From a virus: DNA of 41,764 nt. The notes under the pieces were generated by a model that did no database searches, was not told where the DNA came from, and saw only the letters and a list, made by a program, of their open reading frames with translations. The position numbers were made by a program, and so were the translations under genes. Within the stretch, counting starts at the first letter, position 1. Every line of letters starts with the position of its first letter. The stretch spans positions 1-41,764 of the IMG/VR virus record IMGVR_UViG_3300005466_000019; one strand, given 5' to 3'. Shown here one piece after another: positions 1-41,764 of this stretch.

Positions 1-50
1 TTCGCTCATGTCAAGACGGACAGAGGCACTATTATTAGCTTGAGTCGCCT
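1..50. repeat. Terminal direct repeat, left copy
   Basis: The first 50 bases are identical to 41715-41764. The repeat lies inside one reading frame that continues correctly across the join, so it is the overlap of a circular contig (or a short terminal redundancy) and not two separate loci. The non-redundant genome is 41,714 bp. Confidence 0.97.
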
Positions 51-81
51 CACTTCTACAAAATACTACAAAAAGATTTAA
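1..81 (+). CDS. C-terminal part of junction-spanning small protein
   Basis: This continues the gene that starts at 41631. Position 1 is the first base of a codon in that frame and the frame ends at TAA 79-81, giving a 54-residue basic protein when the ends are joined. No family is recognised. It is the last small gene before the structured leader at 82-300 and the recombination genes, so it probably belongs to the early rightward transcript. The annotated product is partial only because the circular genome was cut here. Confidence 0.75.
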   Translation, partial: FAHVKTDRGTIISLSRLTSTKYYKKI

Positions 82-300
82 GGATTTCTCCGACCATGAC
101 GCGCGCCCTTGCACAGTGTGGCGTTAGCTTAGGCTAATCGTGTCGTTCATTCTCTCGTACTCCAGCGAGAGGTGGACCGGAGAATAAATGTGGGCCACAC
201 GCCACTGAACGGCTTGAGTTCAGAGTTAGTCGCGGTTTCGGTTCTAGACCTGACCGCGCAAAATTTGAGAGAGCGCCGACGGGCTATAAACGTGGGGGAA
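82..300 (+). ncRNA. Candidate structured leader RNA upstream of the recombinase operon
   Basis: No credible reading frame lies here. Perfect complementary arms are dense: 86-92 with 178-184 (TTCTCCG/CGGAGAA), 116-122 with 194-200 (GTGTGGC/GCCACAC), and hairpins 124-128/133-137, 152-157/166-171, 205-210/218-223 and 231-236/253-258. The first two pairs interleave, so they would form a pseudoknot. The element ends shortly before the ribosome site (GGGGGA, near 294) of the gene at 305. It could be a cis-acting leader or a separately processed RNA; no known family was recognised. Confidence 0.5.
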
Positions 301-304
301 TAGC

Positions 305-1171
305 ATGAGCAAAACGGACAAGAAGGATAGGATCATCGCTCTGGTAGAAGGTGATTCAGGGAGCGGTAAGTCTTTCTTCATGGCTTGCCTTAAGAACGCT
401 GTTATCTACGACGTGGACCTTGGCGGCGGTTTGGCCGAGTACGAAGAGCGTATCAATAAGAATGGATCCGAGCGCGTCGAACTGGCTTCTTTTGGGGAAA
501 TCCTTTCCGATATTCGCCAGCGCCTTCGTTCCGGCAACCTCAAGGAAACGATTGTCATTGACCATGTGACTGGGCTTCACCAGGAATCGCTCTTGCGCCA
601 TAACCCAAACCAGGATTCTGACTATGGCCGCTCCGGGAACAAAGCAACCTATGAATGGAGGCAAATCCGAGAGTTCGCCAGGACCTTCGATTGCAATCTC
701 CTCATCGTGGCCCACATGAAGGCTGAATACGAGAAGGATAAACAGGTCGGCAAGATAGCCGACGGGGCGAAAAACATTGAGGGGGACATGCACATTGTTC
801 TGAGGCTCGAAAGCCTCAAGGACGACAAGGGCCGGAAGCGTTACCCGGCCACGGCTCACGTCATTAAATGGCGGCGCGATCCCGAAGACTCGCGGGGTCT
901 TCCGCCTGAATCTTTCAAATTTACTTTGGAAGAATTCGAGAAGATCCACGGTGCAGACTACAAGAGGCAGCGAGAAAAGGTCGTTCTGGCGAAGCCGGAA
1001 AGCATCGAGGCTCTTAACAAGGTTCTGGCCCTCCTGGATAAAGAAAAGGCCTCCGAACTTACGGCGAAGTGGATCAAGGCTGCTGGCGTTGAGTCTTTCG
1101 AGTTCATGACGGAAGAGCAGGTAGAGAAGTGCCAGGAAATGGTCAAAAAACTTATTCAAGGAGTCAAATAA
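305..1171 (+). CDS. Sak4-like RecA-core ATPase (single-strand annealing recombinase)
   Basis: A 288-residue P-loop ATPase. Walker A is GDSGSGKS at residues 16-23, and a Walker B-like strand (ETIVIDH) lies near residues 82-88. Size and motif spacing fit the AAA_24/Sak4 phage family, RecA-core proteins that promote single-strand annealing together with an SSB. The next gene, overlapping by one base (ATAATG), encodes an SSB-like protein, which supports the call. The start ATG has a GGGGGA site upstream. A generic phage nucleotide-binding protein of other function remains possible. Confidence 0.75.
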   Translation: MSKTDKKDRIIALVEGDSGSGKSFFMACLKNAVIYDVDLGGGLAEYEERINKNGSERVELASFGEILSDIRQRLRSGNLKETIVIDHVTGLHQESLLRHNPNQDSDYGRSGNKATYEWRQIREFARTFDCNLLIVAHMKAEYEKDKQVGKIADGAKNIEGDMHIVLRLESLKDDKGRKRYPATAHVIKWRRDPEDSRGLPPESFKFTLEEFEKIHGADYKRQREKVVLAKPESIEALNKVLALLDKEKASELTAKWIKAAGVESFEFMTEEQVEKCQEMVKKLIQGVK

Positions 1172-1650
1172 TGTCCCCTTTCCCGCATAACAGCACCGGA
1201 GTTTCAACCGATGGTCCCAAGAAGCCGGTCCTTCCTAAAGAACGCTACACCTTCAGCATCTTTGACGCTAAAGAAACAACCTCCAGCAGCGGCAATCCTA
1301 TGATCGAACTGGACATCAAGGTTATCGAACACGCTGTCTATCAGGACCACGACATGAAGCATTGGATCGTTTTTCTTCCTGCGGGGAAAAAAGGCGACTG
1401 GATGAACGTCCATTTTCGCCATTGCATCGGTGTTCCTTACGGTGGGGAGGACATCGTTGACGCCGCACAGTGGATCGGAAAGAAGTTTGATGCCGATTTG
1501 GACATTGAGACGACGCCGTACAAAAATAAAAAGGGACAAACCAGGTCAGATCCACGGAACAAGATTGTAAGGGTCTACCCCTACAAAGATCAGTTCCCGG
1601 AGATTGCCGCCCCCACTGCTGAAAAGAAGGACGAGGAAGTCCCTTTCTAG
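1171..1650 (+). CDS. DUF669/SSB-like single-stranded DNA-binding protein
   Basis: 159 residues. The segment around GNPMIELDIKV resembles the OB-fold DUF669 proteins of phage recombination modules, and the C-terminus is acidic and ends in DEEVPF, like the protein-interaction tail of bacterial SSBs (consensus DDDIPF). The start at 1171 is chosen because it overlaps the previous stop by one base and has AAGGAG at 1158-1163; an upstream in-frame ATG at 1129 lies inside the previous gene. Probably acts with the Sak4-like ATPase in annealing and genome repair. Confidence 0.7.
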   Translation: MSPFPHNSTGVSTDGPKKPVLPKERYTFSIFDAKETTSSSGNPMIELDIKVIEHAVYQDHDMKHWIVFLPAGKKGDWMNVHFRHCIGVPYGGEDIVDAAQWIGKKFDADLDIETTPYKNKKGQTRSDPRNKIVRVYPYKDQFPEIAAPTAEKKDEEVPF

Positions 1651-2020
1651 CCTTTTCCCAGGGCGCACATCACGGTAACTGCGCCATTCCGGGCCGCTTC
1701 GAGGCGGCGGGCTTCCGTGACAATTTGGCGCATCGAGGGCAGGCGAATTACAAGGACAACGCGAATAGGGTGAGACGTGCTTCCGTTCCGACTGGAAAGC
1801 TACCAGCCTAGCCCTTACGCCGATCGAAGCTGAGTCCCACTGAGCGACCTGGACGCCAAAACAATTTGAGGCATCAAGCGTGTAGGCACGCACCCTATGA
1901 CGTTGCGAGGGTCCCCGGCGACCGAGGGTTGGGCTGAAGGGGATGAAACTGTGGCAGCCGTGGCCCACTTGATACGGCAACTGTCCTATTGGGATGTGAC
2001 GACTCCCGTGCCTCAATAGA
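1651..2020 (+). ncRNA. Candidate large structured RNA with pseudoknot
   Basis: About 370 bases without a credible gene. 1670-1675 pairs with 1715-1720 (TCACGG/CCGTGA), 1680-1686 pairs with 1726-1732 (TGCGCCA/TGGCGCA), and a hairpin 1693-1697/1704-1708 lies inside. The two long helices interleave, which is the topology of an H-type pseudoknot. A second domain is closed by 1866-1873/2009-2016 (TTGAGGCA/TGCCTCAA) and contains hairpin 1878-1882/1887-1891; arms 1873-1878 and 1968-1973 also match. The RNA ends just before the GGAGG site of the next gene. A leftward frame covering the same bases gives no recognisable protein. Confidence 0.5.
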
Positions 2021-2031
2021 TTTGGAGGAAT

Positions 2032-2223
2032 ATGAGCCCGGCCACAAAAGAAAGCATGGTTCCGCTGGATAAAAAGATACGCCTTGGAGACCAGCTCTTC
2101 GACGTGGCCGCTTTAGGTTGGACCGGTGGAGAACGATATTACTGGCTCATTGACCAGCACGGTACCGTAGCTATGTATCCATGGTTTGTAGTCGAGGGAG
2201 AGTATGAAGACAAAAAAGCCTAA
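2032..2223 (+). CDS. Hypothetical protein, 63 aa
   Basis: Small acidic protein, not recognised. The ATG is preceded by GGAGG at 2024-2028. It is the first gene after the structured RNA and overlaps the next gene by 20 bases. The C-terminal half is rich in aromatic residues (YYWLIDQHG...YPWFVVEGEY), as in small phage DNA-metabolism accessory proteins, but no function can be given. Confidence 0.7.
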   Translation: MSPATKESMVPLDKKIRLGDQLFDVAALGWTGGERYYWLIDQHGTVAMYPWFVVEGEYEDKKA

Positions 2224-2386
2224 TACACCAGAGGTTCCAACAAAGAGCGGATGGGAAAGCCTCGTTGGCTTCATAGGGAATTGCGATTCGTGCAAGAAGC
2301 GGATCAACAAGAGCGACCCGACCTATTGGCGGTATATCGGAAAGATTAAAACTGAGATTCGGTGTAGGGAGTGCAGCGACAAGTGA
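2204..2386 (+). CDS. Small zinc-ribbon protein
   Basis: 60 residues with two cysteine pairs, CDSC and CREC, about 25 residues apart: a four-cysteine zinc ribbon. AGGGAG lies just upstream of the ATG. Proteins of this size and motif in early phage operons are usually nucleic-acid or protein-binding accessories; the exact role is unknown. Tightly packed between overlapping neighbours. Confidence 0.7.
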   Translation: MKTKKPNTPEVPTKSGWESLVGFIGNCDSCKKRINKSDPTYWRYIGKIKTEIRCRECSDK

Positions 2387-2622
2387 ACCGGGCCGAGATT
2401 CTTGAACAAATGATGAGGGAGAACGGGGGACAAGTTACCCTCGGGCAGATCCTTGCAAGGGGGGACGGTGTCTCCTGTAAATACACCCAAACGGTCAGTG
2501 AGTTAAGAAAGAAGCTCGCCCCCGAATGGACCGTGATTTGTGAGCAAAGCCCTGTGAGGCCAACGGAGAACGTCTATAGGCTCCAGCAGGTCATGGACCA
2601 TGGGCAAAGGATGTTTGCTTGA
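2383..2622 (+). CDS. Winged-helix-like DNA-binding protein
   Basis: 79 residues from GTG 2383, which overlaps the previous TGA (GTGA). A GTG 12 bases earlier (2371) is an alternative. The pattern of a short helical N-terminus, TLGQIL, then YTQTVSELRKKL and a variable wing before VYRLQQV resembles the small phage helix-turn-helix proteins that read 'ISELRK-G'. Likely binds DNA; target unknown. Confidence 0.6.
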   Translation: MNRAEILEQMMRENGGQVTLGQILARGDGVSCKYTQTVSELRKKLAPEWTVICEQSPVRPTENVYRLQQVMDHGQRMFA

Positions 2623-2831
2623 AGCCATACAAGTCACCTGAACTGCTCTATACCGCTGGACCGGAAAGAGATCTTATCCGGGCCGGGTGGTACGCCAGGG
2701 AAGGCAGGAGAAGGCTTGCAGAGCTTTGCATCAAGGCCGCAAGGCAAGGGTTTGATGATTTAACCTCCACGGCTGCCTTTAGAAACGCCGGGAATCCCGG
2801 TAAAACAAAGAAACGCCGGGAATCCCGGTGA
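2619..2831 (+). CDS. Hypothetical basic protein, 70 aa
   Basis: Starts at TTG 2619 overlapping the previous TGA, with AAAGG at about 2606-2610. The body is helical and basic (REGRRRLAELCIKAARQGF). Its last codons are formed by two copies of a 20-bp repeat (2782-2801, 2810-2829), so the C-terminus NAGNPGKTKKRRESR is repeat-derived. No family recognised. Confidence 0.6.
   Translation: MKPYKSPELLYTAGPERDLIRAGWYAREGRRRLAELCIKAARQGFDDLTSTAAFRNAGNPGKTKKRRESR
2782..2829. repeat. Two tandem 20-bp repeats with internal palindrome at a gene start
   Basis: GAAACGCCGGGAATCCCGGT occurs at 2782-2801 and again at 2810-2829, without mismatch, 28 bp apart. Each copy contains CCGGG-AAT-CCCGG. The second copy covers the GTG start region of the next gene. 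Could be an operator pair or a translational control hairpin. Confidence 0.85.
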
Positions 2832-3208
2832 GCGCCAAGTCAAAAGGCTCCCAATACGAAAGAGAAGTCATGAAGATCCTCGAATTACAGGGCTGGACAA
2901 TGGAGCGGGCTCACCCTCTCTACATACCCATAGGACCGCGCAGGATCGTTTCTAAGGCCCATGACTTCTTCGGAGCATGGGATTTGATAGGCAAGCAGGC
3001 TGGCTTCAAAACTCTTTGGGTTCAAGTCTCGACCCTGAACAACATCTCAGGCAAGCGGTCCCAGGTCAACGGCTTCCCCTGGACCCCTGAGCATGATGAG
3101 CCCTGCATCTTCGCAAGGGTTGACGGAAGAAACAGGCACTACCGAGTCTACTGGGGCAAGGAAAACTATGAGTGGCGCGGACATACAGAAAAGATCGTCC
3201 AAAATTAA
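2828..3208 (+). CDS. Putative PD-(D/E)XK-like nuclease / Holliday-junction-resolvase-like protein
   Basis: 126 residues from GTG 2828 (GTGA overlap). The order KGSQYEREVMKILELQGW, then GAWDLIG and LWVQVSTLNN with a later Arg, follows the E...D...(E/Q)xK layout of archaeal-type Hjc and related phage nucleases. The usual catalytic E-x-K is replaced by Q-V-S, so the protein may be inactive or a divergent subfamily. Its place near Sak4 and SSB genes fits a role in recombination. Confidence 0.45.
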   Translation: MSAKSKGSQYEREVMKILELQGWTMERAHPLYIPIGPRRIVSKAHDFFGAWDLIGKQAGFKTLWVQVSTLNNISGKRSQVNGFPWTPEHDEPCIFARVDGRNRHYRVYWGKENYEWRGHTEKIVQN

Positions 3209-3335
3209 GGTTTTTGCTCAATACAACCCTGAAACTAAGAAATGGCGCATCGTCGACGCCAAAGAAGAAGACACGACTAAGTTTATTTACGACATGCACA
3301 TCAAAGACTTGGAAGGATGGTTGGAAAATGAATAG
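3168..3335 (+). CDS. Hypothetical protein, 55 aa
   Basis: The ATG at 3168 lies inside the end of the previous gene (41-base overlap) and has GGGGCAAGGA just upstream. The short product alternates charged and aromatic residues (VFAQYNPETKKWRIVDAKEE). No family recognised. Ends eight bases into the next gene. Confidence 0.55.
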   Translation: MSGADIQKRSSKIKVFAQYNPETKKWRIVDAKEEDTTKFIYDMHIKDLEGWLENE

Positions 3336-3567
3336 TCAAACCACAAGTGGAAAACTGGAGGCGATTCTCCTCTCAGCAATTCGATCATTCATTGAGCAAG
3401 AGTCTCAAAGACTTCTAGATGAACACCTAAAGCAAATTAGCCTTGAATTAACTAACGCGGTATCCAGGCAGATAGGCAAGACAGTCGTAGAGCTTTCCTC
3501 AATGCTCTCTTTCGAGCGCACCGGAACACATCTGAAAATTACTGTAGAAGATAGAAGAGAAAAATAA
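3328..3567 (+). CDS. Hypothetical helical protein, 79 aa
   Basis: Start at ATG 3328, with AAGGA at 3313-3317; an earlier in-frame ATG at 3172 would give an unlikely basic extension covered by the neighbouring gene. Predicted mostly helical (LLSAIRSFIEQESQRLLDEHLKQISLELT). Function unknown. Its TAA stop (3565-3567) lies in the closing stem of the RNA element that follows. Confidence 0.6.
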   Translation: MNSQTTSGKLEAILLSAIRSFIEQESQRLLDEHLKQISLELTNAVSRQIGKTVVELSSMLSFERTGTHLKITVEDRREK

Positions 3568-3815
3568 AGCCCATCGCTGCTCGATGGCACAATTTAGGTT
3601 TCGGGCTCTCTTATACCCGTATACCTGGCTACACTGGGCATCCCCAAATATTCACGCTTAAGCCGATTGTCGGCTTGTTCTATCCCCAAGAGCAGCACAA
3701 GCCCTGTCAGGACGCTTTACCGTCGATCCGGTAGATCCTGAAGGAAAACAAGGATGAGGGGACGGACTACAACTCGTAACTTGAAATCTACGAGAGCAAT
3801 TGCGGAATGGGCTTT
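3566..3815 (+). ncRNA. Candidate 250-nt structured RNA closed by a 9-bp stem
   Basis: The ends match perfectly: AAAGCCCAT 3566-3574 with ATGGGCTTT 3807-3815. Inside are perfect hairpins 3660-3666/3670-3676 (AAGCCGA/TCGGCTT), 3707-3712/3736-3741 enclosing 3718-3722/3729-3733, and 3773-3778/3789-3794; CCATCG/CGATGG (3571-3576/3582-3587) is a competing hairpin. No open frame of note. The multi-branched shape suggests a stable RNA and not a simple untranslated region. Confidence 0.55.
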
Positions 3816-3819
3816 CACT

Positions 3820-3926
3820 GTACAAGTACTTAGTACTAGTACAAGGGGATGCCCAGGAAGCCAGGGAACGGGGAAAGAGAGTAACTAGATTAAGTAACTG
3901 TACTAGGTACTAAGTACTGTACTAGT
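3820..3926. repeat. GTAC-repeat cluster: candidate origin or operator
   Basis: GTAC occurs about every 6-7 bp in two blocks, 3820-3845 and 3900-3926. In the second block four units GTACTA(G/A)-like start at 3900, 3907, 3914 and 3919. AGTACTTAGTAC (3825-3836) is the exact inverse of GTACTAAGTACT (3907-3918). The pattern is iteron-like; it lies between a structured RNA and the next small-gene operon. Origin of replication or a multi-site operator are both possible. Confidence 0.5.
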
Positions 3927-3962
3927 AATAAGGGTGATGGAAATTAATCGAGAGGTCATTGA

Positions 3963-4145
3963 GTGAGCTTTGAAAAGTTCCTAGAAGCCTTCTGGCAGCG
4001 GCATCCTGGTTGGAGTGGGCAAGTAGTGGGAAAAGAGGTGTCAGGGGCCAAGGTGTCGATCCTGGCTCCAAAGAACATGCCTGTAGACGTGAAAGCCAAG
4101 GCCGCTGGAGATGACGACTCTTGGGACGGACAGGAGGACTTATGA
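3963..4145 (+). CDS. Hypothetical protein, 60 aa
   Basis: GTG start with AGAGG about eight bases upstream. First gene downstream of the GTAC-repeat block. N-terminus FEKFLEAFWQRHPGW is amphipathic; the tail is acidic (DDDSWDGQEDL). No family recognised. Stop overlaps the next ATG (ATGA). Confidence 0.6.
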   Translation: MSFEKFLEAFWQRHPGWSGQVVGKEVSGAKVSILAPKNMPVDVKAKAAGDDDSWDGQEDL

Positions 4146-4237
4146 GTGAAGCTGATATTTGGCTGGCCTTGGGCTGTTTCTGTGCGTTTTTGGCAATGGT
4201 TGCCTTCATTATCGAGGTTTTCGGGAGAAAAGATTGA
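4142..4237 (+). CDS. Single-pass membrane peptide, 31 aa
   Basis: ATGA overlap with the previous gene gives strong translational coupling. Almost the whole peptide is one hydrophobic helix (WLALGCFCAFLAMVAFII) followed by a short charged end (EVFGRKD). Inner-membrane location is likely. Function unknown; pairs with the next membrane peptide. Confidence 0.6.
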   Translation: MSEADIWLALGCFCAFLAMVAFIIEVFGRKD

Positions 4238-4371
4238 AGAAAGCGTTTGAGATTATAATTGCTTTTGTTTTGTTCGGATATTTCATGCTTCGCTGGATTC
4301 TTAGTGAAACTGTGGACGTTTGTTTTAGGTGTTTGGCAGAGGAAACTGGAGGAAAGAATGGGAGAGATTAA
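4234..4371 (+). CDS. Single-pass membrane peptide, 45 aa
   Basis: TTG start at 4234 overlaps the previous TGA and follows GGGAGA. Residues about 5-22 (FEIIIAFVLFGYFMLRWI) form one membrane span; the C-terminal part carries two cysteines (CFRC). Two consecutive, coupled membrane peptides suggest a pair acting together, for example in superinfection exclusion, but this is only inferred. Confidence 0.5.
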   Translation: MKKAFEIIIAFVLFGYFMLRWILSETVDVCFRCLAEETGGKNGRD

Positions 4372-4609
4372 GGATGGTGGGCCAGCGTTCCCGGGAGAGA
4401 TGAGGGCTGTTGCTTATAAAGTCGGACATGAAAATTGCGCCCAGGTTGTTAATTCAGGAATTCACACTGGCATGTCCCTCCGGGACTGGCTCGCTGGAAT
4501 GGCGCTGCCTGAGATCATGAGTTGGGGGGGAACCCATACGGCAGAAAAGGCCGCGGAGTTGGCCTACAAATATGCTGATGCCATGCTGAAGGTCCGGGAG
4601 GATAAATGA
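4358..4609 (+). CDS. Conserved phage protein of unknown function, 83 aa
   Basis: The ATG at 4358 follows GGAGGAAAG. The sequence has the layout of a common phage family: DGGPAFP near the start, GMSLRDWLAGMALP in the middle, and a C-terminal AAELAYKYADAML helix. This family is widespread in tailed phages of Gram-negative bacteria but has no assigned activity. Stop overlaps the next start (ATGA). Confidence 0.7.
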   Translation: MGEIKDGGPAFPGEMRAVAYKVGHENCAQVVNSGIHTGMSLRDWLAGMALPEIMSWGGTHTAEKAAELAYKYADAMLKVREDK

Positions 4610-4944
4610 CCCGCGCCGAGAGGATGAGGGATGAAGATTTGGAGTTCCTGCGGAAGCAGAACGAACGATTAGCCGGTAGGGTAAATGAACTTGAAAGGGA
4701 CGCCAACCGACACGCATATGATGTTTGCAAGGCTATTGACGCTAAACATTCTTTGGAGAAAGAGATTGCAGAAGCTAGTAAGCGCATCCGTTTTCTGGAA
4801 AACCGGTCTTACGAAGATGAGAAAAAGATCGAGCGGCTGGAGGGGGCGCTGAACAAATATGCAATACATCTCGATTGCGCTGAAAAATGCGAATGCGGAT
4901 TGACTGAAGCCCTCTCCCCCTCAGAGGAGGCAAGCCATGACTGA
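4606..4944 (+). CDS. Coiled-coil protein, 112 aa
   Basis: Residues about 10-85 carry a continuous heptad pattern of charged and leucine residues (LEFLRKQNERLAGRVNELE...IRFLENRSYEDEKKIERLEG), predicting a long coiled coil. C-terminal CAEKCECG may bind metal. Coupled to both neighbours by overlaps. No specific family recognised. Confidence 0.65.
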   Translation: MTRAERMRDEDLEFLRKQNERLAGRVNELERDANRHAYDVCKAIDAKHSLEKEIAEASKRIRFLENRSYEDEKKIERLEGALNKYAIHLDCAEKCECGLTEALSPSEEASHD

Positions 4945-5302
4945 CGGCCCAGCGAAGGCAGTTAATCGCGGAGGGGTTTTCTTCGATGTCTGTATTGGTG
5001 GGGAGCCTGTCATTGAGATCATGTCTGAGGGAGTGGCGATAGAGAGGGCTGGAAAGATTAACCGGCTCCTTGCGCCGCTTGTCGAGAAGGCCGCGCTATA
5101 CGACGAAATGATGAGGACCAAGAAGGCCGATCTTGAGTCGATCATGGCCCCGTTATTTGATAAGGCCGCGCTTGCCGACAGGATGGCGGAAGCGCTGTCC
5201 GAAGCCATTAATTGTCCACATGACCACTACGATTTCCCGGAAGTGAGCAAGAAAGCTGAGGCATTGATCGCCGCCTACGACCGGCTGAAGGAGGGGAAGT
5301 GA
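4937..5302 (+). CDS. Hypothetical protein, 121 aa
   Basis: Overlaps the previous gene by eight bases, with GGAGG upstream of the ATG. N-terminal half looks beta-rich (GGVFFDVCIGGEPVIEIM); the C-terminal half is helical with two similar segments, PLVEKAALYDEMM and PLFDKAALADRMA, suggesting an internal repeat. Not recognised. Confidence 0.6.
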   Translation: MTDGPAKAVNRGGVFFDVCIGGEPVIEIMSEGVAIERAGKINRLLAPLVEKAALYDEMMRTKKADLESIMAPLFDKAALADRMAEALSEAINCPHDHYDFPEVSKKAEALIAAYDRLKEGK

Positions 5303-5625
5303 GGCCGATCAAGTTCAGGGCGTGGGACAAGCGCATTAACAAATGGAGGGAGATGGATAAATTCGAGCGCATGGCCATCCTCGAAAGTCCTGATTTTATC
5401 ATCGAACAATTTACCGGACTCCACGACAAGAACGGGCGGGAGATTTACGAGGGGGACATCGTTCAGCACTCACCAGCCGCGGCCAAGTGGGTCATCGTTT
5501 ATCGGATGGGGTCTTTCTGCACACAGAACGTCAAAGCCGATATGGAATGTTACGTGGTTACAGGCTACGCCAGCGAATCCGAAGTCATCGGCAACATCCA
5601 CGAAAACCCGGAGCTTTTGAAATGA
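5299..5625 (+). CDS. YopX family protein
   Basis: 108 residues from GTG 5299 (GTGA overlap). It opens with RPIKFRAWDKRINKW and contains FTGLHDKNGREIYEGDIV and ESEVIGNIHENPELL, the hallmark segments of the YopX domain found in many phages. YopX proteins are small beta-rich accessory proteins without a proven activity. The family assignment is firm; the function is not. Confidence 0.85.
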   Translation: MRPIKFRAWDKRINKWREMDKFERMAILESPDFIIEQFTGLHDKNGREIYEGDIVQHSPAAAKWVIVYRMGSFCTQNVKADMECYVVTGYASESEVIGNIHENPELLK

Positions 5626-6008
5626 CCCCAACCCCACTTGACGAGAGGCCACTTGCTAGGGTGGAAAGGTCGGGGATAGAACCGTTGCGTTGGTGTGTTT
5701 CTATCGGCGGTGGCCCCATTTTCTACTCGGAGAGCGAGGCTCTTTGTAAAAAAATGGCAGACAACATCAACACCGCCCACCGCGCCGCCTGCAAGGCCAA
5801 GGTTCGGGAGGCGCTAGAGATGGCGTGCAAGGCGGTGTGCCAATACTGCGATCCGGTCATAGGGTATGAACCTCCGACGTTTGACGGGTTCGGCTGGCAC
5901 CACGCACAGCGGAGGGTCGTAAACGGTGAGGGTGAGCTTCGATTCGCTAAATGCAAAGCCGCTGAAATCCGCTCCATCTCCGTCAGCAAGGAGAAAAAGA
6001 ACCCGTGA
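5622..6008 (+). CDS. Hypothetical protein, 128 aa
   Basis: ATG 5622 overlaps the previous stop (ATGA). The middle contains CKAVCQYC, a possible metal site, followed by a segment with FDGFGWHHAQRR. Not assigned to a known family. Ends with a GTGA overlap into the next gene. Confidence 0.55.
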   Translation: MTPTPLDERPLARVERSGIEPLRWCVSIGGGPIFYSESEALCKKMADNINTAHRAACKAKVREALEMACKAVCQYCDPVIGYEPPTFDGFGWHHAQRRVVNGEGELRFAKCKAAEIRSISVSKEKKNP

Positions 6009-6247
6009 CCAAGCCAAAGAAGGGCGCAGGGGTGAAGAAGATCACTAGCAGGATGCAGATGGACTTCATGGAGGCAGCGCCACTAATTAAGGATCTCAAA
6101 GCATTAAAACTTAAACGCGCTAGATTTGAAGATAAATATGGAAACCATCCATCAAGGCATGAGCGCTATTCCACGATTTGGTGTCGGGCTAGAGATATAC
6201 GGATGGACATAGACGTGGCCCTCTGGAAGCTCTTTGAGTCTATCTAG
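6005..6247 (+). CDS. Hypothetical basic protein, 80 aa
   Basis: GTG start overlapping the previous TGA. Lysine- and arginine-rich (TKPKKGAGVKKITSR...LKALKLKRARFEDKYG), so nucleic-acid binding is possible. It is the last gene of the rightward early operon and converges on the leftward operon ending at 6271; no clear intrinsic terminator is visible in the 23-base gap. Confidence 0.55.
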   Translation: MTKPKKGAGVKKITSRMQMDFMEAAPLIKDLKALKLKRARFEDKYGNHPSRHERYSTIWCRARDIRMDIDVALWKLFESI

Positions 6248-6270
6248 AATGGGCAGTAAGGCCCCAAGGA

Positions 6271-6453
6271 TCAAATTGGCGGCTTGTTCTCTGACTTCCT
6301 CATGTCTTTCGTCTTCCAGCGCAATACCCCTCGTTTACCGGCCTTAGCGTTCCAATAACGCGATGTGCAGCTTGGACATGCCTTGGGCTTCCAGCCCCTT
6401 TGAGCGGGGACTAAGGATTCCCATTCGTGCTTGCATCTAAGGCATTTCCACAT
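6271..6453 (-). CDS. Small zinc-ribbon protein
   Basis: 60 residues. CLRC and CPSC pairs, about 24 residues apart, form a typical zinc ribbon (MWKCLRCKHEWES...). The start at 6453 is chosen because the upstream extension would lie within the preceding gene, and AAAGGAGAG precedes it. Last gene of the leftward operon; overlaps the upstream gene by 17 bases. Confidence 0.6.
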   Translation of the reverse strand: MWKCLRCKHEWESLVPAQRGWKPKACPSCTSRYWNAKAGKRGVLRWKTKDMRKSENKPPI

Positions 6454-6763
6454 TCGAGGGACTCTCCTTTGCCTTAAGGCTTTCTTTTCTCTCTTCCCAC
6501 TTGAGCCGACGTAAGGCGTCATCCCCGAACACAGAAGACATCGAATAGCCATGGGAAATCCCGCTTATTGGCGCTGGATTCATGATCGCCTTGTCTCCGC
6601 TGCGGATGCTGAGAGAGTCTCCGTCTTGGACTATTAAAACCGTCCCGGAGACCTTGGCCTCTTGAACTGTTCCGGCGCTGTCTACATAAACTACCCTTGT
6701 TTCTTTCGTTGTCCAGGCTGTGATAACTCCGAACACTAGTGCTGCTATTAGCGGGATTGGCAT
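6437..6763 (-). CDS. Exported or membrane-anchored protein, 108 aa
   Basis: GGAGG precedes the ATG. Residues 2-17 (PIPLIAALVFGVITAW) form a hydrophobic N-terminal segment followed by a beta-rich region (TRVVYVDSAGTVQEAKVSGTVLIVQDGDSLSIRSG), suggesting a signal anchor and periplasmic domain. No lipobox. Function unknown. Confidence 0.6.
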   Translation of the reverse strand: MPIPLIAALVFGVITAWTTKETRVVYVDSAGTVQEAKVSGTVLIVQDGDSLSIRSGDKAIMNPAPISGISHGYSMSSVFGDDALRRLKWEERKESLKAKESPSNVEMP

Positions 6764-6824
6764 TTAGTTTCCTCCGTTAGACTTCGATTGTCAATCAATT
6801 ACTGATTTGTGTCAAAATTAGTAA

Positions 6825-7109
6825 TTACTGCCCCTCCCCCTCTCCTCGCGGATGAGACTGGTCCCCGTATATTTCTTTTAGGCGGGAGTCTATACGACCG
6901 TTTATCTCTTCAGCTTTATTCACTGATTCTTTTGGTTCACGCCCCATCTTGGAATCCCAATGGCTCCTAGAGAACTCGACATCGAACAAACCGGATGCGA
7001 TCATGGATGCCGTCTCTAGGTCATACCCCTTCTCACACAACCTAAAGCCATACTCCATTGCGGACATAAACGCTGACTTCACATCTGCCTTACTGTCGTT
7101 TGTATTCAT
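6825..7109 (-). CDS. Hypothetical protein, 94 aa
   Basis: Strong GGAGGGGAGGAG ribosome site upstream of the ATG. Helical N-terminal half (VKSAFMSAMEYGFRLCEKGYDLETASMIASGLF), acidic middle, short G/E-rich end. Not recognised. A 61-base gap separates it from the next gene of the operon. Confidence 0.65.
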   Translation of the reverse strand: MNTNDSKADVKSAFMSAMEYGFRLCEKGYDLETASMIASGLFDVEFSRSHWDSKMGREPKESVNKAEEINGRIDSRLKEIYGDQSHPRGEGEGQ

Positions 7110-7123
7110 AGTCTCCTCCCCTC

Positions 7124-7453
7124 CTACGCGGGGTTCTTCTTCCAGACAGACCAGTCAGGCTCACCATTGACTCTAGTATCGTATGAGTCGTCATAGTCAA
7201 GGCCAGGAGTCATCCCCATACAAGACTTGCAAGCCCTCCATGGGACAGTCCATCCGCCACCGTAGGACGTATATACAAGCACGTCTTCAGCCTTACCACA
7301 GACACACTCTTTCCAGTGATCCCCTCTCCAATTGTCATTCAATTCTTCAGCTGTACGAAAAAGCGTTGGGATATAAACGTCGGATGTCCCGTTGTATTCA
7401 AAGAACATCACTTCTCCGTCCTTGAACTTAACCTGCCCGCTTGCATGGCTCAT
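7124..7453 (-). CDS. Hypothetical protein with zinc-like cysteine pairs, 109 aa
   Basis: Contains CVC and CKSC about 30 residues apart and an aromatic-rich C-terminus (PDWSVWKKNPA). The N-terminal part reads as a beta sheet (GQVKFKDGEVMFFEYNGTSDVYIP). GAGAGGGTGAT precedes the ATG. No family recognised. Confidence 0.6.
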   Translation of the reverse strand: MSHASGQVKFKDGEVMFFEYNGTSDVYIPTLFRTAEELNDNWRGDHWKECVCGKAEDVLVYTSYGGGWTVPWRACKSCMGMTPGLDYDDSYDTRVNGEPDWSVWKKNPA

Positions 7454-7462
7454 ATCACCCTC

Positions 7463-7666
7463 TCACCCTTTGGGAGGCTTAGGCTTATTTCTGATCCACC
7501 AACAAATAGCCTCCAGCTGTTCGGGCGTGAACTCGCCATCTAAGACGGCCGTTTCTTTTCCTCCTCTTGCCGAGGGCCAATCCAAATATTCACCTGCCAA
7601 GGTTCCAAGAGTGCCGTCGTTTTGTATGGCGTCCCCAAGGATTTCTCTCGCCTTTTTTTCGTCCAT
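7463..7666 (-). CDS. Hypothetical protein, 67 aa
   Basis: Short acidic protein in the leftward operon, GGGGTGAG upstream. The C-terminal segment FTPEQLEAICWWIRNKPKPPKG resembles endings of small phage proteins of unknown role. Nothing further can be assigned. Confidence 0.6.
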   Translation of the reverse strand: MDEKKAREILGDAIQNDGTLGTLAGEYLDWPSARGGKETAVLDGEFTPEQLEAICWWIRNKPKPPKG

Positions 7667-7667
7667 C

Positions 7668-8060
7668 TCACCCCGCCTTTTCTTTCAGCTTGACCCATTC
7701 CCATCCATAGGTCTTCTTGCAATCTATATTGATTGCCGCCCTACTGCCCTCTTGTATGTATAGCGTCCCGTCCCCATCCCAAAACCACGCCACAAAGAGC
7801 GGGCCACAAGTCCAGTAAGCGCAATGCTTTTTGCGGTCCTCTTCCCACTCTTTAACGGGATTCCATTCACTCGGAGCGCCCATCAATATCTCCGCTATCC
7901 GTTTAGGGCACTCTTCTCTGGTGAATTCGGGCCGCACGTCGAAGGTGGAATAACACCCAAGATCCCCACCATACTTGTCCTCGACAAAGATGTAGTCCCT
8001 TAATTCCTCCCCAAACTCGTTAGGGTCTTCCATTGTCTGTGTGTCCTTAGTGATCTTCAT
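7668..8060 (-). CDS. Hypothetical protein, 130 aa
   Basis: Start at ATG 8060, preceded by GAGGAAGA and overlapping the upstream gene by 14 bases; upstream in-frame ATGs lie deeper in that gene. Tryptophan-rich acidic protein (WNPVKEWEEDRKKHCAYWTCGPLFVAWFWDGDG). No recognised domain. Confidence 0.6.
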   Translation of the reverse strand: MKITKDTQTMEDPNEFGEELRDYIFVEDKYGGDLGCYSTFDVRPEFTREECPKRIAEILMGAPSEWNPVKEWEEDRKKHCAYWTCGPLFVAWFWDGDGTLYIQEGSRAAINIDCKKTYGWEWVKLKEKAG

Positions 8061-8235
8061 TCTTCCTCGCATGAGGCGCATAATAGAGCCCAAGAGGCTT
8101 GTTCAAATCAATAGGCTCATTCATCGGGAGCCACTTCCCCTCACGACTATCGAAATATATGTCTCCCAGCAAAACAATCTCCCCAACTTTAAGACGGCGA
8201 TAGCCTTTAGGCAATTCCAGCTTTGTCCTTCCCAT
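8047..8235 (-). CDS. Hypothetical protein, 62 aa
   Basis: ATG 8235 overlaps the previous stop (TGATG); a GTG one codon upstream is the alternative. The sequence LPKGYRRLKVGEIVLLGDIYFDSREGKWLPM looks like a small beta-barrel fold. Not recognised. Confidence 0.6.
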   Translation of the reverse strand: MGRTKLELPKGYRRLKVGEIVLLGDIYFDSREGKWLPMNEPIDLNKPLGLYYAPHARKNEDH

Positions 8236-8465
8236 CACCCCACCCTCTCAATCCAGAGTTTGACTTTCTGCTCATAAACACCGTCTTTCTTGCGTCGTGG
8301 AAGGAATCGGTTAATCTTAGTTAATCGTTTTAGCCTGTCCCCATCATTCCGTGTATAACGTGCCAGTTCTGGGTAACAATTTAACTGAAGCGTTACTCCA
8401 TCTTCCAAATAAGGATATCCTTCTGCCAAAAGAAACAGTCTCTTCTTCCCCGTCTTCCTGGTCAT
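8235..8465 (-). CDS. Hypothetical basic protein, 76 aa
   Basis: GGGAGG precedes the ATG. Very basic (KTGKKR..., KRLTKINRFLPRRKKDG), so nucleic-acid binding is plausible. No family recognised. Tightly packed in the operon. Confidence 0.55.
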   Translation of the reverse strand: MTRKTGKKRLFLLAEGYPYLEDGVTLQLNCYPELARYTRNDGDRLKRLTKINRFLPRRKKDGVYEQKVKLWIERVG

Positions 8466-8468
8466 GAG

Positions 8469-8657
8469 TTAGGCCCTCCCGTTATACTCGACCGCATATC
8501 CGCTCTCAGCAGAAACCTTGTGCCCTTTATTTCTGGCATGGTCAGATGCCGCTTTCTGGCCCGTAATAAAATCTCCCGTCTCCCAACTGCAATCTGTGCA
8601 ATGAGCAATGAAATGCACAAGATGCTTCCTAAGCCCCTCTTTGCCTTTGCGGGTCAT
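8469..8657 (-). CDS. C2H2 zinc-finger-like protein, 62 aa
   Basis: Contains C-x2-C-x17-H-x4-H (CTDCSWET...SDHARNKGH), the ligand spacing of a single C2H2-type finger, embedded in a basic protein. Such single-finger proteins occur in many phages. Probably binds nucleic acid; target unknown. Confidence 0.6.
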   Translation of the reverse strand: MTRKGKEGLRKHLVHFIAHCTDCSWETGDFITGQKAASDHARNKGHKVSAESGYAVEYNGRA

Positions 8658-8661
8658 TTCT

Positions 8662-8867
8662 TCATCCCTCTTTCATTCTGTCTTGATGGACCCTGATTAA
8701 GAACTTACGAGCCCTGCTAATACCGCAGTCATCGCACTTGGACTCATCGAACTCGGCCACCCAGGCTTTGAGGCGCAGTTCTCAGAATGAGTGGTCCTGG
8801 TTTGCGTGACAAGATGCTCGATCAATTCGATTGCTTCCCCGTATGGCGTTAAGGATTCATTCTTCAC
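8662..8867 (-). pseudogene. Frameshifted small CxxC protein gene
   Basis: Starting at GTG 8867 (GGAGGGGG just upstream), the frame reads well (VKNESLTPYGEAIELIEHLV...), then near 8780 the coding signal moves to another frame (LRLKAWVAEFDESKCDDCG...KEG) ending in TGA at 8662-8664. The interval is 206 bases, two more than a multiple of three, so one inserted base would restore about 68 codons. Either a sequencing or assembly indel, a recent mutation, or a programmed shift. The restored C-terminal half has a CDDC metal-like pair. Confidence 0.55.
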
Positions 8868-8869
8868 GT

Positions 8870-9127
8870 CTACCCCCTCCCTTCCTTGGTGGCTTTGGCA
8901 ATTGCATCATTAAGCCTTTGATACGCGTCCTCAGTTTCAGGCGCAAGGTTAAGTATTTCCCTATGGCACTCCAATTCTTCTAAAGCAATTCTTCCCGCCT
9001 CCACCAACTCCCTGATGGTGGCCTTTTGCAGTCGGATAGTAACTTCCGCGTCTGCAAGTTCATTGACGGCTCTGTTGTAATACATGCCGTTAATACACCC
9101 CATCTCCCCTTCCTCCCCATCTTTCAT
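8870..9127 (-). CDS. Hypothetical helical protein, 85 aa
   Basis: GGAGG precedes the ATG at 9127; a second ATG eight codons in has an equally good site. Long helical middle (LADAEVTIRLQKATIRELVEAGRIALEELE), probably coiled coil. Similar in style to phage 'early' helical proteins; function unknown. Confidence 0.6.
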   Translation of the reverse strand: MKDGEEGEMGCINGMYYNRAVNELADAEVTIRLQKATIRELVEAGRIALEELECHREILNLAPETEDAYQRLNDAIAKATKEGRG

Positions 9128-9139
9128 TCCGGCCTCCGG

Positions 9140-9571
9140 TTAGTTATCGAACCAGAAAACGATACGAGCATCTTCCACGCCCTTGGGCCTGTATTCTGGA
9201 TGCTTGACGAATGTGTCCCACGAATCGCTGAATATCCATCCAAAGAATTGAGTGGCCCAGTCATTGTCTTCCGGCTCATTCGACTCTTTCCCCGTCCTCT
9301 TGAAATACTCCGGGATGTCGGCCACTTCCGCCGCGCTCAACCATGAATGACTATGCCCATCTGAATCCCATTTTTCAGAATGAAACTTGGTCATGAACGT
9401 GGAGTCCTTGGGGATTCCCCTCGGCTGAGAAACAGGCTTTATGTCGCCGCTGTTGCGGACATCGGCCATCCGAGCAAAGACCCCATAACGCCGCTGTCCT
9501 TCAATTGGTCCATAATAATGCCACTCGCCGTTGATCTTGACCTCGGCGTGCATGTGGATGTCACAGCCCAT
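9140..9571 (-). CDS. Conserved phage protein (MGCDIH family), 143 aa
   Basis: Begins MGCDIHMHAEVKINGEWHYY and contains ADVRNSGDIKPVSQPRGIP and GHSHSWLSAAEV, the conserved blocks of a widespread phage protein family of unknown function. Several conserved His, Cys and Asp residues near the N-terminus suggest metal binding. The ATG overlaps the previous stop by one base (TAATG). Confidence 0.75.
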   Translation of the reverse strand: MGCDIHMHAEVKINGEWHYYGPIEGQRRYGVFARMADVRNSGDIKPVSQPRGIPKDSTFMTKFHSEKWDSDGHSHSWLSAAEVADIPEYFKRTGKESNEPEDNDWATQFFGWIFSDSWDTFVKHPEYRPKGVEDARIVFWFDN

Positions 9572-9741
9572 TATTTCGCACCCCCTTCCCGGGGGGAGGA
9601 TTCTTTGACCGGGACCAAGACCAACTCCCTCGATCCACCAACCGGGACATTGGGCATTTCAGTTACCGTCAAGCTGATCCTGTGGGGCTTTTTACCCGCA
9701 CCCGGATAAACCCTGATAATTACTCGACCCTTCTCACCCAC
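9571..9741 (-). CDS. Hypothetical protein, 56 aa
   Basis: GTG start at 9741 lies inside the end of the upstream gene (eight-base overlap), and the TAA shares its last base with the next ATG. Beta-rich short protein (GRVIIRVYPGAGKKPHRISLTV...ELVLVPV). The tight packing on both sides supports it despite its small size. Confidence 0.55.
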   Translation of the reverse strand: MGEKGRVIIRVYPGAGKKPHRISLTVTEMPNVPVGGSRELVLVPVKESSPREGGAK

Positions 9742-9901
9742 GGCGGGGCTCCTCTTTCGGCATCATTTCGTCGGGCGTCAACTTACGCACCATGTCATTC
9801 TTGCACTCATCACAGTAAAGATATTCCCCGCCGGAATCGTTCTTGATGGCCCATTTCGCCTTTCTCCCGCTGTCGCACTCTTCGCAAGTGTAGGCCTTCA
9901 T
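9734..9901 (-). CDS. Small zinc-ribbon protein, 55 aa
   Basis: CEEC and CDEC pairs, about 23 residues apart, make a zinc ribbon (KAYTCEECDSGRKAKW...YCDECKND). GGAGGAGG lies just upstream of the ATG. The fourth such protein in this genome, indicating many small zinc-binding accessories. Confidence 0.65.
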   Translation of the reverse strand: MKAYTCEECDSGRKAKWAIKNDSGGEYLYCDECKNDMVRKLTPDEMMPKEEPRRG

Positions 9902-9919
9902 TGTCATCCTCCTCCGGGG

Positions 9920-10120
9920 CTAGGACTTCTTCCACTCTTTACCGCTCTCAAAAATGCGGACCTTTCCGCCCTTCATAACGTAGACGTCCATTGAGTGCTT
10001 CTTGCTCTTCAAGGAAACAACGACCATCCCACGCCTATCATCTCCGATTGTCCTTGTGACTTCGACCGGCCCCCATTTGAAGCCGTAGGCGGTTTGTTCC
10101 CCTGGAATTTTTACGCTCAC
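9920..10120 (-). CDS. Hypothetical protein, 66 aa
   Basis: GTG start overlapping the previous TGA. Predicted beta-rich (GFKWGPVEVTRTIGDDRRGMVVVSLKSKKHSMDVYVMKGG is followed by a basic end). No family recognised. Confidence 0.6.
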   Translation of the reverse strand: MSVKIPGEQTAYGFKWGPVEVTRTIGDDRRGMVVVSLKSKKHSMDVYVMKGGKVRIFESGKEWKKS

Positions 10121-10314
10121 CTATCAGCCCCCTCTTTGTTGTAGGCATTGATGGCCAGAATTCCCATCCTGACGGCCCGGTAAGCATCTCCCACTTCAAG
10201 CGCCCCAAGATTCGCTTCCGCCCACTCCCAAAATCCATCCCACTCCATGTCTTCGGGGCGGTTCCCGGGGATATCGCTCTCGCTACAACCTGGAGGCAAG
10301 TTGTATCCACTCAT
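10117..10314 (-). CDS. Hypothetical acidic protein, 65 aa
   Basis: ATG 10314 overlaps the upstream stop (ATGA). Contains DMEWDGFWEWAEANLG, a tryptophan-rich acidic stretch, then a helix. Not recognised. An alternative frame over the same bases lacks such coupling and is rejected. Confidence 0.6.
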   Translation of the reverse strand: MSGYNLPPGCSESDIPGNRPEDMEWDGFWEWAEANLGALEVGDAYRAVRMGILAINAYNKEGADR

Positions 10315-10532
10315 TGGCGCACCGCCTTACCCAAAAGGTCGCCGTAAGTCTCTTCTTCCCGGCGGTCCTTCTCCTTGATAAACTCCGCTATCTCGGAGTC
10401 CTGATACCCACCTCGGCGCAGGGAGTTGTAGCACTCGCCAATCGTGGAGGGAACCGATGGCTCCGTGTTGAGGCGCTCTTTGTGAATCCGATTCCAGTCA
10501 TTCCCCATCTGCATGAACCGTTCGTAGGTCAT
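10311..10532 (-). CDS. Hypothetical protein, 73 aa
   Basis: Helical, charged protein (YERFMQMGNDWNRIHKERLN...IAEFIKEKDRREEET). GAGG precedes the ATG. Coupled to the next gene by ATGA. No known domain. Confidence 0.6.
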   Translation of the reverse strand: MTYERFMQMGNDWNRIHKERLNTEPSVPSTIGECYNSLRRGGYQDSEIAEFIKEKDRREEETYGDLLGKAVRQ

Positions 10533-10561
10533 TTGTCCGTCCTCCTTGAGGGGTTAGGCTT

Positions 10562-10813
10562 CTACTGCGCGTCCATCTCTTTCAGAGCTTCGGACTGTTT
10601 CTTGTTGATCCAGGTGAGAGCGTCCGATGTCTGCCAGTTCCCAAGGCCCGCATTCGCCAAGTCAATCAAGGCGTCAATGGCGTTCTCGCAAATCTTCAAC
10701 TTCTCTTTTGCGGTTTCCATTTTCTCCTCCTCTAAACCAGGGTCATTACACCTGTCACAGTCGCAGCGTCCGCCAGATAACCCGATCTTTTGAGGGTCTT
10801 TAGTCCAAGTCAT
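10562..10813 (-). CDS. Hypothetical protein with CxCxxC motif, 83 aa
   Basis: N-terminal GGRCDCDRCNDPGLEEE holds three closely spaced cysteines; the rest is helical (KEKLKICENAIDALIDLANAG). A second start at M32 (METAKEKL), with GGAGGAG upstream, would remove the cysteine part. Function unknown. Confidence 0.55.
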   Translation of the reverse strand: MTWTKDPQKIGLSGGRCDCDRCNDPGLEEEKMETAKEKLKICENAIDALIDLANAGLGNWQTSDALTWINKKQSEALKEMDAQ

Positions 10814-10952
10814 CTATCTGACCACTCTTTTCGGCTTCTAGTATCGCATCTCGCAGTCTTATCATGGTTGAGGCTTTTATGCCATCGCAAGAGAATTCGC
10901 GTAAGACATCTTTGGCAGAACTCAAAAGAGCAGAAGCGATGCCATTATTCAT
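10800..10952 (-). CDS. Hypothetical protein, 50 aa
   Basis: Start at ATG 10952, with GGAGAG upstream; it overlaps the end of the preceding gene (ATGAATAA). Helical throughout (IASALLSSAKDVLREFSCDGIKASTMIRLRDAILEAEKS). No family recognised. Confidence 0.5.
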   Translation of the reverse strand: MNNGIASALLSSAKDVLREFSCDGIKASTMIRLRDAILEAEKSGQIDDLD

Positions 10953-11334
10953 GCGCTTCTCTCCGACAGACTGCATCCACATGGGCCAACAACTCGTGGC
11001 CCCCCGCCTTTACATGGATCGTGATTCCGCCCTCAATGCCGCAGAAGTAAGAGCGTTGAACTACAGCGAAGCCTTCCGGGATCTCAACCGTTTTACCTTC
11101 AACCGGGTTAGCCCAGGGAGCAAAGTCTTGAAGCTTCTCAACCACTCCGTCCGAAAGGCGGATAGCTGCGTAGTAGTTCCGAGTCCCGCCTCCCCAGTTC
11201 GTGTCATTGAAGAGAACCACGCCGGAATCATCCAAAAAGAATTTGCGTCCCATGTAGTCAGGGAAGGTTTGCTTAAGAATCTCCCGAACGGCCTTCGTCT
11301 TTGAAATCTTCGCCTTCGTCCCCGTCGTGGTCAT
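10945..11334 (-). CDS. Conserved phage protein of unknown function, 129 aa
   Basis: Start at ATG 11334, preceded by GGGAGG. Contains AVREILKQTFPDYMGRKF, FNDTNWGGGTRNYYAAIRL and QRSYFCGIEGGITIHV, segments typical of a phage protein family whose members are usually single genes in early operons. First gene of the leftward operon. No activity is known. Confidence 0.65.
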   Translation of the reverse strand: MTTTGTKAKISKTKAVREILKQTFPDYMGRKFFLDDSGVVLFNDTNWGGGTRNYYAAIRLSDGVVEKLQDFAPWANPVEGKTVEIPEGFAVVQRSYFCGIEGGITIHVKAGGHELLAHVDAVCRREAHE

Positions 11335-11367
11335 GGTCAGCCTCCCTTTATCTCTGGCTACACCCAT

Positions 11368-11395
11368 AGTTTATCATGAGATTGATGAATTACAA
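11368..11395 (-). promoter_or_regulatory. Leftward sigma70-like promoter
   Basis: On the minus strand TTGTAA (11390-11395), a 16-bp spacer and TAAACT (11368-11373) stand upstream of the first leftward gene. It is back-to-back with the rightward promoter at 11437. Confidence 0.5.
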
Positions 11396-11436
11396 GTAAA
11401 TGTGGTGTAACTTTTAAGTAAACTCGTTGAAAACGC

Positions 11437-11466
11437 TTGACAGGTAGCAATCTCAAGTCGTACATT
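11437..11466 (+). promoter_or_regulatory. Rightward sigma70-like promoter giving a nearly leaderless mRNA
   Basis: A perfect -35 box TTGACA (11437-11442), an 18-bp spacer and TACATT (11461-11466). The ATG of the next gene starts only eight bases after the -10 box, so transcription would begin at or within a base or two of the start codon. Confidence 0.6.
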
Positions 11467-11473
11467 AATACAC

Positions 11474-11752
11474 ATGACTGAGGCTGATGTCAGGAGCTAC
11501 ATGAACGCCCTCAAGCGAGAGCATCGCACAATGGGCCTAGAACGCCCCACGATGCTCAGGATTGCGTTTAATCCCGACGGAAGCCTTAAGCATGCCGAGA
11601 TCAGAGGCGAGACGCAGCAGCTTTGGAAATGGCCTAAGAGCTACAAGTCAAAGGTCGTTGGCTATGAAGAGGCTGCTTTCAATGCTTTCAAGATCAACAG
11701 GCGCAGCGTTGAGAATGAGTGGAGATTGAGCCCTTTGGGGCAACAGATTTAG
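11474..11752 (+). CDS. Hypothetical protein, 92 aa, product of the divergent rightward promoter
   Basis: Starts immediately downstream of a good TTGACA promoter with no ribosome-binding site, consistent with leaderless translation. Sequence TEADVRSYMNALKREHR...LRIAFNPDGSLKHAEIRGE is helical at the N-terminus, then beta. Its position opposite the 20-gene leftward operon makes it a candidate regulator, but no DNA-binding motif is certain. Confidence 0.6.
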   Translation: MTEADVRSYMNALKREHRTMGLERPTMLRIAFNPDGSLKHAEIRGETQQLWKWPKSYKSKVVGYEEAAFNAFKINRRSVENEWRLSPLGQQI

Positions 11753-11761
11753 ATAGCCATA

Positions 11762-11935
11762 GCCTTGCGCCAAGACCGCTTGCTCCGAGTGCGGAGCCAT
11801 GAAAGACCAGGCCATTAGCGGTTAGAGTGCAGTCCCGGGCCAAAGAGAAGCCACGGACAGCAGCATGTCGTTAACGGAGGCCGCCCCTCCCAACGGACGA
11901 TAGTCAGCGTACAGTCCGTATCTGTGTCGCAAGGC
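11762..11935 (+). ncRNA. Candidate 174-nt structured RNA closed by an 8-bp stem
   Basis: GCCTTGCG (11762-11769) pairs with CGCAAGGC (11928-11935). Inside: ACCGC/GCGGT (11775-11779/11818-11822) around hairpin GCTCCG-AGTG-CGGAGC (11782-11797); ACGGAC/GTCCGT (11853-11858/11914-11919) around GGAGG-CCGCC-CCTCC (11876-11890), extended by CGTT/AACG. All these arms are perfect and mutually compatible, a clear multi-branched fold. It follows the gene at 11474 by 9 bases and may be cut from that transcript. Confidence 0.6.
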
Positions 11936-12459
11936 AAAGAACTCTCACCATGGAAAGCCAATGGCTGCGCTTTGTCCAAATGATGATGAGGGAGTTTCAA
12001 TGGATCAACCCAACCATCAAGTGCCTAGTTTCCAGCTTAATGCCAAATTCAATCGCTTCGTTAGTCCATTACATCATCTGCTACATTAATGATTAGTTGA
12101 TGTGAGTTATTGGGTTTTGGGTTGGGAGAGTCGCAACCCTGCCGATTGGCAAGCCAATTTCTGAGATTTCTCCTCGGATCAGCCAAAATGTTGATGAAAA
12201 GTGGTTATAACTAGCAGAGTAATAGGCTAAAGTAAAGCTGTTGATATACACTAAGTTTGAGTGCTAGTAATAACTGTAAAAATCAATAATATCATTACCT
12301 TTGAAATGTGTTATGTATTAACTAATTCTAATGTGCGTCGGCTTCATAACCATAGTTATCAGAAGTAAAGTTTATGTAACAACGATTAATTGGCAGACTG
12401 GCAGGGGATAGGGGTATACCAAGGGGAAATCATGGCGGGCAGCAATATTAAGGTTCCAT
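11936..12459. other. AT-rich stretch without a convincing gene
   Basis: Clearly richer in A and T than its surroundings. It holds two short frames, 11950-12096 (48 codons, no good ribosome site) and 12000-12089 (29 codons, GGGAG upstream), neither recognised. Hairpins GGGTTG/CAACCC and ATTGGC-AA-GCCAAT lie near 12120-12160. Near the end, AAGGGG precedes ATG 12432 with only 11 codons (MAGSNIKVPYA). Next to the terminase genes, it could contain the packaging site, or be DNA that arrived with the HNH gene. Confidence 0.4.
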
Positions 12460-13305
12460 ATGCTTAGCATCCCATCCCAGCGTTCAGAAACATGCCCTAA
12501 GTGCAATCGGAATTGCACTGCGTGGAAATCTATTCAAACGCATTTCTATCCTAAGAAGAAAGGGAAAGAATGGGATATTTTTGAAGAGGGTGGTATTAAG
12601 AAAAAGAAATGCGCTAGATGTGAAAAGACTCATGAAATATCAGAGTTTTGGAAAACATCAAACAAATCGAGTCGTGATGGCTTACAAATTTACTGTAAGA
12701 ATTGCTTTAGAAAAAGAAATGGCACCATGCCTCAGAGTTGCCGAATTTGCGGGGTAGTTACTGCACCAAGGATAATGTTTTGTTCAAAGTGTAGACCGCT
12801 AGCAATAGAACGTAAGAAAGCGACTCACAAGGCTTGTAAGCAGCGCCGCAAGGCTCGTTTGCGTGGCAATGGCGGGTCGTTCACTGGGGCGCAGTTCTTG
12901 GAATTGTGCGCGAAATACGGGAATCGGTGCTTGGGTTGCGGGGTGGTGGGGATAGACCTCACGGTGGACCATGTTCTGCCTTTGTCGAAGGGTGGTCGGA
13001 ACGAAATTTCCAACATTCAGCCGTTGTGCCATGGGTGCAACGTAAGGAAATGCGATAGAGAGATAGATTTTAGGGGGTTGTATGGCGCGGCGCCTGGAAG
13101 CAGAGATGAGCAATATTCGGTCGGTTTGGAGGGAGAGGATCTTCGACCCAGACTTTCGATCCATGAGTTTCACGGAGCAGGGGAAGGAATTGGGCGTGTC
13201 ATCTCAGACGATTGCCAACTGGCGGAGGGAGATCAACCCAGAGCGGTGGCAGGAGATCCTGGATATGACTCGGGAGCAGTCAGCACGGCAAACGCTGGAG
13301 GTTGA
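12460..13305 (+). CDS. HNH homing-type endonuclease
   Basis: 281 codons. Three N-terminal zinc-knuckle pairs (CPKC, CARC...CKNC, CRIC...CSKC) are followed by an HNH domain: CLGC, LTVDHVLPLSKGG, NIQPLCHGCNVRKC. Free-standing HNH nucleases next to terminase genes are common in phages, as homing elements or packaging helpers. The last ~74 codons run out of frame over the small terminase gene and show no homology, so the working protein probably ends near residue 205. AAGG lies before the ATG. Confidence 0.8.
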   Translation: MLSIPSQRSETCPKCNRNCTAWKSIQTHFYPKKKGKEWDIFEEGGIKKKKCARCEKTHEISEFWKTSNKSSRDGLQIYCKNCFRKRNGTMPQSCRICGVVTAPRIMFCSKCRPLAIERKKATHKACKQRRKARLRGNGGSFTGAQFLELCAKYGNRCLGCGVVGIDLTVDHVLPLSKGGRNEISNIQPLCHGCNVRKCDREIDFRGLYGAAPGSRDEQYSVGLEGEDLRPRLSIHEFHGAGEGIGRVISDDCQLAEGDQPRAVAGDPGYDSGAVSTANAGG

Positions 13306-13615
13306 TGACGGGCTTCATCGCAAGGCCAGGGGTGGTGACGCCGTAGCGGCGAAGCTTTGGTATGAGATCCACGGGTGGTCGCCCAAGCAAAACCTGGAAA
13401 TCACGAAAGGGCGGGACAAAGAGTTGGACGGGAAGGCCAACTTTGATCTTTTGCGGGAGCTGGTGAAAGGGTTGTCGCCAGCGGAGAAGGCAGAACTCAT
13501 GGGGAGTGTGCCGCAAGGGGCCATAGAATCGAAGCCAGAGGCTTTTGGAAGCATTGTAGGCGGTTGTGGTGGAGAGTTAAAGGGCGGTGGCGGTGGAGGG
13601 GGAGAGAGTGTTTGA
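13082..13615 (+). CDS. terS: Terminase small subunit
   Basis: 177 residues. It has an N-terminal helix-turn-helix (MSFTEQGKELGVSSQTIANWRR) and a C-terminal low-complexity glycine tail. Location two genes before the large terminase supports DNA recognition for packaging. AGGGGG precedes ATG 13082; ATG 13106 (MSNIRSVW) is an alternative start. The gene overlaps the HNH frame by 224 bases. Confidence 0.65.
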   Translation: MARRLEAEMSNIRSVWRERIFDPDFRSMSFTEQGKELGVSSQTIANWRREINPERWQEILDMTREQSARQTLEVDDGLHRKARGGDAVAAKLWYEIHGWSPKQNLEITKGRDKELDGKANFDLLRELVKGLSPAEKAELMGSVPQGAIESKPEAFGSIVGGCGGELKGGGGGGGESV

Positions 13616-22367: not shown

Positions 22368-23099
22368 ATGAAACGGATTTCACTTGCAGGGTTTTTGGTT
22401 GGTCTTCTTTCTTCGGGAGCTTTCGCCGGTCCAGATCCCAGAGGGATTTTGGAGCTAGAGGGCTACGGCAACTCGGATGTGGCTGGGATTACATCTAAAC
22501 GTGGCCGTAATGACTTCACGATCAAGGAGACTTTGGCTTCCGGGGATAAGCTGTTTTATATCTACGGGTATGGCTATAACGGGACTGCTTTTGGAACGAA
22601 TGCGGCGGCGTCCATCGAGTTTACCGCTAACCAGGCGTGGACTTCGACGGCCAATGGAACGAAGATCGTATTTAAGACCACCCCTGACGGCACGGCGACA
22701 CCTGTTGCCGGGATGACTATTGACGATGATGGGAATGTGACGATCCTTGGGGCTCTTACTGTCGGAACGATGGCTTCGAGCCTTGGGGTTTTGGTGGCGA
22801 CTCAGACCATTGCCGCTGCCGGGACCGTTGCCGCTGATGCCTGTGGTTCTATAAAGCGGATCTCCTCCGCTGGCGTTGTTACCTCTTCCACCACGACGAC
22901 CTTTACCGCTCCTTCCGCTTCCAACGCCATGTGTGTAATGGACGTGTGCAATGTTGGCTCCAACAACATCACCCTCGACAACAATACGGCCTTTAAGTCT
23001 ATCGGTGGGGCCGACATTGTCCTTACGCCTGACGACTGCACGCGGGTTGGGCAAGTGGGAGGGTATTGGACGAGCCTTGGCTCTTTGGTTGCCAACTAA
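22368..23099 (+). CDS. Tail-fibre/spike-like protein with signal peptide, 243 aa
   Basis: Signal peptide at residues 1-20 with a perfect AFA cleavage site. The mature protein has repetitive Thr/Gly/Ala beta structure including TIDDDGNVTILGALTVGT, a motif common in phage fibres and head spikes, and a C-terminal domain with three cysteines (DACGS, MDVCN, DDCTR). AAGGAG precedes the ATG. Placed after the capsid gene, it could be a fibre or capsid decoration. Confidence 0.6.
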   Translation: MKRISLAGFLVGLLSSGAFAGPDPRGILELEGYGNSDVAGITSKRGRNDFTIKETLASGDKLFYIYGYGYNGTAFGTNAAASIEFTANQAWTSTANGTKIVFKTTPDGTATPVAGMTIDDDGNVTILGALTVGTMASSLGVLVATQTIAAAGTVAADACGSIKRISSAGVVTSSTTTTFTAPSASNAMCVMDVCNVGSNNITLDNNTAFKSIGGADIVLTPDDCTRVGQVGGYWTSLGSLVAN

Positions 23100-23116
23100 A
23101 AAGAAAAGGAGAGCGC

Positions 23117-24607
23117 ATGAAATTTAGCTTCATCATTCCCGTCTACAAGAAGGCCCCGGAGACGTTCAGGAATTGCCTGAAATCTCTATTCAATATGTCT
23201 CATAAGGACATGGAAGTCATTTGCGTGTTCGACGGCCCAGATCCGGTTCTGGAGCCAATCGCAGATGAATTCCCTATCACCAAAAAGGTGGTGATTGAAC
23301 ATGGGGGCGCTTGTAAGGCCAGGAATGAGGGGGCCAAATTTGCGACTGGTGATTTCCTCTCATTTTGGGACGCCGACTGCTTCGCTGAACCTGAGATGTC
23401 GGCCATGTGGGAGATGACGCTGAAGGATAACCTAGACTGCGATTTCTGCTATTCGGGGTACGCCTGGGCCGATCCGAACATGAAAGGGTTTGAATCCGAA
23501 CCTTTCGATCCTTTCACGCTTGAGCATTACAACTACATTGCCTCCATGTTCCCTCTAGCCAAGGACAAGTTCCCTGGATGGGACGAGTCTTTGACTGGCA
23601 TGCAGGACTGGGACTACTGGCGTCGAGTGGTTCGCGCCGGGAGCAAGGGAGCCTTTATCCCCGGCTTTGGTTTCGTTACCGAAGTTCCTGGAGCCGATAG
23701 CATTTCAGGCTCTAAGAGCGAATCTGAGCATTTCGATAAGACTAAGGCCCGTATTGAGGCTGTCAGAAAAAAACTAGGCGATCCTGAGCGCGACGTTGTT
23801 GTTCATGGGCTAACCTATAAAAGAGATACGGGGTTTGCTGCCAAGGTTCTAAACGCGGACTTCATCTGGAACCCGTTTTGGTTGGTCAAGCCATACAAGC
23901 TTTCTTTGATGATGGGTTTCCACCCCCAGAGCCTTGACATCTCACGGAAGATGCTGGACCGAACCGGAAAAGATACCAAAAGGGCAATTTATTGGATGGG
24001 AATGGACGCCGAAGCCTTCTACACGGCTCCTTACTGGCAAGTCAAGACGGTCTTAAAGGATTTTGACGACAAAATCAATTTTCATTTCTGCAACGAGAAA
24101 CGGACCTACGACATTTTGACTGATATGGGAATTTTCCCTGAAATCGTTCCATTCCCCTACGATGCCGAAAAAGAGGGGATAAAGTTTCCCGACAAGTTCA
24201 AAGTCCTTGTTTTGACGGATGACGTTTACGAGAAGGTTATCCATGGCGTTATTAAAGCCATGCCGGAAGTGGAGTTTACCCGTGTTGTTCCTGACACCTA
24301 TTACAACATGATGGATTACACGGTCAGCCTACAGTACACCAAGAATCCCCGCCTGGACAACAACTCCCGGAACTTCCTTATCAAGGGCCGCTACCTTATC
24401 TCTAATGTGGACGTTCCTCATTCTGGATACCTGCCTATCGGAGACGATCCGGTCAAGTTCAAGAACGACATCATTAACCGGATTCGTGAACTAAAAACGG
24501 AGAACAGGCCCAACATGGAGGCTCGGAACTTCTACCTTGCGGAGGCGTCACCGGAGAACTTCAGGGCCAAGATCCTGAGCATTTTGGATCGGGAGGCCGT
24601 GGCATGA
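23117..24607 (+). CDS. Two-domain glycosyltransferase (GT2 plus GT-B-like)
   Basis: 496 residues; ATG 23117 has AAAAGGAGAG upstream. Residues 1-~240 are a GT2 domain: FSFIIPVYKKAPETFRNCL, VICVFDGPD, and FWDADCF as the DxD metal site. The C-terminal half (RAIYWMGMDAEAFYTAPYW...FKVLVLTDDVYEKVI...GRYLISNVDVPHSGYLPIG) resembles a GT-B glycosyltransferase. Together with its neighbours it could add a sugar chain to a virion or envelope target. Confidence 0.8.
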   Translation: MKFSFIIPVYKKAPETFRNCLKSLFNMSHKDMEVICVFDGPDPVLEPIADEFPITKKVVIEHGGACKARNEGAKFATGDFLSFWDADCFAEPEMSAMWEMTLKDNLDCDFCYSGYAWADPNMKGFESEPFDPFTLEHYNYIASMFPLAKDKFPGWDESLTGMQDWDYWRRVVRAGSKGAFIPGFGFVTEVPGADSISGSKSESEHFDKTKARIEAVRKKLGDPERDVVVHGLTYKRDTGFAAKVLNADFIWNPFWLVKPYKLSLMMGFHPQSLDISRKMLDRTGKDTKRAIYWMGMDAEAFYTAPYWQVKTVLKDFDDKINFHFCNEKRTYDILTDMGIFPEIVPFPYDAEKEGIKFPDKFKVLVLTDDVYEKVIHGVIKAMPEVEFTRVVPDTYYNMMDYTVSLQYTKNPRLDNNSRNFLIKGRYLISNVDVPHSGYLPIGDDPVKFKNDIINRIRELKTENRPNMEARNFYLAEASPENFRAKILSILDREAVA

Positions 24608-25320
24608 AGCCCCCTAAAGCGTCCTTTGTAATCCCCTGCTACAACGGGCAAGCTTTCTTGGCCGAGACTATTCAGTCCTGCCTGGATCAAACCGAGGGAC
24701 GGATTGAGATTATCGTTGTAGACGATGGGTCAACGGACGGGACTGCCGACATCTTAACGCACTTCCAATACTTGGACGAGCGTGTTAATGTCATCCGCCT
24801 TGAAAAGAATATGGGCAGATCCAATGCCAGGAACAGGGGAATCGAGGCCGCTCAATCAGACATCATCTTGACCCTGGATGCAGACGATATTTGCCTCCGC
24901 GACCGAGTAGAGAAGACACTGAAATATTTCAAGAAAAACCCTGGCATAGACCTGATGTATAGCGACTGCAACAACGTGGATGTCTGGGGGGACCTGATTA
25001 TTTACCAGGACCAGCAGGGGCGACAGACGGACACGGTCCCGGCGTTGCCGTTCGATATAGAGCGCCTACGGAAAACGCTGAACACTTACATTCCAGCGCA
25101 TAGCGGCCTATCTTATAAAAAGTCCGTTTTTGAGAAGGTCAAATATTCAGGCGGCGATTGGTCCGACCACTGTATAGATGACTGGAAGTTTGAGCTTGAT
25201 TGCTACAACGCTGGATTCCGATTTGGGGCGCTGAACCGTGTTCTTGTTCGCTACCGCTTTATTCCCAAGACGCGGGACGAAGAAAAGATCAAGCAACTGA
25301 AAGAGGCGGCTTTAGCGTGA
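24604..25320 (+). CDS. GT2 family glycosyltransferase
   Basis: 238 residues, ATGA overlap with the previous gene. ASFVIPCYNGQAFLAETIQSC, IIVVDDGSTDGT and LTLDADD are the three GT2 signature blocks (nucleotide binding, metal DxD). C-terminal YRFIPKTRDEEK is typical. No membrane span, so a soluble or peripherally bound transferase using a nucleotide-sugar donor. Confidence 0.9.
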   Translation: MKPPKASFVIPCYNGQAFLAETIQSCLDQTEGRIEIIVVDDGSTDGTADILTHFQYLDERVNVIRLEKNMGRSNARNRGIEAAQSDIILTLDADDICLRDRVEKTLKYFKKNPGIDLMYSDCNNVDVWGDLIIYQDQQGRQTDTVPALPFDIERLRKTLNTYIPAHSGLSYKKSVFEKVKYSGGDWSDHCIDDWKFELDCYNAGFRFGALNRVLVRYRFIPKTRDEEKIKQLKEAALA

Positions 25321-26594
25321 AGAAAATCAACCTTCTTCACATTTGTACAGAAGTCGGTGGGGTGAACTGGTTCAGATCGAAAATGCCTCATGATGCCATC
25401 AAAAGGCATTGCAAACGGATTGACCCGGCCATCATCTATTACGACCCTCGCCTTATCCAACGCAAGACCGAGGGGGACGTCATTCAATGGGAATGTGAGC
25501 TATACGGAGACAAGGGGTGGTCTGTCCGGGCCGACATTTCCCAGGCTGTGGGATGGGCCGACATTGTTGTCTGGATGGGCCTTCACTCTCCTGCCTCTCT
25601 TGACCTTTTCAAGTGGTGCCGCCTCCGGTATCCGCACGTTAAACACTTGATGGAGATTGACGACTACCTCCTTTCTTCTGCCAAGAGCAACCCCGCTGCT
25701 GGAGAGGTCTACCGCTACGGAGGCGATCTAGCCAAAATTGGTTTAGAGCAAATGAGAATGTCGGACGGTCTCATCGTCTCTACTCCCACGCTTGCCGAAC
25801 TTTACAAACCATACGCCAAGAAAATATTCGTTGTTGAGAACGTCATGGATCTCAGTCTTTGGCCGAAGCGGAAGAAGAACAAGAAACTGACGATTGGATG
25901 GATTGGTGCCGGGTCACATGATGAAGACCTTGCCCTACTCAAAGGCGTTGTTCAGAACGTTCTAAACAAACATAACGACGTGGAATTTATGATCGTACAT
26001 GGTGCGCCCGAGTTTTTCAAGCACAAGCCGGATTGCGAATATTTGGCTAACCCTCGCCACCCCTCCTACAAGAAGCTCCAGCGTTGTCCAAAATGCAAAG
26101 GGATTCCAGGCGTCAACTGGACGCACGATTTTAAAACCATAGACAAATACCCCAAGTGGGCCGCGTCTTTTGGATTCGATATCGGGCTGGCCCCTCTTGT
26201 TGATCTTAACTTCACTCGCGGCAAATCAAACCTTCGCTGGCTTGAATACTCCGCCATGGGAATTCCAACAATTGCCAGCCCCTTGAACCATTTCAAAGAA
26301 ACGATTGTAAACGGAAAAACGGGGATCATTGTAAAAGACAACTCGGAGCAGTCTTGGATGGAAGCCATTGAAAGCCTAATTGAGAATAAGGATTTGAGAG
26401 AAACAATCGGTAAAAATGCCAGGGCCGAAGTAAAGGAGAATTGGTCTTTGTCCTCTATGGCAAAGAAATATATGAAGGCAATCGAGGGGTTAAAAGATGC
26501 CAAGCATGACTCGGTCGGAGTTGGTCACGCGGATAGCGCTGTTGATCGGGGACCCGAGCAACCAGAGGTTCACAACTTCGCAGTTACAGGCTGA
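25317..26594 (+). CDS. GT4-like glycosyltransferase
   Basis: GTG 25317 overlaps the previous stop. The C-terminal half has GWIGAGSHDEDLALLKG, RWLEYSAMGIPTIASPL and GIIVKDNSEQSW, the donor-binding blocks of GT-B (GT4) enzymes, plus an unusual CPKCKG insert. The last ~32 codons overlap the adaptor gene in another frame and look non-homologous. Third glycosyltransferase of a coupled cassette. Confidence 0.8.
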   Translation: MKKINLLHICTEVGGVNWFRSKMPHDAIKRHCKRIDPAIIYYDPRLIQRKTEGDVIQWECELYGDKGWSVRADISQAVGWADIVVWMGLHSPASLDLFKWCRLRYPHVKHLMEIDDYLLSSAKSNPAAGEVYRYGGDLAKIGLEQMRMSDGLIVSTPTLAELYKPYAKKIFVVENVMDLSLWPKRKKNKKLTIGWIGAGSHDEDLALLKGVVQNVLNKHNDVEFMIVHGAPEFFKHKPDCEYLANPRHPSYKKLQRCPKCKGIPGVNWTHDFKTIDKYPKWAASFGFDIGLAPLVDLNFTRGKSNLRWLEYSAMGIPTIASPLNHFKETIVNGKTGIIVKDNSEQSWMEAIESLIENKDLRETIGKNARAEVKENWSLSSMAKKYMKAIEGLKDAKHDSVGVGHADSAVDRGPEQPEVHNFAVTG

Positions 26595-27183
26595 AATCCA
26601 GCGCTGGCAAGAACAGTTTGTTCTGGACACAAAATGCCTTGTTGACGTTGATACCGACTCTATTGTTGCCGGGACTCGGTCTTACGATTTGCCTACGGAC
26701 ATCCTGGACACGGTGAGAGTCGCTGTCAATGGAATAAAGCTAGAGCGGACCTCAAAATATGACCTGGACGTATTAAACAACCAGGATTGGTCTTCTTTTA
26801 CTGGAACCCCCACCAAGTATTACATCGACTTGGACCCAAACAATAAGAAGATCATTTTTGACCGAACCCCGCAGAGCGGGGATGCTGGGACAAACAATTT
26901 GATTCAGGAATATATCAAGCTTCCTCCTGCGCTGTCTTCTGACTCGGATGTCCCATTGGACGGCCATACGCTTCTTGGGGCCTACCACGACGCCATAGCT
27001 TACGGCGCGGCTGCTTCTCTTTTGAACATCCAGCCTGACCAGGCAGCCCTAGTTATGGCGGGACAGTACGAAAAGAAATACATGAAGTCTGTTGACCACT
27101 GTATTGAAAACTTCAAAAACCTTGGGAATCCAAGCCCTATTAATATTTATCGGGGCAGGAACCCCTCTAATCTTGGCCGATAG
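26497..27183 (+). CDS. Head-tail adaptor (connector) protein
   Basis: 228 residues. MTRSELVTRIALLIGDPSNQRFTTSQLQAEI at the N-terminus is the standard opening of podovirus adaptor proteins that bind below the portal; the C-terminal AYHDAIAYGAAASLL helix is also typical. GAGGGG precedes the ATG. Begins within the glycosyltransferase gene (98-base overlap). Confidence 0.7.
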   Translation: MPSMTRSELVTRIALLIGDPSNQRFTTSQLQAEIQRWQEQFVLDTKCLVDVDTDSIVAGTRSYDLPTDILDTVRVAVNGIKLERTSKYDLDVLNNQDWSSFTGTPTKYYIDLDPNNKKIIFDRTPQSGDAGTNNLIQEYIKLPPALSSDSDVPLDGHTLLGAYHDAIAYGAAASLLNIQPDQAALVMAGQYEKKYMKSVDHCIENFKNLGNPSPINIYRGRNPSNLGR

Positions 27184-27184
27184 A

Positions 27185-29908
27185 ATGAAACTAAGCCGCT
27201 TCCTTCCGTTCTTCGTTTTTCTTCTTCCGGCATCAATAAAGGCAGAAACCCAGACCATCGGCGGGAAATGGCTAGGCCTACACAATGCCGACGCCTCGAT
27301 GCTGATTGATGACAACGAGGCGCAAAGTCTCCAGGACGTTGATCTATGCGTCAACGGTGCCTGTATTAGGAAGCGCGACGGTTACGCGCTTTTTAGGACG
27401 ATCGGGGTATCTACCCACCCTGTGCGAGGGGGCTATTACTTCCGAGACGTTGCTGGAGTCGACACCATCGTCTTTGCCAATGACCGGAGCATTTATGAAT
27501 CGGTCGATTCCGGGGCTTTCTCAGCTTTCGTTACAACTGACACGTCTCGGAGTTATTACGATTTCACCGACTCCAACGGCTATTTGTGGCGGGCAAACAG
27601 CAATCGGGACGAGATCGTCAAATATGACGGCACGACGAAGACCTATTACCCTTCCGCGCCAAAGGGGAACCAGATCGAGGTTCTCCCGGACCGCCTTGTC
27701 ATTTCCGGCACAACGGCGAACCCGAACCGAATCAACTTCTCGGCTTCCGCAGACTTTACGGACTTTGCCACCGGCCTTTTGGAGACGTCCGCCTTCACTG
27801 AAGACATTGGCCTTCCGGGACAGTCCATAAACGCCATTAAAGCGGCTTGCAATGGGATCTTGGCCTGGAGCAAGGATTCCATGTCTCTTGTAACCGCTCA
27901 GACCCAGTTTGACCTTAGCCCGACGGTTGAGATATCCCACACGGTTGGAACGGTTCAGCCCAACACGGTCATAACGGACCTGGGAATGGTCTATTGGCAG
28001 GGCCAAGACAACCATTTTTACTCCTACGACTGTAATGGGATGCGGAAGATATCCGAGAAGCTTGACGTCTCCGGGTTCGCCGGTGGCTCCGCCAAAAGCT
28101 GGCAGCAGACTACCGAGGCAGATTTTGAGGCCGGGACTGAAGTGCAAACAACGGACAATATAACATCCGGGTCCGTCCTTCTTTCCACCTGGACCGAGAC
28201 TGACACGACCACGGCTGATTTCTCGGCTGGCTCTACGTCTAATACGTCGGTTATTAGCAACCGGGTTTATCTTTCTACAAATAACACGAACATCAACAAC
28301 AACAGCTTTGAAAATGGCACGTCTAGCGATCTTGATAACTGGACAGAGGGTTCGCCCGGGCCATCGAAAGTAAGTTCTGATTCTAATTGTCCTTCTTTAA
28401 GTCCTTATGATGGCTCATATTTTTTAAGTTATGGTGCTGTGAATCATTCTAATTCGACAGTTTATATAAAAGACGTTAGTGGTAATACATTAACTTCCTA
28501 CTCGTTTTCTGGAAATTCCGATGGATTGTTTGGTGCCCTTGCGCCCCCAACGGCCTCGCCGTGCTCTTGGGAAGAGAAAACATTTGATTTATCTGCTTAT
28601 GTAGGCAGATGGATATACATCTCTCTAGAAAGGGGTGGTGGTGGGACTGAGATATCAGATACTTTTTTGTGTTCCGGTGGGACTCTTTCTTATAGGATAA
28701 CATATTTTACATTTGCAAACGGTAGTTATAGAGCATACTATGATTATTTTGTAAATGGCAGGTCAACTATTTATACTGGAACATTCACATCCGCCGCAAT
28801 GGACACATCTTTTTCAACTGCGTCTTTCATTGGGTCGGCCAATTCCACGGCTAATAGTCATTCTATCACCTGGCAAACTCAAAACTCTTCCGACGGCTCT
28901 AGCTGGGACTCCGCCCAGTCTTGGACACCTGAAAGCGCCCCTACCACAGCGAATAAGCGGTATATCCGTTACGTAGCAACCTTGTCTACTGGCGGGACCA
29001 CTAACGGAACAGCCCTGCCTTACATAGACGATGTTACTTTTGTCGCTCGGGCCGCTACCGGAACGTTTGTCAGCCAGGACAAGAACATCGGAGCGAACGC
29101 GACTTCTTTTGGTCCTTTTGGAGTAAACGACGCTGCCAACGGCGGGGCCATCGTTTATGCGATTCGGACGGCCTCCACGCAGGGAGGGCTTTCCGCCGCA
29201 GCCTGGACCACCGTAACAGACCAAAGCCTTATTACCGCCACGATCAATCCATGGCTTAACGTTCGGGCTTCTTTCACGGGGGCCTATACAAGCACTCCTA
29301 CCCTCAATGATTTTACGGTTCAATGGAATGAGGGGACGATTACCAGGAACCACGGGACCATAGACAAAGACCATCGCTTGATTTGGAGTGTTGCCGAAGG
29401 GACGGCCACAGTTCCAAACGTCTCTTATATTTACGACCCGCGTTTCGATACGTGGCTGAAATACAGCTTCGGCCTGGACGCCCCTGCTAAGGTCGGAGAC
29501 GTCAACTACTTCGGAAGCACCACCTCTGGGAACGTCTACATTTGGCCTTCCGGCACAACGGACAACGGGAGCGCGATAACGGCGTTCTGGAAATCCAAGG
29601 ACTTTGTAGCTCCTGACCCATTCGTTGAGAAGGATTTCAAGAAATACAGCTTCCTTTCCAAGTCTCAGTCCGGCTCGAACATCGACATTACATACACGAT
29701 CAACGGGGCTTCTTCTGGGACGTCCAATAACTTCAGCCTGACGGATTCCGCGAGCCTTGGGTTTAAGAGGATCAACGCCAATCTGCCAGCCGGGAAATTC
29801 GGAACGTTCATAAACTGGAAGTTCGGAAATGACGACGCTGATTCACCTTTTGAAATTTATGCCTTTGGCTATGAGACTACACCACGGCCTTGGCGGGTTT
29901 TACCATAG
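27185..29908 (+). CDS. Large tail protein with signal peptide and inserted carbohydrate-binding-like domain
   Basis: 907 residues. Residues 1-20 (KLSRFLPFFVFLLPASIKA) are a signal peptide. The mature N-terminus, GLHNADASMLIDDNEAQSLQDVD then IRKRDGYALF, is the conserved opening of podovirus tail tubular or hub proteins, followed by a probable beta-propeller. An AT-rich insert (about residues 366-528) reads like a carbohydrate-binding module (NNNSFENGTSSDLDNWTEG). The C-terminus is beta-rich. Likely the tail nozzle and receptor contact. Confidence 0.7.
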   Translation: MKLSRFLPFFVFLLPASIKAETQTIGGKWLGLHNADASMLIDDNEAQSLQDVDLCVNGACIRKRDGYALFRTIGVSTHPVRGGYYFRDVAGVDTIVFANDRSIYESVDSGAFSAFVTTDTSRSYYDFTDSNGYLWRANSNRDEIVKYDGTTKTYYPSAPKGNQIEVLPDRLVISGTTANPNRINFSASADFTDFATGLLETSAFTEDIGLPGQSINAIKAACNGILAWSKDSMSLVTAQTQFDLSPTVEISHTVGTVQPNTVITDLGMVYWQGQDNHFYSYDCNGMRKISEKLDVSGFAGGSAKSWQQTTEADFEAGTEVQTTDNITSGSVLLSTWTETDTTTADFSAGSTSNTSVISNRVYLSTNNTNINNNSFENGTSSDLDNWTEGSPGPSKVSSDSNCPSLSPYDGSYFLSYGAVNHSNSTVYIKDVSGNTLTSYSFSGNSDGLFGALAPPTASPCSWEEKTFDLSAYVGRWIYISLERGGGGTEISDTFLCSGGTLSYRITYFTFANGSYRAYYDYFVNGRSTIYTGTFTSAAMDTSFSTASFIGSANSTANSHSITWQTQNSSDGSSWDSAQSWTPESAPTTANKRYIRYVATLSTGGTTNGTALPYIDDVTFVARAATGTFVSQDKNIGANATSFGPFGVNDAANGGAIVYAIRTASTQGGLSAAAWTTVTDQSLITATINPWLNVRASFTGAYTSTPTLNDFTVQWNEGTITRNHGTIDKDHRLIWSVAEGTATVPNVSYIYDPRFDTWLKYSFGLDAPAKVGDVNYFGSTTSGNVYIWPSGTTDNGSAITAFWKSKDFVAPDPFVEKDFKKYSFLSKSQSGSNIDITYTINGASSGTSNNFSLTDSASLGFKRINANLPAGKFGTFINWKFGNDDADSPFEIYAFGYETTPRPWRVLP
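28282..28770 (+). other. AT-rich domain insert within the tail gene
   Basis: Between 28282 and about 28770 the codon choice shifts strongly to A/T endings (for example runs of AAT, TCT, TTT, ATA) while the reading frame continues. The encoded part has the layout of a galactose-binding-like carbohydrate-binding module. The flanks keep the G/C-rich codon use of the rest of the gene, which suggests a recently gained domain. Confidence 0.6.
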
Positions 29909-29917
29909 GAGAAAAGA

Positions 29918-31150
29918 ATGTCCGAAGTTAAAACGGAAGATAAGATTCCAAGTTACGATCAGAAAAAATTTATCGAGTACATCGTTCAGCCCGGATCATT
30001 TAATGGCATTCGTTCTGGTGGGATTACTCTTGGCGATGTATATAAGGCCGGAAGCCTTATTGGGGCCAACAATGAACAAAGGAACCTAGCGGCACAACTT
30101 TCTGCAAAGGGTCTTGGCGGGATGACGGTAAATGATTTTAACAATTCCATCCGAGACATAAACTTTGTTCAGCAATACGGTCTTGGTAATACCTTCTCTT
30201 ACACTGACCTTGCTAAGGAGGCATTGCAATCAAATCCCAATTTTGACCCAAATGATTCCCAGGCTATTAGCTCCTTTGCTCAAGATTTAGAAAAAAGAGG
30301 TTTAGACAATACAAAACGAGAAGACATTAGGACTCTTGCCACTACCCAGTCCACCCAAAGGCAGGTAGATAAAGCAGTCAATCCTGGGAAATATCTTGCC
30401 CCAGATCAGATAGCTAAAAACCAGCAAACTGCTCAGAGGCTTGCTCAACAGTTCGGACAAGACGACCCGGACCTTGTTTCTTTTCTTTCTGACAGAATTG
30501 CAGAGGGCGAGAGCGCCTTCGAGCTTTCTCAGTTTTTGCAAACCACGCCACAATACCTCAAGAAGCAGTCCGAAACAGAGAATTCCAGGGTTCAAGAAGA
30601 ATCGGCCGCTGCTAGACAGGCTCTTGATGCGGAACTGCTTAAAAGCGAGGAAGAGACTTTTTCTAGAGCCACCCCTGGAATCATCTCTAGTTATATGCGA
30701 GCAGGTCGTTTGGACTCTTCGGGGCTCCAAAATGCTCTCGCCAAAGCAAGAGGGGATCTTGCTAAAGAGCGCCAAGGGTTTCTCGCTAATGCGGCCTATA
30801 ATGATTCTATTCGATCTCAGGGTTATAAGCGGGAAGATTTTGTTGGAGCCAATAGCCAAGCATTTAACCAATACCTCAGACAGAATGAACCATCCTATCA
30901 ACAGCGGTTCAATTTGCAGGGAGTATCTAATAATCTGAATTACCAACAACCATTCAACAACCTAAATCGATATTACAACCTTAACGATCAGGCAAGGCAG
31001 CGTCAATATGAACTTGAAGACTATGACCGCCAGCAGAGTGACTTTAACCGATACCTGAGCGAGTCCAGAAAGGGTCAACGCGAATCAGCGCTTTACGGCC
31101 TTCTTGGGGCCGGGATTGGCGCTGGTATCCAAGGATTCATGAGGAGATAA
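29918..31150 (+). CDS. Internal virion (DNA ejection) protein, 410 aa
   Basis: AGGAG precedes the ATG. Glutamine-rich, helical, without cysteine clusters; ends in YGLLGAGIGAGIQGFMRR, a glycine-rich amphipathic or membrane-active tail. Position after the tail nozzle and before two similar proteins fits the podovirus ejection proteins that leave the head and cross the cell envelope. Assignment is by context and composition. Confidence 0.55.
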   Translation: MSEVKTEDKIPSYDQKKFIEYIVQPGSFNGIRSGGITLGDVYKAGSLIGANNEQRNLAAQLSAKGLGGMTVNDFNNSIRDINFVQQYGLGNTFSYTDLAKEALQSNPNFDPNDSQAISSFAQDLEKRGLDNTKREDIRTLATTQSTQRQVDKAVNPGKYLAPDQIAKNQQTAQRLAQQFGQDDPDLVSFLSDRIAEGESAFELSQFLQTTPQYLKKQSETENSRVQEESAAARQALDAELLKSEEETFSRATPGIISSYMRAGRLDSSGLQNALAKARGDLAKERQGFLANAAYNDSIRSQGYKREDFVGANSQAFNQYLRQNEPSYQQRFNLQGVSNNLNYQQPFNNLNRYYNLNDQARQRQYELEDYDRQQSDFNRYLSESRKGQRESALYGLLGAGIGAGIQGFMRR

Positions 31151-31151
31151 C

Positions 31152-32135
31152 ATGGCTAGACAATTTCAACCGCCTACGCAGATTCGGCAAGCGCCTACGA
31201 AAGAGGAGGCGCTCTTAGCTCCTATAACTAACACCATTCAATCTCTACCGGCTCTTTACGACCAGTATAAATTACAGCGGATGCAACAGGCCATGGCCCT
31301 CAAAGAGCAAGAGTTTAAACAGAGAGATCTTGAATCAAGGCTTGGAACTGGTATTTATGAGAACGTCCAACCCGGAAAGGTTTTGTCCTCTCCACCCCCC
31401 ACAGCTGGCCCAGAGGAACAGTTGTTCGGCGCTGAGATATCGCCTCCGACTTTTAGTGAGGAGACGTTTGATCAAAAAAAGAAAAGAGTCGGGACAGAAG
31501 GATTAAGGGCTGAGACAGATTATCTAACTGCCACGGCCAAATCAAAAGAAGTTACAGGGCAGAACAATGACAAAAACTTCACACAGGAAAATCAGTTAAG
31601 GACGCAATATCTAGGACAGATCAAAGACTTTAAGACGGTTAGGGATTCTTTCAGCCGTCTGAAGGCGTCTGCGAAAGACCCGTCCGCTGCTGGCGACTTG
31701 GCGCTGATTTTTAATTACATGAAGATTCTTGACCCAGGCTCTACTGTGAGAGAGGGTGAGTTTGCTACGGCGCAAAACGCCGCCGGAGTAGATCAAAGAA
31801 CGATTGCTCTATACAACAAGATATCAAAAGGCGAGCGGATGTCTACAGCTCAACGAGCCGATTTCCTTGACAGGGCTGGACGCCTTTATGGAAGCCAAGA
31901 GGATGTTTACAAAAAAGAGGCGAAAGAATTTAAGCGCGTTGCAGAAAAGGCCGGGCTTGACCCAGACCAAGTTGTTTTAGATATGGTTTTGGATCAAAGC
32001 CGAGGCGTTCCGCAAGGAGAATCTGCGGCTCCGATTCAAGGGGGCGCGGTAGAGCATGACGAGGCTCTCTCTTGGGCCAAATCAAATCCAAATGATCCAA
32101 GAGCGCAAAGGATTCTAAAACTCCATGGCCTTTGA
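31152..32135 (+). CDS. Internal virion protein, 327 aa
   Basis: GAGGAG precedes the ATG. Contains ALIFNYMKILDPGSTVREGEFATAQNAAG, a block found in many phage structural proteins of podoviruses. Helical with a disordered proline-rich middle (SSPPPTAGPEE). Probably part of the ejection complex with its neighbours. Confidence 0.65.
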   Translation: MARQFQPPTQIRQAPTKEEALLAPITNTIQSLPALYDQYKLQRMQQAMALKEQEFKQRDLESRLGTGIYENVQPGKVLSSPPPTAGPEEQLFGAEISPPTFSEETFDQKKKRVGTEGLRAETDYLTATAKSKEVTGQNNDKNFTQENQLRTQYLGQIKDFKTVRDSFSRLKASAKDPSAAGDLALIFNYMKILDPGSTVREGEFATAQNAAGVDQRTIALYNKISKGERMSTAQRADFLDRAGRLYGSQEDVYKKEAKEFKRVAEKAGLDPDQVVLDMVLDQSRGVPQGESAAPIQGGAVEHDEALSWAKSNPNDPRAQRILKLHGL

Positions 32136-33909
32136 TCCCGATCAGTATTTAGCCAAATATGAAAACAAGCCTTCTCCCGGGGGATTTGATCCCGACGCCT
32201 ATCTAGCTACTTATGAGAAGCCAAAGAGTGGCGGGTCTGAATTTGCGGCCGGACTTGTAGACTCTCTTAATCCTGATGTAAATGTCCCCAAAGCGTCAGC
32301 TCCAGGTATTTTTTCACGCCTTCTTACTGCCTCTAAGGAGGCCGCCTTAGCTCCTATCGCCCCGTTTATTCCTAGCCTTCGCAAGAGGCTTCTTTCTCCA
32401 CAGGTGGGCCAGTATGGGCCGTCCAAGTTCTTAATGGAAGAGGGACGAAGGCTCAGTAACGTGGTTGACCCATTGGTTGAAGGGGCTCCCGAATCAAAGT
32501 TTTCTCAAGAGAATCCATACATTGGAGCAGCCGTGACTCTTCCGGCCCGGGGTTTAAAAGCCATTGTCCCGCAAGGATTGACCCCCAGAGGGGCAGCTGA
32601 AACTATTGGGAATCAGGCCGTTGGTGAAGTTCTAATTAACCCCGCCATATCCGCTGCTGGCGGTGTGGTGGCTAAAACAGCGGAAAATATCGCGGGGCCA
32701 GCGGCAAGAAGGGCTTTAGGATTTATGAAAACACAACTTAACAAGGTGCAAGGAGGCGTTCCGAGGGCTAACGCTGTCGGACAGGAGATGCTTGACCAGG
32801 GAGTAATTACACCGTTTGCTACCCCGGAGAAGATGCTTTTAAAAGCGGAAGCTCTCAAGAAGTCTTCCGGGGAAGCTATTGGAAATGTAATCAGCGGCAT
32901 AGATAAAGCTTCCACTCCTAAGATTAACGTGCAAACCGTTGCTGATGAAGTTTCAGACCAACTTTTGAATAGGCTAGGACCTTCAGCGACTGATTCTGAA
33001 ATGAAAATGGCTCAGGAAGTCGTTGATAGAATAGCAGCTTATGCCAACAAGGACGGAAAACTTACTTTTAAGGGGGCGCAAGAATTAAAGCAACTTCTCC
33101 AAGAACGAGGGAAAAAGGCATTCACTGACCAGGGGACAGAAAGCATTCGCAAAGAGCTTTATGCGAAAGCCTCTGGGATTGTGAACAGAGCGATTAAAAG
33201 GGGTCTCGGGGAAGCCGGGGAAGAGCTTTCTGGTTCTGGGGCATTAGACAAATATCTAAAAGCGAACCTTACTAAAGGGAAGGCCAATGAAGCAGTTGGC
33301 TCATTGGAAGATTTAGTCAAAAGACGTGCCGGAAATAATCAAGTTTCATTGACAGACTGGGTCTTAGGTTCGGGAGCCCTTGCCGGTGGTCTCGCTACTG
33401 GAGAGGGCGCTAGTGGAGCAATCGCGGCTGGGACTATTGTTGCTGTAAAGAAATTTCTTAACGCTTACGGGAATCAACTGACAGCCACGGGAGCTAACGC
33501 CTTAAAGAGTCTGGTTGAAAAAAACCTTGTTCCAACAAGTCTTGCCCAGGCAGTTCCATCCACAGCAATGGCGTTCGTTGAAAGGCTTAACAAAGGCGAG
33601 CTCCCGGCTCCTACAGGATTTTCTGGAATCATTGCCAGGGCCAAGGCGCGTTTAAATGAGTCTGGCAAGGACCTGCGTCCTACACCAAATGGGTCCGGTG
33701 GAGAAAAAATCGACGGTTCCAGCCTCTCTGACTTCGTAAGAAAAGCCAAAGTAGGGACCAAGTTTACCTACCAAGGCAAAACATTCAAAGTAGTCCCACA
33801 ACCAGGCCGAGACAAAAACACCCTCTCCAGCTTAACCCCGGAGCAAAGGAGGCTCTATGCTTCGTCGAAGTCTGCTTATCGCGGCGCTAATACTTTCGCT
33901 CGGGCATAA
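32125..33909 (+). CDS. Internal virion protein, 594 aa
   Basis: Overlaps the previous gene by 11 bases. The N-terminus carries two near-identical units, FDPDQYLAKYENKPSPGG and FDPDAYLATYEKPKSGG, known from phage ejection proteins. Alanine/glycine-rich membrane-like segments (ALAGGLATGEGASGAIAAGTIVAV) lie at about residues 418-440. Likely the largest ejection protein. C-terminal end is overlapped by the fibre gene. Confidence 0.6.
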   Translation: MAFDPDQYLAKYENKPSPGGFDPDAYLATYEKPKSGGSEFAAGLVDSLNPDVNVPKASAPGIFSRLLTASKEAALAPIAPFIPSLRKRLLSPQVGQYGPSKFLMEEGRRLSNVVDPLVEGAPESKFSQENPYIGAAVTLPARGLKAIVPQGLTPRGAAETIGNQAVGEVLINPAISAAGGVVAKTAENIAGPAARRALGFMKTQLNKVQGGVPRANAVGQEMLDQGVITPFATPEKMLLKAEALKKSSGEAIGNVISGIDKASTPKINVQTVADEVSDQLLNRLGPSATDSEMKMAQEVVDRIAAYANKDGKLTFKGAQELKQLLQERGKKAFTDQGTESIRKELYAKASGIVNRAIKRGLGEAGEELSGSGALDKYLKANLTKGKANEAVGSLEDLVKRRAGNNQVSLTDWVLGSGALAGGLATGEGASGAIAAGTIVAVKKFLNAYGNQLTATGANALKSLVEKNLVPTSLAQAVPSTAMAFVERLNKGELPAPTGFSGIIARAKARLNESGKDLRPTPNGSGGEKIDGSSLSDFVRKAKVGTKFTYQGKTFKVVPQPGRDKNTLSSLTPEQRRLYASSKSAYRGANTFARA

Positions 33910-35170
33910 GCTTTTTGGGGCATCTGAGCGAAGAATCAGCCTAGACCTTGACCAGGCGGATGTTTCGGCTATTAACCAGAACTTCAATAACATCAACAAC
34001 GAGCTAAGGAACATGGTTCATAAGACTTCGACTGAAACGATTCATGGATATAAATACTTCATTAATCCGGTCGATTTCGGAACGGTCACGGCAGATTCGG
34101 GAACAATCACTTCTTTTAATGCAACGAGCGCTTCAGTGACAAATTTAACAGCAACGACAGGAACCATAAATAACATCGTCTCATCCAGTATTGGGACAGA
34201 CCAGGTGGCATACAGCAACGGGACGAAGCTTGTTGGGTCCTCTGGTTTCACCAATAACGGATCGACTCTAGCATATACGACATCCGCAACGTTCGCCACT
34301 TCTAGCGGAAATGTTGGCATTGGGACGACGAGCCCGGAGAGCAAGCTTGAAGTTCAGGGCCTAGAAGGTGCTGACGCTGCATTAACTCTTGATGCAGACG
34401 ACGGGGACGACAATGCGGACACATGGTTTATAACTTCTCAGGCTTCGGACAATGATTTAACAATCAAGAATCATACAACAGAATTAATGAGATTAAACGA
34501 CGACGGAAAAGTCGGCATAAACACAACATCTCCAAATGAAAAACTTGAAGTTGTTGGCGGAAACATAATTATTGGTCAAGGTGGATCAAATAATACGTCT
34601 ATTGGATTTTATAAATTTGGGACCGGATCGGCAGATGACAGGTTCTCAGGGATAGAAGGCTTCCGGGGAGCAGACGCCGCACAAATCGACCTAAGATTTT
34701 ACACATACGGCGGAGATGGCGATCACGGGGAAAGGGTAAGAATCCAGAACAATGGTAAAGTCCATATCCGTCCGTCAGGAACTCCAGACGTTGAGCTTGA
34801 GATTAGTAATGGAGCATCTACTGGTGGCGGGACCGCCCACGCCGCTAGTTTTGCCGCTCACTCTTCAAGGGATTTAAAGTCCCACATTCGGTATTTGAAC
34901 AACGGAGAAAAACTCGTCCTCTATAACGACGTAAAGAACCTTAAACCCGCAGAGTTTAGGTACAAGATTCATAGAAGCTCCACCACAGATGAGCTTATCG
35001 AAGATCCTACCGGCCCACTTCGTAATGGACTAATCCTTGAGGATGTTCCTCCCTCTTTACGTAAACCATACGACAATGACGCTATTTCCCTTAATGACCA
35101 AGTCTTTATTTTACAAGCGGCCATCCAGGTCTTAATCCAGAAAGTTGAAGCCTTGGAAGCAAGGCCTTAA
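33857..35170 (+). CDS. Tail fibre with signal peptide and S74 chaperone domain
   Basis: 437 residues; AAAGGAGG sits five bases before the ATG. Residues 1-22 form a signal peptide (RRSLLIAALILSLGHKLFGA). A beta-helical shaft follows with SGNVGIGTTSPESKLEVQG and GKVGINTTSPNEKLEVVGG repeats. The C-terminus is a peptidase S74 intramolecular chaperone: HSSRDLKSHIRYL, GLILEDVPPSLRK, and the closing coil AIQVLIQKVEALEARP. S74 domains trimerise fibres and cleave themselves off. Confidence 0.8.
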   Translation: MLRRSLLIAALILSLGHKLFGASERRISLDLDQADVSAINQNFNNINNELRNMVHKTSTETIHGYKYFINPVDFGTVTADSGTITSFNATSASVTNLTATTGTINNIVSSSIGTDQVAYSNGTKLVGSSGFTNNGSTLAYTTSATFATSSGNVGIGTTSPESKLEVQGLEGADAALTLDADDGDDNADTWFITSQASDNDLTIKNHTTELMRLNDDGKVGINTTSPNEKLEVVGGNIIIGQGGSNNTSIGFYKFGTGSADDRFSGIEGFRGADAAQIDLRFYTYGGDGDHGERVRIQNNGKVHIRPSGTPDVELEISNGASTGGGTAHAASFAAHSSRDLKSHIRYLNNGEKLVLYNDVKNLKPAEFRYKIHRSSTTDELIEDPTGPLRNGLILEDVPPSLRKPYDNDAISLNDQVFILQAAIQVLIQKVEALEARP

Positions 35171-35664
35171 TGAGGTGGGATAAAGCAATCGCTTTTGTCC
35201 TTTCTTATGAGGGCGGCTACGTCAACGATCCCAGCGACCCCGGTGGCGAAACGAATTTCGGTATCAGTAAACGGGCCTATCCAAACGTAGACATCAAGGC
35301 CATGACCCGGGAAATGGCGTCTGAGATTTACAAGCAGGACTATTGGAACGCCTGTAGATGTGGAGAGCTACCGGACAGCATGGCGATAGCCGTGTTCGAT
35401 TGTGCGGTGAACCAGGGCGTCAAGACGGCTTCCCGGCTGCTACAAATAGCCGTCGGAACGACGGTTGATGGAATCATAGGCCCCAAGACTGTCCTTGCCT
35501 CATTCAAGGGGGGCCAAAAAGCCGTGGTCCGGTACTTGCTCCAAAGAGCGAAGAGTTACATGCAGATCAAAAACGTTGTGACATTCGGGGCAAACTGGGG
35601 GGAACGCCTTGTCCGACTGGCTGAAATCGTTATTGAAGACGACGATAAGAAGGCGTGGATTTAA
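35170..35664 (+). CDS. Endolysin, glycoside hydrolase family 108
   Basis: 164 residues; the ATG overlaps the previous stop by one base. Residues 12-31 (SYEGGYVNDPSDPGGETNFG) are the GH108 muramidase signature with catalytic Glu14. The C-terminal half (NQGVKTASRLLQIAVGTTVDGIIGPKT) is the peptidoglycan-binding 3 domain. No signal peptide, so a holin is needed; the next gene is a holin candidate. Confidence 0.9.
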   Translation: MRWDKAIAFVLSYEGGYVNDPSDPGGETNFGISKRAYPNVDIKAMTREMASEIYKQDYWNACRCGELPDSMAIAVFDCAVNQGVKTASRLLQIAVGTTVDGIIGPKTVLASFKGGQKAVVRYLLQRAKSYMQIKNVVTFGANWGERLVRLAEIVIEDDDKKAWI

Positions 35665-35729
35665 GGTCTCCTGGAACATATTTTTCGGCGGTCCGGATTT
35701 GGAATTAGAAATAGATAAGGGGGTCTCCC

Positions 35730-36011
35730 GTGGGACTAATTTCAAACTTGAAGACGATCTGGAAAAACAGGAGTGCGATCAAAGCAGTCTCAAAGGCGGT
35801 CAATGAAGTAAAGGAGGGGAACTTGAAAAGCGGATGGAAAACTACTGAGTTTTGGCTTACCGTGCTGACGAATGCGGGGGCCATTGTTACTGCCCTTAAT
35901 GGTGTTTTGGACCCTAAGACTGCCGCCATTATCATGGCTGTTGTCAATGGGGTTTATTCTGTCCTTCGCGCCGCTCTCAAGTCTGGGGCGCAGGAGGAGA
36001 AGACCGCCTAG
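35730..36011 (+). CDS. Putative holin, 93 aa
   Basis: GTG start with AAGGGGG upstream. After a basic amphipathic N-terminus come two hydrophobic spans, FWLTVLTNAGAIVTALNGVL and AAIIMAVVNGVYSVLRAAL, the pattern of a phage holin family in Gram-negative hosts. It would form inner-membrane holes releasing the endolysin. Positioned directly between endolysin and the other lysis-region genes. Confidence 0.7.
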   Translation: MGLISNLKTIWKNRSAIKAVSKAVNEVKEGNLKSGWKTTEFWLTVLTNAGAIVTALNGVLDPKTAAIIMAVVNGVYSVLRAALKSGAQEEKTA

Positions 36012-36625
36012 TGCCTGAGCTAAACTCCATAATTCCATCGTTTGATTGCTGGGTCCGGGCCGAGTACCTATACAACCTTGAGAGTCATAAGGGCGAATTT
36101 GTACAAGCCCGGGCTTTTGGCATCTCAAGTATCCAGGGGAGGGCTATAGGGTTCCATGTCCTAGATGAGCGTGGAGCGTGTATATGGCGCCTTCCTATAA
36201 ACAGCTTAGTGACAAATAAAAATGCCCCAGACTTACCGTTAGACCATCTTGAGTTATGGGACTGTTTCAGCTATCAGGTTTCCGTCACAGAGTTTGATCA
36301 CCTCTCCGGAAGGCGCTGTCAGGCCATCCTTAAGGACGCCAGTAAACATGAGGGGCGCTATAAATTCACTGTGGACTGGTACGGGAGCGAATACGCAGAA
36401 GGTGTCGGGGACAGCGGCCACAAGTGCGCTCACATCATAGACCTGGACAACGGTTGTCTATGCGCCCTTCCGAACAATAGGATCTTATGGGCGGACCCTG
36501 GAATTATTGAAAAGCCGTTTGAGAAGAAGCCGGACTACAAAACGAACACTCACATTTTCTCTGTTGAAAATAAGTCCAAGTGGTCTGCTGGAGAAGGGAT
36601 GTTTTATGATGTCACTCTGAGGTAG
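36011..36625 (+). CDS. Conserved phage protein of unknown function, 204 aa
   Basis: GTG start overlapping the previous stop by one base. The opening ELNSIIPSFDCWVRAEYLYNL and the block WRLPINSLV match a widespread phage family located near lysis genes and often one of the last genes of the late operon. No catalytic motif is known. Cytoplasmic, no signal peptide. Confidence 0.65.
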   Translation: MPELNSIIPSFDCWVRAEYLYNLESHKGEFVQARAFGISSIQGRAIGFHVLDERGACIWRLPINSLVTNKNAPDLPLDHLELWDCFSYQVSVTEFDHLSGRRCQAILKDASKHEGRYKFTVDWYGSEYAEGVGDSGHKCAHIIDLDNGCLCALPNNRILWADPGIIEKPFEKKPDYKTNTHIFSVENKSKWSAGEGMFYDVTLR

Positions 36626-36630
36626 AGGCC

Positions 36631-36879
36631 ATGCTAGAGGGAAGGGAAGAATCTAGGGATATCCTCATAGAACTGAGGACGGACGTTAAGCACATGCTCC
36701 AAACAATGGGGAGCTTGAAGGCCTCCGATATCAAACAATGGGAAAAGCTGGACGATTTAGGGCAGAAGGTCGAGGGCCACAGGGCTTCGATAGGATCTCT
36801 TACCAAGGGATTCTGGGTGGCCATCGGAGCGCTTGTCTCAAGCGCCGGGGGTGTGCTTGTATGGTTAGTGACTCATTGA
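36631..36879 (+). CDS. XhlA-like membrane protein, 82 aa
   Basis: GAGG upstream. Coiled-coil N-terminal region (LRTDVKHMLQTMGSLKASDIKQWEKLDDLGQKV) and a C-terminal membrane span (GFWVAIGALVSSAGGVLVWLV): the XhlA layout, a partner in phage or prophage lysis. Its stop abuts the stop of the oppositely transcribed gene at 36880. Confidence 0.6.
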   Translation: MLEGREESRDILIELRTDVKHMLQTMGSLKASDIKQWEKLDDLGQKVEGHRASIGSLTKGFWVAIGALVSSAGGVLVWLVTH

Positions 36880-36978
36880 CTACTTTGGCGGTTTCATGCC
36901 TTTGTTGGTCTTCCAGAAATAATAGATAGCGATTACTCCCAAAGCAATTGTCAACGCGAAAGCCAGCTTAACGATCAT
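36880..36978 (-). CDS. Single-pass membrane peptide, 32 aa
   Basis: ATG 36978 with GGGGAAA upstream. Residues 2-21 form one membrane helix (IVKLAFALTIALGVIAIYYF) and a basic tail follows (WKTNKGMKPPK). It ends at exactly the base after the rightward gene. Too short for homology; the good ribosome site and hydrophobic pattern support it. Confidence 0.5.
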   Translation of the reverse strand: MIVKLAFALTIALGVIAIYYFWKTNKGMKPPK

Positions 36979-37055
36979 TTGTTTCCCCTAGCCTGAGATC
37001 CCGCGTGCTTCCGATTTTGGAAGCATGGATGAAATAGATTGTCCTGTCAATGGGT

Positions 37056-37214
37056 TTATTTATAGGCTGGCACTTGGATTCCAAGAGAAATCAATGTTTT
37101 GTCAGTTACCGTGCTTCCGGCCCGCTCATGCTCCCCGCGAATGTTGAATAAGGGGAAAAGCTTCTCATTATTATCTCCCAACCACCAGCCTAAGAACTCT
37201 GCGTAGACATTCAT
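37056..37214 (-). CDS. Hypothetical protein, 52 aa
   Basis: ATG 37214 follows AGGAGATAACC and a strong promoter with an operator-like palindrome upstream. The block FNIRGEHERAGSTVTDKTLISLGI recalls small phage or plasmid proteins with 'GSTV...TL...GI'. Function unknown; its regulated promoter in the lysogeny region suggests expression in the prophage state. Confidence 0.55.
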   Translation of the reverse strand: MNVYAEFLGWWLGDNNEKLFPLFNIRGEHERAGSTVTDKTLISLGIQVPAYK

Positions 37215-37247
37215 GGTTATCTCCTGGCCTCTCATTCCCTCACCACT

Positions 37248-37276
37248 AGTATATTTCATAATGAAATACAATACAA
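37248..37276 (-). promoter_or_regulatory. Leftward promoter with palindromic operator in its spacer
   Basis: Minus strand: TTGTAT (37271-37276), 17 bp, TATACT (37248-37253). The spacer holds a perfect palindrome TATTTCAT-A-ATGAAATA (37252-37268), so a dimeric repressor could bind between the boxes. Confidence 0.7.
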
Positions 37277-37318
37277 GGGGTAAGTATGCCACAGCAGTAA
37301 ATTTACACTTCGTTTACA

Positions 37319-37480
37319 TTACGGCTTTCTTTCTAGGGGATCTTCTAGGTGGGACAGGAGCAGCCGGAACATTTCTGATTTCGTCATCCCTCTTTCATTG
37401 GCTGCTTTCTCCAAAAGGTAGAACTCCCTTTCGGTCATCCGAAACATCATGGTTTTCTTGCGAGGGACCTTTCCTTTCAC
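37319..37480 (-). CDS. Ribbon-helix-helix (CopG/Arc-like) regulator, 53 aa
   Basis: GTG 37480 starts seven bases after the -10 box of a good promoter, implying a leaderless mRNA. RKKTMMFRMTEREFYLLEKAANERGMTKSEMFRLLLSHL is a typical RHH fold: a beta strand then two helices. An upstream extension would be untranscribed. Located between the palindrome promoter and attP, it is a candidate repressor of the lysogeny region. Confidence 0.6.
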   Translation of the reverse strand: MKGKVPRKKTMMFRMTEREFYLLEKAANERGMTKSEMFRLLLSHLEDPLERKP

Positions 37481-37486
37481 GGGACA

Positions 37487-37515
37487 AGTATAGCCCTTTG
37501 AAATACGGCATGCAA
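37487..37515 (-). promoter_or_regulatory. Leftward promoter of the RHH gene
   Basis: Minus strand: TTGCAT (37510-37515), 17 bp, TATACT (37487-37492). The spacer contains TATTTCA, one arm of the palindrome in the neighbouring promoter. Confidence 0.65.
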
Positions 37516-37564
37516 CCCCCGCTGATTTGCTATAACCCCGGCATGTCAAAAACCATGAAAATGG

Positions 37565-37583
37565 ATTGTGCCGTTTTTGTGCT
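37565..37583. repeat. Integrase arm-type site, left copy
   Basis: ATTGTGCCGTTTTTGTGCT; matches 37768-37786 at 18 of 19 bases. The pair flanks the tRNA-derived core. Confidence 0.65.
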
Positions 37584-37695
37584 GTTTTCGACCGAACCCA
37601 GCGTTAAGGCTCTTTCTCCGTCTTTACGCCGCATTTCAGTGTCTTGCGCGATTTATCGACGGAAAATAGAAAAAACAGGCGCTCTTTGAATTTAT

Positions 37696-37739
37696 GGGCG
37701 GGTGGCGGAACTGGCAGACGCACAGGACTTAAAATCCTG
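37696..37739 (+). other. attP: attP core: 5' half of a tRNA-Leu(UAA) gene
   Basis: The 44 bases fold as the first half of tRNA-Leu: 7-base acceptor strand, TG at 8-9, D arm with GG in the loop, anticodon stem CAGGA/TCCTG and loop CTTAAAA with anticodon TAA (37730-37732). No variable arm, T arm or 3' end follows, so it is not a working tRNA. It lies 45 bases from the end of int and between matching arm sites. Crossover in the anticodon region would rebuild the host tRNA using the phage 5' half. Confidence 0.85.
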
Positions 37740-37767
37740 AATACAGATCGACGGTAAGCGTGTTTTT

Positions 37768-37786
37768 ATTGTGCTGTTTTTGTGCT
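37768..37786. repeat. Integrase arm-type site, right copy
   Basis: ATTGTGCTGTTTTTGTGCT, one mismatch to 37565-37583; overlaps the int stop codon. An 8-base pair ATCGACGG (37655-37662 and 37747-37754) also flanks the core. Confidence 0.65.
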
Positions 37787-38798
37787 AACGGAACTGGAAT
37801 TTGCGGGCTTCCCGCTTCAAATGCTCTAAGACGAGGCCCTTGTAGCCCATCGTCGTTTGAATGGACTGATGCCCAGCGGAGTCCTTGACGGCTGTAATCT
37901 CCATTCCAGACATCAAGGCGTGGGTGATAAACGTCTTTCTGAGGTCGTGGACTGTAACGTCCCTAAGGCCCGCCCGGACCAAGCATCTCTTCATGATGTT
38001 GTAGACCGAAAAGCGGGTATGAGCCTTTCCGCCCCTTTTGAAGATTAGCCCATCCCTTTTAAGGACATCGGTTTGGGCTAGATGTTCCACAACTTCTTTC
38101 ATGAGCGGAACTTGCCTCTCCTTGTGTCCCTTCCCATAGAAGCTGACCCACCCCATCTTAAGGTTAAAATGACGGCTCTCCAGGATAGCAACCTCGCTCT
38201 CCCTTGGCCCCTCGTACAGGAAGATGATTGCCATCAAATAGGCATCCGGGTATGAGTCTTCCTGGCAAGAGGAAAGGAAAGCCTTGACCTCTTTCCCCAT
38301 AAGGAACCTGGGGGTCTTTTGCGTTCCGGCAAACTGCTTGAGACCAACAAAAGGAGAAATTGGAAGGTACCTCCACGACACCGCCTTGTTAAAGGCCGTC
38401 TTCAGGTGCCTATAGTGAACGTTGGCATTGCCAGGGCTAGTCTCTTGGGCTACAGACGTAAGATGGGATTCCATGGTCTTAAAATCAATAGAGGACAGAC
38501 TACGGCCCTCATGAGCTTTAGAGAATGGCTCAATAATGCTCTTGTCTTTTTCGTAAGTTTTTGGATCTCTGCACGTTTTCTTGCGGTGGGATAAATACTC
38601 TTTGAGAAACGTATCCAGCTTCAAATAGGGGGAACTCATCCCAGATGCCCCAAACAAGCGGGCCTTGTCCTTCTCTCCCTTTAGAATCCCAGCCTCATCC
38701 TCATCTTCCGTTTTAAGTGATTCTCTCCGGGTTTCTCCATTCTCAGCCCATCGTATCCACCAGTATGGGCTTCCCGGCCTCTTGTAGATGGTGGACAT
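37785..38798 (-). CDS. int: Tyrosine-family integrase
   Basis: 337 residues. All catalytic residues are visible: Arg199 (EGPRESEVAIL), Lys223 (GKGHKER), His284/Arg287 (VHDLRKTF), His310 (AGHQSIQT) and Tyr319 (MGYKG). The N-terminus (YKRPGSPYWWIRW) is an arm-binding domain of the AP2-like type, then a SAM-like core-binding domain. It catalyses integration at tRNA-Leu(UAA). Encoded just after the lipoprotein gene in one transcript (5-base gap). Confidence 0.95.
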   Translation of the reverse strand: MSTIYKRPGSPYWWIRWAENGETRRESLKTEDEDEAGILKGEKDKARLFGASGMSSPYLKLDTFLKEYLSHRKKTCRDPKTYEKDKSIIEPFSKAHEGRSLSSIDFKTMESHLTSVAQETSPGNANVHYRHLKTAFNKAVSWRYLPISPFVGLKQFAGTQKTPRFLMGKEVKAFLSSCQEDSYPDAYLMAIIFLYEGPRESEVAILESRHFNLKMGWVSFYGKGHKERQVPLMKEVVEHLAQTDVLKRDGLIFKRGGKAHTRFSVYNIMKRCLVRAGLRDVTVHDLRKTFITHALMSGMEITAVKDSAGHQSIQTTMGYKGLVLEHLKREARKFQFR

Positions 38799-38803
38799 AG
38801 ACC

Positions 38804-39121
38804 CTACGGTAATGGAACAAGAACTATTGTTCCACCAGAATCCTTCACACGTATTTCCCCAGCGCCATACTCAACAACCATCCCATTTTTTAAGATTACG
38901 TAATAATCTGCCCGATCCATGGCCCATCCACTTGCTAGTCGATGGGAGTATTTCAAGGCCTCAAAATCACCTTCTCTTTTAAATCCGTCTGGGTTGCCAA
39001 GAGTGTCTATGACTTCGGCTTTGCTCATTCCTTCCCTCACGCGAGACATTCTTTCCCCAATGGTTGCACAAGCTATTAGGAAAACAGTCGAGAGGACTGA
39101 CCCTAAAACTATTTTGTTCAT
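38804..39121 (-). CDS. BamE/SmpA-OmlA-like lipoprotein
   Basis: 105 residues, GGGAGG upstream. Signal peptide with lipobox LIAC and lipidated Cys18. The mature region REGMSKAEVIDTLGNPDGFKREGDFEALKYS matches the SmpA/OmlA fold of BamE, a partner in outer-membrane protein assembly. In a prophage it could alter the host surface and block superinfection; that is inferred from its place beside int. Confidence 0.7.
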   Translation of the reverse strand: MNKIVLGSVLSTVFLIACATIGERMSRVREGMSKAEVIDTLGNPDGFKREGDFEALKYSHRLASGWAMDRADYYVILKNGMVVEYGAGEIRVKDSGGTIVLVPLP

Positions 39122-39436
39122 CTTTCCTCCCTCTTGATTTATTTTACGGTCTAACCTAAACTTCTCTTGGCTTTAACGGTGCCTCGTTTTTTGGGGCGGC
39201 TTCCCTACAAGGGGGGCTCTTGTCAGGACCGGAAAGGTCGCTTGCTCACCTTACCCGCAAGGGTTTGGGGGGTGGCGGTCGTCCGGGTTGCTGACAAGTG
39301 CTCGTACGATACGTACCCCCCTGCTCTTGCGGTTCCGAACTACCACCGTAAGCCTGTTCCCACAAAAAAAATGATAATTGGACATTCTGTTGCATACAAT
39401 CCCATGGCGGGGCTACTTAGGTCATGGGAGATATGT
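39122..39436. other. Gene-free region with folded RNA candidate
   Basis: No credible gene. It includes the ncRNA candidate at 39211-39321. Its left part should contain the promoter of the lipoprotein-int transcript; no clear -35/-10 pair could be fixed. Confidence 0.4.
39211..39321 (+). ncRNA. Candidate structured RNA, about 110 nt
   Basis: GGGGGG (39211-39216) can pair with CCCCCC (39316-39321), and CTTGTCAG (39219-39226) pairs perfectly with CTGACAAG (39291-39298). Inside are GACC-GGAAA-GGTC and ACCC-GCAA-GGGT (39253-39264), the latter with a GNRA tetraloop. It lies before the response-regulator gene and could act in cis on it. Confidence 0.5.
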
Positions 39437-39823
39437 GTGAAACCTGTAATAATTATCATAGAGGATGATCCGATAACATTGGAAATGCTTGTTTCGTTCT
39501 TTCGCAACTCAATTTACGAGGTTCGGCCCGCTTCAGACGGTTTAAGCGCATTAAGCAAGTTAGATGAGAATGTCAAATTGATTATTACTGACCAGGAAAT
39601 GCCCGGATTGTATGGTTCTGACTTTCGGGCGATGGTAAAGTCCCGCCTAAATATTCCAGTCATAGGTATAACCGGCTTACGAATGATCGATAGAGATGAT
39701 TTCTCAAAAAAATTCGACGGGGTCTTATTCAAACCTTTTCGTCTTTCTTCTTTGAGGCAGTTGCTCGACCGTCTTCTTTCTTTGTCCCATGAAGGATATG
39801 AATGGGGGGGGAAGGGTAAATAA
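39437..39823 (+). CDS. Free-standing response regulator receiver domain
   Basis: 128 residues from GTG 39437, with GGGAG eight bases upstream. Full receiver signature: acidic pair Asp10/Asp11, phospho-acceptor Asp52 (IITDQEMPG), Thr79 (GITG), Lys99 (FKPF). No output domain, like CheY or Spo0F. A host-derived gene in the lysogeny region that may tap into a host two-component pathway. It converges with, and overlaps by 95 bases, the RHH gene on the other strand. Confidence 0.85.
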   Translation: MKPVIIIIEDDPITLEMLVSFFRNSIYEVRPASDGLSALSKLDENVKLIITDQEMPGLYGSDFRAMVKSRLNIPVIGITGLRMIDRDDFSKKFDGVLFKPFRLSSLRQLLDRLLSLSHEGYEWGGKGK

Positions 39824-40040
39824 TAGTGTTGCCGTCAACCTGAACCGGACTCTTAATTTCAGATGTCCTGCCCTGATTAGCCAGCCATTCCCTAAATATA
39901 ACCTTAAACTGACCAGATAAATCCCTCACCTGCTCTTCAGCAATCTTCCTGAATAGCGCCTCTGTCTCATCGTCGAGAGTCAGCTGTAATGGGGACTTTC
40001 GTTTTTTGTTCACAATAAATTTTCTTGCATGTTCTTGCAT
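39729..40040 (-). CDS. Ribbon-helix-helix-like regulator, 103 aa
   Basis: KSPLQLTLDDETEALFRKIAEEQVRDLSGQFKVIFREWL reads as strand-helix-helix of the Arc/MetJ type, with a basic N-terminus and a charged tail. The ATG lies in a tandem repeat (TTCTTGCATG twice) suitable as an autoregulatory operator, and TACAAT upstream may be its -10 box. No ribosome site. Candidate repressor of the early operon starting at 40454. Confidence 0.55.
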   Translation of the reverse strand: MQEHARKFIVNKKRKSPLQLTLDDETEALFRKIAEEQVRDLSGQFKVIFREWLANQGRTSEIKSPVQVDGNTIIYPSPPIHILHGTKKEDGRATASKKKDEKV

Positions 40041-40041
40041 G
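40022..40041. repeat. Tandem 10-bp repeat over a regulator start codon
   Basis: TTCTTGCATG occurs twice in a row, 40022-40031 and 40032-40041, covering the ATG of the leftward RHH gene. Directly repeated sites are typical of RHH operators. Confidence 0.65.
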
Positions 40042-40333
40042 TCATTGTATGATTACTCATAAGACAGCATTTCATTGGCATGATCCATTAGAATCGGTGT
40101 TTCAATGAAGGTTACAGCATAGTCTCTCACGGCTTAAGCATAACATGACCTCATTAGGATTGCCTTAATAACTTGAAACAGGGTTGTAAAAGATTTGAGC
40201 AATTACAGGGAAGGAATAAAAACCCTCCCACCCGGGCCTGACCTCGCAGTCACCCGGCAATTTAGCAAAAAAATGAGACAGCTATGAGCCCGAATCGACA
40301 AATAACAGGGGGTCATAATCACAAGTCCTCTTT
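40042..40333. other. Intergenic control region between the divergent RHH and early operons
   Basis: No gene seen. It holds inverted arms TTCATTG (40071-40077) and CAATGAA (40103-40109), and AT-rich promoter-like stretches around 40160-40200. It separates the leftward RHH gene from the rightward early operon, so an early promoter and its operators should lie here, but no box pair is convincing. Confidence 0.4.
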
Positions 40334-40441
40334 GCGGGCTTGTCGGGGGCTTCGGGCAACCGGGGCTCTTCGGGGTAACTCCCCGAGGCCCGCATCTATC
40401 ACGCGCCGGATGATTCCTTTCATGGGGGGATTGTCCGGCGC
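40334..40441 (+). ncRNA. Candidate structured leader RNA of the early operon
   Basis: GCGGGC (40334-40339) pairs with GCCCGC (40388-40393), enclosing TCGGGG-TAACT-CCCCGA (40370-40386). A second domain is closed by the perfect 8-bp stem GCGCCGGA/TCCGGCGC (40403-40410/40434-40441), ending 12 bases before the ATG at 40454, which has no visible ribosome site. This suggests control of translation or early transcription. Confidence 0.5.
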
Positions 40442-40453
40442 TTCTCTTTGTAT

Positions 40454-40642
40454 ATGACTTCGCCATTTCTGACGCTGGAAGAGTTTCTTGAATACAACCG
40501 GCTTACGGCAAAGACGGCGAGGATTCACGTCATGTTCAAGTGCCGCTGCGGGAAGATCCCAGGGGCTGTAAAGCGGATGGGGAAATGGTTCTTCGATAAG
40601 CGGAAGATTGATTCATGGTCCGAAGCGAGGGAGGGGTTATGA
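40454..40642 (+). CDS. Excisionase/MerR-like HTH protein, 62 aa
   Basis: TLEEFLEYNRLTAKTARIHV followed by GKIPGAVKRMGKWFFDKRKIDSW is the compact winged-helix of excisionase-type DNA-binding (HTH_17) proteins. First gene of the early operon. It could direct excision with the integrase or regulate early genes. No ribosome site, but a strong hairpin just upstream. Confidence 0.65.
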   Translation: MTSPFLTLEEFLEYNRLTAKTARIHVMFKCRCGKIPGAVKRMGKWFFDKRKIDSWSEAREGL

Positions 40643-40857
40643 CCAATCAATGCTGCGAGTGCGGAAACAATATGAAGAGCGAAGAAGGGCTTGGGATTAG
40701 TTCGGGCATTTGCCTCCCTTGCGGAAAAAAGAACCATCCCCTGGCCTATCCATATATGAGGCACGAAGTAGCGATGCAGCGCGGAGCAGTTATTTTAAGG
40801 CATTTCACAACCCTGCTGGAGAGCCCACGGAGGACCCTGGATGCTTGTAGCCGATAA
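40639..40857 (+). CDS. Small zinc-ribbon protein, 72 aa
   Basis: ATG 40639 overlaps the previous stop (ATGA) and follows GAGGGG. CCECGNNM and CLPCGKK provide two cysteine pairs. The second half is a helix. Probably nucleic-acid or protein binding; no family recognised. Confidence 0.65.
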   Translation: MTNQCCECGNNMKSEEGLGISSGICLPCGKKNHPLAYPYMRHEVAMQRGAVILRHFTTLLESPRRTLDACSR

Positions 40858-41020
40858 AAGAACGGAAGCATATATCACGATTAGTCGTTGCTGTCAGGGC
40901 CTTCTGGATGCGATTCACAAGATTAAGAAAGGGCTTGCGCCGGGGAAATACGAAGACGGGGTAACCGTCGCCATTTTGAAGCTGGAACAATCCATAAGCG
41001 ATCTTCACAAAATAAGCTAG
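40841..41020 (+). CDS. Hypothetical protein, 59 aa
   Basis: ATG 40841 with GGAGG upstream, overlapping the previous gene by 17 bases and the next by one. Helical (EAYITISRCCQGLLDAIHKIKKG...AILKLEQSISDLHKIS). No family recognised. Confidence 0.6.
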   Translation: MLVADKRTEAYITISRCCQGLLDAIHKIKKGLAPGKYEDGVTVAILKLEQSISDLHKIS

Positions 41021-41232
41021 TGAACGACATCTCGCTGGAGCTACGAAACATGCAAGCCATCTACCTGGGCGAACAAAAGAGCTTAATCCCTCCCGCAGAA
41101 AGACGTGACTGCAAAATCTGCCATGGAACCGGGGTTGACCCTAAAACAGAGACCGAGGACTCCTATGGAGATCCTTGCGACAACGACTGCCCTTTTGATC
41201 GGGAAGCTTTAGAGAGGCTTCGCGCCTCTTGA
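41020..41232 (+). CDS. Zinc-binding DnaJ-like CxxCHGTG protein, 70 aa
   Basis: GTG start overlapping the previous stop by one base. Contains CKICHGTGVDP and CDNDC, one DnaJ-type zinc half-site and a partner. Acidic. No other J-protein element. Function unknown. Confidence 0.6.
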   Translation: MNDISLELRNMQAIYLGEQKSLIPPAERRDCKICHGTGVDPKTETEDSYGDPCDNDCPFDREALERLRAS

Positions 41233-41453
41233 ACCGATTACATTGGTTGATGCTCTTGGCTGTGGCCCTGGCAGTTGGCCCAAGGCTCTACGCTGCCAAG
41301 GTCAGAGCGCAAGAAAGAGCGGATCACATGCAATACGCCGTTGGCGCTTGTTTGGCGACTATAACCAATTTCGATGTCGCTCTTGAACTAACGACACAAG
41401 ACCTGGAGATTGCCATATGGGCCTTAGAGCAGAGACGTCATCGCAGAAGGTAA
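41229..41453 (+). CDS. Membrane-anchored small protein, 74 aa
   Basis: TTG start overlapping the previous TGA. Residues 5-21 (HWLMLLAVALAVGPRLY) form an N-terminal signal anchor; the rest is helical and ends RRHRRR. Possibly an inner-membrane protein with a periplasmic coil. No family recognised. Confidence 0.5.
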   Translation: MNRLHWLMLLAVALAVGPRLYAAKVRAQERADHMQYAVGACLATITNFDVALELTTQDLEIAIWALEQRRHRRR

Positions 41454-41629
41454 ATAGCGGTAATTACTACTACGGGATTTCAAAGCGCACAGGCAAGCCT
41501 ATTATCCCAAGCGTTGACGCATATAAAGGATCTTGCAGCCCCATAAAGAAGCCCATATGGGCAAGAAGCTCCTTCATCATCGCTTTTTGGGTGGTCGTTT
41601 TGGTTTCGATGCTTTGCTCTAGGAGGTGA
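41417..41629 (+). CDS. C-terminal tail-anchored membrane protein, 70 aa
   Basis: ATG 41417 follows GGAG and overlaps the previous gene by 37 bases. The C-terminal span FIIAFWVVVLVSMLC follows a polar N-terminal domain (GNYYYGISKRTGKPIIPSV). Tail-anchored topology. No family recognised. Confidence 0.55.
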   Translation: MGLRAETSSQKVNSGNYYYGISKRTGKPIIPSVDAYKGSCSPIKKPIWARSSFIIAFWVVVLVSMLCSRR

Positions 41630-41630
41630 C

Positions 41631-41764
41631 ATGAGAAAGGTTAAAGCCGGAATGTGCTTCAGGGAATATGGATCTTATAAACCGTTCAAGATTGTTTCTG
41701 TCCATGGGGGATTGTTCGCTCATGTCAAGACGGACAGAGGCACTATTATTAGCTTGAGTCGCCT
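41631..41764 (+). CDS. N-terminal part of junction-spanning small protein
   Basis: ATG 41631 has AGGAGGTGAC directly upstream. The frame runs to the end of the window and continues at position 51 (positions 1-50 repeat its last 50 bases) to TAA 79-81. The 54-residue product is basic (KVKAGMCFREYGSYKPFKIVS). Evidence that the genome is circular. No function known. Confidence 0.75.
   Translation, partial: MRKVKAGMCFREYGSYKPFKIVSVHGGLFAHVKTDRGTIISLSR
41715..41764. repeat. Terminal direct repeat, right copy
   Basis: Identical to positions 1-50 over all 50 bases; see the left copy. Confidence 0.97.

Follow-up and report, generated by a model that had tools for sequence, protein, structure and literature searches.

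The stretch of DNA analysed here (the window; 41,764 nucleotides of IMG/VR record IMGVR_UViG_3300005466_000019) belongs, in our reading, to a temperate, podovirus-like phage of Elusimicrobiota with no fewer than three structured RNA elements that are undescribed and most simply act in cis on transcripts, a reading to which we assign a probability of roughly 0.6. At least three RNA elements in the window (a leader RNA, RNA5 and RNA3) have evolutionarily preserved shapes and match no catalogued RNA family. The best reading is that they terminate or attenuate transcription in cis and belong to undescribed families, one of which is common to phages and the host phylum. Their conservation, structure and position are observed; from these we infer transcription, control of termination, switching and all roles of the elements.

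The assignment to a host phylum follows from the attachment site:

37695-37740, + strand: attP, beside the integrase and equal to the first (5') half of a tRNA-Leu gene (44-base pattern match and 46-base identity)

Because this half-gene was seen in Elusimicrobia only (all seven genome contigs matching the 44-base pattern), we suggest that the phage infects this phylum. DNA searches of phage records with positions 1-20000 and 1-4000 gave no match, and among the matches listed positions 37680-41764 retrieved the tRNA-like attP part alone. Viral contigs searched with a single Sak4-like or capsid protein yielded nothing, alignments of two and seven sequences did find relatives, and a search of 340 Elusimicrobiota genomes with the portal protein produced a single weak match (E 8e-4).

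The original prediction listed six gene-free stretches, rich in perfect helices, as structured RNA candidates. All six exist in the window and are generally free of genes, the exception being 39211-39321, which is spanned by a long TTG-start open reading frame (39167-39823) whose REC-domain part begins near 39437. Some of the six are crossed by putative minus-strand open reading frames. The folding energy of each stretch on the + strand was compared with 200 dinucleotide shuffles (z), and perfect helices of at least 6 bp were counted and set against the mean of 100 shuffles:

82-258, + strand: RNA1, unproven candidate (z -1.9; helices 8 against 3.2 shuffled; no homologue found)
1651-2016, + strand: RNA2, unsupported candidate (z +1.2; helices 12 against 13.1; no homologue found)
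3634-3857, + strand: RNA3, closing stem CTGGGCATC/GATGCCCAG and core 3684-3805 (two G050 homologues and a covarying helix; for 3566-3815, z -2.8 and helices 11 against 4.8)
11762-11935, + strand: RNA4, unproven candidate (z -2.2; helices 5 against 2.3; no homologue found)
39210-39329, + strand: RNA5, closing stem P1, long P2 and inner stems (model match and covariation; for 39211-39321, z -3.6 and helices 3 against 1.5)
40334-40441, + strand: RNA6, a GC-rich branched hairpin and then a terminator-like hairpin (40403-40441; 18 pairs), heading the early operon (z -6.4; helices 4 against 1.2)

The argument from many perfect helices is clear for 82-258 and 3566-3815, weak for three further stretches and fails for 1651-2016. 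The control with shuffled sequences is similarly divided in that 1651-2016 folds no better than its shuffles (179 of 200 fold at least as well) and 40334-40441 far better (none of 200 is as good). Compensatory changes in relatives are present for 3566-3815 and 39211-39321, and no homologue was found for the other four, which is weak evidence because there are few close relatives to compare. The RNA2 sequence gave weak matches in ten of the 340 Elusimicrobiota genomes, with no homologue among the eight stretches read. The odds lean slightly towards these four being ordinary noncoding DNA with chance structure, one of them with a plain terminator: this would account for the z of 1651-2016, for values near -2 at 82-258 and 11762-11935, both without a homologue, and for the terminator-like second hairpin of 40334-40441, whereas it sits less well with 40334-40441 having the best z of the six and with 82-258 surpassing 99 of 100 shuffles in its number of helices.

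The further proposal that the six form an undescribed set of regulatory or packaged RNAs stands in part. No Rfam family matches them and homologues of two of the six show compensatory changes; three are without support, and 40334-40441 looks like a hairpin plus a terminator. The expectation that they share no primary sequence was borne out for one element, for which a model of 3684-3806, run with filters off, had no further hit in the window. The six do not make up a single set because the RNA5 family also occurs in host-phylum genomes, the family of the leader RNA at 16862 heads structural operons, and the RNA3 family was found in two phages only in a model search of 100 loci; nothing in the analysis points to packaging. 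Rfam, GOLLD and ROOL included, gave no match in the window at gathering scores, and three matches at E up to 10 were implausible. As described in PMC12286853, GOLLD and ROOL resemble the window's elements in being structured RNAs of phages and prophages; GOLLD members there often exceed 800 nt and both families lie near tRNA islands, whereas the window's elements measure 120-225 nt, match nothing in Rfam and lie in a window in which no tRNA gene was found.

The stretch proposed as 3566-3815 really spans about 3634-3857. RNA3 adjoins GTACTTAGTAC repeats, and one helix of 6 bp has all six pairs doubly changed in an alignment of three sequences only. Its model gave matches at E up to 0.1 in ten of the 340 Elusimicrobiota genomes, the best of which (0.0087) is at chance level, and its motif occurs in 27 IMG/VR stretches, among which the known G050 copy alone was confirmed. 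RNA3 may be described as a structured element beside GTACTTAGTAC repeats that is possibly linked to replication.

RNA5 was recovered in the window (E 2.8e-6) by a model trained on G385 and G050 only, and the RNA5 model matches 25 of the 340 Elusimicrobiota genomes, with a best E of 2e-15. In an alignment of 28 sequences, which omits one of the near-identical L185 and L186 and one of the identical L181 and L182, P2 is 94% paired and 8 of its 9 pairs are doubly changed. A U-run lies directly 3' of P1 in most members, and we suggest that RNA5 is a domain of ~120 nt whose closing stem may itself be a terminator. Transcription-attenuating riboswitches in general likewise couple a conserved upstream domain to an intrinsic terminator that precedes a ribosome binding site (RBS); RNA5 differs from them in that the closing stem of the domain would be the terminator stem. 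The motif search of IMG/VR returned three RNA5 stretches, of which two had been identified before and one, on a 366-kb contig, was not confirmed by the model. An eye-spotted promoter 5' of RNA5 was not found in a promoter scan.

Host copies of RNA5 often lie just 5' of pilin-like, glycosyltransferase or dynamin-like (GTPase) genes. A same-strand start with a Shine-Dalgarno-like (SD-like) sequence lies at most 220 nt downstream of 9 of 24 copies (the identical L181 and L182 both counted) compared to 9% of random positions, and a same-strand open reading frame of any kind follows 19 of 24 compared to 57%. Both L180 copies and the L189 copy are followed 31-34 nt 3' by pilin-type genes. In the phage G050, no open reading frame of 70 aa starts at most 220 nt from RNA5. 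It is possible, if doubtful, that RNA5 is a stand-alone small RNA that acts in trans by binding a protein or RNAs, is released by its own closing-stem terminator and precedes varied genes only incidentally; the variety of the host genes and the lack of a clear target gene downstream of the phage copies agree with this, but the excess of SD-like starts and the spacing to the pilin-type genes do not. In the host phylum, where it often lies in the 5' leaders of varied genes, RNA5 is most simply an attenuator that is perhaps ligand-controlled, and the phage version may be a short stand-alone RNA. Only tentatively would we go further and propose that RNA5 represents a new Elusimicrobiota class of riboswitch or second-messenger sensor whose targets are dynamin/WYL operons and surface operons (pilin, glycosyltransferase), perhaps with a defensive function, and that temperate phages took it up beside the integrase; the leader RNA would be a different attenuator, specific to phages, through which the entire structural operon is gated.

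The manA and wcaG motifs offer a comparison: in PMC2864571 they are candidate riboswitches, carried by cyanophages and by marine bacteria as structured leader RNAs and partly tied to surface-polysaccharide genes. RNA5 is like them in occurring in phages and host-phylum genomes alike and unlike them in its lack of an Rfam match, its own closing-stem terminator, its other hosts and its other genes. Searched against Rfam, host stretches L174-L183 gave tRNA and one SAM aptamer only, and nothing at RNA5. A possible likeness between c-di-GMP riboswitches and the GGGUUA segment within RNA5 was considered and dropped, the L176 RNA5 having given only implausible Rfam matches.

Preserved most clearly of all is an element with a proposed role in cis-acting control of the structural genes:

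16862-16989, + strand: leader RNA, 5' of the portal operon (covariance model and covariation in 9 phages)

This strongest element was missed by the original prediction. It consists of two hairpins followed by a terminator hairpin with a U-run, an outer stem around both and an RBS directly after, and the second loop forms a pseudoknot with the linker preceding the terminator hairpin. A model built from four other phages detects it in the window at E 1.9e-14. In the nine phages 97.8% of cells are paired and 34 of 39 pairs are doubly changed, in an alignment that, like the other model-based alignments here, is biased towards the model's own structure; the covariation score is 0.731 compared to 0.198 on shuffling and at most 0.177 for slid controls. 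The pseudoknot, which is absent from the model, is 93% paired with three of six pairs doubly changed. The terminator hairpin has the GC-rich form of an intrinsic terminator, with 13 bp and 100% of cells paired, and a T-run follows it in nearly all nine phages.

Searches of relatives with the leader RNA, RNA5 and RNA3 models covered 100 loci, none of them a duplicate or a host stretch. The leader RNA is present in 8 of 10 records with portals ~50% identical, and its model has no match in G385 or the short L109 despite a similar portal. Matches occur in six of the 340 Elusimicrobiota genomes; one is good (G211, 2.9e-7) and precedes open reading frames read by eye as scaffold- and capsid-like. 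The G186 match (4.8e-4) is borderline and is not claimed.

We suggest that the first part of the nascent portal-operon transcript would fold into two hairpins, that the loop of the second would pair with the linker just 5' of the terminator hairpin and U-run, and that the state of this pseudoknot may set whether the polymerase stops at the U-run; upon read-through, the outer stem would close over the spent terminator and leave the RBS free. It is rather unlikely that the leader RNA is no switch and instead works, at the junction of terminase part and portal operon, as an unconditional terminator, as an insulator, or in RNA processing or stability: its core is indeed a terminator hairpin with a U-run in nearly all nine phages, but the covarying pseudoknot, the upstream hairpins and the outer stem past the U-run would be superfluous in a plain terminator. 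As an attenuator, the leader RNA suggests a way for such a phage to restrain its structural genes by RNA alone.

In the introduction of PMC9378689, the put RNA of HK022 is a cis-acting phage RNA that measures ~70 nt and has two stem-loops; no terminator is mentioned for it. The leader RNA is like put in having stem-loops near an operon start and unlike it in its pseudoknot and in the outer stem that encloses its terminator and U-run; RNA6, compared by description only, has two hairpins ahead of the early operon's first gene, is 108 nt long and has a terminator-like second hairpin. That the RNAs are put-like anti-termination elements modifying host RNA polymerase at the starts of phage operons is improbable: RNA6 with its two hairpins heads the early operon, the leader RNA heads the structural operon, and the HK022 put RNAs lie downstream of early promoters (PMC9378689), but RNA6 terminates in a terminator-like hairpin and has no homologue in the relatives searched, and RNA3 and RNA5 do not fit the role. 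A scan found no promoter right before RNA6. The defining activity of a put RNA is to let RNA polymerase pass terminators with no protein factor.

Elusimicrobiota and their phages are almost unexplored for RNA, and no literature on structured RNAs of this phylum was among the matches listed. Two strongly covarying families and a third with less covariation are ready for probing and ligand searches, and the element common to hosts and phages makes the borrowing of host RNA switches by phages testable.

On the + strand, in a scan of 1042 segments of 120 bases, the six regions contribute to the ten lowest z only those at 40321/40281 and 39201; the two lowest, at 21401 and 16881, were absent from the original prediction. 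The window also holds a conserved stretch that is possibly a DNA site:

12035-12460, no strand assigned: conserved noncoding stretch adjoining RNA4, 5' of the HNH and terminase genes (63% identity to L105 5893-6318)

The original prediction, that six gene-free stretches of this phage hold structured RNAs, was borne out in part: two (RNA3 and RNA5) are confirmed, one (RNA6) is plausible and three lack support. One strong element, a leader RNA, is added beyond the six. The candidates, with fold energy on the + strand expressed as z against dinucleotide shuffles, are:

82-258, +, RNA1: z -1.9
1651-2016, +, RNA2: z +1.2
3566-3815, +, RNA3 (really about 3634-3857): z -2.8
11762-11935, +, RNA4: z -2.2
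39211-39321, +, RNA5 (really about 39210-39329): z -3.6
40334-40441, +, RNA6: z -6.4, the best energy of the six
16862-16989, +, leader RNA upstream of the portal operon

Perfect-helix counts agree with these energies, and 1651-2016 sits at the shuffled mean. The minus strands of five of the six stretches gave z of -1.6 to -2.9 and, therefore, the strand of 3566-3815 is not fixed by energy alone. In a fold scan of 1042 windows, 21401 and 16881 rank first, 40321 comes next and 39201 is eighth. In total, single-sequence folding backs two of the six stretches well and flags two unlisted places. The lowest z in the + strand scan belongs to a near-perfect inverted repeat with 17-bp arms at 21413-21459, which has the capsid gene on one side and an HNH-like ORF on the other.

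The window (41764 bases) begins and ends with a 50-base direct terminal repeat (1-50 and 41715-41764) and, therefore, the record is probably a circular, complete assembly. It encodes Sak4-like and SSB-like proteins, a terminase, an SU10-type portal and a tyrosine integrase. A stretch of 46 bases adjoining the integrase gene matches the 5' half of a tRNA-Leu gene without a mismatch. Given that an exact 44-base pattern from this part occurs in seven genome contigs, all titled Elusimicrobia, we infer that the host belongs to the Elusimicrobiota. The first 20 kb have no close DNA relative in the phage collection searched; several dozen phage contigs were gathered by searching with profiles built on alignments of terminase, capsid and portal. 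Useful relatives include G050, with a length of 42603 bases and 63% identity in the terminase, G385 (41781 bases), and G001 plus seven shorter records with portals about 50% identical. Within the structural operon, three ORFs (23066-26594) appear glycosyltransferase-like by eye, and relatives have homologues of them in the equivalent position.

The leader RNA is firmly a conserved structured RNA. Sequence from about 16908 to 16989 matches noncoding DNA upstream of portal or neighbouring genes in relatives, and the structure drawn from four of these comprises two hairpins, a pseudoknot, a terminator hairpin and an outer stem, with 99.3% of cells paired and 15 of 39 pairs doubly changed. A model of these four lacking the pseudoknot found five more phages, including the window, in 100 sources (L106 and L144 in this search are one and the same record). 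Over the nine phages, double changes occur in 34 of 39 pairs; the alignment scores 0.731, against 0.198 when shuffled and no more than 0.177 with slid partners. The pseudoknot is 93% paired, which is not forced by the model because the pseudoknot was left out of it; it reads CCUAAG/CUUAGG in two phages, CUUAGC/GCUAAG in L088 and CCUAGA/UCUAGG in L103, is partly gapped in L104, L003 and L106, and has one mismatch each in L107 and the window. In 340 Elusimicrobiota genomes the model gave two matches below 1e-3; one of them is a tenth copy, followed on its contig by ORFs that are scaffold- and capsid-like by eye. The succession from terminator through U-run and outer stem to RBS suggests that the leader RNA would act as an attenuator where the structural operon starts, and attenuation is the simplest reading of the putative functions of these elements.

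For RNA5 the structural claim is equally firm. When the window and G385 were combined in a profile, a third copy came to light in G050, near the homologue of the integrase-adjacent gene as in the window, and a model built solely on G385 and G050 matches the window at E 2.8e-6, every other match having E of at least 0.79. In the long stem P2, 6/9 pairs are doubly changed among three sequences; among 28 sequences P2 is 94% paired with 8/9 pairs doubly changed, as are 4/5 pairs of the closing stem. A U-run after the closing stem ends most copies. No target gene is evident downstream of the phage copies.

With the G385 and G050 model, 25 of the 340 genomes matched at E of 0.1 or lower; ten of these fall under 1e-5, the best being 2.2e-15. 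These E-values are rough, as are the controls, the RNA3 and leader models on the same genomes; the RNA3 model gave nothing below 0.0087. Contexts were read for 19 of 20 fetched stretches. Among ten nearby proteins, Pfam identified pilin-type N-terminal motifs in two, one family-8 and one family-2 glycosyltransferase, a GTPase whose dynamin match falls narrowly short of the cut-off and one divergent WYL regulator; Pfam assigned no family to three, and the last had a sub-cut-off match only. WYL regulators are linked to phage defence. Host contig L180 carries two copies (4929-5048 and 9408-9521), each 31-34 nt before a pilin-like ORF.

The evidence that RNA3 is a conserved structured RNA is good. 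A profile of only the two G050 copies, one a homologue before GTACTTAGTAC repeats of the same kind as those of the window and the other shorter (6866-6987), matches the window at E 2.8e-14. The copies share the sequence of their closing stem, CTGGGCATC/GATGCCCAG, which is therefore uninformative on covariation. In one core helix 6/6 pairs are doubly changed among three sequences; a second core helix forms in two of these and is out of alignment in the other. Neither the relatives nor an IMG/VR motif search gave an additional member. The GTACTTAGTAC-type repeats, directly after RNA3 at 3817-3930 and present in G050 too, are possibly replication or operator sites. A tandem copy of AAACGCCGGGAATCCCGG lies at 2781-2831, where two small ORFs join. 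G050 also has a strong fold (L085 6350-6500), in which a terminator-like hairpin comes after a closing stem of 12 bp; it was not matched to the window.

A literature search and Rfam, the only sources used, yielded no published description of the RNA families of the window. Among published RNAs the manA and wcaG motifs come closest; PMC2864571 describes them as RNAs common to cyanophages and bacteria. For human microbiomes, PMC8040213 reports 28 candidate RNAs that neighbour integrase, sortase or phage domains; Elusimicrobia are not mentioned in it.

For the stretches 82-258, 1651-2016 and 11762-11935, a search of 1.75 Mb from relatives gave no homologue with a meaningful E-value, and their proposed structures are unsupported. 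Adjoining RNA4, noncoding 12035-12460 before an HNH gene is conserved in one relative (L105, 63%) and may be a DNA site. RNA6 remains plausible. It precedes the first gene of a presumed early operon, its second hairpin is a terminator-like site of 18 pairs, and it could be a terminator, an attenuator or a put-like element.
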